From NCBI RefSeq assembly GCF_026151205.1, contig NC_087082.1, forward strand, positions 6,395,908-6,455,907: a stretch of 60,000 bases of DNA, in the 5' to 3' direction. The notes beneath the pieces are model-generated. The model was given only the letters and a program-made list of their open reading frames with translations. It made no database searches and was not told where the DNA came from. This document shows positions 1 to 60,000 of this stretch, in pieces. The position numbers and the translations under genes were made by a program. The stretch comes from Bolinopsis microptera. Its lineage: Eukaryota; Ctenophora; Tentaculata; Lobata; Bolinopsidae. Numbering within the stretch: the stretch's first letter is position 1; each line of letters starts with the position of its first letter.

Positions 1-52
1 GTTGTCTTTCTGGAGAGTAACCTGGCTGACAGGACAGAGCTCTGCTCCTCTG

Positions 53-637
53 TCATACTCGCTCATTTTGTAACGAGCTGTCCGGACGGCCTGTTTCTGT
101 TTGTTTTTCAAGCGCCGGACGTTCTGGTTTTTCCGGATCGCAGAGGAACGTTTCTCCACACTTGTGGCATTTGAAACTGTCAAAAAAGCTTTTATCTAGG
201 AAACATGTGTTATTCTCCAAAGTCATAGTTTCTGCTTCATTATTAAATTCACTTGCAGCAACTTCAACAGCAGGCTCTATGCCAGGTTGTTGTTGACGTG
301 TTTTACAGGGCGTTCGGAGATGCCCGTATTTGAAGCTAATGTCTGAATAGAAGTCGCTGGAAAATGAGTTTAATGTGCACTGTTTGCTCATTTTTGTGCC
401 GTCTAATTTGCAACACCATAAGTCATATTCCAATGAGAGACCCTCCAGGACTGACAACGGGAGAGAGATTTCTAACTTACTGAACAGTTCCGAGAAATTG
501 TCAATCGTAAATTTAACCAGATGTGCAAAATTACGGATTGTGTCACATTTTGTGCATGCCCTTGGCCTCAGACGATGCTTCTCTTTGAACGTAAATTGCG
601 CTTCTAGATCGCTCAATAGGGCTCTGATTTCCTTCAT
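53..637 (-). CDS. Hypothetical protein or exon, two CxxC motifs
   Basis: Open frame of 194 codons from an ATG at the high-coordinate end. I do not recognise the family. The protein has a CTKC motif near residue 28 and CHKC followed by a third cysteine near residues 157-166, which could bind zinc, and a mixed charged and polar composition unlike repeat-derived ORFs. An in-frame stop lies a few codons upstream of the ATG. At the low-coordinate end the frame reads Asn-Glu-Arg-Val-stop, but the bases just before the stop (GTATGA) could also be a weak donor, so this may be an exon of a gene that leaves the window. The overlapping plus-strand ORF is taken to be its shadow. Confidence 0.35.
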   Translation of the reverse strand: MKEIRALLSDLEAQFTFKEKHRLRPRACTKCDTIRNFAHLVKFTIDNFSELFSKLEISLPLSVLEGLSLEYDLWCCKLDGTKMSKQCTLNSFSSDFYSDISFKYGHLRTPCKTRQQQPGIEPAVEVAASEFNNEAETMTLENNTCFLDKSFFDSFKCHKCGETFLCDPEKPERPALEKQTETGRPDSSLQNERV

Positions 638-1299
638 GACAATGTCGGTGCTATTTTCACATTAGATTCCTGATGTAGTAAAGATATAATATATTTCAAT
701 AATGAAATGTATGGTTTTTAATTTTAATTCTACAAGGTACATCTACCACAGATGTATTACTAAAACTAATAGGTTTCCATTATTATTCCAGTATCAGTTT
801 TGTTACATTTTTCTTCAAATTTCTTTATATAGGCAAAATTCCTACTAGACTGCACAAATTGATAATTTGGGCAGCGCTCCCGCAGGGGGAGATCACCCCC
901 TACTTCCATGCTGGGTCCCCAGTCCAGTTTACGGGTCATCCTTTTTATGACCTAGACATGCAAAAACCACCATGTCTTGGTTGAGGTCTGGATGGAAATA
1001 ACGGTATAAACTCACGCATTCCTGAACCCTCTATCTATACCGGAAACTGTTTGTTTACTCAGTTACACTACCAGCCTTGCTAATACTAGAATTGAAAGTG
1101 TGGAGGTACGTACACTTCAATTACACGTTAATGAGTTAACTTATGTAATTTTTAGTTAATATGTTCATGTATCTATAAATATGTCCAAACAAAACAAACA
1201 AAACTGTTGAACGCTATGCTTGGGTTGTAAATATGTAGAAGTGATCGTATCATGTTTAACTATTATTGTTTGTAAAACAATTTAACATTGGTTTTTATA
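638..1299. other. Intergenic, no gene seen
   Basis: AT-rich sequence with no long open frame. A GC-richer patch at about 870-1060 has no recognisable content. Confidence 0.5.
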
Positions 1300-2073
1300 C
1301 AGGGTGGGCCAAAAGTCAGTGTGCAAACGTTGGCCTTAATAGCTCAGTCACTGAGTGCCCAATTGAAATACTTCCTTCTGGTATGACTTAGTACCACCAC
1401 TGGTTCGAGGAATTTGTCAACTCGAAAAATATTCGCGTTCATTTTTTTCAAATGGAGGTTCATTTTCACATTTATTTGATAGTTTGGATAGTCGGATCAA
1501 GCTAAATGTTATTGAATTGTGTTTGGCCATTCGAATTACGTTTGTCCTCAAAGAATTAGAACTGTAGCTTCTCAGATGACCGAGATATGAAGCATAACGA
1601 GTTTATTCATTACGTGTGATCAGGTGATTGGTTTACACTTTACCTAATCACGTGATAAGGTGACCCCGTTAACTACCCCGTTAAACATTATAGGAATTGT
1701 TAAGGGTGCCCAATTAAGGTGTCGTGTCACGGTGTCACATAATCACCCAGTCAATTTTGTTAACGAGATACACAAAATGCTTGATAACTTCGTCATTTCT
1801 AATCCGTTTTGCCTCATGTTTTCAGATCATATGCAACATTTGATAATCTACCGTCTCTGAAAAAATTAGGCGTTCAGCATGTTCAGAGAAAACAATATAG
1901 GTGTTTTAATATTGAATGGGCGTGGTCTAAAATATTCGAATTTTCAAATTTTGGCGACGGAATCCTCGAACCAGTAAGTACAGTATGCCATCTGAAAAGC
2001 AACAGCTCTCAAATATAAAACACGGCGGAGGTATAAGACCCAACGTTTGCACACTGACTTTTGGCCCACCCTG
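1300..2073. mobile_element. Tc1/mariner-type MITE, 774 bp, 34-bp perfect TIRs, TA target duplication
   Basis: The left end starts CAGGGTGGGCCAAAAGT and the right end is its exact reverse complement; the match continues for 34 bases (1300-1333 against 2040-2073). TA flanks both sides (1298-1299 and 2074-2075), the target duplication of Tc1/mariner elements, and CAGGGTG...CCAAAAGT is a typical terminus of that superfamily. The two short internal ORFs (66 and 69 aa) carry no DDD/E transposase motif that I can see, so this is a non-autonomous or internally deleted copy. Perfect TIRs suggest a fairly young insertion. Confidence 0.88.
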
Positions 2074-2792
2074 TACTTTAAGTTAAATAACATCTCTTTT
2101 CAACAAGTATTTGTTGCCAAATCATGTTTCAAAGCCTTCTGTTTACTGTTACCAACTCCAGCATAATATATTAGCCCCAAATCGAATAACTTTGGACGTT
2201 TGAGGCAAACACACCAAATATCTTACAATCACCCAGGGGAAAAAATGCACGATTTTTGTTCGCCAGAATGATTTCCTAACCAATACAGGGTCTTAGAGCA
2301 CATTGAAGCGGACCATTTTCACCTAAAATTGGAGTCCAAGCTTCGTTTCTGTGGTTTCAGAATCATTTTTTTGACAAAAATAAAAATATCATAACTTGTT
2401 TCTTGTAACTTTGAGGTCCAATAGATCTGACTACAAATGAGTAAACACATTTTTGAAGTCATCAAAAACTGCGCCAGAGTTCAGAGAACAATTTCATGTC
2501 AAGCATAAAAAACGACCTTGTTCCCTGACTGACTTATGATCAAAATGAGCCTGAAAGGACAATTTCAGCTTTTTTGACTTTAAATGGTTATAACACATCA
2601 GCCTTTTGAGATACGGTAATGAAATTTTACACCCATGTAGAACAGTACAAAAACATGTTTTTTGAAAAATTTTAGCTCGCTATCTCAATAATTAGCTAAA
2701 TTATAGCGTCTCAACCAAAAAATTATTTTTTCCAAAAATTGCACTCTTAACCAGGAAATGGTCGATTACAAAAATGGGTATTCTCAAAATGA
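2074..2792. other. Intergenic, no gene seen
   Basis: No coding signal in any frame. Several short A- and T-rich runs. May be part of the repeat that ends at 2894, but no left terminus could be located. Confidence 0.45.
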
Positions 2793-2894
2793 TTTTTTTT
2801 GGTGTGGAAACGGTGCGCTAGAAGGTCACTGAACTGCCTATGAGGTCATTTGGTCTGGACGGCACAAACCACTGTTTTGGTGTATGCCCCCTTA
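2793..2894. repeat. Dispersed repeat, second copy at 28437, possible piggyBac-type end
   Basis: About 100 bases starting TTTTTTTGGTGTGGAAACGG and ending GGTGTATGCCCCC reappear at 28437-28525 in the same orientation, with a short internal deletion in the second copy. In both copies the sequence stops directly before TTAA, the piggyBac target site. No opposite terminus was found, so the family assignment is inference. Confidence 0.6.
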
Positions 2895-3027
2895 AGTTTT
2901 GGGACAGAATTTTGAGTTAGGCCTTTAAAAAAATTTGGCGGCCAAATTCTGAAAAATGCCCGGCAAATTTTAGAATTTGGCCGCCAAATTTTTTTAAAGG
3001 CCTAACTCAAAATTCTGTCCCAAAACT
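2895..3027. repeat. 133-bp palindrome, ~56-bp arms (foldback MITE-like)
   Basis: The left arm (2895-2950, AGTTTTGGGACAGAATTTTG...) is the reverse complement of the right arm (2972-3027), with a 21-base loop. It abuts the TTAA of the preceding repeat, so it may have inserted beside it. Non-coding. Confidence 0.85.
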
Positions 3028-3738
3028 GAAGGTCATGAGACAATTCTACGTTGATACTGAAAATTTCTTGAAAAAATATTGAAACCCTATTGAGTTCTAT
3101 TGTTTTGAGCGAAGTCAGTTTTGCAAATATCGCGAACTGAGATATGGGCGATTTTGTTCATTTTTTGCGATTATTTGAACACAGAAGCCACAGTTAGGTA
3201 GATATTGAGCTGATAATCATAGAGAATGTGTAGTTTAGGCTTACCTTTCATATAAAATTAGTTTCATTCAAAAAAATTGATATTTGACTAATTAATGGGC
3301 CAAAATCGATCAAATTTAGTGTGTATGCCCAAATATGGGCATATAGTTTTTAGCTCATAACTCAGTCATTTTTTGTCCAATCTTGATGAAACTTCATATA
3401 CGAGTTCAGGGGACCACTAGCTACAAGTAAAGCACCTAAAATCTGGGTTTTGGGCATGTTCAGGGTATTTGGCTAAATTGGGCCTGATATGGACCAAATA
3501 TGGGCGTGGCTGCCCCGCGGGCACCGTTTCGCGGTTGGGGTCCGGGACCCCCTCAAAAGTTTGGTCACTGGTCCTAGTTTGTTGGTCAACTGCTATCTCG
3601 AAACCAAGTTTCACAAAAAAATCAGGGTGAACCCCCCCCCCCCCTATACTCCTATTGTCTCTACCAAGTTCCTTTGACCATTCGATTTCAAGGCTTTTTT
3701 AAACTCTGATGTTTAGCACAAATATCAGCTAAGTTAAG
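3028..3738. other. Upstream region of the EF-hand gene, no gene seen
   Basis: No exon-like frame. It contains a self-complementary GCCCAAATATGGGC near 3327, a GC-rich patch at 3500-3560 and a C13-14 tract near 3630. The promoter of the EF-hand gene should lie here, but I cannot point to a core element. Confidence 0.4.
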
Positions 3739-6134
3739 ATGTTGAAACGAGAAGAGTCGAGAGCAAGCTACATCCAGCTGGGTGGGCATGATGATCAGGG
3801 AAAAGTGAAAATGTGGAGCAAACTGACTAGGGGGTTTGCAGTTAAAGCAGGAGGAGAGCGGTAAATGTGTATGTTTGTTAGTATTAGAGCTTTAGAGTAT
3901 TGTGCCAGTGCCATATTGTGTGGATCCTTGAAGCCCAACTTCTTTGTAATAAAAAACATGTTCTAAACTCAAGCTTAATCTCAAAAGAGTGCGGTACCTC
4001 ACATGGAACTGAGTTTCACGACTGGTAGCAGTAGGCACTTGCAGGTAGTCGGTCATATCATACTCATAGTCATTATACGGTAATATACTGATCCTTCAGT
4101 AGGGTATTCAGTCCGGAAAGGAAAAGCAGCTCCGTCACAAAGTGGACTGACGAGGATTTCCAGGTAGCGTTCAGGGTGCTGGACCGGGACGAGGACGGGA
4201 CCATATCCAGAGAGGAAATAGAGGGGTTACTGGAGTCCCTGGGACAGCAGGCTACGATAGAGGAGATAGACCTGCTTGTTGGGGAGGTGAGTGGGAAAAT
4301 GAGGTGCACGTGCTGATCTGTTGGGGAAATGAGGTGCACGTGCTGATCTGTTGGGGAAATGAGGTGCACGTGCTGATCTGTTGGGGACCACGTTATGCCC
4401 ATATAAGGAGATAGGTTCGTCAAGAACTCGACTCTGCAGTCCCGCCCGTTGTTTAAAAAGTTAAGAGAGGGATCAGAGGCACTTGAAATTATAAAATTTG
4501 ATAACAAGTGTTAAACTAGAATTATTGTATAGCTTTCTTCATTAATTACACAGTTTAGTGTGCTCAAATCCTCCTTTCACACCATAGGAGGAGTTTCGTA
4601 TTGCGAGTTCCGAGGGGCACCATTGGTTTTGGAAGGTTGTATAGTTTTTTAAAGTAAAAAAAGTGTTCAACTTCAGTTTTTAACTCTAGATATAAATCAC
4701 AGATAACTAAAGGATGTTTATGTTTCAGATAATTAACGTAAGACTCCAAACTAAACAATGTTTATATTTCAGATAGATGTGGACGGTGACGGTACTAAAA
4801 ACTAAAGAATGTTTATATTTCAGATAGATGTGGACGGTGACGGTACTACAAACTAAAGGATGTTTATATTTCAGATAGATGTGGACGGTGACGGTACTAC
4901 AAACTTACAAACTAAAGGATGTTTATATTTCAGATAGATGTGGACGGTGATGGTACTACAAACTAAAGGATGTTTATATTTCAGATAGATGTGGACGGTG
5001 ACGGTACTACAAACTAAAGGATGTTTATATTTCAGATAGATGTGGACGGTGACGGTACTACAAACTAAATAATGTTTATATTTTAGATAGATGTGGACGG
5101 TGACGGTACTACAAACTAAAGGATGTTTATATTTCAGATAGATGTGGACGGTGACGGTACTATTAGTTTGGATGAGTTTAAAACCATGATGGAGAGGTTG
5201 ATGGAGAGTAACGAGGAGGATGACAGAGAGCTGCTAGAGGACACTTTCAACGTGAGTAATAATGTTTGGGGAGGTTTCCAACACCAAAAAACTCTTTCCC
5301 AAAATAGAAATTACAGATAAAGTTGGGTTTTTTTGTTGTTGGTATTTTTGGGTTTCTAACGTAACAATATTTTTAATGAACAAACGTTCAAATTAATTGC
5401 ACATATAATTATATATATATTTATATGCATATACATAACTTGATAGTTAAAACATTCGCCGAAAGACCCATAATGCCTGAAGAAGTGACCTAGTGTAAGC
5501 AATACAAACACCAGATGACCAGTCAATTATTTGAAAGCAATAAGCATTCAGTAGGTGGGAATCCTACGTTCATTAGGTGGGAATCCTACATTCAGTAGGT
5601 GGGAATCCTACATTCAGTAGGTGGGAATCCTACGTTCAGTAGGTGGGAATCCTACATTCAGTATATTACACAAGTCATGGGCTCCAGTATGATTCCTAAT
5701 TAAATACGACTAGTTAGCACAGGATCCTCGAAACTTACACCTTTAATTCAATTTGTTATACTTATTTTGTCGCATCCTCCTCCTTGTAACCAAGATTTGT
5801 GTTAGTAACTGTTTCCATAGCAACCACGGTACAAGTCTTGTGTTATTATAACCGACGGTTGCGCCTATTTCCCGGGCCGCACCTTAACAGCTGCCATTGT
5901 CTCAGTTAAATATCATTGCTCAGTGCTGATATCTTTATTCCTTATCACCAGGATTTCGATGTGTCCGGAGATGGTCTGATAGGGGTTGAAGATCTACTAC
6001 ATGTGTACAGAAAGCTGGGTGATGACGAGATCACTATAGAGGAGGTAGAGCAGATGATAGTAGACGCTACAGGAACTCCTAAGAGGAAGAAGGCTACTTT
6101 TGAAGAGTTTAAAGCCGTGTTGAAGGAATATTGA
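3739..6134 (+). CDS. EF-hand calcium-binding protein, calmodulin-like, four exons, 201 aa
   Basis: Exons 3739-3860, 4100-4286, 5138-5251 and 5952-6134 join in phase (2, 0, 0) with GT donors and AG acceptors and end at TGA. Exon 1 starts MLKREESRASYIQLGG and gives a basic, non-EF N-terminal extension of about 60 residues together with the start of exon 2. Three canonical calcium loops follow: DRDEDGTISREE (about residue 72), DVDGDGTISLDE (about 105) and DVSGDGLIGVED (about 143), all with D/D/D-x-I/L-E spacing. The fourth loop (DATGTPKRKKAT) lacks the acidic ligands and is probably inactive. The exon 2-3 junction reads LLVGE|IDVDGDGT, the normal helix-loop transition. Length and four-hand layout place it in the calmodulin/troponin C/calmodulin-like group; the exact subfamily is unclear. 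Two of its three introns carry junction-linked tandem repeats. Exon 1 is the least certain part, but its phase fits exactly. Confidence 0.85.
4281..4387 (+). repeat. 30-bp minisatellite at the donor of EF-hand exon 2
   Basis: Three copies of a unit containing GAAATGAGGTGCACGTGCTG start directly at the exon 2 donor. Each later copy opens with TTGGGGA, matching the last exon bases, but has lost the GTGAGT donor. Confidence 0.75.
4749..5164 (+). repeat. 51-bp tandem repeat carrying the acceptor and first codons of EF-hand exon 3
   Basis: Eight copies of GGATGTTTATATTTCAG followed by ATAGATGTGGACGGTGACGG. The last copy is the true exon 3 start; the seven before it reproduce the branch-side sequence, the AG acceptor and the first eight codons (IDVDGDGT), then run into ACAAAC-TAA, an in-frame stop. 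One copy has TTTTAG instead of TTTCAG. Confidence 0.92.
5545..5663 (+). repeat. 22-bp minisatellite in the last EF-hand intron
   Basis: Five copies of TTCAGTAGGTGGGAATCCTA with one or two substitutions. The unit contains AGGTGGGA and is not derived from an exon. Confidence 0.85.
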
Positions 6135-6184
6135 GAGAGTTTAACGCCGTGTATTGAGACTTTTAATTTGTGAGACAGCGTCGT

Positions 6185-6650
6185 ACCGCAGTGGCGAAAC
6201 GTTGTTGTTGGCGCCCCCCCCCCCCCCCCCCCCCCGCTGAAAAAGCGCCCACCCTGTCAGCCCCTCCCCTACTGTCATACCCAGTGGCATATCGTGGTTT
6301 TCGGCGCCCCCCCCCCCCCCCCCCCCCCCCCGGCTGAAAAAGCGCCCACCCTGTCAGCCCCCTCCCCTAATGACGTACCCAGTGGCATAACGTGGTTTTC
6401 GGCGCCCCCCCCCCCGCTGAAAAAGCGCCCACCCTGTCAGCCCCCTCCCCTAATGACGTACCCAGTGGCATAACGTGGTTTTCGGCGCCCCCCCCCCCCG
6501 CTGAAAAAGCGACCCCTGTTGGCTCCCCCTCCCCTATAGTTATACCGTCGTACCCAGTGGCGTAACGTTGCCTGTTGGCGCCCCCCCCCCCCCCCCCGCT
6601 GAAAAAGCGCCCCCTGTTGGCGCCCCCTTCCCCTATAGATATACCGTCGT
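6185..6650 (+). repeat. ~90-bp tandem repeat with long C homopolymers
   Basis: Five degenerate copies of a unit running CCCAGTGGCATAACGTGG, then GGCGC, a C13-C30 tract, GCTGAAAAAGCGCCC and CCTCCCCTA. It starts about 50 bases after the EF-hand stop codon. GCTGAAAAAGC could form a small hairpin. Homopolymer lengths are likely to be assembly-sensitive. Confidence 0.85.
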
Positions 6651-7101
6651 ATTCAAATTGTTTTCTTGAGAATGATAAATGCATGATAATGAAGGAATGA
6701 ATATATCGTTGTAAACTATACTAGGATTATGTGAAATTATTGGAACCTGACATTGGCAAAGCATAAATTAACCGTTTTACGCAATGAGCTATATTATTTG
6801 TTGTGCAACTCTAATTGATAACCAGAGGCTTTGACGAATAATTATCAAATATTTTAGAGGCTAGGTTCAAACGGTCTAAGCTAATAAATCGGATCAGGGA
6901 GTTGTAGGTAAAGGCTAGTAACCCAACTATAGCTATGGGCTAAGTTCTTACGGTTTTCAGGTAAATTGAATAGCTAAATCTAATACTAATAGCAACACAC
7001 GTGCAGCAAAAGTTAGTTATTTAGTTTACTAAGAGCAGGATGAACAAAGGGAAAAGACTAAGATAATCAAGTATAGTCGAACTAAGAGTAGTTCATAGTT
7101 A
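6651..7101. other. Intergenic, no gene seen
   Basis: AT-rich, no supported coding sequence. Confidence 0.5.
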
Positions 7102-8876
7102 CCTTACTCGGGAATATTATAGCGGGTTAATTTATGACTGGGAAAATTAATAACCGGGAAAAATATGGCGGAATTTCCCAAAACCCGCCAAATTATCCCG
7201 GTCATGTATTTACCGGTGGCCGACCTTTCAAGTTTTTTTTCAGAGGTCAACAAATTTTCAACCGAAATTTCTGTTTTTGTTACTTGTTAAAGAAGTTATT
7301 TCAATTTACAGTTACTGATATTACTCATAAATAGAAAAAAAGACACGTCTAGTATTTGAAGGAAAATAAATCTATAGCAATAATAAGTCAAATCTTCATT
7401 AAAGCGTATTCTCATTCTCAGTATCGCTAATGTCCCCTCCATTATCATTATTGATATCCCCCTGCTGCTGACCGTCAAATTCGAAGTTGTATTGTTGTCT
7501 TAACAAGACTTTCATTTTGTCCGCTAATGGGGCTACTGCTCTGAAGGTCAGCCGGAGCTTAATTTCCTGCCCACCGCTTGGTATTGCCAATACCAAGCGG
7601 TGGGCAGGAAATTAAGCTCCAATACTATTGGGGAACGTCTTGGCTTTGCATCTTCAACTGCTCCAGTACCCATATCCAAAAAATTTTTAATTTCCTACAT
7701 TCTCAATTTTTTCGTTTTCTGTGGCCCACTCGCTTCGCTCGCATAAAAAGTCTTTGTATTCGCGCGGTTCAAAGATTTTTCATGGCGGATTCCAGATTCT
7801 CAATTTTACTTTTTTAGGGCCCGGAATGCTTTTTAATAGATAATCCTAGGTTACTTTTGGGGGCGAAGCCCCCGAAACTTTTGGAAATTTAAACTAGATT
7901 TGGCCTCCTGGAACGAATCTGACAATGGAGAACGATTTTAGCATACTATTTTTTGATTTCAATTTTTATTGGGATATAAAATTGTCTGGATTCTAGAATC
8001 CCTAAACACTTGGCTTAACTAAAGCACGAAATAGGAGACAGCATGAAGTATCAAGAGTTTATAATTTTGGCAAAAATGTTTTCTCATCTACTACCATCAC
8101 TTTCTGCTTTCAAGCTATAAACTAATACAGGGTTAAGGGAATTTGGAGAAGGAAGCAAGTATGAGACCAAATATTCAAGAAACAAGGAATTTAAATTTTC
8201 CAAAAATATAATAATGACTATTAGTATTTACTATTTAAATAAGATAGGAAACGCAACAAAGAATGCTTATGCAACAAACTTTGGTCTGTGAAACGAAATT
8301 TGATAGACTGGATCAGTGGATCCCTGACTGAGGACATTTAAATAACAGTCCAGCAACTTTTAGTCTGCTCTTTCACTTAAATTCCTACTGAAATATTATT
8401 GAAAATTCTCAGAGTTGGCTCTCGAATTTCCTACTTTTTGTCAAAAATTTCCTACTTTTAAAAATTTCCTACATTCTTAGAATGCGAGAATGCGGGGTTT
8501 TGGATATGCAATGGGCTCCAGTAATCAATCCACCGTGGACCATGAAATAGTGGCACAGTTTACTCACTTCATGGGCAAGAAAAGTGAGAATCACGGTCCA
8601 CCCTGAAATCTGATTTCTATAACCAAATTGTGATTTTTATAACGAAATTATGGTAGCAACCGCCAATAAAGTTACAGCCCTCCATCCACTGCTTCAAAAG
8701 TCTTCTCTAGCACATATGAGACTTCAGGTAAAATATGATGATCACCACCCCCTTGGAACCCCATAATCTGAGTCGGCGGGTTTTTTTATGACTGGTAAAA
8801 TTTTTGACCGGGAAAAATATGGCGGAATCTTCCAAAACCCACCACTTTATCCCGGTTATAATAATCCCGAGTAAGG
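7102..8876. mobile_element. Possible 1.77-kb TA-flanked element with CCTTACTCGG ends, or two fragments of one MITE family
   Basis: The left end CCTTACTCGGGAATATTATA and the right end (reverse complement CCTTACTCGGGATTATTATA) are inverted and each is flanked by TA. Just inside each end lies the same roughly 70-base block (GACCGGGAAAAATATGGCGG) in direct orientation, so the ends could instead be left and right parts of two short MITEs. A complete 136-bp relative with the same terminus lies at 37884-38019, and a weak third trace at about 34329. The interior holds a possible protein remnant on the minus strand at 7399-7596 with an acidic tail (GDISDTENENTL). Confidence 0.55.
7554..7620. repeat. 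Near-perfect palindrome, 33-bp arms, 1-base centre
   Basis: GGAGCTTAATTTCCTGCCCA... reads identically on both strands from 7554 to 7620. It corresponds to an inverted duplication of a short coding-like segment: IPSGGQEIKL is encoded on the minus strand at about 7558-7590 and on the plus strand at about 7585-7617. With a single-base spacer it would extrude as a cruciform. Confidence 0.9.
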
Positions 8877-8937
8877 TATACAAAACCTTTGCTCACTCAA
8901 TCACTTTCCACAAAAGTGCCATCCCAAAACAGTAGTG

Positions 8938-9089
8938 CGACAATTGACCCCCCGACAATTGACCCCTATGTAATTACACTGGGGTGAATTGTAGCGAAAT
9001 CTAGGGGTTAGTACGACAATTGACCACCCGACAATTGACCCCCGACAATTGACCCCTATGTAATTACACTGGGGTCAATTGATGACCCT
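8938..9089 (+). repeat. Short tandem repeat with ACAATTGACCCC units
   Basis: Five copies of CGACAATTGACCCC interleaved with two copies of a CTATGTAATTACACTGGGGT block. It runs straight into the GGGTCA array; since GACCCC/GGGGTC lies at the edge of the unit, it may have seeded that array. Confidence 0.8.
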
Positions 9090-9618
9090 GTCAGGGTCAG
9101 GGTCAGGGTCAGGGTCAGGGTCAGGGTCAGGGTCAGGGTCAGGGTCAGGGTCAGGGTCAGGGTCAGGGTCAGGGTCAGGGTCAGGGTCAGGGTCAGGGTC
9201 AGGGTCAGGGTCAGGGTCAGGGTCAGGGTCAGGGTCAGGGTCAGGGTCAGGGTCAGGGTCAGGGTCAGGGTCAGGGTCAGGGTCAGGGTCAGGGTCAGGG
9301 TCAGGGTCAGGGTCAGGGTCAGGGTCAGGGTCAGGGTCAGGGTCAGGGTCAGGGTCAGGGTCAGGGTCAGGGTCAGGGTCAGGGTCAGGGTCAGGGTCAG
9401 GGTCAGGGTCAGGGTCAGGGTCAGGGTCAGGGTCAGGGTCAGGGTCAGGGTCAGGGTCAGGGTCAGGGTCAGGGTCAGGGTCAGGGTCAGGGTCAGGGTC
9501 AGGGTCAGGGTCAGGGTCAGGGTCAGGGTCAGGGTCAGGGTCAGGGTCAGGGTCAGGGTCAGGGTCAGGGTCAGGGTCAGGGTCAGGGTCAGGGTCAGGA
9601 TCTGGGTCAGGGTCAGGG
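9090..9618 (+). repeat. (GGGTCA)n microsatellite, ~530 bp, ~88 copies
   Basis: Nearly perfect hexamer array with one interruption near 9599. Both strands are open in every frame and would encode Gly-Ser or Asp-Pro repeats, but no start context, splice site or flanking domain supports a protein. Confidence 0.95.
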
Positions 9619-9719
9619 CCCACCCCCCAAAACTCCTCTACTGTCTGGTTACCGCGGTACTGGTCACGTCTGAGGTGACAGCAGTGCGATACTCAGAAAG
9701 GTGGGAAGTTATGGGCTGG

Positions 9720-10075
9720 TTAATCGGAAATAGCAGAGCCCGTTAAACTATAGATAACTTCCACGTACTTGAAAAGGTCTCCTCCTAGTCGTTGGAGTGG
9801 CCTGCACCACACAGAAACTCCTTTTTCCGGTGTATAAGACTTCTCCAATGTATCCTGTTTGTTGCTTGTTGTTCTTGATGTAATGTTATCGACACCTGTG
9901 AAGTGTCTGCCTCTTGACCTTTTACCATGCTTTGGGATCCAGTGCAGAAGATAGTTGGGTATTCTTTCTTCTGGCATCCTTATCACATGGCCAAGCCATC
10001 TGAGCCTAGCTGCTCGTACGAAAGTATCAACAAGAACGATGTTTGCCCGCTTAAGTACGTCAGCATTAGATACCT
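9720..10075 (-). mobile_element. LINE remnant: C-terminal part of a reverse transcriptase ORF
   Basis: On the minus strand the frame reads NADVLKRANIV, then ARLRWLGHVIRMPEERIPN and GKRSRGR. This is the conserved region after the RT domain found in many animal LINE polyproteins (RWLGHV-RMP-RIP pattern followed by GKRSxGR). The remaining C-terminal part is divergent. No RT core is present, so this is a truncated copy. It is not the same family as the long LINE at 16-21 kb, whose C-terminus lacks this motif. Confidence 0.75.
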
Positions 10076-10769
10076 GATAAAACCATTTTATATGAATTTT
10101 ATATACTTATATAGATAAGGAAAGATAAAATGTGTGCAAAATGTGCGATCAACTAAAATGGAATTGATATACTGTCCCGATGGGCCAGATATATCATGGG
10201 CTCATATGGGCTCCTGGGCTCATATATCATGGACTAAAACCTACTGGAATATTCCATGACTAAAATACTGAAAATAGGCTAAGATTAAACTACTAAAAAT
10301 TGACTAAAATTGACTAAACTACAATATAATTGTAGAAGAAGTGGCAGAAGCGTGCAGAAACTACACCTTGTCATCGGAGGAGTAAACAAAGCTCGCACAC
10401 ACGCGTGTGTGCGTGTATGATGATATGGTAACCATGGTAACCATGATCAGTGCTCGATCCAGCCAATAGCAGAGTTTCTCACGGCTGATGGCGCGCTTAC
10501 CGGCGCGTGTGTACGCGTACTGATTCCTTGTTACAGTGTAAAGTCTCGACACGGAATGTGTGTGTGTCATTTCCTTTCTTATCATCTGCGCTATAGTCAC
10601 TGGGCGGCACATGTTATTCCGCCATATCTTCTTATCTTCATTCGCCATATCTTTCTTTATTCAGTGTAATCATGACCAGCTGGGATCCCTAGCGTTAGTG
10701 ACGCTAGTTATATTAGTGAAAAGTTAGGGTACACCGTATTAATTCAATCATCCGGTTAACTACAAGCTT
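10076..10769. other. Intergenic, no gene seen
   Basis: Contains GGTAACCATGGTAACCATG near 10427 and alternating CACACGCGTGTGTGCGTG near 10396 (Z-DNA-prone). The minus-strand ORF at 10361-10648 has no recognisable content. Confidence 0.4.
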
Positions 10770-10890
10770 TATAATGTACAATGTACAATTTGTACAATGT
10801 GCAATTTGTACAATGTACAATTTGTACAATGTACAATTTGTCATATTATATACAATTTGTACATTGTACAATTTATACATTGTGCAATGC
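10770..10890 (+). repeat. Tandem TGTACAATGTACAATT repeat
   Basis: About six degenerate copies of TGTACAATGTACAATT, each self-complementary around TGTACA, so the array can fold in many registers. Confidence 0.8.
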
Positions 10891-11254
10891 TTAATAATAT
10901 GCATCATTTGTTGTCTTGATCAACGTATAATTTTAGTCAGTTAGTCATTCGATCGTCAATAAGGTTTAATAATTAGTAAGTAAAGTTTAAAGCCGGATCC
11001 CGGTAGCCCATATAAACATAATATAAATATCTCCGGGATTTCGACGCGGGATCATATTATCACTCAGCCCGGCCCGCTGTTAGATACCTAAACATCTCAA
11101 GGTGATATCATCCCGCCCCGGAAATTTGTATAACATATAAACCCGGCCCGCTTTTTAGTCGTAACTGATGTTTATCATTCAATTCTCCGACTTACAATAA
11201 TCAATGATACTGCTGATTAGAACTCGATAATAGTAGAACAGTTAGACGCGCGAT

Positions 11255-11338
11255 CACGTGGGCTCGTCACGTGCGTACCACGTGCCACCAATAGCATACG
11301 CCGAGTCTATACCACGTGACACGAAAGCGCACCACGTG
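11255..11338. promoter_or_regulatory. Cluster of five CACGTG E-boxes
   Basis: CACGTG occurs at 11255, 11268, 11279, 11313 and 11333, that is five times in 84 bases and 215-300 bases upstream of the ATG at 11553. CACGTG is the canonical target of MYC/MAX, USF and MITF/TFE bHLH-Zip factors. Spacing and position suggest a regulatory element for the downstream ORF or for the repeat carrying it; no expression evidence is available here. Confidence 0.5.
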
Positions 11339-11552
11339 ATATGAAACATCGTAACTGTCCACTTCTTTTACACGCAAATTCCTGGGAACGTTGCCAAAGC
11401 AGCTAATTCTTGGAATTTCTCCAACGCGTGGCTGGTGGCGTGAGAAGTTGGCGACTAGCCAGCTACCCTTGTCCGTGCCCTAAAAATAGTATTGTTTTGC
11501 TTGCTCTCCTTCCAGCTCTTGTTCCTGCTAACGTTCAAGCTATTGCTCCACT

Positions 11553-11780
11553 ATGACAGATCGGTTTGACATTCAGATTGATGAACTGCTTTCCAATCGT
11601 GTTCCGGACAGTACAGTTAGAGTCAACAACTGGGCTCTAAACAAATTTAATTCTTGGCTTCAGTCATCCAGATTTGCTCGTGACTTCAATGACTTTGACC
11701 AAATTCCTGTTCAACGACTCAACTACATTTTAGAGTGCTTTCTTGTTTCTGTTGGATTTGACTTGAAGATTTCGAAATAA
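11553..11780 (+). pseudogene. Crypton-like tyrosine recombinase, N-terminal fragment
   Basis: A 75-codon frame reads VNNWALNKFNSWL near residue 24, then DFNDFDQIPVQRLNYILECF. This W-A-L-x-x-F-x-x-W-L helix followed by an L-N-x-x-L-x-x-F helix is the pattern of the core-binding domain at the N-terminus of Crypton-type tyrosine recombinases and their domesticated relatives (KIAA1958, QRICH1, ZMYM family). The frame ends soon afterwards; no catalytic R/H/R/Y domain follows, so it is truncated or a lone 5' exon. CACGTG sites lie upstream and hairpin-rich sequence downstream. Resemblance is by pattern only. Confidence 0.45.
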
Positions 11781-11865
11781 GAAGATATTCCGAAATAAAA
11801 ACTATTTTATCACTCTCTTCTAAAGTATAAATCCCTTGTCGAAATCGCCGGAGATAATTATAATC

Positions 11866-12035
11866 CATGAACACTTCACGCTCAGGGCTAAATAAATGTA
11901 ATCCCTCAGCTGGCGCTTCGGGATTACATATTAACACAAAACTCGTGCGCTGCGCGCACTCGTATGTGTTTATCAGATCATCCCGCTAGCGCGGGATGAT
12001 CTGTTATATAAACCCTTTGCGTGGCGGGTTTATGT
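11866..12035. repeat. Cluster of short GC-rich hairpins
   Basis: Several consecutive stems: an imperfect one at 11899-11927 (AATCCC...GGGATT), TGCGCTGCGCGCA near 11947, an 11-bp stem with TAGC loop at 11976-12001 (GATCATCCCGC...GCGGGATGATC) and AAACCC...GGGTTT at 12011-12030. Related pieces (CCCGGCCCGC, ATAAACCCGG) lie at 11070-11160. They may be ends of an unidentified non-autonomous element bracketing the Crypton-like ORF. Confidence 0.5.
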
Positions 12036-12887
12036 TATTATAAATGCGAATTGTTGCATTTTGATATTGTTTAGAACGCGAAGTTTCAGAAGTGCTAGAT
12101 TTTGATGAGGTCATGTTCGAGTATTCAGTAAACAATTATACGTTCTTTCTATTTCCTATATATTATGTAAATATGGTGTGTCAATGTGTTTGTTTTGCTG
12201 TGGAACAGGTTCACATCATTCAATATCACTGTGCTAATTTATAAATATGCGTAGTTATGTAATGTTATCGATACGCTGTTTTTATTGTAAAAATAATTGT
12301 AGTTATTATATATTATTATAGTCCACAGCTCTGATAATGTAGAAATTAGGACGACTGATAGCATCTTCTCATCTTTTAAAAGTAGTGATGATGTTATGTC
12401 ATATTATTATCCTAGATTTTACTTGATTGAATCTGTCTTAGTTACTATAATATATACAAGGTATTATAGTCCCTTGTGTAGGCTGATTAGATAAGTTACC
12501 TATAGTTTGTGTTGGTGAGATGTAAATCTAATTGTCTTGTGTGAGGAGTGTAAGCAATATTATAACCTGTGTTCTAGTGTATCTTACATTTTTAGTGTAC
12601 ACGAGTACATTTTATACGTTTATTATAGTGATCTGCCACGCCTTAGTTGCCTCTCAATTGCCTTATAGTTTTGTTGAAGTCTTTGCAGTGATTATATCCA
12701 GCTTTTACTCCTTTTGTTTCTGTTACACTGGTTCTATTTTTACTTAATTTGAGTGCCTTCCAAGTTTTATAAAGGTCCACCTCCACATAAAGTAATAAAG
12801 TATGTCACTGTAATAACATTCTTTAATTGTTATAAATCTTGAGGGAGGAGCTCTTTAACTTATTACTCAGCACAAATCTTTAAGACA
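12036..12887. other. Intergenic, no gene seen
   Basis: AT-rich. One open frame at 12532-12747 is hydrophobic only because of T-rich codons. Confidence 0.45.
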
Positions 12888-13850
12888 GAGGGGGTGGTAG
12901 TTTGTAAGATAGGGGGGGGGGGGGGGGTGGCAGTTTGTAAGACAGGGGGGGGGGGGGGGGGGGGGGGGGTAGTTTGTAAGATAGGGGGGGGGGGGGGTAG
13001 TTTGTAAGACAGGGGGGGGGGGGGGGGTAGTTTGTAAGATAGGGGGGGTGGCAGTTTGTAAGACAGGGGGGGGGGGGGGGTAGTTTGTAAGATAGGGGGG
13101 GGGGGGGTAGTTTGTATGATAGGGGGGTGGTAGTTTGTAAGACAGGGGGGGGGGGGGGGGGTAGTTTGTAAGATAGGGGGGGGTGGCAGTTTGTAAGACA
13201 GGGGGGGGGGGGTAGTTTGTAAGACAGGGGGGGGGTAGTTTGTAAGACAGGGGGGGGGGTAGTTTGTAAGATAGGGGGGGGGGGGCAGTTTGTAAGACAG
13301 GGGGGGGGGGGGGTATTTTGTAAGATAGGGGGCTGGTAGTTTGTAAGACAGGGGGGGTAGTTTGTAAGATAGGGGGGGGGGGGGTGGCAGTTTGTAAGAC
13401 AGGGGGGGGGGGGGTAGTTTGTAAGACAGGAGGGGGGTAGTTTGTAAGATAGGGGGGGGGGGGGTGGCAGTTTGTAAGACAGGGGGGGGGGGGGTAGTTT
13501 GTAAGATAGGGGGGGGGTGGCAGTTTGTAAGACAGGGGAGGTAGTTTGTAAGATAGGGGGGGGGGGGTGTTTGTAAGACAGGAGGGGGGGGGGGGTAGTT
13601 TGTAAGATAGAGGGGGGGTGGTAGTTTGTAAGATAGGGGGGGGGTAGTTTGTAAGATAGGGGGGTGGTAGTTTGTAAGACAGGGGGGGGGGGGTAGTTTG
13701 TAAGATAGGGGGGGGGGTGGCAGTTTGTAAGACAGGAGGGGGGGGGGGTAGTTTGTAAGACAGGGGGGGGGGGGGGGTAGTTTGTAAGATAGGGGGGGGG
13801 GGGCAGTTTGTAAGACGGGGGGGGGGGGGGGGTAGTTTGTAAGATAGGGG
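12888..13850 (+). repeat. G-tract minisatellite, roughly three dozen units
   Basis: The unit is TAGTTTGTAAGA followed by TA or CA and a G6 to G28 run, some with GTGGCAG in place of GTAG. The two variants (GATA and GACA) often alternate. Each pair of G runs could join a G-quadruplex on the plus strand. Unit length varies because of the G tract. Confidence 0.95.
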
Positions 13851-13999
13851 GGTCGTTCGGGTAGTTTGTTTTCTGATGACCTATCTTGTGAAACTGCTAA
13901 TTCGTTTTGTTACACATGACTCTAAAGTCTATGACACTGAAATACAGTAAGATCGCAAAGTAATATAGCTGCTCCCTTGATGAGTCGATAAGTTGGTAA

Positions 14000-14446
14000 G
14001 GGGCCATCTACTTAGGACGTCCGCCAAAATCACAGATTTTCAGGCCACCCCCTTCCTCTGTCCGGGTGTGCCCGAATTTTCAAAACCACCCCCCTTGATC
14101 CCCCGGACGTCCGGAATTTCCAGCTACTTTTAAGAGTACAAATAAAACCAACTCAATTCATTGTTAATAAAATGTGTAGTTACTTAAAATAATACATTAA
14201 GTGTCGAAAAAGTATAGCACAATTACATTTAAGTACTCGTTCAAAATACAGGGATCTAAACTTACAGAGTAATTAGTGTCAAAGAGTTTAAATAAATGGG
14301 ACTTTTTCGTTAATTCTGCCAAAATTTCCGGACGTCTGAATTTTCAGAAACCACCCCCCCCCTCCCCCCTGTCCGGATTTTTCCGAAATTCCAAAACCTA
14401 CTCCCTGATCCCTATTTACCAGACGTCTTACGTGCTAAGTAGACCC
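14000..14446. mobile_element. ~450-bp TIR element with (C)CATCTACTTAG / CTAAGTAGACCC ends
   Basis: The left end GGGGCCATCTACTTAGGACG and the right end CTAAGTAGACCC are imperfect inverted repeats. Subterminal GACGTC and TTTCCGGACGTC blocks occur inverted on both sides. A TAA just outside each end may be a 3-bp target duplication. Non-coding, non-autonomous; superfamily not assigned. Confidence 0.6.
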
Positions 14447-16184
14447 TAAACGCACAGGATCTCGAGAAGATAACTGGGATCTATGATTTGGTTATGCACA
14501 CCGCCAAAGTTGGCACCGCCAACATCACAAGCATAATGATAGGTACTAGCATTTTATCCTGTGTGTTTAGGTGAGAAATACCTATACTAGCAGCTAGTGA
14601 TACCCATACAGTAACCATAGTAACCATAATAGCAGCTAGTGATACATGTTTACTGTCTAGTGTCTAAATCCTCAGATGTAATCTGTGTTTTGCTCATTAT
14701 TACTATTCATGTGTTTCCTGCTAGTGCTAATTACTGATAGCGACAGCTGCAGTTGCCATGGTTACAATACCATTGTCATGGTTACAGACTATAGATTCAA
14801 CTATTAGTTGTTGCGAACTAGTTATAATGGTTTAATGTGTAATGTTAGACTACGTGCAATGTTATTTAATGCAAGGTAACACGTTGCACGTGCTTCTAAA
14901 CTGCTTGCAGAGTTGGGTTAGGTAGATCACGTCCAAAACAACTAAATTATGGAACTTTTCTGTATGAATATCATACTGATCCGGAGTGTTATATTATGAA
15001 GGGTATGAAGTTTGAGTACAAACAAGGAATATTTTATTTATATTGAGGTATCTGCTTCTCATTAGCTCAGTTTAGCTCTCCCCTAACATATGAGTATTAT
15101 GTAAAAGTAAGAGAGCTAACTATACAGTATACCTACATACCTGCACTGCAATACTTTAACCTTATTTTTTGTTTTCTCTATCTACCTACATTCTACAGAC
15201 AGGTTGTTTTCTCTATCTACCTACATTCTACAGACATCTTTGATCTTCCCTTCATTCCAAGTTAAAGCTCCAATTAAGCCCCTCTTTTCTGTTTTATTTC
15301 ACATAATAGGGTCACGTGACACGGTCAAATCATGTACGTAATTGGGTCACTTGTCATGACACAGGTCACACACACACATACACGTGAAACTGGAATCGTT
15401 ATCGTGCAAGGTTCTTCTCACGCCACAGCACACTTGTCATCTTATTGATCTCTCCTGGCTTTAGGTGTCCTACGTTTATCCTTCGTTTGTTAGTACTTTG
15501 GTTTGCGATACTCACAATTTATTGTGGAGGTTTTGCTCACATAATAGCACATAATGTAGATTGTGGTCGGACGTTACGTGGTTATTCGCGACAATTGAAA
15601 AACCAACAAAGGAAATTGTTTGGATCGTTATTTATGTTCATTGTTCCTGGCTTTACAGTAGGAAAAGCAGTTGTGTAACAGTATGATGGGACATACCGTT
15701 ACACAACTGCTAGTTGTTGTTGATATGACAAACTATGCGGGTGTAATATTGCCCTGAAACCCCTGATTTACTGTTTGGGGGAAGGGAAACAGTAAAATAA
15801 ACAGTGAGCTGTAAGATGTGTCAGTGTGTCTACGTGCGTGACGGCGGAAAATACAGTGTCAACTGTGCGTGCAGTGCATTATGAGCATATAGAAAATGAT
15901 ATGGTTATAACTTTATAATTAACAGGTAAATGTAAAACTTGACAAGTATGATTGTTTGTTCAGCACATGCCCCTGTTCACCTGTGAGATAACTTTCAGTC
16001 AACTTTTGACTTATCCTGCTTAGTGCTATAATTGCTATTGCTTATCAATTTAAAACCAATCCCCAAACAAAGATCCTCTAGTCGACACACCATGTAAACA
16101 GTAGAGCTCTTCAGCTCTATACTTCTATAAGTTTTGGTGTGATTTTTGGGGACCGAAATTGAAGGATATTTAGGGCCCCAAATT
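14447..16184. other. Intergenic, no supported gene
   Basis: Holds GTAACCATAGTAACCATA near 14612, a tandem pair of a roughly 36-base unit (TCTATCTACCTACATTC) at 15170-15240, and a stem at 15670-15710 with 16-base arms (AGCAGTTGTGTAAC...). The 77-codon frame at 15445-15678 has one hydrophobic stretch, but no family signal. Confidence 0.4.
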
Positions 16185-16790
16185 TTTTTTTTTATTATTT
16201 TTTTTTTATTAAATACTTTTCAAATTTTACAGAGTACAGCAATAGATGAATACAAAATAGAATCGTTCAAAATATCGCCCCCATCTGTAGAATATGATGG
16301 GCACCCAAACACGGTAAACACATAGTGAACTATGTCCGCAGTAACTTGGACCCATTACATCGAATTAATCTAAATCCAAAAATTTATGAAAAACTATTTA
16401 ATAACAAACAAATCCATGGTGAATAACTGTGGATATATAGTCAAAATTGGTATTTCAATACGTCAAATTCCAGATACATTAGATACAGGTCTGATATGGT
16501 CATTAATGTGTGAGAAGGTGTGCGGGTGAAGTGTGATATGATGTTGAAAGTATAGGAAGGAGGATAAAAAAATTGATAAAACAAAAATAATAATAATATG
16601 GGGAGCAAAGAGACTAGGCTAGGCTGTTGTTTCACTATCCAATAAACATTTCCATAGATGCTTAGTGACCTCAGCTTTGAAAAGACTAGTAGACACAATC
16701 TGTCTTACCTGTAAAGGGAGTCCATTCCACAGTATATATGAGTTCTGTAGAAAAATGATTTTGCCAGTGGGCTATTTGAGGTACATATTA

Positions 16791-19700
16791 CTATATTAAG
16801 GTGTGTGAATTCTGACTTAACTTAGGTAAAATTGATGACACAATAGACAGACTGTCGAGGTGGCAACGTCTTAGTCGAGAAGTGCCCTGATATAAAGAGA
16901 GATAGTGAGGCAGCGATACAGGAATTAAATTGTTCAGAACTTTGTGGAAAAAAATAAGATCATTCAAGTCAAACTTTTGAGACAAAGGGAGAATGTCGAC
17001 AAGCTTGCACTTTTTGACATATTGCTCAGGTGGATAACTGCGGCCCTCTTCAGACAGAATCCATTTAATAGCTCTCTTTTGGAGACTTTCTAATTTATCA
17101 CTAAGTGATTTATTACAAGGGCGCCAGATTATGGAACAATTTTCGAATTGGCTACGAACTAGGGAGAGGTAAAGCGCCCGGCGACGTTTCAGATCAATGA
17201 CAATATGGCCATCTCTTCTGACCATACCAAGTTGTTGGCAGGCCTTAGTATAAATTCTGTCGCACTGACTATTCCAACTTAGCTTAGGAGTAACATCGAC
17301 TCCAAGATCTTTTTCTAACTCTACATACACAAGAGGAGAGCCATCAAGATTATATGCGAATGGAGGAGATAAAGATGGCTTTCCTGAAACAATAAGCACT
17401 TTACATTTTGCTGGATGGAATTGCATTTTGTTTCTAAGTGCCCAGTCAGAGAGATAGTCTATATCCATTTGTAAATTGGTATTATCAGAAGATGAATGTA
17501 TTTTACGCCAGATTTTTGTATCATCGGCATACAAAACAATATCAGTATTATCCGAAAGGCCAAGAGGAATATCATTGATAAACAATACAAAAAGTAAGGG
17601 ACCAAGGATAGAGCCCTGGGGGACACCAGAATTAACTGAGAGGGTAGATGACATCTCATTACCAATAACCACTCTTTGGTAACGGCCTTGAAGGTAATTG
17701 GTAAGAAATTTGAGAAGTGTACCATCAATGTTATATAAGGTCTTTAGCTTATGAAGAAGGATATCATGATTTACAGAATCAAATGCCTTAGCAAAATCAA
17801 AATACACAACATGATTGATAATGTTTTCGTTAAGAGACAATGCCAGGCTATCACAAAAGTCAACCATATTGGTTGTGCATGACTTGTGCTCTAGAAAACC
17901 ATGCTGCCTGGGATCAAGAAGGGTACTTGTCAAAGAAAGCAGTTTACGTTTAACAATGCGCTCAAAAACTTTCATGACTAAACAAGTAAGGGATATTGGT
18001 CTATAATTTTCAACCTCACTTTCCTTACCTTTCTTAAATATTGGGACAACATTTGCAAGTTTCCATTCTTGTGGAATGTAGCCACTGTTGTAGGATCCAC
18101 GAAAAATGCATGTTAGAGGGTAAGCTAAACCTACGGAACAATTTTTGAGAATTTTACCGTGTATGCCATCTGGTCCCTGGGCTTTATTTGAATTAATATT
18201 TGAAAGAAGCTTACGAACATCCCGATGATCGAAGTCAATATCAAAATCAACATCATTGACATAGGAGATGTCAGTGTCATAAAGTGAAGGATCCGAAAAC
18301 TGGTTATAAAAGAAAGAATTGAAAAGTTCAGCTTGATCTTTGGGTTTGAACCGAAGCTGTCCAGAATAACTAACACAATTAGGAATACGGCAGGAGTTAG
18401 ATTTATACTTAACATGTGACCAAAACTTCTTAGTTATAAGCGCTGGATCATCACTATTAAAAAGATTATCTCTTATTTTGGCTGATGAGAGCCTCTTAAA
18501 ATCTTTACGGCTAGTAACAAACTTTAACTCATTAGAAATAGAACCAGAAATTTTAAATTTAGCTCTGAGTCTATCTTTTTTACGGCATGAAGAAAAAAGT
18601 TCACTATCGAACCACGGGGGTTGGAACTCTGATTTAATAGTTACTTTAGGAATATGTATATCAACTAAATTCATAATGCAGTCTTTAACTAACTTCCAAG
18701 ACGAATCAGGATCTAGGCATTCTAGGACTTGCCAATTAATCGAGCATAATTCACGATTAATCATGTCCCAGTTTGCTTTCTTAAAATTATAGATTTTACG
18801 TTTAGGAGTTTTCTTACGGGAAAAGGAGCTTTTAATTGAAAAAGTGACAGGAAAATGATCAGATTTGCACACGGAATGAGGATCACAGACATTCAAGTTA
18901 TCGATTGTGTTATCATAATTACTGAGAAGAATGTCTAATGTATTACCACTTTTATGGGTGGGTGATGTGATCAACTGGGAGAGAGAAAGATCACTGAAAG
19001 AATCTATGAAGGATTGCTCAATAGGTACGGTACTGGATGAAGATAGCCAGTCTGTATGGGGAAGATTAAAATCACCAATAACATAGATTTTAGGGGGATT
19101 CTTTTTGGAAACTAGCTTGCGAATATAACTAACTATGACATCATGATTAGGTAACCCAAGAGTTCCTACTCTATAACAAGTACAGATTACAATACTCTCT
19201 TTGTTAGGAAAAGCAATTTTAACGGCAAGCATTTCTGCACCTAGGCTAACTGGTAGTCGGGTTGTAGTGGCGTCGAGATCAGACCGAACAGCCAAAAGAA
19301 CACCACCTCCATTTTCCCTAAACTTTTTAGGGTTATTGGGATCTTGAGGATGAGTCTTTCTCGTGCGGTCATTGCGGAAGATTTCATATTGAGAAGAAGG
19401 AAAAATTTCGTTGCTAGAAATAGACTTTTTGAGCCAAGTCTCATTTAGGGCAATTATGTCAGGCTGCTCTATGTTAGTAAAGGATTGAAGTTCGGAAATC
19501 TTATTACCATCAAGAAGGGGATGGGAGGAGCTTAGGTTACTGAAAGGAATAAGACCTTGGACATTTTGGTAGAGTACAGATAGGGAGTTGGGACCTGGAT
19601 TAAGCATAGAAGGATTAACAAGAGTTATCAAAAGAAAGTTAAGAGAGAAAACCAAAAGAATGAATAAAGAGACTAGACGCCTGAGGCGGCTGGAATACTT

Positions 19701-20153
19701 GATTCTATTCATCTTACCAGGGAGAAGAACATTTCTTATAAACCATGAGGAGATAATTACAAAGAAAAGTTTGATGTGGGAGCAAGCAAGAAATGGTATA
19801 AGATAACGTGGGCTGTCAAGGAGTAGAGAGGAATGAATATTAGAATCTAGGGGGAATACAGTGTTCATGGACCTAGTCGTGGAGAGAAGAATTGGGAGAA
19901 AGTAAGTCATGATGAGAGAATAGAAGAGAAACATATGATTATGATAATTGTAGTTGATGTGTGGGGTGTACATGTATGGAGACTTAAATGTGTAAATTTT
20001 GTTAGGTATAAACGTGTTGATATGTATATGTGCATTTCTTGACTGTGTACGAGGCCTTTTGCATGCAAAAAGACCTATTCTAAGTCTAAACGATTCATTG
20101 TCTAACATATAGGAAAATGGGCAGTGACCGAATGTACCTGAAATAGGAGGCAT
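16791..20153 (-). CDS. LINE ORF2: APE-type endonuclease plus reverse transcriptase, 1120 aa
   Basis: The endonuclease starts after LNPGP (about residue 187) with LSVLYQNVQGL, and keeps the metal-binding and catalytic motifs LNETW (about 238), IGDFNLPHTDW (about 360) and SDHFPVTF (about 434). The RT has VVPIFKKGK and NYRPISLT, FDFAKAFDSVNHDIL, SGVPQGSILGPLLF and the active-site box YADDTKIW (about 872), all intact. Its C-terminal part has the usual L2/CR1 thumb-side region (LVRSQFENCSIIWRP). It nicks target DNA and copies the element RNA there (target-primed reverse transcription). Unusual is a roughly 185-residue N-terminal extension with three strongly hydrophobic stretches before NPGP. It lies 97 bases downstream of ORF1 on the same strand. 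Confidence 0.93.
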   Translation of the reverse strand: MPPISGTFGHCPFSYMLDNESFRLRIGLFACKRPRTQSRNAHIHINTFIPNKIYTFKSPYMYTPHINYNYHNHMFLFYSLIMTYFLPILLSTTRSMNTVFPLDSNIHSSLLLDSPRYLIPFLACSHIKLFFVIISSWFIRNVLLPGKMNRIKYSSRLRRLVSLFILLVFSLNFLLITLVNPSMLNPGPNSLSVLYQNVQGLIPFSNLSSSHPLLDGNKISELQSFTNIEQPDIIALNETWLKKSISSNEIFPSSQYEIFRNDRTRKTHPQDPNNPKKFRENGGGVLLAVRSDLDATTTRLPVSLGAEMLAVKIAFPNKESIVICTCYRVGTLGLPNHDVIVSYIRKLVSKKNPPKIYVIGDFNLPHTDWLSSSSTVPIEQSFIDSFSDLSLSQLITSPTHKSGNTLDILLSNYDNTIDNLNVCDPHSVCKSDHFPVTFSIKSSFSRKKTPKRKIYNFKKANWDMINRELCSINWQVLECLDPDSSWKLVKDCIMNLVDIHIPKVTIKSEFQPPWFDSELFSSCRKKDRLRAKFKISGSISNELKFVTSRKDFKRLSSAKIRDNLFNSDDPALITKKFWSHVKYKSNSCRIPNCVSYSGQLRFKPKDQAELFNSFFYNQFSDPSLYDTDISYVNDVDFDIDFDHRDVRKLLSNINSNKAQGPDGIHGKILKNCSVGLAYPLTCIFRGSYNSGYIPQEWKLANVVPIFKKGKESEVENYRPISLTCLVMKVFERIVKRKLLSLTSTLLDPRQHGFLEHKSCTTNMVDFCDSLALSLNENIINHVVYFDFAKAFDSVNHDILLHKLKTLYNIDGTLLKFLTNYLQGRYQRVVIGNEMSSTLSVNSGVPQGSILGPLLFVLFINDIPLGLSDNTDIVLYADDTKIWRKIHSSSDNTNLQMDIDYLSDWALRNKMQFHPAKCKVLIVSGKPSLSPPFAYNLDGSPLVYVELEKDLGVDVTPKLSWNSQCDRIYTKACQQLGMVRRDGHIVIDLKRRRALYLSLVRSQFENCSIIWRPCNKSLSDKLESLQKRAIKWILSEEGRSYPPEQYVKKCKLVDILPLSQKFDLNDLIFFHKVLNNLIPVSLPHYLSLYQGTSRLRRCHLDSLSIVSSILPKLSQNSHTLI

Positions 20154-20250
20154 AAAATTTAGAAAAAGATTAAATCAGAGATTTGTTTGAGTTTTAATTT
20201 TAGGCGCAACGTCTTAATCAAAATATCAAATGAAAGAAAAGATCAAAGAT

Positions 20251-20904
20251 TTAAATTCCCAGAAGATTATTTACAACCCTGTCAAAACCGTGTTCGTTTA
20301 CAACAAACTTAAGCCAAGTGGACAGTAAACCTACTCCTCTCATGTTGAGATGAAGCCAATCATGGTATAGAAGTTCATTACATGATCTAAAGTCTCGAGT
20401 TAAAAAGTCTGAGAAACAGTCTAAGAACACGCAATTATTATTGAGGCATAAGTCTTTAAGTAGATTATTAAAATCTAGAACATTCTTTGCTATGTAGGAA
20501 TATAAACATTTAATAGGAAGACAACATTGGATAATTATAATTGCAGCGGGAAATAACTGCTTAGTGGTGTCAATTAAGTCATTAAGATACTTCCTAAGGA
20601 ACTGAACCCCATACTTAGAATGTTTTATGTCATTTGTACCAACACTCAATATAATTTTTTCAATATCGTCAGCTTCTGCAGCTGCATGAGTTTTATGAAA
20701 ATGCTGAATGTTTTCAGTGATGTCTCTAATTTTTGCTCCACTTTGGGACACATTGATTACTTTCCTTCCCCGGAATCCCAACTTATTTGTCCGTACGAAT
20801 TTTGTCATTGACGTACCAAACAGGACAGTGGTTTTCCTGCTCTTCGGTTTTCTTGGAGCATTTCGGTAGTAAAGGGTTGGTGTTGAGGTGGTGGTGGGCG
20901 GCAT
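20251..20904 (-). CDS. LINE ORF1 with SGNH/GDSL esterase-like domain, 217 aa or longer
   Basis: Blocks in order: LFGTSMTKFV with the nucleophile Ser (about residue 32; GTS in place of GDS), an oxyanion Gly in INVSQSGAKIRD, SVGTNDIK (about 90) and YHDWLHLNMRG (about 180) with the Asp-x-x-His pair. All four catalytic residues of the SGNH fold are present. Esterase domains of this kind occur in ORF1 of CR1/L2 LINEs; their role in retrotransposition is not settled. The frame stays open upstream of the listed ATG through 21020 and beyond (HKVRAESSAKETRYSLSFRC), and this reads as protein, so the true ORF1 probably started further upstream with a segment now lost. Confidence 0.85.
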   Translation of the reverse strand: MPPTTTSTPTLYYRNAPRKPKSRKTTVLFGTSMTKFVRTNKLGFRGRKVINVSQSGAKIRDITENIQHFHKTHAAAEADDIEKIILSVGTNDIKHSKYGVQFLRKYLNDLIDTTKQLFPAAIIIIQCCLPIKCLYSYIAKNVLDFNNLLKDLCLNNNCVFLDCFSDFLTRDFRSCNELLYHDWLHLNMRGVGLLSTWLKFVVNEHGFDRVVNNLLGI

Positions 20905-21153
20905 AGGAATTGTAGGGTGGACAATCTGCTCCCTGACTACATTTGTATCTGTCTTCGGTATCTGGCAGCGAAAAGATAAGCTATACCGAGTCTCCTTAGC
21001 TGAGCTCTCTGCACGAACCTTGTGAAGACAATATTCATATATATTAATGTAGTGAATTTTTCATACGGTTTTAAGTCATTAGTTATTATTATGTGTGAAA
21101 ACAAAGACTTGGCTAGATCACCAGATCACCACTTATCTTTGTTTGGGGACAAA

Positions 21154-21328
21154 AGTAACCATAGTAACCATAGTAACCATAGTAACCATAGTAACCATAG
21201 TAACCATAGTAACCATAGTAACCATAGTAACCATAGTAACCATAGTAACCATAGTAACCATAGTAACCATAGTAACCATAGTAACCATAGTAACCATAGT
21301 AACCATAGTAACCATAGTAACCATAGTA
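21154..21328 (+). repeat. (GTAACCATA)n microsatellite, ~19 copies
   Basis: Perfect 9-base array located between the 5' end of the LINE and the 5' end of the Penelope-like element. The same unit occurs at 25541-25592 and in ones or twos at 14612 and 35730. Long ORFs through it on both strands are artefacts of the repeat. Confidence 0.95.
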
Positions 21329-21508
21329 TTGGCTATGTAGCACATCGTTCTGACGTTTACTCGTACCGTATAACACGGGATTCAATATCAGAATCAGTCT
21401 TAGTCACGAAGTGCTTTTACCGTTACATCACTCTTTTTATTGCCATACATGGCAAAGTGTTTTGTATCCACATTATGATATCATGTACACAGTGAATCAC
21501 AGTGAGTT

Positions 21509-23827
21509 GTGAAATTGAGACAGCCAAGATACACAACAAAAGCCTCCACCACTGACAGAGTTGTGAATGAAACTGTCGAAAGAATGAGGACAGAACTGGA
21601 CATCAAACTCCAACATGATGAACCTGAAAAACCTTCAAACCTCTCCAAAGACGAACTTAAAGGGTTAAAATGGTTAGAACGTCAAGTTTCTGATGGAAAG
21701 ATCGCCGTCACAAAAGCTGATAAGGGTGGTGCCACCATAATTGTTGACCCTGATGTTTTGAGAAAGAGATCAGTTGACAAACTAAGCAACCCTTCCTTGT
21801 ACAAAAAACTTGACTACGACCCTACCAAAGCCTTGCACAAAGAACTGGTCAACCTATGGATTGACGGAAAGACAAGAGGGTTGATTCCTGCAAAGACAGC
21901 TAAGAGTATCATGGGTATATCGAATGAACTCAAAGCTGACCAATCAGGACCAACAAACGCTCAAAGCACTTTACCGCATTTCAAACCAGGAAAGCCTTAT
22001 TTCTACCCTTGCTTGAAAATTCACAAGCTTAAGAAAGATGATTTGAAACCTGGTGTTGAGCCACCCGCAAGGCTTATTACAGCACTCCAAGAGGGAGTTA
22101 CAAGACGTTCAGATGTTTACCTTGCTGACACATTTTTACGCTCATTGGAACGTGAATTTTGTGGGGATCTACTTATCGACTCTGGAGATGCACTTAACTG
22201 GTTAGACGGCATCAACAGTTCATTTGATCACAATACTAAACGCCGGCTCAGAAGCTTTGCTTTTGACTACAAGGCATTATATGATTCTCTTAAACCCGAT
22301 TTGGCAATGGAAGCCCTAACTGTTGCTATGACTGAATGTCGAACGGAATGGAGTGAGGAGTTCAAACAATGGATCCTTGCCCTCGTAGACCTCAGCTTCA
22401 GAGCTTCTATTGGCCAATTTGAAGGTGATTGGTACCAACAACTAGTCGGAATACCAACGGGAGGAAGCCTCTGTGTACAAATTGCGAATATAGCAGTTTA
22501 CTACTACATGAGAAAAGTAGTATATTCTGATGAACACTTGATGAAAAACGTGTCAACAGTAAAGAGATACATAGACGATGGAGCGGGTTTTTTTGATGGA
22601 ACAAAAAGACAGTTTTCAGAATTTATCTCTAATGTCAACTCGAGACTCAGTAGTGTAGGTCTTAATATAGATGAGTTCAGCATCGAAGACCCTGGAGGAT
22701 TTACTTGTTTCCTCGACATACAATTTACATTTGACGTCGATGGAAACCTCCAGACTGACCTGTATGTAAAGGAAACTGATTCTAGGTCTTATCTATACTT
22801 TGGATCCACCCACCCTAACCATGTCTACAGCAGCATCATCTATTCCCAATGTCTCCGTCTCCGCCGTATCATCAATGACAATGATAGGTTAGCCCTAAGA
22901 ATCGACGAGCTGAAAGAGTGCTTTTCGAACTCAAACTATCCGAAAAAGATGATCAACAACATCTCTTCGAAGGTGAAAACATTCGAACGCAGGCTCCCCA
23001 CCTGCAGGGACACCTCGAACAGTTCTATATTGCTCCCTGTGTCCCCTGATAACACAATACGTGTTATCTCCACCTTCGGAGGTGACGCTGCACTGATAGA
23101 CGTAATTGAAAAGTTTGAGTCCACCATAGAGACTTCTCCGAGTTTGTCGTCTACCTCTAACACCGACACGACAAGTACAACGGAGACCTCCAACCAGGAT
23201 AGAAACACCGGCAAAAGACTATTCAGTTATGTTAAAAGATCAGGCGCATCTTTGCGGAGAAGACTCCTCAACCCACAATTGCACGCAGAGGATAACACTG
23301 TAACAAAAACAGAACCTTGCCATCAAAGAAATTGTAAGTGTTGTGCAATGATAGGAAGTGAAAAGTGTTATTGTATTAATGGAGTCAAGATAAGACAAGC
23401 TCCAGGGACCTGTTCTAGCTACAACATAGTCTATATATTCATTTGTAAATTATGTCCATCTCCTTTCTGCTATGTTGGACGTACCATTAGGACTTTGCAT
23501 GAAAGAGTAACCGAACATAGAGCTAACTATTATAAACTATTGAAAGACCCTTCCTTAAAACATAGTGATGATTTTTTATCTGATGATAGTGACACTTACA
23601 GTTTAGCAGCTCACCTAATAGACTCACATAACCTTTCCAATAGACCTGATTTTGATGCTTCTTATAATGTTTTTATCCTAAAGAATTCTAGTCCTAGTAA
23701 TTTAGAAGTTAACGAACATCTACTTATACAAAAACTCAGAACTTTGAAACCATATGGTATTAATTCATGTGATCCTTTTGGTATGCCACTTTTATTTGAA
23801 AATAAAACTTTTGATAATGGTCCTTAA
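21509..23827 (+). CDS. Penelope-like element protein: reverse transcriptase plus GIY-YIG endonuclease, 772 codons
   Basis: RT motifs include KADKGGATIIVD (about residue 70), FYPCLKIHK, AFDYKALYDSL, GIPTGGSLCVQIAN and the active-site box VKRYIDDGAGFF (about 350). After a Ser/Thr-rich linker comes a Cys-rich segment (CHQRNCKCC, about 605) and a GIY-YIG domain: YIFICKLC-FCYVGRTIRTLHERVTEHR (about 642-670) and a late NEHLLIQKL. This is the order of Penelope-like retroelements; the Cys motif before the nuclease recalls the Neptune group. Frame begins at GTG directly after an in-frame TGA, and the first ATG is about 25 codons in, so the 5' end is truncated. No internal stops. These elements encode both copying and target-cleaving activities and move through RNA. 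Confidence 0.92.
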   Translation: MKLRQPRYTTKASTTDRVVNETVERMRTELDIKLQHDEPEKPSNLSKDELKGLKWLERQVSDGKIAVTKADKGGATIIVDPDVLRKRSVDKLSNPSLYKKLDYDPTKALHKELVNLWIDGKTRGLIPAKTAKSIMGISNELKADQSGPTNAQSTLPHFKPGKPYFYPCLKIHKLKKDDLKPGVEPPARLITALQEGVTRRSDVYLADTFLRSLEREFCGDLLIDSGDALNWLDGINSSFDHNTKRRLRSFAFDYKALYDSLKPDLAMEALTVAMTECRTEWSEEFKQWILALVDLSFRASIGQFEGDWYQQLVGIPTGGSLCVQIANIAVYYYMRKVVYSDEHLMKNVSTVKRYIDDGAGFFDGTKRQFSEFISNVNSRLSSVGLNIDEFSIEDPGGFTCFLDIQFTFDVDGNLQTDLYVKETDSRSYLYFGSTHPNHVYSSIIYSQCLRLRRIINDNDRLALRIDELKECFSNSNYPKKMINNISSKVKTFERRLPTCRDTSNSSILLPVSPDNTIRVISTFGGDAALIDVIEKFESTIETSPSLSSTSNTDTTSTTETSNQDRNTGKRLFSYVKRSGASLRRRLLNPQLHAEDNTVTKTEPCHQRNCKCCAMIGSEKCYCINGVKIRQAPGTCSSYNIVYIFICKLCPSPFCYVGRTIRTLHERVTEHRANYYKLLKDPSLKHSDDFLSDDSDTYSLAAHLIDSHNLSNRPDFDASYNVFILKNSSPSNLEVNEHLLIQKLRTLKPYGINSCDPFGMPLLFENKTFDNGP

Positions 23828-23979
23828 ATTATTTCACCCTTAATGCAGGGACTAGTATATTTTTTCCGACTAGTTGGGGCCTCACAACCCCCCATACCCG
23901 AGTGCTTCCCATTCCATTTTTGAGAGTTTGGCTTCTTTTTACAGCTAACATCCTTTAGTTCAAATTAAAATTTTCTGAT

Positions 23980-24180
23980 ATAATTGGAGTATTAACCCTT
24001 ATCTTTATTAGGTACTGAAGATGTCCGAAAATGTTTTACCAATGATGTTATAAAGATTTTGTTGGAATTTTTAAACTCATTCGTTGTCTGACTGTGGGAA
24101 CTATTGATTCCTGAGTTGTGAAGTAAGCAGGAGGAATTAGGAAATACTGCTACAGTTACAAAACTTGGCCGGTAACCCAT
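23980..24180 (+). mobile_element. 3' non-coding end of the Penelope-like element
   Basis: Downstream of the stop codon, a block (TTGGAGTATTAACCC ... GTTTTACCAATGATG ... AAAGATTTTGTTGGAA ... ACTCATTCGTTGT) recurs at 27568-27690 without any coding part. A shared 3' end next to an RT ORF is expected of a retroelement tail. It contains CTGAAGATGTCCGAAA, which resembles the CUGAnGA...GAAA core of the hammerhead ribozymes known from Penelope-like elements, but I could not draw convincing stems. Confidence 0.6.
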
Positions 24181-24765
24181 GAGTGAAAAACGACTTTCTT
24201 ATCTTTTGGTTAATATTTCATTTTCATTGTTTTGATGTAAGTTTATCTCGTACCAAGGGAGTTGTCAAGAAATTACATTTTTGATTTTTTAGTAGCTCAT
24301 TCGAAGAGTGACATAAGTTTTGTAGTGTAATTTGAAAATTTGGTCATCGAGCGCTCAATTCATTAGAATTTTCAACGAATTATAAATTTGAAAGTCACGA
24401 TTCATTGCATCCACTCTAGTTTAAGATATTGTTGATACTTTGCTTCACCTTAGAAGATTGTAGGCTTGGCAGCTACGACCCTCACCTCATCATATTTTCA
24501 CTATATATTAATAACTCTGAATGTGAACTCTGAGTAGTTACAGGAGCGTTACGACTTACGAGTATAGCGGTGACTCATACGGTTACTTAGGTTACTAGTT
24601 CAGTACATTCTGGTTACGATATGTTGCAGTAGTTACTGTGGTGATTCTCATCTGTTAAGCAGCAGATCAGAGACACTTTGTATAGCGTTCCCTTGTTTAA
24701 CTGCAATATGTTCAAACTTCAAACTCACTTTATCTTTCGTAGATGTTTGTTGTTCCCTGGATTAG
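24181..24765. other. Intergenic, no gene seen
   Basis: No coding signal; no repeat recognised. Confidence 0.4.
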
Positions 24766-25112
24766 TTGCAGGTTGCTCCCCCTCCTCCCCCTCCTCTCAC
24801 CTGGCTTAGTTGCAGGTTGCTCCTCCTCCTCCTCCTCCTCTCACCTGGCTTAGTTGCAGGTTGCTCCCCCTCCTCACCCTCCTCTCACCTGGCTTAGTTG
24901 CAGGTTGCTCCCTCCTCCTCCCCTCCTCTCACCTGGCTTAGTTGCAGATTGCTCCTCCTCCTCCCCCTCCTCTCACCTGGCTTAGTTGCAGGTTGCTCCT
25001 CCTCCTCCCCCTCCTCTCACCTGGCTTAGTTGCAGGTTGCCCCTCCTCCTCCTCCCCCTCCTCTCACCTGGCTTAGTTGCAGGTTGCTCCTCCTCCTCCT
25101 CCTCTCACCTGT
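24766..25112 (+). repeat. ~44-bp minisatellite with CTCCTCCTCC tracts
   Basis: Eight copies of CTGGCTTAGTTGCAGGTTGC followed by a (CTC/CCC)n tract and CTCTCAC. Each unit contains a pyrimidine-rich run and TTGCAG|GTTG, an acceptor-like string, so it could be a relic of a splice-site array, although no adjacent exon was found. Confidence 0.9.
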
Positions 25113-27567
25113 TCCTACCCCGCTGTGCAACGTTGTTACGCCACACTGATGCCTGAGTTAGATTTTAGGATGCATATTATCTTGGTATTTACCGTAAGGT
25201 GGTAGTCAGTAATATCATTATTATTGAACATTAGTATTGATAATGGTGTTCACTGAATGAGGAGTTCATGTCTTATTGTGATGATAGTTGTAACCTTACC
25301 ATTTTTATCTTACTTTGATCACGACACAATTTTAGTTGTGCAGTCAATTTCTGTTTACACTTTACTCGTGCCTGCCCTAGCCAGTCAGAGCATTTCCCCA
25401 GACATTATCTGTTTGTTTTTATCTAAGTTCATTGCTGTACAATTCTGTATTATTTGACGAAAGTTTCAAATCGATCACGAAGTAATCCTATTGGTTAGCT
25501 GGGTGCAGTGGCGCAACAACCGCCCCCGCTACCCCACTAAGTAACCATAGTAACCAAAGTAACCATAGTAACCATAGTAACCATAGTAACCATAGCAACT
25601 CCTACCCCACTAAGGTACTGACTGGGTCCCTTTAGTCCTCATTCAGATCCTCTTCCTTACTCATTTAGATCCTCCTCCTCCTCCTTACTTACTCCTTACC
25701 CTCCTTACTTACCTACTGTCCCGGGATACACTGGCTCCTCACCAGCTCACACAATAGCTGCACTAACGTCATGATACAACTCCTAACACCTGTTATGATA
25801 CACGAGCATCTCCTAACAGCTGTTTACACTGTTAATCCTTTAATATTCCGTTAAAAATCTGCCTATTGACCGGTTATAGTATTAGTAAGGTTTTCTGAAG
25901 CTGTGATCTACAGTTCGGCTCCTCTGAGTCCCTTATGTCATCCTAACGACTGTTATCTAATAGCTACCACATACGATTTATTGTGGCTCCAGAGATCCTC
26001 CTCTCCTCTCCCTTAGTTATACAGCTCACATTATATATTTACTTTCTAGTTCTCTCCCCAACTACTGGGAGTAGTATCTGAAGTCTGAACGTATAAGTAC
26101 TAAGTAGTCCGATGTTTTATATTAGTATTGTTATACCTCCCCCCCCCCCCTCCCTCAATATCAACTCACTCTCATTTAAACTGATCTGTGGTTAGCAGTA
26201 CTGTTTAGTGTTTAGTGACGTTCAATAGCTTTCCTCTCCAGATCTCACCTCATCTACATGCCACGTACAGTTAAGTGAGTTTGTGGTACGTTTCGTCACG
26301 TACTCAGTACGCCACGTACTGTTCCTTAGAAACTGCTCTTCTTAGCCTGGTTACAACTGGTTTATTCATGTGACTAACGAGAGGGCACCTGAACATCACA
26401 GAAAATCAAGAGATTTGTAGGTCGATTATTATAGTATTGTTAAAGGGGTAGGGGTTGCCGACTCAATATCCATATTGAAATTAGTGGTCACCTAGGTAAC
26501 TAATATAGTCACCTAGGTAACCACACAAGTTGGTAACTCAGGTAACTATATTGCAGTATCTTATTAGTATAAGCACAAAGAGACAATAGGTCAGGTACAT
26601 GTTTAAACATCATTGTTCTGTAACTGTTCAGTTTACCTTTACCTTCTCTGCTCTTCCTAGCTTTATACTCCAGGATCTAGCTTTCTGGGAGCATCTATTA
26701 TAATCGTGTAATGAACTAATGAGTATGGAGAATACTGACTGTATTGGATCCACTATTACTACTTATAGAGATCCCACTTTGTGCCGGATCTGATCTATAA
26801 TGGGGGGTCCTGAGCACTTGGTTTGATAATGTATAATTTATAAATACTTCCCGGTATACCCTCCTGTTTATTCAACTTTCCTCGTGTTTGTTGCACGTGT
26901 CGTTGGGCTGCATTTGTAAGCTTGTCGGTGGACTTACTTCCGTACTTTTGCCTTTGGAGTTTGGACACAGTTCTAATAATTGGTGCTGACTGCTGGGCGT
27001 GTAATCGGAATCAAGAGTATTCGTTTCCTTATGATTGGCAGATCCAGAGCTTGATAACTCTGGATCTGGATACCCTGAACCAAGCTTCCCCACGTGGCAC
27101 AGTTAGACTCCAGCTACCGATACGGTCTATGCTATATACTGCAGTCTGCACGCTATTATCGTAACACGTGACTTAGTTTGTGACGTACCACGTACGGAAG
27201 AGTGTCTGTACTTACCATTTAGAATGATCACGTGATATATTGCCTATACCGCATCACGTACTAGAAGAGAATAGTCTATAGTTTAAAACTATAGTTTAAA
27301 ACTAAGACTTTATCACGTGGTCATTTATCAGACGCACACGTACTGTTTGGCCAAGATCTCAGCAGCGCGCAAGTGTGCACGTGCTAGCAATTGTGGATCA
27401 TGTCTTGGTTGTAATTAGGTGGTTAGTCTTCACTGCAAGTCAACTACAAACTTTAAATGGTGATTACTTTCGTGGCGATCTATTTATTCCTCGATACAGT
27501 ATAGAAAACAACGTGACCAGGTTCAATATTCAGTGATCGTTAAATTTGTATTGAACAACATTTTATT
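25113..27567. other. Intergenic, no supported gene; CACGTG sites
   Basis: Includes a (GTAACCATA)n patch at 25541-25592, CT-rich runs near 25640-25720 and a C tract near 26140. CACGTG occurs four times in about 215 bases (about 27164, 27229, 27313, 27375). The opposing ORFs at 26872-27164 mirror each other; neither has a family signal. Confidence 0.4.
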
Positions 27568-27690
27568 GGAGTTTTAACCCCATCTTTAATACGAAAATAT
27601 TTTACCGATGCTGTAAAGATTTTGTTGGAAATTTTCAGAACTCATTCGTTGTTCGATTGTGGGAAACATTGATCTTGATAGTTGATCGTT
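27568..27690 (+). repeat. Second copy of the Penelope-like element 3' end
   Basis: Matches 23980-24140 in order (TTTTAACCCC, ATTTTACCGATG, AAAGATTTTGTTGGAA, ACTCATTCGTTGTTCGA) with about 80% identity by eye and no RT sequence upstream. It is a solo tail or a heavily 5'-truncated copy. The CTGA of the hammerhead-like core is missing here. Confidence 0.6.
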
Positions 27691-28436
27691 AATCCCTCCC
27701 CGATTAATTAACCACTGTCTTCAAACCTCAACTCTCCTATATACCTGACTCCCATATTATATTATTATAGTGTATTGACAAAGTAACATGACTATAAATT
27801 ATTGAAGTGCGGCCTCCACCTGATTATGGGTATTTTTGATTTATATAAAAATAAAAAACAACCACAGAATATTATAAGGTCATATTATGTAGATAACTAT
27901 TCGTCGTTATAAGTGGATTTCTATGGTTCTTTAACTTCCTTATTTTAGTATGTGCATTACAGATGGAGGGTGCCTGATTTGCCCTGTAAATCCTCCCTTG
28001 CAACACATGATAATCTCAGTAATAACCCTGTGACTCGTTATTAACTTATTTTGTAGTTATGTTATTATGTTGGCTGCTGATAACAGTAACCATGACAACA
28101 ATTAAGCAATTACTACCACAGATATTCCTACTTCTCCATACTCTTATCTTTAATTACGCAGTGTAATGGTTTACCTGTATATTAGCTTATATTAGCTTAT
28201 ATTAGCTTATGTAAGGGCCTATTGTTGTAGTTGGCAGAGTTTGGCTGTTGTCATGGTTACTGTTTGTGTGTTGTCATGGTTACTGCCTATACCGAATATA
28301 TTATGTGTGTTATAAAGCGTTCACCCAGAAGTTCACGGTTCTGTCATTAGTTTGTAGTTTTATAATGTTTGTCGTGCCACGTACTGTGCGAGCCACTCTC
28401 AATTATATCTGATAATATTTGATAAGCGGTCAAATT

Positions 28437-28525
28437 TTTTTTGGTGTGGAAACGGTGCGCTAGAAGGTCACTGAACTGCCTATGAGGTCATTTGGTCTGG
28501 ACAGATTTGGTGTATGCCCCCTTAA
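28437..28525. repeat. Second copy of the TTAA-flanked dispersed repeat
   Basis: Same sequence as 2793-2894, minus about 15 internal bases, again ending GCCCCC|TTAA. Confidence 0.65.
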
Positions 28526-28540
28526 CTCTAATTATAGTGT

Positions 28541-28617
28541 TAAAAGCGTGAAATAATTTTTAGAGAAAGGATGATTTAAATTAGTCTTTCTCTAAAAATT
28601 ATCTGACGCTTTTAACT
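28541..28617. repeat. Inverted repeat, ~27-bp imperfect arms
   Basis: GTTAAAAGCG...ATAATTTTTAGAGAAAG pairs with CTTTCTCTAAAAATTAT...CGCTTTTAAC around a short loop. Foldback element or MITE relic. Confidence 0.7.
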
Positions 28618-28809
28618 TGGAAAACAAATCGTATCCACAAAACGTTGTGACCAAAATAAATTGCATGTTCCATTATCAGTTTAGGTCCTTTGTGGTCACT
28701 CCTCCTCAAATGCGGTTTGCTCTCATGTCGTTAGTTTCCTATGCCACGTACTGTAAACGAGGAGGAGGAGGAGGAAATAGTTTAAAAGTTTAGAATTAGA
28801 GAGTTACTT

Positions 28810-29273
28810 TTAAAGGGGATCAGGATTCAGGAAGGACTCACATCCTTCATAAGATGGGGTCATGTTATCCGCACTGATTTCTGGTTCTTTTGCAGCCACT
28901 CCATCGCAGCCATGGTACAACTGAGCTCTACTTAGTACGATCCTGTGCACTGTTAATTTCGATATACTCATCATATAATGTTTTAACGAATTAATGTCCG
29001 AGTCGTTGCTAAGGTAACAGTCTGCAATAAACAATGTTTCAAATGCGTATTACTTATAAGTGTAAGCGGCACAACCACTAAAACCGGATTATTATCAATC
29101 TGTTTATTAGCTGTTTGGTAAGAGATGTCTGGAAGTTTAGGATGAGCAATTAAGTTTGCTGACGTCCCTCTATCCGTAGAATAGTTCTTATGATTTAAAT
29201 ATGTCTCGTGAGGAACAGTCATCACGTACACGTTCCTGGCGCTCCCTCTAATGGCACCCCCCCCCCCCCCCAC
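28810..29273 (-). pseudogene. Possible frameshifted protein-coding remnant
   Basis: Two overlapping minus-strand frames (29273-28983, then 29034-28810) read like one protein broken by a one-base shift near 29010. The first has RNVYVMTVPHETYLNHKN and PVLVVVPLT, the second LTVHRIVLSRAQLYHGCD and ends GCESFLNPDPL-stop. Residue composition is protein-like, unlike other chance ORFs here, but I recognise no family. Its upstream edge is a G tract (C runs at 29256-29298 on the plus strand). It could be a terminal exon of an unseen gene. Confidence 0.25.
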
Positions 29274-30789
29274 TTTAATGGCACCCCCCCCCCCCCATAT
29301 CGGGGTCTGCGGGGCCCTTTGTTAAGCCACTGCACGTACACTCGTATAGTCTCTGGGAGTGATCACGCACAGAATCTTGAAGATAAGTTTATGGAGTCCT
29401 CGCTGCCCTAAATTCTCATTATTTGTCGTCATATCAATCAGGTTCATAATAAGTGATAATAGGTTTAGAATTTCTTATTTTCTGATTATTCGAACCTAGG
29501 TTTTAATCCAAATTCCAGGTCCTATCTCAAATCGGTGGTTCGAGCTTTTTAACTTGGAATATTTTGATCGTCCATTATTCGTGTGTGAATCCATTCATCA
29601 GTAATTTACTTGCGGGACACATTTTTTGCATTTTTGGTCGTCGTAACCTTAATTTGTGACTGGATCACTCACTCATCTCTGATAATCTCCATGAGTCCGA
29701 AGAGCAACTATAACTACCTGGAAACGTGAACATTATATGTATTTTAGATCCGACTTTAAATCTATTGACCTCAATGAGGTCACAAAAAAATTCCCAAGAG
29801 TCTTATCTCTTGTTACTCAGTTGTTCCTGTTTGGAAAGCGGCCACTCGGCTTCACACTAATAGAATTTAGGTTGTCAAGGTAACTGTGATGGTGGTAGTA
29901 TGTTTAAAGTGGATATTATATCAAGACGAAGGCTGTTGTAAGACCTCAACTGCAGTGACGTCAAACAATTGTTTTGCTGGCACCACGTCTCTGCGTATTG
30001 GCCTTGTCATGGTCCTCAACTTCCACTTTAAGTACTTATTTATCTGAATATTTTATGTTATTCAAGATGTGAGGCTCAAGGTGTAAGGCTGCTCACATTG
30101 TGAGCAGCCTTATTTCGTTTCATTTTCGTAAATTGTGGTAAATTTTCTCGCGTCTCCACGGCTTGTTATCTGAGGTTGATTATATTAGGATTTAGTCTTC
30201 TTAAATCTCAATTATTGTTTCAGTGTTATAATCTGAGCTAGAGGCCCATTTACCTTACTTCTAAAATTTTGGTTGCTATAGAGGCCACCACGCGTTAGTT
30301 CTTAGCAAACTCAGATTAAGTTATACTTATAACGAGTTCATATTTAGTTGGCTGTTTCTCAACATTTACTTGAGAATAAGATATTCCTATAACTCAGCGT
30401 AATAATTTAATATTTGCATTTATCCGAATTTATATTGTTTCAACAAAGAACCCCTGCACGATATATTATCAATTCTCCTGGACAGCACAATGCGATTATT
30501 GATTGATATCATGCCAGCTGGACGATCAATAATCATCACAAGACTGGAGATCTCGGGTGAACCTCCAAACCCAGAACTGAATTACCCCACTCTCTGACGT
30601 CATGATGGTGTTATTAGCGCGCTTGCTAAACCTACTAATTCTAGATAATCTTGTTTGGTGTAGTATTTTCTATTGATTAAAGTACCCAGAATCCTGCCGA
30701 AAAGTCCACTAACCGCAAGTGCCGTAAATATGGTAGTGGTACATTAGATTTCACGCTGTATTTTTGCAATCAGGACGCTAGTTTATTTA
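29274..30789. other. Intergenic, no gene seen
   Basis: Two C tracts separated by ACTTTAATGGCA at 29256-29298 and a 12-bp stem at 30090-30116 (AAGGCTGCTCAC, ATT loop). Nothing else supported. Confidence 0.4.
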
Positions 30790-31635
30790 GTAGAGGCTCT
30801 TACGGGCATTGTCTGCTCGATACGTTAGGGACCCCAGATACACCTTACTAGACCTATTTTTGTCCGTAGAATCGATTGAAAGTGGTTTCAAGATGATTGG
30901 ACTGATTGTTCTGGGGTAAAATCGCAAAAAACCGATTTTTGGGCCAAAAAATCATGTTTTTTGATATTTTGAGCAAGTTAATTTTGTTGGCATGTCGGCA
31001 AAACTTGCATAAAGATAGCTAAAAGACAGCCGCACAAGATTGTATAAAAATAAAACAAATCCCTCTATTTGTTCTGAGGTAAAAATCCAAAAAAGTGGTA
31101 AAAATTTTGACTTTTTTGCTTGAAGTTTGAATAATTTTTTGCAGTTGTATTAAATCGACCCAAAAATAGTCACATCGTGTTTGCCTAAATTTTTCCTTTC
31201 CGAGAAGTACCCACTTCATATACTTTATCGAAGTTTGAATATTTTCACTCCGCAAGCGTTTTTGCCAAATTTTCGACGCGCACTACGCGCAAAAGCATTT
31301 AGTTGTTATCAATTGGCACCCGCGCGTTCATCATAAATTTCAAACAGCTATAACTCAGCGAGATTATGTCCGTTCTAGCTCATATTTTCACACTAAATAG
31401 AAAATAATGTGATCTTATTGCTGACAAAATATGAATATAATTACTCTATTTGCCTTAGAGTAATAGACTGTCAGAGTTTAAAACGCGCATTGGTATAGCA
31501 CGTGACTAATAAGGCCAAATTTATACTTCTTAACATATTATCGATCCTTAGACATCATACTATTGTGTCCAATTAGCGGTTAGGTCTCTAAACTCGTAGC
31601 AGAAAACACGTCTTTTTGCCCGTAAGAGCCTCTAC
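30790..31635. mobile_element. 846-bp non-autonomous TIR element, TA target duplication
   Basis: GTAGAGGCTCTTACGGGCA at 30790-30808 is the exact reverse complement of 31617-31635, and TA flanks both ends. The interior is AT-rich with no transposase-like frame (the 78-codon minus ORF at 31019-31255 has no known motif). Superfamily is uncertain; TA duplication fits Tc1/mariner-type integration. Confidence 0.82.
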
Positions 31636-32769
31636 TAATTAAGTTATATAGTTAGAACTTTGTTTCCAGCTTATATTTATGTATCTTGTGGGAGAAGACT
31701 TCAAAACTTCTCCGAGAGTTTTGGTCTCTGCAATTAACATTGTGTTTTTTACAACTGAGCCTTTTTTCTTTATTTTTTCGTCACGTTCTTATCATAAAGT
31801 TTTTTTGTCCAAACATGCGATGAATCTTATGTTTTTTAAAAATATATGCAACGAAGTTGTAGTTTTTAAGGCAATTTTAATCAAGTGAACCTTATGGCAT
31901 CAAAAATCAAATTTCACAAGGATACCGATGCCATTAGATGATGATTTTTTAAATTTCAAAATTCAAATAAATTTGATATCATCGATATTTAGCATAGTCG
32001 GTTCGTACGCACTTAACGCACTTTCAAAACCTCACACGAAACAAGTCAAAAATACGTACGAATAAATACCGTTTTTACTTTTTAGAAGATATCGAATATT
32101 CTATGAATAATAACATTTTTTCATTATCGATATATTTTAGAGATTTAAGAAGGGGGGAGTTATGAAAGTTATCCAGTTGTCTATAAGTATAAATTAGTAT
32201 ATATACCAGTAATTAGTATGTGACTCTAACAGCATGTACAGTGAGTGCACTACACAGCACAGATACTAGATCATAAGTAACATATAATATATAATATACA
32301 GTATACACAGATCCCTCTTCTACCATTACGTATTCCAGGATACCGTATAAACGGTATTCTGTAACGCATGTGTTGGAGCACTATGGCATGGTAGCTCTAT
32401 ACAACTGCATCCCTCGTATCTAGGCAACTGCATACCTCGTATCTAGGTTACTGCATACCTCGTGTCTATGCAGTAGGCCACTCCGTCTATTTAATTGTCT
32501 GTATTTCCCATTCAACTATTCAATGACTAGCTCGATGATTAATATTTAATAGTTTCATGGTTCCGTGTGATTCATCATGGATAAGTAGAAATTAAATTAA
32601 TTTCTTCGTTCGTGGTGTGATCATGAGTTGGCTTACGTATTATATGGTTAGCTGTAGAAATACAGCTGCATAAAATTAAACATATAAGTAAAACGTTCGG
32701 ATTAGCTGACTTTTTGTAGAATGCAAGCATTTTCCTACTTTCGGTATCCTGTTTGTGTACTTAAGGTTA
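31636..32769. other. Intergenic, no gene; small 25-bp repeat
   Basis: Three copies of CTGCATACCTCGTATCTAGG at 32405-32475. No other feature. Confidence 0.45.
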
Positions 32770-33666
32770 CCTTATATGGGCATCACGCGAAGTGCAATGA
32801 AGCCGCCTATGTAAAGATGTAAAGAGCAAATTTCCTTCTTTGAGTAGCCATTTCCTGTGCCGATCATATCGTGAGGCTATTTCCTTTTGTAGATCAATAT
32901 TTTAGTTGTTGGTTTGAAACAAAACAAAACGTTCTGAGTTTTTCTAAAGTTTTTCTGCTGTCAAACCAAACGCTCTCTGCTGAAGTGTTTTTATTCTTTG
33001 TAATTTTTGTAGCAAGCATACGTTTATTCTTGTGACCTTGAAATGTGTGACTGTCAATATGATACTAGTCGCCTACCTTAAATAACAAATTGAACTTTCG
33101 TCCTTTTTTATTGTTGTTGATAAACATTTGAGCATTATAATTGCTGACATGCTTGTCCATTTTCCTATAATAAGCCAAAATTAGTTTGCGGTAAGGCAAA
33201 TTTAACTCTACGTTCTACAGAAAACAAAAGAAAAAGAGAAATAAAGCTACAAAAGTTAAAGATACGCTTGTGACGTGAAATGATATCTAAACAGACACCC
33301 TATTGTTCTGTGAATCTGTACGTGCACGTTACCATGGTAACACGTGACAAACGTGACCCCCTCCTGTGTACGTGCACGCTACTCCCTCCTCATGTCACAC
33401 AATGACTCTTAACAAACTGTCGCCCCTCCTCCTCCCCTCCTCCTCTGCTCTCTTTCATCAGACTAGCTACACAATATGTTCACCACTTGCACTGACACCG
33501 AGCAATGGTTTCCACTCTTGAAATCCACCACAATGGAGCGCTGAATATGGCGCCACTTATTTCTTGATTGCTTTGTATAATTGGTCCCATATTATTCACA
33601 AGCTGCGTTCTTCTGAGTATACTCCTCCAGCATCCTCCAGCCTCCTCACGTGATGCCCATATAAGG
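32770..33666. mobile_element. 897-bp TIR element with CCTTATATGGGCATCACG ends, TA-flanked
   Basis: CCTTATATGGGCATCACG at 32770-32787 is inverted at 33649-33666, with TA on both outer sides; the match extends a few bases further, into AGGT/ACCT. The 5' CCTTA and TA duplication match the family at 7102-8876 and 37884-38019. Its right end lies about 345 bases upstream of the PKHD1L1-type start codon, so it may contribute promoter-proximal sequence. A related end (TGCCCATATAAGG) is at 4394-4407. Confidence 0.75.
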
Positions 33667-34010
33667 TAACCTCGTCCAGTCTCAAGCCGCAGCACTTTGT
33701 GTTTCTGAATCACTACTTGCGTCACAATGGCCATCTCTTTTAAACTTACCTCCACGGTCTGTAATATTACCTTTAGTTTCATATTGAAGTCGTGTGATTA
33801 GTAACACTTAAAACTTTTTATTTAGCGATCCTTTTTGGCTGATCGGCCATTTATAGCACTACATGTGAAATGTCTTATTCAAGATTTTCCATTACTTGTT
33901 ATTTTTATTAGGGCTGGGAAAACTGGGTGACTTTTTGCTGCAGCGCAATTTGTATATGCTTCTTAATCACAGTTATATCTCAAGAAAGCAAAGTGATACA
34001 GAAGTTGCAA

Positions 34011-35008
34011 ATGCGTTCAACCATCTGGATATGGTATATCCTTCTTCTCGGGAGCGCTGTAGCAGGTATTTTCATTACTAATTCCAACCTTTTCTTTGTT
34101 ACATTTCACATTTTGAAACTAGTTAATCATCTGTGTCCACTGATAAACTTAGATTGAAGGTGCATAATATAATTTGATAAATTAAGGCAGTACCTTTGTT
34201 AACAAACTTGTTAAAGCATATACTAATGCCATCCCATAACTTCTATATGATGTTTCCAACGTTTTTTAGCAGGAACTGTATTCCTAATTCAAACCTTTTC
34301 TTTCTTATTACCAAACTCTTTTAATATCATAGCGGGTTGAATTATGACCGTTAAAATCTGACAATTTGAAGTCAGTTAATCTATCGACTGTTAAACTTAA
34401 AATAAATAGCTATATCAATGATGTTAAAAACTGATAAACTTATACACATAGTTGTATAATGTTGAAAACGTAATGTTTACCGATATAACTAACCTTTAGT
34501 ACACTCCACAGAGCTCCAGTGTGAATGGGAGTACAAAGACAAAGCCTACTTGGGTGGCTGGGCTATCGGGATTACTCGAGCCCAGAAGTACCCTACTCTG
34601 GAGGAAGCTCAGAAAGTTTGTAAGACTCTTGGAGATAACTGTGGTGGGGTCACTTTCTGGGGCGGCGGGTAAGTTTATCAGTTTTCATTACTTTTCTTTG
34701 TGCGGTTCAATGTGTTTTTTTTTTCATGTGCCTTAAATTTGAGGAGCTTTTTAATTTATTCTATTAATGCTTTTCATGCAAACAAGTGAAAACAAATCTT
34801 TTATGTCATGTTTCCAGGGTTTGGACTGGAATTGCCCGCTTAAAGAACTTCCATCGCGTTACATTACATAATTTTCTCAATAAATGTAATAGATTTGTAG
34901 TGTTGTAATTAGTTTAAATTGAAAATATTCTATATTTCAGCTACACGTGCAGATCGAATAAAGTGTTTACAGCTCACGGCTCTGAGCAGAGTTGGCGTAA
35001 AACATGCA
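34011..35008 (+). CDS. Signal peptide exon and N-terminal cysteine module (exons 1-3)
   Basis: Exon 1 encodes MRSTIWIWYILLLGSAVA, a clear signal peptide, and ends in phase 1. Exons 2-3 give a roughly 75-residue module: LQCEWEYKDKAYLGGWAIG, EEAQKVCKTLGDNCGGVTF, YTCRSNKVF and EQSWRKTC. It has four to five cysteines and the C-GVT...Y-x-R...S-W-K-x-C layout seen in apple/PAN-like modules of invertebrate surface proteins. It is bounded by phase-1 introns on both sides. I recall no such module at the N-terminus of vertebrate PKHD1L1, where IPT/TIG repeats start soon after the signal peptide. Start chosen because it is the only ATG giving a signal peptide in phase with exon 2. Confidence 0.8.
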
Positions 35009-38000
35009 GTGAGAGCCTTTCTCTTTCTTTATTCCTAGTTTCTGTTTCTTTATTTCTAGTTAACAATTAACAGCTAATAGAGTGAAAATAGATATTATCA
35101 TAATTTTACGACGATCCAGTAGTCACTTGATAATGTTTACATAAGGTGAAGCCTCGCTATGTTGTGATATTTGCGTGCCGTTTAATCCGTGGGAGTACTC
35201 TTTTGTACTACAAAACTACAAGATACTAACAATAACGATTAATAATTAAATATCATAGACAGCAATATAAATGTGGCAGTACTGTTAAACCGTATATCAG
35301 TGGTCGCACATCCTCAGACAGACTATAATGGTCTGACTTATAACACGTGTTTTCAGTGGGAGTGCCTCTGTTCAGAGTGGGCAGTATAACACCAACCAAA
35401 GGTAGCAGAGTTGGAGGCAGTCGCGTCACCATCAGCGGACAAGGTTAGAGATTATCATTTCCACGTCTATCTGATTTTCAGCTACATCTATGAAATAGTC
35501 AAAATAGTTTTTTTTTTTCGGTTTTTATGCTTTCTAAAAATCACACTCTGTAGGGTTCAGTACGAACCAGTTCGGGTATGATGACCCCTCCCTGGGGAAC
35601 AAGGTAACATTCTACCACAAAGACGAGACCTACCCGGCCGTCCAGTGTCATGTCCAGACTTACTACACTTCCTCTACCAGAATCGTCTGTGATTTAGCGT
35701 AAGTTACACTATAGTCAGTAACCAATAGTAACCAACAGTAACCATAGTAACCAATGTGACTAACTAACGTGGTTAGTCACGTGATCACTGATAACATTTG
35801 AATACAGGATCCCAATATTGATCCTGTTCGAAGGTTTTCTCGGCTTGGCAGTTAGCCAAGTGTCAAGTTGGACAAGTGTCAAGTTGGACAAGTATCCCAA
35901 GTTGGACAAGTGCCAAATTGGACATGTGCCCCAAGTTGGACAAGTGTCCCAAGTGTTAATGAGTCATATTAACACTTTTATGAATTTTCTTAATGCCAAG
36001 AATATCTGAGAAACTTGAATCATTTCAATAAACAATCACCTCAACTGTTCGGGTACCCAAATATTAAAGTTAAAATATGATAATATGATTATCGACGGAG
36101 AATTAACACTTGCATCAATTGCCTTCTTGTCAAGCCAGGATGCCTTATTGTCTAGCCAGGATGAACTCAGAAACTTGAATCATTTCTGCTGTTAAACTTA
36201 TTAAAACCCGCCTAATCGTTTAACAAAGCAACAAGGTGCCCTTATTGAAGTTTGGAGTACAATTATTGATAAATATTTTAGAGGAATGCACCTAATTGTT
36301 CACACATCTGCCGGTATTTATTGTTGGTATTTTATATTTTAATATTTACCGGGTTGTTTTTGATTTAGGCCAAAACATTACCTTCGGAAGCGGAAATTTG
36401 TCATAGGTGGTTGCTAAATCGTATTCGTGAGTTTAGAATGAAATTTTAATGGCAGAGATTAAATACCCAAATAAAAAGTCAAAAACATTTCATGTGTAAC
36501 CGGAGCAAACAATTAATAAAATCTTGAACGATTGTAGCTATTTTGTCTCAAATCACATAGGCAGAGGAGACTACGTTAAGCTTACACTTGGAAGACGAAA
36601 TAACTGATTTGTCATCCAATCGGGCTTGATAAATCCAGAAAATATGATACAAATGTGGTTAAACTCGTTTAATCAATTATCATCAGAAGCGAACTATTCG
36701 TTGTTTAAAACAACATTATAAATGTAAAACATTTTGTATATACCATTAAAGAGTCGAACTACATAGGTGAATAGGTAGGTAACTATTGAATGCTGGTCCA
36801 CACACTTATATAGAAAGCAGCGAGGGACTTTTCTTTCTTAATTTGTGTTCACTAACGCGGCACTCATAAAAACAGGCACTCATAAAAACAGGCACTCAAT
36901 AACACTGCACTCAATAACACGGCACTCAGTAACACGGCACTCAATAACACGGCACTCGATAACACGACACTCAATAACACGGCACTCAGTAACACTGCAC
37001 TCAATAACACGGCACTCAATAACACGGCACTCAATAACACGGCACTCTATAACAAGGCACTCAATAACACGGCACTCAATAACACAGCGGCACTCATAAA
37101 AACAGGCACTCATAAAAACAGGCACTCAATAACACTACACTCAATAACACTACACTCAATAACACGGCACTCAGTAACACGGCACTCAATAACACGGCAC
37201 TCGATAACACGGCACTCAATAACACGGCACTCAGTAACACTGCACTCAATAACACGGCACTCGATAACACGGCACTCAATAACACGGCACTCTATAACAA
37301 GGCACTCAATAACACGGCACTCAATAACACGGCACTCAATAACACAGCACTCGATAACACGGCACTCAATAACACGGCACTCTATAACACGGCACTCGAT
37401 AACACATCACTCGATAACACGGCACTCGATAACACGGCACTCAATAACACGGCACTCAATAACACGGCACTCAATAACACGGCACTCAATAACACAGCAC
37501 TCATAAAAACAGGCACTCAATAACACGGCACCCTCCCAGGAAGCCAGACGTGTACTGGAAAGACTATCTTGAGTACCGTATGAGGATCTCAGTGGACGGT
37601 ACCTGGATGGATAGCACTGGTACTAACATCTACTGTGGAGGAGCCTGTACATACTACGTGAGTTTTACTAAGATATTTGGTGTTTAAGTTCTTTAGTTTT
37701 AGTTCTTTAGTTTTAGTTTTTTAGTTTTAGTTCTACAGTAACCTCCTTTCCTTTCTCCTAAAAATATTTTAAAAAGAAAAAATGTGTAGCTTAATATCAC
37801 TTAATTCCTTCCGATAAGGTGATATTTGGTTGATCAATTTTAACCATTTACATTCCTACGTAAAAACATGGAAAAGTTGTATACCTTAGTCGGTAATATT
37901 ATGGGGGGTCTAATTTGGTCCTTTTCGGGCCAAAGAACCATGTTTATAACAGTCCATATTTTTAACACCCATAATTTCCCCCCCCCCCCCCCCCCCCCCC

Positions 38001-41000
38001 ATAATATTACCGACTAAGGTAACCATTGTTTCATTTCTCTTGACTTACCTCTCCCACTCCCCCCCACCCCCCATAATATTACCGACTAAGGTAACCATTG
38101 TTTCATTTCTCTTGACTTACCTCCCCCCCCCCCCCATAATATTACCGACTAAGGTAACATTGTTTAATTTCTCCTGACTTACCCCCCTCCTCCCCCAGTT
38201 CCACAAAGACAACTCCCCCTACATATCCTCCATCACTACAAGACACGTGGCAGCCGGCTCCGTCCTGACCATGACCGGCAGAATGTGGACTGATAACTTC
38301 GAGCCGAGTAACGAGGTGTCGAGTGGTAGTGACTACATTAAGAGGGTGTACCTGAACGCGTTTACTTGCGATACTAGTGACGACAGTGGCAACTCGTGAG
38401 TGGGGGTTACCTTTTTGGAACGACCTTTTCTATTTAGATACCGAATAGCTTTAAACTGTCAACTTCTCTCATTCTAAGTTCGGTTATACAATTTAAGTAA
38501 TATATTATGCATATCATTAGGTTTTAATTTTTATTAATATCAGTACTGAGAACACTTCACTGAATAGCCATTGTTTGGTTTAATGTAGCACTTTTACTCG
38601 TTATTGTCACACAAAAGTAAGTATTACGTATATTCCCAGGTACGGAACAGATCTTGTTAAGGATGGTAACGGTGATGACACCAGTACAGGTAGTCTCATG
38701 TGCAAATCAGAGAGTCCAGGTGCCACCAGCTACCGGCCCTCCTTCCTCCACTCTAAATGGGGCAGGTAATGGTAACCTAGTAACCTAGTAACCTAGTAAC
38801 CTAGTAACCTAGTAACCTAGTAACCTAGTAACCTAGTAACCTAGTAACCTAGTAACCTAGTAACCAGCTACCGGCCCTCCTTCCTCCACTCTAAATGGGG
38901 CAGGTAATGGTAACCTAGTAACCTAGTAACGTAGTAACCTAGTAACCTAGTAACCTAGTAACCTAGTAACCTAGTAACCTAGTAACCTAGTAACCTAGTA
39001 ACCAGCTACCGGCCCTCCTTCCTCCACTCTAAATGGGGCAGGTAATGGTAACCTAGTAACGTAGTAACCTAATAACCTAGTAACCTAGTAACCTAGTAAC
39101 CTAGTAACCTAGTAACCTAGTAACCTAGTAACCTAGTAACCAGCTACCGGCCCTCCTTCCTCCACTCTAAATGGGGCAGGTAATGGTAACCTAGTAACCT
39201 AGTAACGTAGTAACCTAGTAACCTAGTAACCTAGTAACCTAGTAACCTAATAACCTAGTAACCTAGTAACCAGCTACCGGCCCTCCTTCCTCCACTCTAA
39301 ATGGGGCAGGTAATGGATACTGGAAATCTTTAAGATCTTTAAGTTTGATATAATCTGACTATTAGTTTTCCATTAGTGAACCAAAATATACTTGAAAATT
39401 ATGAGACAATTTTTTCAAGTGCTTCTCTTCCATTATCAGATCCGAAGTACGAAATAATGTGAACAGAGTTGATGCTTACATGCAGAAATATGCTTTTCAG
39501 ACTTACAACGGTATGTAAAATCCGGATTGGGGTATTGTTTATGAGTCGCATGGCTGCAATGTATTCTTGTGTAAATTTGTATTGATCCCGTTTGATGCGA
39601 CAAGGATTCCTTCCCTCATAAGAGTATTTTTCCTTGTCGCATCAAACGGGATCAATACAAATTTACACAAGAATATATTACAACGGTATGTGTTGGTGAG
39701 ATTCGTAAAATCATAATTAATCTAGTGAAGGTCCAAATCACGAATGTCATATCGTGACATTTATTATACGACGTGTCCATGGAAACTCACTAAATAAAGA
39801 CAAGTTGCTGCCATAATTTTAATGTATGATTGATTTTCTGTAAGCTAGAGCGCGTTTGTAAGTCATGTTTCTCATCATAAGTATATCAACTTATCAATGA
39901 CGAGTTAACTTTCCGACTGCACACAAATCATTCATCACTAACGAATCTAAAGATGATCTAAACCAATTAGATTCTAGATCTAAGTCGTATTACTTTTATT
40001 AATGCTTTTCAAACAAAGTTACAACGAATTCTTCATGTCGTGCATCCTGGGTTTGGACAGGATATGCCCGCTTAAAATATTTCCATCACGTTATACATTA
40101 CATAATTCTCAATAAATGTAATAGATTTGAAGTGTTGTAATTAGTTTAAAACTCTCAGAAATACCCATTTTGAGCAAGATGAATCCAATGAGCCGTATTG
40201 TCCCGTAAAACCTGAAGTAATTTATCAATATTATAAAACCTAAACACGCTATAAGTGTGATAACCTTATTTTCACATCTACTTCAGTGTTGAAGAGTGTG
40301 AGCCCAAGTGAGGGCAGTACTAGCGGAGGAACGAAAATAACAATCACCAGTGAACACGTGGTCGGACCTGTCTCTAACATTGCTGCGGAAGTCGGAGGTA
40401 ATCTTGCTACTTCATTTTCACATTCAAGACAGGAAAGAAAAAATGGTGTATAGCTGTGTTTATAATCCTACACAATTTGAGATTACTGGTTATAAACATT
40501 GCTGAGTAGCCGTATAACGAATAATACCACCCCCAGGTGATGACTGTAAGGTTGAGTCCTTCACATCAGACCAGATAGTGTGCTCCACACCTGCAAAACA
40601 GGACAAAACCGTCTACCCTGGAAACAGGTCTGTTAATTTACCTAACTTTTCTTTATAAAAACCCTGGAAACAGGTCTGCTAATTTACCTAACTTTTATTT
40701 ATCATTTGTTTATAAAAACGCTGGTTATGGTTTAGTCAGAATAAAAACCGTTTGTCACAAGTAAAACCTACAAAATATGGTGATGGAAGGTCTGTTAACA
40801 TGACATCAGTTCTGTATTCTCACAACATTAGTTACTGTAGAAAAAATAAAATGGCCAATAAATAAGTAATAAATGGTAGTTTTAAAATGTACTGTTTAGA
40901 TATAGTCTTCTGGTCGGTGCCCGCCTCAAACCATGCAGTGCATCCATTGACTATTCCATATCAGTATATCACTATGACCTTGCAGTTAAAGAAAAATAGA

Positions 41001-44000
41001 ATGGTAGGTTCATCAGAAAATCTATATAAAGGTATCACAGACCCCCTCCCCCCCCCCGTCACTACCTCCAAACCTCATCCACTTCTACCTGAGTTGTGAG
41101 ATAATAGACTCGCTTAGTCACATACGTCACACATACGTCACATTGTTCCTGTGACGCAACCCCCTTTCACATTATTTCGGAATCTGAAAGGGGGTTGCAA
41201 GCCCCCTCCCCCTCCCGTCAGCCCCAAACCTCATCCATTACGAACCACTTCGCAAATGCAATGAGTTGTGCGATGATAGACTTGCTTAGTCACATACGTC
41301 ACACGCTAAGTCACAAACGTCACACGCTAAGTCCTTACTCCTTACGTCACAGTTCACTGTTAAGCCACCGTGGTTAAGGAGTTGGGAATGGTTCCTCCTT
41401 TGATGTGCAAACTGTTAGACAAATTAGATCACTGTTTTAGCATCACATACATATTAGCATCACATACAGATTACAGAATAGCATCACAGATCCGGGACTC
41501 TACGGCGTGAGACTTTAACCCTAACCCTAACCCTTACCCTAACCCTTACCCTAACCCTAACCCTAACCCTAACCCTAAACCTAACCCTAACCCTAAACCT
41601 AACCCTAATCCTAATCCTAACCCTAACCCTAACCCTAACCCTAACCCTAACCCTAACCCTAACCCTAACCCTAACCCTAACCCTAATCCTAACCCTAACC
41701 CTAACCCTAACCGGAACCCTAACCCTAACCCGTTAGTTAATGCAACTCTTCAGCTTTTCAGGAGTGCATCCACTCCTGTATAGTACATAGTATAGCTATA
41801 ATGTTTTGAACACGAAGGGAAACACACAACGTAAGGCTCGAAATCATTAGAGCCTGTAAAAACATTTAATTTTAAGATAAGCACTCTATCAAGTAAAATT
41901 CATATTATATAATCATCATAGTTTATTAAATCAAACGTAAAATAGTATCTTATATTTGATCCTTCGAACAGCTGTTGAGCAATGAAACGCAAACATAATC
42001 TTAGCAAAATGAGTATAGCTGTATTACAGCTTTACAGGGGCTGGTAATAACAATAAGCTAATAAGCAACTGAATCGAAAGTGAAATATAGCTTATCCCAG
42101 GGGCGTGACTGTGGAGTACTGGGCAAAGGAGAGCAACAAATCAACAAGTGATGCGCGGGGGCTCGACGTAGATCTGATCAGAGAGTTCAAACAGGACGCT
42201 GATAACTTCCTGTTTGAGAAATTACACATGGATTCCAGACCAGATTCCTTGAAAACGTGAGTAACATGGTTAGGTTATTCAAAAGTTTTGATGGGCATTT
42301 GGACACCACAAATAGGAGGAATTCTTTCTTGTATGAAATTAAACATCCCTGAACCTGAGTGACAAAATGTATTTTTTTTAGTATAACCGGTGATAACACG
42401 GATGAGCCGTACTACGTCCGAGCCAAGTTCTTCCTCAACATCCAAGAAACAGATATGTACGGCTTCCACATGATCTCTGATCACAGTGGTAAACTGTATG
42501 TCAGCACAGATGATGACCCTGCTAACGCTGTAAGTTACTTATCAGCAAGCTCTTCCTTTATTACCTACTGAATCACTGGCTGTACCGTTATATAAGCTTT
42601 GTAGCTTTATGCCTGATGGATATTGATAAAACTAATACACGAGGGCCGGAGAGACCGGGAGAATCATAGTTTTTTATTTAATACTTTTCATATTTTACAT
42701 AAATTATCATAAAACTAGAACCATTCTAAAATGGAAGTGCCATGAGAAGGTGGTGTTCGTGAGAAGTGTGATTGCTTGCGGAGATGTAATGTATACTATG
42801 TAATGTATAATATTAGGTGATAAGATAGTGGTAGAAATAAGAAGGTAATGGTACGATAGAAGAAATGTAGAACATAGAGATAAGGATCTTGATAAAACTG
42901 ATACAAGAGAGTAAGAATGCTAGTTCCTCTGCATGACTATCCTTCATCACAGGTACTGCTAGCAGAGTGTGCAAATGCACAAAACAACTGGAACCTAGTA
43001 ACATAGTAACCTAGTAACCTAGTAACTTAGTAACCTAGTAACCTAGTAACCTAGTAACCTAGTAACATAGTAACCTAGTAACCTAGTAACCTAGTAACCT
43101 AGTAACCTAGTAACTATCCTTCATCACAGGTACTGCTAGCAGAGTGTGCAAATGCACAAAACAACTGGAACCTAGTAACCTAGTAACCTAGTAACCTAGT
43201 AACCTAGTAACCTAGTAACCAAGTAACCTAGTAAACTAGTAACCTAGTAACCTAGTAACCTAGTAACCTAGTAACCTAGTAACCTAGTAACCAAGTAACC
43301 TAGTAAACTAGTAACCTAGTAACCTAGTAACCTAGTAACCTAGTAACCTAGTAACTATCCTTCATCACAGGTACTGCTAGCAGAGTGTACAAATGCACAA
43401 AACAACTGGAACCTAGTAACCTAGTAACCTATTAACCTATTAACCTATTAACCTAGTAAACTAGTAACATAGTATCCTAGTAACCTAGTAACTTAGTAAC
43501 CTAGTAACCTAGTAACTATCCTTCATCACAGGTACTGCTAGCAGAGTGTACAAATGCACAAAACAACTGGAACACCCGGCAAACAGACGTCAACATAACC
43601 CTGGAAGCTGGTAAAATTTACTACGTAGAATTTGTTGGGGTTATGTGGAACTTTGGTCAGGACTTTGGGGTGGGAATGACGAAGAAGAACACCCCTTATC
43701 AGACATATGATGTGGATATCAGCAAGAAGGAATACCCGTACTGGTACTGGAAACAGACCTACAGTGATGAGATTCAGGTAAGGGGTCTAGTTACTATAGC
43801 AATACTGTTGTTACTACAATAACACTCTGGTTACTATAGCAACACTATAACAGTGATGAGATTCAGGTAAGGGTCGCCCGTTTAGTTCAGAGAGGATGAT
43901 TATAGATCATCCTATGTATATGCTTATCTACCCCCCACCCCCCCCCCCCCCCCCCCCTAATGTGAAAAGGTAAAAATATGGTCGGATAGTTCATCTAACC

Positions 44001-47000
44001 GAATAACTGCAGGTGATAAACCTGGGAGAGCTAATCACAAAACCGGAGACTGGATTCAAGCTGAAGATAGGGGAGAGAGAAACCTCAGAACTCTACGCCT
44101 CCTCTACTGCTGCACAGATATCTGCTGCTATCATCGGTAAGGGAACATGAAGATTGAAGCTAATTTGGGTTTAGAAATAAGGTCCAGTCCTTCTAAATTT
44201 ATAAATTTAGACATATCAGACATAAAAGACTGATATGCAAATTCTGGTAGATTTTCCCAACTTCTAAACCACCGCCCAGATACTGCGGTATACAAGTGTC
44301 CGACACTAGACTCAGCAGACAGCTGGTACAGCGTTGACTTTGAGAACGGGGATATGAGCTACACGGGTGGCTGGGCTCGCAACTACATTGAGCCTTACTG
44401 TGGCCGATGGTGTGTTCAAAGATACATATTATTTCTTGATTATGTCCAAAGATACATATTATTTCTTGATTATGTCCAAAGATACATATTATTTCTTGAT
44501 TATGTCCATTGTACAAAGATACATATTATTTCTTGATTATGTTCAAAGATACATATTATTTCTTGATTATGTGCAGATGATTTTAATTTTTATTTTGAGT
44601 ATTAATTGTGGATGAACCTATTAATTTCACTCTAATAACTAATAGTAACTCCTTACCTCAGGGTTGCTGTGAACAGTTGGGCTATTTTCCATGTGAAGTA
44701 CGAGAAGCAGGTCTACGAGTGGGACCTCTCTAAGGGATACAAACATGTATGTTAGTGTATGTTATTGTAGGTTAATGTATGTTATTCAAGATCAGCTCCA
44801 TGTTGTATGTTATTGTATGTTTATGTATGTTAATGTATGTTATTCAAGATCAGCTCCTTACTTCGGTCTTTTCAATGTTTGAGTTTCAAGGCGGTTCCCA
44901 AAACTAGACTCTGCTATCTGCATATTATACAATTCTTAAAAGTCCTTCGCGTCGTTTTTTAGTTCTTACTTCGTTATAACTTCCCTAACTTGATCAGTTA
45001 CAGTTTAATAAACGCATGTTTAAATAACATCAAACACATGCCCCTTCATAAACAAATCTGTTTATTTCAGCTTTGTTTTGGTCTGATGACCAAACAGCCG
45101 CGTGTTACCCTCTACTATGAGCTGGACTATGAGGACAGTAACTTTAACTGGAAGAGACAAGGTTTCTGGAGAGGTAGCAGCCAGGAAGAAACACCTGAGT
45201 AAGTTCTGAAATCACCATGACAACATTTCTAAATCAGTAATTTGATTTGGCAAAACTTCTATAAATAGTTAGGAGATCACAAACTGGTTTAGTAATACAA
45301 TTTTTTTAAATAAATTTATAAATAGTTAGGAGCTCCCAAGCGGCAAGCAGGTTAGTACAGTAAACCACAATATTCCACGACTCATGTTCCCATTCCCCAA
45401 AACTCCGCGGTAAATCGGGGTTTTACTGTATGTAGTTCTCTGCAGCTTCTGTTTTTGATTCATTAAACATACTTCAGACTGCAAGACAATGATGGAACAT
45501 GGAAATATAACTGTATAGACTTTGAAAAGAGGGTAAAGGAGATTGATGCCGATCTTTGGGATTCCAGAATAGGCAATCGCAAGTAAGTTAGAACATGAAG
45601 CCTTTTCAAAGAGTCCACTGTCCAAGCTAGGATCTTACAGCAAGTTTCTGGTTCTGAGTAAATTTTCCTTCTTACCGTACTTTTATAGCTAGTAAAAATC
45701 TGTCGGAGAAGTTCTGATTCTTTCTCAAAAACAGTAAAATTAACCTTACTTTCCTTACACCACCACTGAATCCAGACATTCCAAATTAACCTTACTCCGA
45801 ATTATAGATGGAAAATAAGGAGGGTATTGCTTGGCGTTGATCAGGGGAAATACGGAAGTTATTACACCGACTCGCTGAGAATCGTCCGAACCCCAGTAAC
45901 AGGTGTGTGGGTTTAAGAGCTGCGGATGATGTGCTGCTAATATAAATTCAAATGGATTGGATGGATCTAACCGTATAAATTCCATCGGCCCATTCAATCT
46001 GGAGAGTTTATATGGTGGCGCATCATCCAACTCCATAATAATCTATGTTATTTTAATACGTTATACACGACCCATACCAGATGGAAGGTAAGAAGAGTGG
46101 AACTAGGCTGGGAACAAGAGAACGGTTTGAAGAGGAACCGGGGAGCATGTAAGAAGTGGATGGAGACCATGCAGGATGGGGCCTGTATTTACATTGATGC
46201 TATCAGGATCCTACGGTCTGACGTCACAGGTCCTTATTCGCACGTGTCTTCACTGCCTTATATGGTAGTGTTACTATGGTAACACTACCATGTAAGGTAA
46301 TATAATAATAGGTCCATATTCACGTGTCTTCTCTATAGACTCTCCCCTAAGATTATGTGTCATTAGTTTCAAATCTTCTTCGTTGAAATAAAAAACCTGA
46401 TTTATTCGTGCCTTGATTAATAGTTTCAATTAATTGTTGATAAACGCTCCTAATTTCGATAGGAACCCGCTCTGGCAGAACGAAGCGATTAGTAAGAGAG
46501 GGTCAGTATAATCTGATTAAGTCGTGTTATTGAGTCTCATTTGATGATTCTTTCAAGAAAGTTTGTGATCATTCTGAATAGGTTCAGTGATGACAATGTT
46601 TTATTTAGTTTCATAAGAACATTGTCATCACTGTGTCTATTCAGAAAAAATCAGCAATTTTCTTGAAGTAATCCTGGTTGAAGTTGTGCATGATTGTCTT
46701 CTTCACCAATCGGTATCTGGCCGATGAATTCTCCTAGATTTTAACTTCTTGGTTTACTCTTCACACAATGATCAATCTTTGATTTACGCTCATGATCTTG
46801 ATTTAAAAATCTGTTTTACGCCCACAGTGTCTTATCTTCGTTTTATAACCTTTCAACTCCGAAAAAACGTTGGTTAGCAACGAAATCTCTTGAAAACTGA
46901 TTTACAGATTTCAGTAAGCCGCTCCCTCTCGTAGAAAAGGTTTTAGTTTCCTGTAGCGATTTGTTGATAAAAACATGTTCCTTTTAACAATGAATTTCGT

Positions 47001-50000
47001 TATTAAGTTTCCTCGCAAAGCATAGACCATTTTGCGCCTAAACATTATCTACTGGCAAGAATCGTGACTTTCTTGGTTGCTTCAGCGTCCGAGTATTGAC
47101 GCGCTGTCTCCATATAACTAGAAGTCTATCAGCCATAAGTCCTCCCATTCTCCAGCGAAATGGGACAAGAATCATGACGGCCTTTTAACTGTTCTATAAT
47201 CTATTTACTCTTTCATATCACTTCTCTTACTTTGTTTCACGGTTTCAACTTTGAATGATTGTTGTATGACCGAGTTGTGAGCAGTATTCTCACTTTCTGC
47301 GGGCTAAGTTAAACAGAAACCATTGTTGTACTTGGTATGCAGGAAGGTATGTATTGGAGCATGGCACGAGGAGGGAAGAGTTCAGGGTACTCTTACACAC
47401 CTGAACTGAAACTGATTCTTTATCTATTATACATCTTTCTTGATTGAATTCTGTTATTTATTGTATAATCTCGCTCTAAACAATGTTGCGACGATTGTTT
47501 GGACCATCGACGCAAATGTTTGATTCAAAGCATCAGATTTGTTGGAAGATGTCTCTTGTCAAAAAAACAAACGTGATACAATTGATTTTTATTTTTATTT
47601 TTTCTCGAAAAACAATTTCTGTTTTCTTGTGAACCACCCCCTACCAGGATTGAGGCTCAAAACCTCAATAATAATATAACCTCTCAAAACCTCTAACACA
47701 AACAATCTCAGAGATTGCCCGAGTGAAAGGTTTCGCTCTAGACGGTCAGGGACTGTTGGAAGCAGCTACCGTAAAGGTAACTGATTACTGTGCTGACGGC
47801 GCTGATTGTACCACTGAGAGGACTGATGAAGCTACGGAGAGGAAGTTAGTTGCCAGCTGATATTTAATTTAATTTAATTTAATTAGTTTCATTTATCATT
47901 CATTATTCATTTAATTGGTCTTTATATTGCTTAAAATAAGTGTTATTTATAAAATGGCGTGTTTATTTATCTGTGAAAGTTCGTTAGTATTTGGATTGAA
48001 GTACATTTTGTGAATGTAGGAGTGCATGCCTTATACCATCTCAACTTTTTAACACTTTTATTTCAAAATTTAAAAAAATCATGATTTAAGGTGGGAGATA
48101 AAGATGAAGACTTACGAATGTGCTTACAACTTTCCGCTAATAGGGATAGCTGGCAAATCAGAGACAGTAGTTAAGAAAGATGTAAGTACAGTTTGAGTTT
48201 CAGGCTCAACGTTATATCTTTATATGTTCAATCAGTTTCCTTTTCATAAAGTCATTAGCACTTTCCATCATATTTTAATTTGTATTGACATTCCAAAAAA
48301 CTTTTTAGACAGAGTCCACGTACACTGTGGGCGGAAAAACAGTTAATATTTTGAGAGAAGCAGCCATTACTCCAGATTTGCAAGGTCAGTGATTCTTTAC
48401 GGGTTAAAGAGGTGAATTTGTTTACAAACATGTATCACCTCTTCAACCCGTCTAACAGGGGCTTAATATTAAAGTAAACAAATGTGTTTCAACTCCTTGT
48501 GAGTATCCACATCTATTGTTAGTTTTATTTTATGTGTATGCTCAGTATGAATAATGATACTTCTCCTTGATCAGCTATAAACAAGACCTGAATTATCCCC
48601 ATTTTACAGGTACATTTGACGTTACCATCGATGGGACCACCCATACCAACATTGATGTCCAAATACACCCTCAAGCCTTCCTAGACATAATTAATAGAAA
48701 TGGGGACTACTCCCAGGCCCATAAATGGGGCTCCTGTTATGGTATGAGAATTTGATATCATGTTACAGGGTACGGTCCAGAATTAAGTACCCAAAACCAG
48801 TCACCCGGAGTGCGAAAACTAAGGCTTAATCTAAAGGCCTATGTTATCTAAGTTATTTTTAATGGGTACTTAATTTTGGACCGCTCTGTTTACTAAGTTA
48901 AGTTTTGTTTACATTCGACTGTTCGATTACAGGAACGTTTGATTTGACTATTGACGGACACACATATGAAAAGATAGATGTGCACAGTTCTAGTAGTGCT
49001 TTGTTGGAAATAGTAAGGCAAGGTGGTGAATACTACAGAATCCACAAATGGGGGAATTGTTACGGTAAGGGATCCCCATCGTCTGAACGCCTGCTGAGCA
49101 CATCATCATCAGGGCGCACTTTTATACACACCTGCTAAGCCGTTTTAAGCTGGCGAAATTCAATACACTTACCACTTGAATATCTCTTGTGAAACACAAG
49201 GTTTTATCTTGTGACTTAATTCATTCACAAGCCTGACAGCGCTAGATGCAGCTTGAATTCACTCAATAGATAAACTTCTTTAGACCCTCTGCTGTGTAAA
49301 GAAGGACTGTTCAATGTTCATCTGGAAGGTGCTTCATCTAGTGCTACAGCAATATTAAATATTATTAAAAATAAACATAAAATACCTGCTGAGCAGTTTT
49401 AAGCTGGGGAGGGTTTTCTTGCGCTGGATAGCAAAAGAGTATCAGGGAATATGCTGTTTTTACAGGGTCGCTGATCCAGGGGTTTCAAGCACTTTCTTTA
49501 AAATCTTTCATTATTTTGGAACTGAATAAATAATTTATGCAGCTGATAGGATATTATTTAGCAAGAGCATGTAAATACTAATAGTATGTATCATGCTACC
49601 ATTCCGTTAGACCGAATAAACAATCCATTAAAAGTACTCTTAACCCCCCAGAGAGACACTGGCGGCTGGAGAGGAAGTACTCGGGACATCACGGCTGGCA
49701 CAGTGTGGACAGCACCAATGTGGTGGGGGTTGGCGAGGTTCAAACGTTTGTTATCTTCAAAGATAACGAGCGGGGAGGTCTGGTCATGACTCCGTTATAT
49801 GGGGACTGGCTCAGAACCGCGAACTCTAAACCTCAGGTGAGCTTCACACTTTCACAGCTGTTATACATTTAGATGTTTTGAAACAGTGCATGTTCAATAT
49901 ATTATAATGAAACCAAAACCATCGTGGTACCACAAGATAACGCGTGATAATTCAAAATAACGCGTGATAATTCAAAATAACGCGTGATAATTCAAAATAA

Positions 50001-53000
50001 CGCGTGATAATTACCTCTTCACCAACTGTTCAGTAAAGAGACCACCTGACTATCTCTTTTGTAGGTATCAGTGAAGGTGAACGGTGTGAGTGCGTTCTGT
50101 AACGGAACGTGCGACTACACAACAAGTGACGCTAACACTCCAACAGTCGCGTCCCTCACTCCAACCAGTGGTAGGTAACCTAGCAACCAGTGGTTTGTGA
50201 TATTATTATATAGTTATATTACTACAACTATTGCTATAAAGCTATATAGTAAACAGTTTTTATTAGAACGGAGTTTAAAACTTACTATTAACTAACTACC
50301 AGTATCAGTTTTTATTTTGTGATTATGCTCTTTTGCATCCAAATACAAATACACTTCTAAAATACAGTAAAATATGGAAGTAGTTTATAATTTTACCTTT
50401 GCATGAGCTTTAAAATACAGTAAAATATGGAAGTAGTTTACAATTTTACCTTACAGGAGCTTTAAAATACAGTAAAATATGGAAGTAGTTTACAATTTTA
50501 CCTTCGCAGGAGCTCGAGGAGCATCTGTCACAATAACGGGCACCGGGTTCGGGACCACTAATAGTGCGGTGACAGTGACACTGGGCGGTGCTGCTCAGAC
50601 TGTGTCACAGGTGACGGATACTGCTGTCACTATCACCCTCACTGATGGTGTCGCTAAACCTCACCCTGCAGCGGATATTGTGGTTAATGTAGCAGGTAAG
50701 CTGTTGATCACTCCCTCTTTTTGTGCATTTATATTTTAGTAATCATTTACCACAATTAGTACAGTTTTCCAGGCATCACCAGAGGGTTGCCACAACCCAG
50801 AGGCAGGCATATCCAGGCTATCCTCTTGTGGACCACCCAGCCTCTCTCTAGCTTATCACGTTGTTAATGTTTTCTCAGAACATGATATTGTACATGTTAT
50901 ACATAATTAATTAACATAATATATACGAATACCTCCTCTCTACAGGTAAAGGAAATGCTAAGGTAGCAGACAGTGTTGCATTTACTTATAGTGGCTCAGT
51001 GTCTGGAATCACCCCCGCATCTGGCGGCATTGGTGGAGGTAAGCAATAAGATCTTACTTTGTGTGTTACAATAAATACCATCATTATTGTAGTACTTCAT
51101 AAGTTTATAAATAGTACTTTATAACAGTACTAGAAGCATTTTATTGTACTAGTAGTACTTTACAGTAGTTACCTGTCAGAACGCTGAAATCTAATGTAAC
51201 ACGTAATCTAACTTCTCGCTGTTTACACCTCACTTTACCTCACTTTACCTTCAGGTACTCTCGTCACGATATCCGGTTCTGGATTTGATCCTGAGTACGC
51301 CGGTGTTACTTTCAGTGGAACTACTGGCAGGGTGAGATACTTGTAATTCCAGTGGAAACTAATAATTAATTCCAGTAGAATGTGCAGATTAGGTGTTATT
51401 TTCAGTGTTGCACAGTTCGGTAAAAATACGTGGTATACAACACTGGTTGCTTTTTCAAGTCGGTTTGATCATAGTTGCAAAAAAATTCAATTTCATATCA
51501 TTATGATCTGACAATTCATAATTATAATGAATATTTAAAGATGTAACTCAGTGAAATTACCAATCTTTTTACAGCTGGAGAGTGCGACATATACTCAAAT
51601 AAAAGTATTTGCTCCTGCCGGAACTGAGGGAGCAGCAACCATTGCTATTACTGGTAGGTAACCTAGCAACCATTGCTATCACTGGTAGGTAACCTAGCAA
51701 CCATTGCTATCACTGGTAGGTAACCTAGCAACCATTGCTATCACTGGTAGGTAACCTAGCAACCATTGCTATCACTGGTAGGTAACCTAGCAACCATTGC
51801 TATCACTGGTAGGTAACCTAGCAACCATTGCTATCACTGGTAGATAACCTAGCAACCATTGCTATCACTGGTAGGTAACCTAGCAACCATTGCTATCACT
51901 GGTAGGTAACCTAGCAACTATTGCTATCACTGGCATGGTTATGGTAACCTAGCAACCATTACTATCACTGGTAGCTAACATATATCCAGGTCAACAATAT
52001 CCCCACATTCGCTTTAAAATTTACCCGCTACTTTTTAGTATAATACATAACCTAATACAACCTAACGAAATTTGTTACCTCACTCGAAGAACAATTAACT
52101 TTAAAATGTCAATTTATACTTCAACATCAGGTGGGACAGGTTTTGTTGCTCCGGACTCTGCCTCCCTAGCGTACTCCTACACAACTACTAACGTTCCTAC
52201 TGTTTCCCAGATCAGTCCTGTTTCCGGATCTGTTGGTCAGTGCTCTCTTCATGATTATCCCTGTATATCATTGAGCCATTTAATGAATTTGTATCATTCC
52301 CCATGATTAATAACTTTTGTTAAGTTTATAACTCCTTTCGGTGCACCTTTCACTGCAGCTTAGGTGGGCGCAACCCCAAAAGATAAGATTCACGATTAAC
52401 CCAATATATCATTGAGCCATTTAATGAGTTTATAACATTATTTTAAGTTCCCATGGTTAATTATTATCATCTTCCAACCGGATAGTATCCAACTATCAGT
52501 ATTTCAATCATGAAACTAATAAACAGCGAACCCATCATTTGTTAATTATTTTCAGTTGGGAACACCAAGATGACCATCACTGGGACAAACCTTGGTGACA
52601 TCAAAGAAGCTAAAATTGGAGATGTGGCATGTGCTAAGGTAAATAACTAATAAGACATATCATGTACAATATATTATGATGGCAAGTAGGAAAGTTATAC
52701 AAAATGATATCAACGATTAAGTTTACTGAAATACTGTTTGTTTTGTAGGACGCAGATGAGACTTCTACAGAAACAAAGTACTACTGTATCGCTGGAGGGA
52801 ACTCACCAGGGAAACATCTGGTTTCCTTGGAAACAAATGCGGGAGAATTCGCTCAGTCTGTTGTAGAATTCAACTACATCCTCATGGTAGGGCTCCGATA
52901 CTCAGAAATTGGCAATGCTCCAGAAATAGTTGTTTTTTTTCAAATCAGAGCTTCTTCTCTAAAGATCTGTATCTTCTCAAACATTGTTTCGGAAATATTT

Positions 53001-56000
53001 CTAGATCTTGTCTAAAGAAACATTTTGATGAGTTTTATTCTTTCAACTAAGTGATATCTCACGACCTGCACTATCCCCAGATTCAACACGTGAGCCCTCT
53101 ACAAGGATCGGTAATGGGAGGCACAGAAGTCACCATAACCGGCAATGGGTTCGGGACTGACAAGGACATGTTGAACGTTGAGTTCGGGGAGTTTGAGTGT
53201 AAGGTGAAGAGTGTGACCGACACGGAGATAATGTGCGACACGGAGCCAGCAATGAATGTCGATCAGCTCTGGAGTGATTACAGTGAGTAGGAGCTGTTGA
53301 TTTGTCTGTTCGTCTGACTTCTTCTTCTTTGTACATATAATGTGTTATTGTGGCTAGAAATGTTTCAGTGAAAAAAATCAAACGCTAACTTAGAATATGT
53401 CGTGTTTTTTTGGGTAAATTTCTATTGATCCCGTTTGATGCGACAAGGAAAAGGCTCTTATCAGGAAAGGAATAAGAATATGTAAGTAGAATATGCCAAT
53501 TAAAGAATAATTTGAATAAAACCAACATTCCACGAATTCCCCTTTCAGCTGGATCCCCCTCATGTGTGGAATCCAAACCCACGGGTTACGTGAAAACAGC
53601 CCAAGATGTCCACAACATGTACCGGAGAAGACACTCGAGCACCCCTGATATCTGTTTCTCTGACTCAGTAGCTAAAAGTGCTGCCTCCTGGGCTGACCAC
53701 CTCGCTCAGAACAACGTCTTCAAGTCTAGTTCTACTAGGTACTGTTAAGAGAGGGGCTTTCTGCTAGTATTGTTGAATTTTAACCATTGTAAGTCATGCG
53801 ATCACCATTGATTATTCCAATTTATAATATTATCTTAAATTCTTAACGTCAAGCAGAACCTAAAACTTTGTCAAATTTTATTAATTTGTAAATTAGAAAT
53901 TCTACCTTCAGTAACCGAGAGAACCGAGGAGAGAATCTGATGATATTCGAACACTGGGACCTGAAGAGTGACGAAGCGTACATGAGGGATGCTATATCCG
54001 CCTGGTACGCCGAGGGCAGCAATTTCAACCCTGAAGACCCGTCAAATACAATGAGATACGCCCAGGTAGGTAACCTAGCAACCATTTCTATTACTGGTAG
54101 GTAACCTAGCAACCATTGCTATTACTGGTGGGTCTCAATCTGCCCCACGTTTGTTCACATTTTAAATGAATCGTTCCATTACTTTGGGGATCAAAGCCTT
54201 TCTAAAAATTGAACAGACTTTCTCTTTGCCAACTCGTAATATGTATTTTATGTGTATAATGTGCACTGTCTCAGATGTTGTGGAAACTATCTGATCAAGT
54301 TGGGTGTGCCATCACTAAAAAGAGAGCATCGTCCACTGAGAAGTACAAGATCTACATAGTCTGCCACTATGCTCCCGCCGGGAACACTGAGGGGAAGTTT
54401 GGTGACTATGTCAAACAGTTCGGTAAGTCCCAGTCGACATAATACCTTCACCCGTACAAACCCTGATTTATTATGTCCCGATATACCGCGGAAAATCACG
54501 ATTTACCGTGACATTCAGTCTTTTACCTTTTATGTTAACAGTTTCGTGAGTCCCATCCAACATAATACTTTGTCTACTGTCATTGCTTTATAAGTATCCG
54601 GGATGAAATGTAACCACTGAATCGTTTATATCCAACTCGGTATTTTTGTTTACTTGGATTCTAACTGCATTCTCTGTGGTTGCTATGGGCCATCTAACTT
54701 CCAAGATTCGACTAATTGAAGATTATGCGAATATGCAGCATGAAATCAAGAAGGGAGGGTTGTTTCTCCAGTGACCAGATCACAACTTAATAAGTTTCTG
54801 GAGAGTTCCAGGGTCTCGTAGTTATCTGAATTAGTTTCAGTTCATTACAGCACCAAACTAAGTCTCATTACATCCATCAATTAGTGACAGGGACATAAGT
54901 AGCGGTTCTCCTACGTGAATGGTTGATTAAAACAGAATAACAGAATAATTGGCATCCATTTTGTTTTCCTGTAAATGAAATGCGACAACTAAATTTCATC
55001 AAAGACTTACCAAAGTACAAAAATTTAACAAAACTTGTCTAGAAGGTGCTGCAAGTTTCTTTTCTCTAGGATCAAATTCTCTCTATGATCAAATTCTAAC
55101 ATGGCCCCCTATCCGATTTAGTCCACAATATTTCGCGACCAAACTGAACCATGGGTAGAAAAAACATTAACCTTGTAACTGTGTTGCCTGCACAAGAGCA
55201 ACTGTAACTGCACAGTGCACATCCAATTTGAACAAACTGATCTGCACATATTGTAAGTTGTCTGTACACTAAACCTTTCTCCTCTAGACACAGAGCACCA
55301 CCGAGCAACATCAGCTCTACACATGACATTGTCATGGTAACACGTGACATTGTCATGGTAACACATGACATTGTCATGGTAACACGTGACATTGTCATTG
55401 TAACATGTGACATTGTCATGGTAACACGTGACATTGTCATGGTAATACCTTTCTCCTCCAGACACAGAGCACCACAGAGCAACATCAGCTCTACACATGA
55501 CATTGTCATGGTAACACGTGACATTGTCATGGTAACACGTGACATTGTCATGGTAACACGTGACATTGTCATGGTAACACGTGACATTGTCATGGTAACA
55601 CCTTTCTCCTCCAGACACAGAGCACCACAGAGCAACATCAGCCCTGTTCTCCGAAAGTGCAGCAGTTAACGTCTACCTCGACTCTCGCAAAGCTACCGTC
55701 ACCAAATCTGCACCATCCTCTGGTAAGATATTGGCTATTTCTTGATCTTTGTGCTTAAACCTGATCAATTGCAGTACAAATTGCTTGTTCACTGATTAGA
55801 ATATGAAGTCATTGTTGTACATGATTCGACACGAATTCTGTCTAAAAAGCTTCAAATTTAACATTTCTGTGTATTTCTGTATATTTATGATAACTGCTCC
55901 TGACTGTGCCCCTCTAATTTAACCCCCCCTCAGCTCCTGACTGTGTCCCTCTAATATAACCCCCCCCCTCAGCTCCTGACTGTGCCCCTCTAATATAACC

Positions 56001-59000
56001 CCCTCAGCTCCTGACTGTGCCCCTCTAATATAACCCCTTCCCCCCTCAGCTCCTGACTGTGCCCCTCTAATATACCCCCCTCTCAGCTCCTGACTGTGCC
56101 CCTCTAATTTAACCCCCTCCCCCTCAGCTCCTGACTGTGCCCCTCTAATATAACCCCTTCCCCCTCAGCTCCTGACTGTGCCCCTCTAATATACCCCCCT
56201 CTCAGCTCCTGACTGTGCCCCTCTAATTTAACCCCCTCCCCCTCAGCTCCTGACTGTGCCCCTCTAATATAACCCTCCCCCCTCAGCTCCTGACTGTGCC
56301 CCTCTAATATACCCCCCTCTCAGCTCCTGACTGTGCCCCTCTAATTTAACCCCCTCCCCCTCAGCTCCTGACTGTGCCCCTCTAATATAACCCTCCCCCC
56401 TCAGCTCCTGACTGTGCCCCTCTAATATAACCCCCCCCCCCTCAGCTCCTGACTGTGCCCCTCTAATATAACCCCCCTCAGCTCCTGACTGTGCCCCTCT
56501 AATTTAACCCCCCCTCAGCTCCTGACTGTGCCCCTCTAATATAACCCCCCCTCAGCTCCTGACTGTGCCCCTCTAATTTAACCCCCCCCCCCTCAGCTCC
56601 TGACTGTGCCCCTCTATCCGGTACTGTAAGCGGGTGTTCTGACTCTAATCCAGCTGCTGCTCAGGGCGACTTCTCGTGAGTAACACACCTCTTTACACAG
56701 CAGGGTGTCATAATTATGGGCGCGTAGACAATTTTGCGTAAAATTTTGGGAATTTTAGCTTACCCAAGCTTTTAGAAACGATTATTACTTGACTTCTGAG
56801 TGTCAGTTTCCTATGGAGTCTTGATCATTTAAGAAATAATCCTTCATACTACAGTTCAGTCTAAAAATGAAGTCCGAAAGAAGTTAAATTTTGTCGATAA
56901 TCACGACGAAAGAGAAAAATTTGGATTATTGGACTTGAAGCCTTCGGCTGCATCCCCTAAATTCCGGGATGCGTCCGCCTGACTATATTTTATTGCGTCA
57001 GTTAGAGGAGAAAGAGAGCTTTTATAAAATCTATAGTTTTCTATATGTTTCGCTATCGCCTGAAGAGCTGTGCACTTTAGTCTAAAGAATAATTTCAGAA
57101 AAAATTCACCGAAAAAAATTACACATAAAAACCCTTACTCCTTCGTAAATCTAACCAAGTATGGAATCGACCCTTTAAATAACGGCCTAAATTATGGGTT
57201 TTGAGGTACATCAACACAAAATTCTGAAATTAATAAAAATTTCAGACGATTATCTACAGACCAGTTTTTGAATTTTGTAATTTAGATATTCAGAAGTAAA
57301 GTTATGACCCGGTGCTGTATGTGTTACGTGATCTTTAACCTTGTGGTTCTTTGCTATACAACTATTTAAGAAATCACTTGCTAGAAAAGTTATTAGATTA
57401 CAAGTTATTAGATTGCAATTCTCGTATCCTGAGTCAGTTGTTTACTTTATAATCTCAATAATGTTTTAGTGATTTATATTATTATATCTATATTATGTAT
57501 ATATACGAGTCTTCTACAATATTGCATTTTGTGTGTGAGTTATAACCTTTGATAGATAATGATTAATGTATAATATGTAAGTAAACATTGGCTGGCACTT
57601 AAGGAAAGGTCAAAAAGTAAGCCCAAGAAATTTGTCATCTAGCCTTTTGCGATCAACAATAATATTGTACATCAAATGGATCAATATCCCGTCCAATCTC
57701 AAATTTAGTTTTATTCCTGAGATTTTGTCTCTTCTTTAACCGTTTTTCTTTTCTTTTTCTTTCAAGTCACGCTCATTGTTATCGCTTTCTATTTTATCTC
57801 TCTTACAAATAAGGTCTGGGTTGTCTCCATTGTCTCCAGGTATTAGAACGTAATCTTTAAATTTCATCTCAACACATTCTTCACACTTTTTAAGGAATTT
57901 TCCCAAAAACACGAGGTGTCTGCCTTTACCCATTTCCCGTGTAGTCTGGAGATCCAGGGGAACCTTCCTTCCGCACATAGTCGCACTGAAGTCAGAACGC
58001 TTTGGCATGACATCATTTGACTTTGGAAAGTCTTCAAAATATTCGTATATCCTTCCCAGCTTGAAGTATCTTGCATTGAATGTGATGTAAAACTTTTTTA
58101 ATCCAACGTGTATTTCGATGTTGTAGAATTGCAGAAAAGGAGGGTCATTGTTGTGGCAAAAAACAGCAGCGGCTTGGTTTCTAGAACATGGCACATGAGT
58201 TTCCGTCAGTATGGAGCAAGTGTCAGCAATTGAAATATTTTCGGTCGCGTTCAGCATCTGTGGGCCCAGGGTGGCATTTGTATGTTCAGTATCTTTGCCA
58301 AGGTTGGTATGTGCCTGCCCAGGATGGTGTGTGAGACTAGCTGCACGGTAACAGTGGTACCGTAGTGGACAACTCCAAATTTCCGAATTCCCCTCTCTAT
58401 CAGTATCATCCATTTTTCATTTTCTATCGCAACCTGATCGATTTCGTTTGCGCGAAGTCTCAACTTTAATGTTTCCTCATTCCGTCCCATCAATATGTCC
58501 CCAAAAGTAAGTTTTCTACTTTCAACACTTATGGAGGTTCTACGACCAGTTTTAAACCCGTGCAATTGACATAAAGCAATGGCGGTACGATCATTAAATT
58601 CGTCATCGCGTATGGGTCGATAATCGCTGCTGATCACCATGAAGGCACCTCGCTCGTCACGTTTCATCAAGTACATCATAAGTTGTGCTAGCTGTCTAGA
58701 AGACTTCTCCGACATGTCATTGTTGATCATAAATTCCTCCGTACAAATCATGGGATATCAGAGGAGTTCTTAAGGTATTCATGTCTCCGTGTGACTGTGA
58801 GACGTTGCTGGGAAGACTTCTTTGACAATTGCAGGACTCATCATATTGAGGAGAATATGTGAACTTAAACGTTTTTGGGTAATACATTTCGAGGGTATTA
58901 TACTTTCGCATACCACCCACAATATACCAATCACCAAGTCTTCCATCGTTCTCGTTATCCACCGCCGCTTTCCATCTGGACGGCTTCTCCCGCCTTTTAC

Positions 59001-59874
59001 TCCCTTCTATGTTCACGAACAGAAAAATCAATAAAAGCACTGTCAATCACACTGTCTGAGTTGAAGATACAGCGATCGTCCGGAGTACAACACAAGTATT
59101 TAGCGAAGGAAATATGTAGTTACAAGTTAAATTAAACTTGAGCTCGATCTTAATAGAGTAGTGTGGACAACAAGCATCGATTTATTTCTATCAGGATATT
59201 TGTTTTGTTCTCAAACAAACACGGCTACCAGATAAAATAAAAGCTCGCTTTTATTTGAATGAGATGAACATATTTAAAGTCCACAAATGAACCTTAATAG
59301 AGGGTTAGTCAGACGAGTTGTTACTTTAGATAATGGTTGAAGTTATAAGTTGTAAGTACCTGATACAAATATCGCTCCATATAGAAAATACGTGATTTCG
59401 AAAGAACTTCTTACCAGTGCAGCAGCTATTATGTAATAGAGGTGCCGCCCCCGCTAAATGTTTTGTGTCAAACTAACGTTCAATTAGCGCCCCTTTATGG
59501 GGTCGTTACTTCACTAGGAGATGCAGGTAGAGAGCGCGCCTCAAATGGTAACATCGTGGTTATGGCTAAAACAGATCTTACTTCGCATTAACATGGAGAA
59601 GGGAGGGAGGAAGCCAATAGGAATGCGCCATGCATCTTGCTGTTAAAACTTGAAGAATCTTATATCAAATAAAGGGCTCGATGGTGCTGTACGATTGTCT
59701 ATTTAGAGCATCCAATTCCAAATAATCTTTCGAATTACATTATAGATGTAATACTATGTGAGTTTATGATTCGTATTTTCTTCAGGTTCTCATATTACTC
59801 CTGTTCTACTCCCAAGATTACCAATGTTACAAGACAGGTGTTATGGGATGAAACTATCACTATTGATGGAAAAG
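34011..59874 (+). CDS. PKHD1L1: PKHD1L1-type (fibrocystin-L) receptor-like protein with added CAP domain, 5' part of gene
   Basis: Exons (all GT-AG, phases consistent): 34011-34065, 34512-34668, 34941-35008, 35357-35443, 35554-35698, 37540-37657, 38199-38395, 38640-38765, 39440-39510, 40287-40397, 40537-40627, 42101-42256, 42382-42529, 43532-43777, 44013-44136, 44280-44409, 44662-44746, 45071-45198, 45478-45582, 45808-45902 or 46081-46229, 47712-47844, 48091-48181, 48309-48384, 48610-48741 and/or 48933-49064, 49652-49836, 50065-50170, 50510-50695, 50946-51038, 51255-51331, 51575-51653, 52131-52235, 52556-52638, 52749-52886, 53081-53282, 53549-53738, 53912-54065, 54275-54422, 55615-55722, 56597-56675, 59786-59874. 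About 1,630 residues; the gene continues beyond the window. Order: signal peptide, Cys module, IPT/TIG repeats, PA14-like domain, conserved middle region, more IPT/TIG repeats, CAP. Diagnostic matches to vertebrate PKHD1L1 are GSLMCK, KTVYPG, EPYCGR, WKYNCID and VKVNGVSAFCNGTC. The family is a large single-pass surface protein (stereocilia coat in mammals). Confidence 0.93.
34751..34918. repeat. Dispersed ~160-bp intronic repeat, copy 1
   Basis: TTAATGCTTTTCATGCAAAC ... GGGTTTGGACTGGAATTGCC ... CTCAATAAATGTAATAGATT recurs at 39998-40152 in another intron of the same gene with about 80% identity by eye. No TIRs seen. Confidence 0.7.
35357..40627 (+). CDS. N-terminal IPT/TIG region (exons 4-11)
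   Basis: Exons 4-5 form the first IPT/TIG repeat: GSITPTKGSRVGGSRVTISG then GFSTNQFGYDDPSLGNKVTF and a CHVQ...RIVCDLA pair of cysteines. Exons 6-9 correspond to the second PKHD1L1 repeat region (GTNIYCGGACTYY, RHVAAGSVLTMTGRMWTDNF, TGSLMCKSES, YAFQTYN). Exons 10-11 start the third (VSPSEGSTSGGTKITI) and end CKVESFTSDQIVCSTP-KTVYPGNR, which directly matches the vertebrate protein. IPT/TIG repeats are Ig-like folds used in extracellular binding. Confidence 0.88.
35858..35960 (+). repeat. ~19-bp minisatellite in intron 5
   Basis: Five to six copies of CAAGTTGGACAAGTGTC with small length changes. Confidence 0.85.
35961..36864. other. Intron 5, no exon seen
   Basis: AT-rich. No splice-flanked frame fitting phase 2 to phase 2 was found, and exons 5 and 6 join directly in phase. 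Confidence 0.5.
36865..37530 (+). repeat. 15-bp minisatellite abutting the acceptor of exon 6
   Basis: About 44 copies of GGCACTCAATAACAC with variants, interrupted by AAAACAGGCACTCAT units that recur in the same register (near 36869, 37092 and 37504), so a higher-order repeat exists. The array ends 9 bases before the exon 6 acceptor (CCCTCCCAG). Confidence 0.93.
37884..38019. mobile_element. 136-bp MITE with CCTTAGTCGGTAATATTATG ends, TA-flanked
   Basis: The left terminus and the inverted right terminus (CATAATATTACCGACTAAGG) match over about 25 bases including the adjoining G/C run, and TA lies outside each. It belongs with the CCTTACTCGG ends at 7102 and 8876. Confidence 0.75.
37979..38197 (+). 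repeat. ~58-bp tandem repeat made of a MITE end plus intron 3' sequence
   Basis: Three copies of a C tract, ATAATATTACCGACTAAGG, AACATTGTTTCATTTCTC and TTGACTTACC run up to the exon 7 acceptor. The right end of the MITE has been amplified with the flanking polypyrimidine region. Confidence 0.8.
38724..39314 (+). repeat. ~137-bp tandem repeat carrying the end of exon 8 and its donor, with (GTAACCTA)n
   Basis: Five copies of CTACCGGCCCTCCTTCCTCC...GGGGCAG|GTAATGG (the last 36 bases of exon 8 plus donor), separated by (GTAACCTA)8-12. The first copy is the true exon end. Each later copy is preceded by ...TAACCAG, so AG and GT bracket a 36-base, phase-matched segment (12 codons). Confidence 0.92.
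39562..39675. mobile_element. Palindromic 114-bp MITE, ~44-bp arms
   Basis: TATTCTTGTGTAAATTTGTA...GATGCGACAAGGA is inverted on the right side around a roughly 25-base loop. A half copy lies at 53412-53480. Confidence 0.85.
39998..40152. repeat. Dispersed ~160-bp intronic repeat, copy 2
   Basis: Same sequence family and orientation as 34751-34918. Confidence 0.7.
40610..40700 (+). repeat. Duplicated end of exon 11 with donor
   Basis: CCCTGGAAACAG|GTCTGTTAATTTACC is repeated once, 45 bases downstream (40666), including exon end and donor. Confidence 0.85.
41060..41340 (+). repeat. Tandem ~165-bp duplication in intron 11
   Basis: CTCCAAACCTCATCCA...GAGTTGTG.GAT.ATAGACT.GCTTAGTCACATACGTCACA occurs twice, with extra CTAAGTCACAAACGTCACACG units. 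A 13-14 bp stem (GCAACCCCCTTTCA) lies between the copies. Confidence 0.7.
41515..41731 (+). repeat. Interstitial telomeric tract (CCCTAA)n, ~36 copies
   Basis: Mostly perfect CCCTAA with a few variants (CCTTAC, CCTAAT, AACCTA, CCGGAA), inside intron 11. It is the C-rich strand of TTAGGG. Confidence 0.95.
42101..43777 (+). CDS. PA14-like domain (exons 12-14)
   Basis: GVTVEYWAK opens the domain, as GLKLEVWNN does in vertebrate PKHD1L1. The core strands follow: PYYVRAKFFLNIQETDMYGF, ISDHSGKLYVSTDDDP, LLAECTNAQNNW and ITLEAGKIYYVEFVG. PA14 domains are beta-barrels with carbohydrate- or calcium-dependent binding in several families; the function in fibrocystin-L is unknown. Exon 14 is preceded by three decoy copies of its own start and followed by one decoy copy of its end. 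Confidence 0.8.
42660..42950 (-). mobile_element. Possible 3' UTR fragment of the LINE at 16-21 kb
   Basis: TTTAATACTTTTCATATTTTACA matches the LINE tail at 16207-16230 with three differences, and TGAGAAGGTG...AGTGTGAT matches the 3' UTR near 16510-16535. Same orientation. The intervening sequence is diverged. Confidence 0.4.
42940..43573 (+). repeat. Tandem repeat carrying the acceptor and first 42 bases of exon 14, with (GTAACCTA)n
   Basis: CTATCCTTCATCACAG followed by GTACTGCTAGCAGAGTGT...AACTGGAAC occurs four times (acceptors ending 42952, 43129, 43370 and 43531). The last is real. In the three decoys the frame goes on into CTAGTAACNTAG and stops. The spacers are (GTAACCTA)n of different lengths. 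Confidence 0.93.
43755..43876 (+). repeat. Duplicated end of exon 14 with donor
   Basis: ACAGTGATGAGATTCAG|GTAAGGG at the exon end recurs at about 43851-43873. Between them lie degenerate GGTTACTATAGCAA copies. Confidence 0.85.
44013..48384 (+). CDS. Conserved PKHD1L1 middle region (exons 15-23)
   Basis: Exons 15-19 encode the region matching vertebrate PKHD1L1 after PA14: NYIEPYCGRWVAVNSWAIF, HLCFGLMTKQ, YYELDYEDSNFNWKRQGFW and TWKYNCIDF. Exon 20 exists as two alternatives. Exon 21 (IARVKGFALDGQGLLEAATV) and exon 22 (YECAYNFPLIGIAG, compare YNCSYNIPMMAV) continue the alignment. Exon 23 (TESTYTVGGKTVNILREAAI) leads into the GTF exons. No named domain; colinear with the vertebrate protein. 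Confidence 0.85.
44410..44575 (+). repeat. 31-bp minisatellite starting at the exon 16 donor
   Basis: Five copies of TTCAAAGATACATATTATTT with CTTGATTATGT. The first begins at the donor itself (GTGTGTTCAAAG). No exon sequence in the unit. Confidence 0.9.
44747..44855 (+). repeat. GTATGTTA repeats starting at the exon 17 donor
   Basis: The intron opens GTATGTTA and repeats GTATGTTAxT about seven times, with the block TTATTCAAGATCAGCTCC duplicated. The unit is the donor itself. Confidence 0.85.
45808..46229 (+). CDS. Tandemly duplicated exon 20 (20a 45808-45902, 20b 46081-46229), frame-enforced mutually exclusive
   Basis: 20a reads KWKIRRVLLGVDQGKYGSYY and DSLRIVRTPVT; 20b reads KWKVRRVELGWEQENGL, then IYIDAIRILRSDVT. 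Both begin with one base completing a Lys codon and end in phase 1, with lengths 95 and 149 (both 2 mod 3). Splicing 20a to 20b would shift frame and hit TAA within four codons. Either one alone joins exon 19 to exon 21 in frame. 20b has about 18 extra residues (RGACKKWMETMQDGAC) with two cysteines. Its donor (CAG|GTCCTT) is weaker than that of 20a. Vertebrate PKHD1L1 has a single equivalent segment as I recall it. Confidence 0.8.
46340..47711. other. Long intron before exon 21, no exon seen
   Basis: Contains an inverted repeat at 46575-46647 (CTGAATAG..TCAGTGATGACAATGTT and its complement) and otherwise AT-rich unique sequence. A 43-base palindrome (CCTTATATGGTAGTGTTAC, TATG loop) sits just before it at 46257-46300. 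Confidence 0.55.
48610..49064 (+). CDS. Tandemly duplicated exon 24 (24a 48610-48741, 24b 48933-49064)
   Basis: Both exons are exactly 132 bases, phase 1-1, and encode homologous segments: GTFDVTIDGTTHTNIDV...HKWGSCYG and GTFDLTIDGHTYEKIDV...HKWGNCYG. They lie 191 bases apart. Because the phases are symmetric, they can be used singly or together without frame change. The next exon starts ERHWRLERKYSG, matching the single-copy order GTF...C-G...W-x-x-x-W/K in the vertebrate protein, so alternative use of one copy is the simplest reading. Confidence 0.82.
49652..53282 (+). CDS. IPT/TIG repeat array (exons 25-34)
   Basis: Exon 25 (ERHWRLERKYSGHHGWHSVD ... GDWLRTANSKPQ) and exon 26 (VSVKVNGVSAFCNGTCDYTT) form the conserved lead-in. 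IPT/TIG repeats then follow with their hallmark: TPTVASLTPTSG-GASVTITGTGFG (26-27), SGITPASGGIGGGTLVTISG (28-29), VSQISPVSGSVGNTKMTITG (31-32) and IQHVSPLQGSVMGGTEVTIT (34). Exon boundaries in phase 1 fall repeatedly after the S-G of P-x-x-G-S, a regular pattern within the array. The last repeat has a Cys pair (FECKVKSVTDTEIMC). Confidence 0.9.
49938..50012 (+). repeat. 20-bp minisatellite in intron 25
   Basis: Four copies of ATAACGCGTGATAATTCAAA, perfect except at the ends; not at a junction. Confidence 0.9.
50162..50195 (+). repeat. Duplicated end of exon 26 with shared intron start
   Basis: CAACCAGTG|GTAGGTAACCTAG is followed at once by CAACCAGTGGTTTG: the last nine exon bases reappear after a 13-base spacer. 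Confidence 0.75.
50366..50515 (+). repeat. ~55-bp tandem repeat carrying the acceptor and start of exon 27
   Basis: AATACAGTAAAATATGGAAG, TAGTTTACAATTTTACCTT and (A/C)GCAGGAGCT occur three times. In copy 1 the AG is lost (GCATGAGCT), copy 2 has ACAG|GAGCT, and copy 3 is the real exon start. Confidence 0.88.
51634..51975 (+). repeat. 31-bp tandem repeat carrying the end of exon 30 and its donor
   Basis: AACCATTGCTATYACTG|GTAGGTAACCTAGC is repeated about ten times; the first is the true exon end. Each unit reads CTAG|CAACCATTGCTATCACTG|GTAGG, so AG and GT bracket 18 bases (six codons) in the correct phase. Confidence 0.93.
53412..53480. mobile_element. Half copy of the palindromic MITE at 39562
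   Basis: GTAAATTTCTATTGATCCCG and TTTGATGCGACAAGGA match the left arm of 39562-39675, followed by diverged sequence and AAGAATA. Confidence 0.75.
53549..54422 (+). CDS. CAP (SCP/PR-1) domain module (exons 35-37) inside the PKHD1L1-type protein
   Basis: The three exons total 492 bases (164 residues) and enter and leave in phase 1. CAP landmarks in order: VHNMYRRRHSSTPDICF (start helix), SVAKSAASWADHLAQNNVF, NRGENL with the conserved Glu, AISAWYAEGSNFNPED, YAQMLWKLSDQVGCAI, then YIVCHYAPAGNTEG. This matches the A-W-A-x-x-L-A, G-E-N-L, W-Y-x-E, Q-x-x-W and C-x-Y-x-P-x-G-N series of the family. The two cavity histidines are not kept (the first site lacks His; HxTQ is RYAQ), so metal-dependent activity is doubtful. 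Neighbouring exons are fibrocystin-type IPT/TIG on both sides. Confidence 0.9.
54066..54128 (+). repeat. Copies of the exon 30 donor repeat at the exon 36 donor
   Basis: The intron after exon 36 opens GTAGGTAACCTAGCAACCA, then TTTCTATTACTGGTAGG, with two units that match the exon 30 array including bases derived from exon 30. It lies 2.4 kb away from that array. Confidence 0.85.
55274..55640 (+). repeat. Tandem repeat carrying the acceptor and start of exon 38, with (GTGACATTGTCATGGTAACAC)n
   Basis: CCTTTCTCCTCYAG|ACACAGAGCACCACMGAGCA occurs at 55288, 55462 and 55615; only the last continues as exon. Between them are 5-6 copies of a 21-base unit (ACGTGACATTGTCATGGTAA). Decoys read on through CATGACATTGTCATGGTAA to a stop. 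Confidence 0.92.
55615..59874 (+). CDS. Post-CAP linker and start of the next IPT/TIG repeat (exons 38-40)
   Basis: Exon 38 (ATSALFSESAAVNVYLDSRK) and exon 39 (APDCAPLSGTVSGCSDSNPA) give a Ser/Ala-rich segment with two cysteines. Exon 40 (FSYYSCSTPKITNVTRQVLW, then ITIDGKG) has the F-x-Y...TPxI entry of a new IPT/TIG repeat and ends in phase 1. Exons 38 and 39 each have multiple upstream decoy copies of their own start. No stop codon; coding continues beyond the window. Confidence 0.8.
55896..56616 (+). repeat. ~37-bp tandem repeat carrying the acceptor and start of exon 39, ~18 copies
   Basis: CCCCCTCAG|CTCCTGACTGTGCCCCTCTA, then ATATAA or ATTTAA and a C tract. Every complete unit holds a pyrimidine tract, an AG and the first 20 bases of exon 39; in the exon's frame each decoy reaches TAA after CTA-ATW. 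Only the last continues into TCCGGTACTG, the real exon. Confidence 0.95.
56676..57735. other. 5' part of the long intron 39, no exon seen
   Basis: AT-rich, no frame with matching phase. It lies downstream of the antisense SRCR-like gene and should contain its 3' end. Confidence 0.5.
57710..57715 (-). terminator. Polyadenylation signal AATAAA of the antisense SRCR-like gene
   Basis: AATAAA reads on the minus strand about 20 bases after the stop codon of the antisense gene; position is normal for a short 3' UTR. Confidence 0.4.
57736..59046 (-). pseudogene. Secreted SRCR-like protein gene, intronless with two frameshifts, antisense in intron 39
   Basis: Three overlapping minus-strand frames (59046-58717, 58751-58251, 58413-57736) read as one protein of about 430 residues. 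It starts MTVLLLIFLFVNIEG, a signal peptide. The middle frame has GAFMVISSDYRPIRDDEFND then RTAIALCQLHGFKTG, matching the RP-x-CDD-x-F-D...A-x-x-x-C-x-x-LGF signature of scavenger receptor cysteine-rich domains, and the third starts with EIWSCPL as in the second half of SRCR. The first and third frames are the same register, so the two shifts compensate. The C-terminal half (VGLKKFYITFNARYFKLG) is unassigned and ends in a basic tail. AATAAA on the minus strand at 57715-57710 follows the stop. Lack of introns suggests a retrocopy; the shifts could also be sequencing errors. Confidence 0.6.
59047..59785. other. 3' part of intron 39, upstream side of the antisense gene
   Basis: No open frame. 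The promoter of the antisense gene would lie here. TAAAATAAAAGC near 59233 is AT-rich but is not a convincing core element. Confidence 0.4.
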
Positions 59875-60000
59875 GTACTGTAGATTTACCGCTGAGTTTG
59901 AGGGAAGGGGGGGGGGGGGTGATAGTTCACATAATTATGTTTTGCCCCATTTGGGGAAAGAAAATGGCGGTGGTAATTCGAGATTTGCGGTGAATTCGGG

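Follow-up and report, generated by a model that had tools for sequence, protein, structure and literature searches.

Junction-crossing tandem arrays in two neighbouring genes of Bolinopsis microptera are probably ordinary minisatellites

Introduction

In minisatellites, head-to-tail units of about 10 to 100 bp or more differ from copy to copy by point changes. Patch-mediated double-strand-break repair leaves short duplications in tandem, with filler DNA, and introner-like elements form dispersed, near-identical introns with target-site duplications. Tandem arrays have reportedly given rise to introns in human genes, according to the title of a 2007 study by Zhuo et al. (reference 62 of PMC2812944), which by that title resembles the present case in having tandem arrays as an intron source.

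Closer parallels concern duplications at the splice junctions themselves. In the potato RdRp gene, a tandem duplication across an intron-exon boundary made a new intron (Ma, Lan and Niu 2016, PMC4974935), and internal tandem repeats at exon-intron boundaries occur in human segmental duplications (162 alignments, with 27 intron modifications on manual inspection; PMC2812944). In the Rogers 1989 model, as described in PMC4974935, a new intron takes its two splice sites from a duplicated exonic AGGT segment. Thus, the statement in the preliminary description of the present locus that no described system of this form was known to its author is not supported, judging from the parts of these two papers cited here.

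Within those same parts, the potato case is a single duplication yielding a new intron, whereas many junctions are affected here, with up to 18 copies and no sign of a new intron in use. The human repeats likewise have minisatellite units near 30 bp in length and in part lie at exon-intron boundaries, but they represent variation between paralogues with transcript support, while the present arrays were read at one locus from DNA alone (PMC2812944). The Rogers model likewise has a tandem duplication touching splice signals, but from an exonic AGGT segment (PMC4974935), whereas the units described below join exon and intron, and AGGT is not enriched.

Results

Two neighbouring genes

The window, i.e. 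the whole 60,000-nucleotide stretch analysed, holds two neighbouring genes with short introns (median approximately 250 bp), one encoding an EF-hand (calmodulin-like) protein and one of the PKHD1L1 type (Table 1). The frame of the EF-hand gene is open up to the final stop, and matches were found to Pfam EF-hand_7 (E = 1.7e-23) and to calmodulins in the PDB. The PKHD1L1-type gene matched TIG (E = 4.8e-46) and CAP (E = 2.4e-12) in Pfam; its open chains cover 37539-40627, 42101-45902, 47712-49064 and 49652-56675, and its exons within 34512-35698 are placed by prediction only. Single open frames run through chains of 3 (EF-hand), 6, 9, 5 and 15 exons, with all ten junctions named in the preliminary description inside them, and from these frames the exons at junctions with arrays are genuine. 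The possibility that exon edges were themselves derived from the arrays was rejected, as the edges of EF exon 3 and of the TIG exons encode, by our own reading, domain-typical residues. A piece from the nine-exon stretch matched no family in Pfam, a 356-aa piece gave no protein match at E ≤ 0.001, and the Rfam search returned nothing at gathering scores. No exons were predicted in the next 10 kb downstream, which contains a 62-bp satellite.

Table 1. Genes and junction-associated arrays (window coordinates; exon numbers refer to the PKHD1L1-type gene unless marked EF)
Feature	Position	Strand	Description	Basis
EF-hand (calmodulin-like) gene	4103..6134	+	exons 4103-4286, 5138-5251, 5952-6134	gene-finder model
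EF exon 2 donor	4292..4387	+	30-bp array, start 5 nt past donor	TRF
EF exon 3 acceptor	4743..5162	+	51-bp array, 8 copies of acceptor + 25 nt exon, all with AG	TRF, copy count by pattern
PKHD1L1-type gene (TIG, CAP domains)	34512..56675	+		open frames, Pfam, gene finder
Exon 6 acceptor	36849..37531	+	15-bp array stopping just upstream, no exon bases; outside counted introns	TRF
Exon 7 acceptor	37983..38197	+	C-rich array, 63-72-bp unit, end 1 nt short of exon	TRF
Exon 8 donor	38725..39316	+	138-bp array, 5 copies of ~40 nt exon end + donor + octamer (GTAACCTA) filler	TRF, BLAST, copy count
Exon 11 donor	40615..40702	+	46-bp tandem duplication, 2 copies of 13 nt exon end + donor	TRF, BLAST, copy count
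Exon 14 acceptor	42936..43573	+	4 copies of acceptor + ~40 nt exon, octamer filler between	TRF, BLAST, copy count, alignment
Exon 14 donor	43761..43873	+	24-nt segment twice, 100% identical; 20-bp × 3 array between (TRF 43786-43846)	BLAST, TRF
Exon 16 donor	44413..44572	+	30-bp array, start 3 nt past donor	TRF
Exon 17 donor	44745..44880	+	58-bp array from donor on, 2 exon bases included	TRF
Exon 26 donor	50166..50192	+	27 nt matching exon-30 array unit, 92.6%	BLAST
Exon 27 acceptor	50358..50514	+	52-bp array, 5 nt into exon; 3 units (TRF), AG in 2	TRF, copy count
Exon 30 donor	51634..51979	+	31-bp array, ~10 copies of 20 nt exon end + donor	TRF, BLAST, copy count, alignment
Exon-30 unit, two copies directly after donor of exon ending at 54065	54065..54133	+		BLAST, 95% over 61 nt
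Exon 38 acceptor	55273..55642	+	3 copies of acceptor + 28 nt exon, 21-bp array between	TRF, BLAST, copy count, alignment
Exon 39 acceptor	55896..56616	+	41-bp array, 18 copies of acceptor + 20 nt exon	TRF, copy count, alignment

Structure of the junction arrays

TRF and unit alignments identify the arrays as minisatellites in the sense given above. Copied exon edges with their splice sites are present in the numbers first claimed at eight of the ten junctions; at exon 27 the AG is found in two of three units, while the case for exon 26 is weak. Rather than being a plain duplication, the insert there terminates in a repeat of the final 8 exon bases. The ten GT-bearing copies at the exon 30 donor comprise nine at a spacing of 31 and one at 51970, and the unit is present in two other introns of the same gene (BLAST). 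The filler between junction copies is another minisatellite in four crossing arrays. The further arrays described as beginning or stopping at splice sites were confirmed by TRF (ends 37531 and 38197, starts 44413 and 44745), and the EF-hand gene has three arrays, one crossing a junction and another abutting one. The pair of exon-30 units behind the exon ending at 54065 was absent from the preliminary description.

At nine of the ten junctions the units are contiguous genomic DNA comprising exon edge, splice site and intron, exon 26 with its 8 exon bases being the weak one. Alignment showed the units running unbroken across the junction in six arrays, and BLAST did so for exon 11, the exon 14 donor and exon 27. 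This observation bears on the suggestion that cDNA or intron lariats were copied back at the junctions during repair. The location of the arrays at splice sites is in line with such RNA-templated amplification, but a cDNA would contain no intron sequence and a lariat no exon sequence, so that neither fits units in which the two are joined as in the genome, and the suggestion is extremely improbable. As judged from the unit sequences, the local exon sequence that they contain speaks against introner-like elements. Tandem arrays are in general error-prone in assemblies; still, the units differ by substitutions and in filler lengths, and the contigs are long (20.8 Mb for contig 11), and an assembly artefact is accordingly very unlikely.

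Slippage at AG-GT sites had also been proposed, but AGGT is not over-represented, being found at 4/10 crossing junctions and 20/66 others (P = 0.72). The exon-proximal copy gives an open frame at all ten junctions with no inner copy needed, and an in-frame stop lies inside the added part for 30/30 acceptor copies (5 arrays) and for all 10 donor copies tested, out of 15 (4 arrays). These results bear on intron birth under way, either by duplicated AGGT-containing exon pieces, as in the Rogers model, or by junction-crossing pieces. The potato intron provides a precedent, as far as the cited part of PMC4974935 describes it, and the gene finder takes some unit copies for mini-exons. Conversely, the units are not purely exonic, fewer than half of the crossing junctions have AGGT, and the frame closes with every inner copy tested but is open without them, which makes intron birth quite improbable.

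Regulated alternative splicing or splice-site redundancy would offer a function for the repeated sites. In most arrays the site model of the gene finder gives the copies scores close to that of the used site, and the exon part of the units is slightly more uniform than the intron part (6/844 and 12/462 differences between copies, respectively, pooled over five arrays, P = 0.01), with exon 14 opposite to this trend. Still, the stops led us to reject the copied sites as useful alternatives, and a functional role has only a slim chance of being correct.

Placement of the arrays

The placement of arrays was compared with a null of uniform placement that allows for unit length and collapsed intron length. 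An array with at least 4 exon bases was counted as crossing, and one at most 10 nt from the junction as abutting; TRF rows with period <10 and score <50 were left out. The 38 introns counted include 45902-46081, whose join is out of frame, and exclude those between unjoined chains (35698-37540, with the array at 36849-37531 inside it, 46229-47712 and 49064-49652). Crossing arrays exceed the null at most mildly, with 8/22 against 4.4 expected (P = 0.038, ranging from 0.067 to 0.021 over TRF score cut-offs of 40 to 80), or 7/28 against 5.4 when the unit is set by the best-scoring TRF row (P = 0.27). When abutting arrays are included the excess is clear in this window, itself selected for its striking look: 15/22 against 6.0 expected (P < 2e-5), or 16/26 against 6.2 with gene-finder exons. 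Local copies of 20-mers are rarer at junctions (8/76 sides, using a first set of exon edges of which a few were shifted afterwards) than inside introns (27%). Among hexamers, GTAACC shows the strongest enrichment in array units, occurring in 16/124 arrays against 1.45 expected, some of these arrays being of shared origin; array birth thus seems to follow a sequence preference of its own.

The comparison sample, 260 kb taken by position from two other contigs, is of limited size and relies on predicted exons. It shows no excess, with 1/29 arrays crossing against 1.5 expected and 1/29 crossing or abutting against 2.6; with every predicted exon the counts are 2/81 against 3.1 and 4/81 against 4.8. 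Introns >2,500 or >6,000 bp and exons >700 or >1,200 bp were left out. Array masking cuts the score of exons with edges in arrays (three crossing window exons fall below 4), and consequently counting all predicted exons treats the sample more fairly. A previous count based on stricter exons (crossing 0/16 against 1.1) had split the intron holding a crossing acceptor array in a gelsolin-like gene on another contig, a case found by reading the sequence and included by the masked gene finder. The same pipeline applied to the window recovers the effect. In combination, these counts uphold, for this locus, the earlier claim that random minisatellites would not respect exon edges so often, but not for the sample, and, as far as window and sample reach, they lend no support to a general process amplifying DNA across junctions. 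The difference between window and sample (15/22 and 1/29 crossing or abutting, Fisher P = 7e-7) does indicate something special about the locus, where arrays make up 23-27% of intron length and 3-6% in the sample, i.e. about five times as much.

One reading of this difference is that junctions are real tandem-duplication hotspots in some genes, for example through exon-edge breaks tied to transcription or to a composition step, and that the arrays were born there. The clear excess in the window, its occurrence in both genes and the gelsolin-like case favour such hotspots, but finding at most one match in the sample would have a probability of 0.011 under the window's 2.5-fold excess, AGGT shows no enrichment and the window was picked for its appearance; hotspots are therefore rather unlikely. 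Similarly doubtful is the fuller scheme, in which a subset of genes would have junctions as minisatellite birthplaces: repair or replication at exon edges would yield duplications crossing or stopping at the splice site, template switches would spread units via shared splice-site bases, and copies of equal strength would accumulate, the exon-proximal one being spliced and nonsense decay clearing the rest.

Discussion

The junction arrays are probably ordinary minisatellites that arose by untargeted tandem duplication and were filtered by selection. Segments of 20-160 bp would be duplicated in tandem at the DNA level, via break repair or replication slippage, at sites not chosen for being splice junctions, and in several duplications the filler may be a template-switch copy from other minisatellites. 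Short direct duplications, some with filler between copies, would by analogy resemble the products of patch-mediated double-strand-break repair. As introns are short and arrays take up about a quarter of their length here, many duplicated segments would overlap exon edges. Selection would purge duplications inside exons, whereas one spanning a junction would spare the exon-proximal splice site, presumably the one spliced, and with it the message, and could thus persist and expand later.

Several observations argue for ordinary minisatellites. Crossing counts stay close to expectation in the window (8 and 4.4; 7 and 5.4) and agree with it elsewhere, and the lack of excess in the small sample suggests ordinary repeat growth surviving at exon edges; junction 20-mers are copied less than intron-internal ones. 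The contiguous units with frames open from the exon-proximal copies, the minisatellite filler in four arrays, the spread of the exon-30 unit to two other introns, and the GTAACC preference together with the higher array load point the same way, as do the boundary minisatellites already known from the cited parts of PMC2812944 and PMC4974935. Against this reading stand the crossing-or-abutting count of 15/22, the difference between window and sample, and the more uniform exon part of the units, the last of which would not be expected under simple neutrality. The tight hugging of junctions by array edges in this locus is left without explanation by ordinary minisatellites. A lesson of the analysis is that striking clusters call for a placement null that counts unit and intron length.

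The locus constitutes a natural test bed, with as many as 18 consecutive splice sites whose predicted strengths are alike. Provided that the protein is produced, the exon-proximal site has to be picked out by the cell from among these. RNA reads from the organism would reveal how a site is chosen at equal strength and whether junction-crossing repeats seed introns.

Junction copies in the two genes

The arrays at the splice junctions are real and dense in this locus, which belongs to a genome of 264.65 Mb in 232 contigs. The window occupies positions 6395908-6455907 of contig 11, and the spliced genes mark the DNA as eukaryotic. The EF-hand gene encodes a calmodulin-like protein. The long gene had been named PKHD1L1-type in the preliminary description, and its TIG domains (Pfam, E 4.8e-46 and 1.9e-10; a CAP domain is also present, E 2.4e-12) are consistent with that name. 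Its 9-exon piece matched no Pfam family; when 356 residues of the gene's product were compared with known proteins, no relative turned up at E ≤ 0.001. The join from 45902 to 46081 is out of frame and requires another site. At all ten junctions, the exon-proximal copy is the site used in the open frames.

The copy numbers first reported were matched at eight junctions (Table). The exon 27 acceptor, credited with three copies, does have three units, but AG is kept in only two; the exon 26 donor, credited with two, carries instead a short insert with a 27-nt match (92.6%) to the exon-30 unit. As judged by the gene finder's site model, most copies are about as strong as the used site, with the exon-8 donors scoring 5.2 in five of five and the exon-39 acceptors 7.1–9.9 across 18 copies. 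Weaker copies are few (e.g. two exon-30 copies, 3.6 vs 6.4).

Table. Junctions, gene pieces and repeats (window coordinates unless a block is named)
Feature	Position	Description
EF-hand gene exons	4103-4286, 5138-5251, 5952-6134	gene finder
Long gene, 6-exon chain	37539-40627	single open frame, 237 codons
Long gene, 9-exon chain	42101-45902	single open frame, 405 codons
Long gene, 5-exon chain	47712-49064	single open frame, 187 codons
Long gene, 15-exon chain	49652-56675	single open frame, 643 codons
EF exon 3 acceptor		8 copies, count confirmed
Exon 8 donor		5 copies, count confirmed
Exon 11 donor		2 copies, count confirmed
Exon 14 acceptor, donor		4 and 2 copies respectively, counts confirmed
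Exon 30 donor		10 copies, count confirmed
Exon 38 acceptor		3 copies, count confirmed
Exon 39 acceptor		18 copies, count confirmed
Crossing array	38725-39316	junction copies parted by octamer minisatellite
Crossing array	42936-43573	junction copies parted by octamer minisatellite
Crossing array	43761-43873	junction copies parted by 20-mer minisatellite
Crossing array	55273-55642	junction copies parted by 21-mer minisatellite
~90-bp repeat	10002-10091	at least 39 further genome copies at 92-93% identity among the matches listed
LINE, minus strand	16794-21060	endonuclease and reverse transcriptase in one frame (RVT_1 E 2.1e-28), GDSL/SGNH esterase domain in another; layout presumably as in CR1-type elements
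9-bp AGTAACCAT array	21154-21328	near start of 773-aa frame; again at 25540-25599, similar form at 35717-35755
773-aa open frame, plus strand	21506-23824	no Pfam match; by eye, presumably like Penelope-type reverse transcriptase
Interstitial telomere-like array	41516-41731	TAACCC, 36 copies, within intron after exon 11
Inverted repeat	46256-46297	around GTTACTATGGTAAC, intronic; 91% over 34 nt; inner 11-bp arms perfect by eye
21-bp array	60714-60838	GTAAC-type motif; precedes 62-bp satellite
62-bp satellite	60943-70000	just downstream of window (L035); at least 9 kb, at least 146 copies
Tandem array, contig 2	block ~5490-7900 of 5.0-5.06 Mb (L029-L034)	long; ~2.3 kb open frame on both strands; called coding by gene finder

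Unit structure

Within the units, exon and intron bases are contiguous as in the gene (six arrays aligned). The four crossing arrays with another minisatellite between their junction copies are read as duplications of 24–57 nt across the junction, the lengths being our own reading. The exon-30 unit is found again at exon 26 and, as a 95% match over 61 nt, directly 3′ of the exon that ends at 54065. Short template switching has probably carried it to these other donors, and the similar donor bases GGTAGGT and GGTGGGT could have provided the microhomology. The top-enriched hexamer of the minisatellite units in the window and sample (L009–L034) is GTAACC/GGTTAC, found in 16 of 124 arrays against 1.45 expected, which do not represent 16 independent events since some arrays have a common origin.

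The exon-derived parts of the units are the more uniform, with 6/844 differences vs 12/462 in the intron parts when five arrays are pooled (P = 0.01; two of the 12 come from the exon-8 array, at its outer border). Exon 14 runs in the reverse direction, the exon part being less uniform than the intron part. The contrast is greater in the exon 39 array (1/360 vs 55/288), largely because of changes in the C-run region.

A duplication spanning an intron–exon boundary in a potato gene is on record (PMC4974935). In human segmental duplications, minisatellites have been described where exons meet introns, along with 27 intron modifications (PMC2812944). Introns arising from tandem arrays are, to go by the title, the subject of Zhuo et al. 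2007, which the latter report cites.

Placement of the arrays

Placement was assessed for the 22 TRF arrays (period ≥10, score ≥50) within 38 curated introns, against a null in which each intron array was collapsed to one unit, placed uniformly over all message-preserving positions. Crossing by at least four exon bases was seen in 8/22 arrays vs 4.4 expected (P = 0.038), a fragile value that ranged from 0.067 to 0.021 over score cut-offs of 40 to 80; with the best-scoring TRF row as the unit, the count was 7/28 vs 5.4 (P = 0.27). When arrays lying ≤10 nt from a junction were included, the count rose to 15/22 vs 6.0, a count that 50,000 simulations never attained (13/19 vs 5.5 for the long gene alone). 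This excess persists at distances of 0 to 50 nt and is weakest at the extremes (10 vs 4.8 at 0 nt and 16 vs 10.7 at 50 nt, both P = 0.007). No coverage peak at junctions was found in the window. Coverage by arrays amounts to 13% at junctions vs 16–21% deeper in the intron, and 8 of 76 junction sides have copied 20-mers vs 27% of intron-internal 20-mers (first set of exon edges).

The sample from the same genome was picked by position: contig 1 contributed 200 kb and contig 2 a further 60 kb, in both cases starting at position 5,000,001. It covers 0.1% of the genome, and its junctions are those of exons predicted by a gene finder whose training began with the long gene and was repeated with window and sample. 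In the strict set (exon score ≥4, introns <2,500 bp; 80 introns) 1/29 arrays crossed a junction, with 1.5 expected, and the same 1/29 crossed or abutted one, with 2.6 expected. With every predicted exon (introns <6,000 bp; 153 introns) the counts were 2/81 (3.1 expected) and 4/81 (4.8 expected). The latter set is the fairer one, because masking depresses the scores of exons with edges inside arrays. Run on the window, the same pipeline gave 8/26 crossing (4.4 expected) and 16/26 crossing or abutting (6.2 expected), and is therefore able to see the effect. Window and sample differ strongly in crossing or abutting arrays (15/22 vs 1/29, Fisher P = 7e-7); under the window's 2.5-fold excess, the probability of at most one sample case is 0.011. 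Arrays make up 26% of intron length in the window vs 5% in the sample (all predicted exons). The lone clear sample case, on the minus strand of contig 1, is an exon start at block position 41047 within an array at 41039–41418, in a gene that we take to be gelsolin-like from its family motifs; crossing arrays thus occur beyond the window locus.

The claim that arrays respect exon edges beyond chance stands for crossing and abutting arrays taken together in the window but not in the sample, and the process targeting junctions that had been proposed is not borne out there, as neither sample set contains an excess. The arrays are best explained without a junction-targeted process, save for their tight hugging of junctions at this locus.

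Consequences of using inner copies

Use of an inner acceptor copy would place an in-frame stop inside the added part in 30/30 copies tested (five arrays). The same holds for 10/10 donor copies tested, of 15 (four arrays, at donors other than those of exon 26 and of the exon ending at 54065). A role of the inner copies as useful alternative splice sites is therefore rejected for the tested copies. Splicing errors at inner copies would be exposed to nonsense decay.
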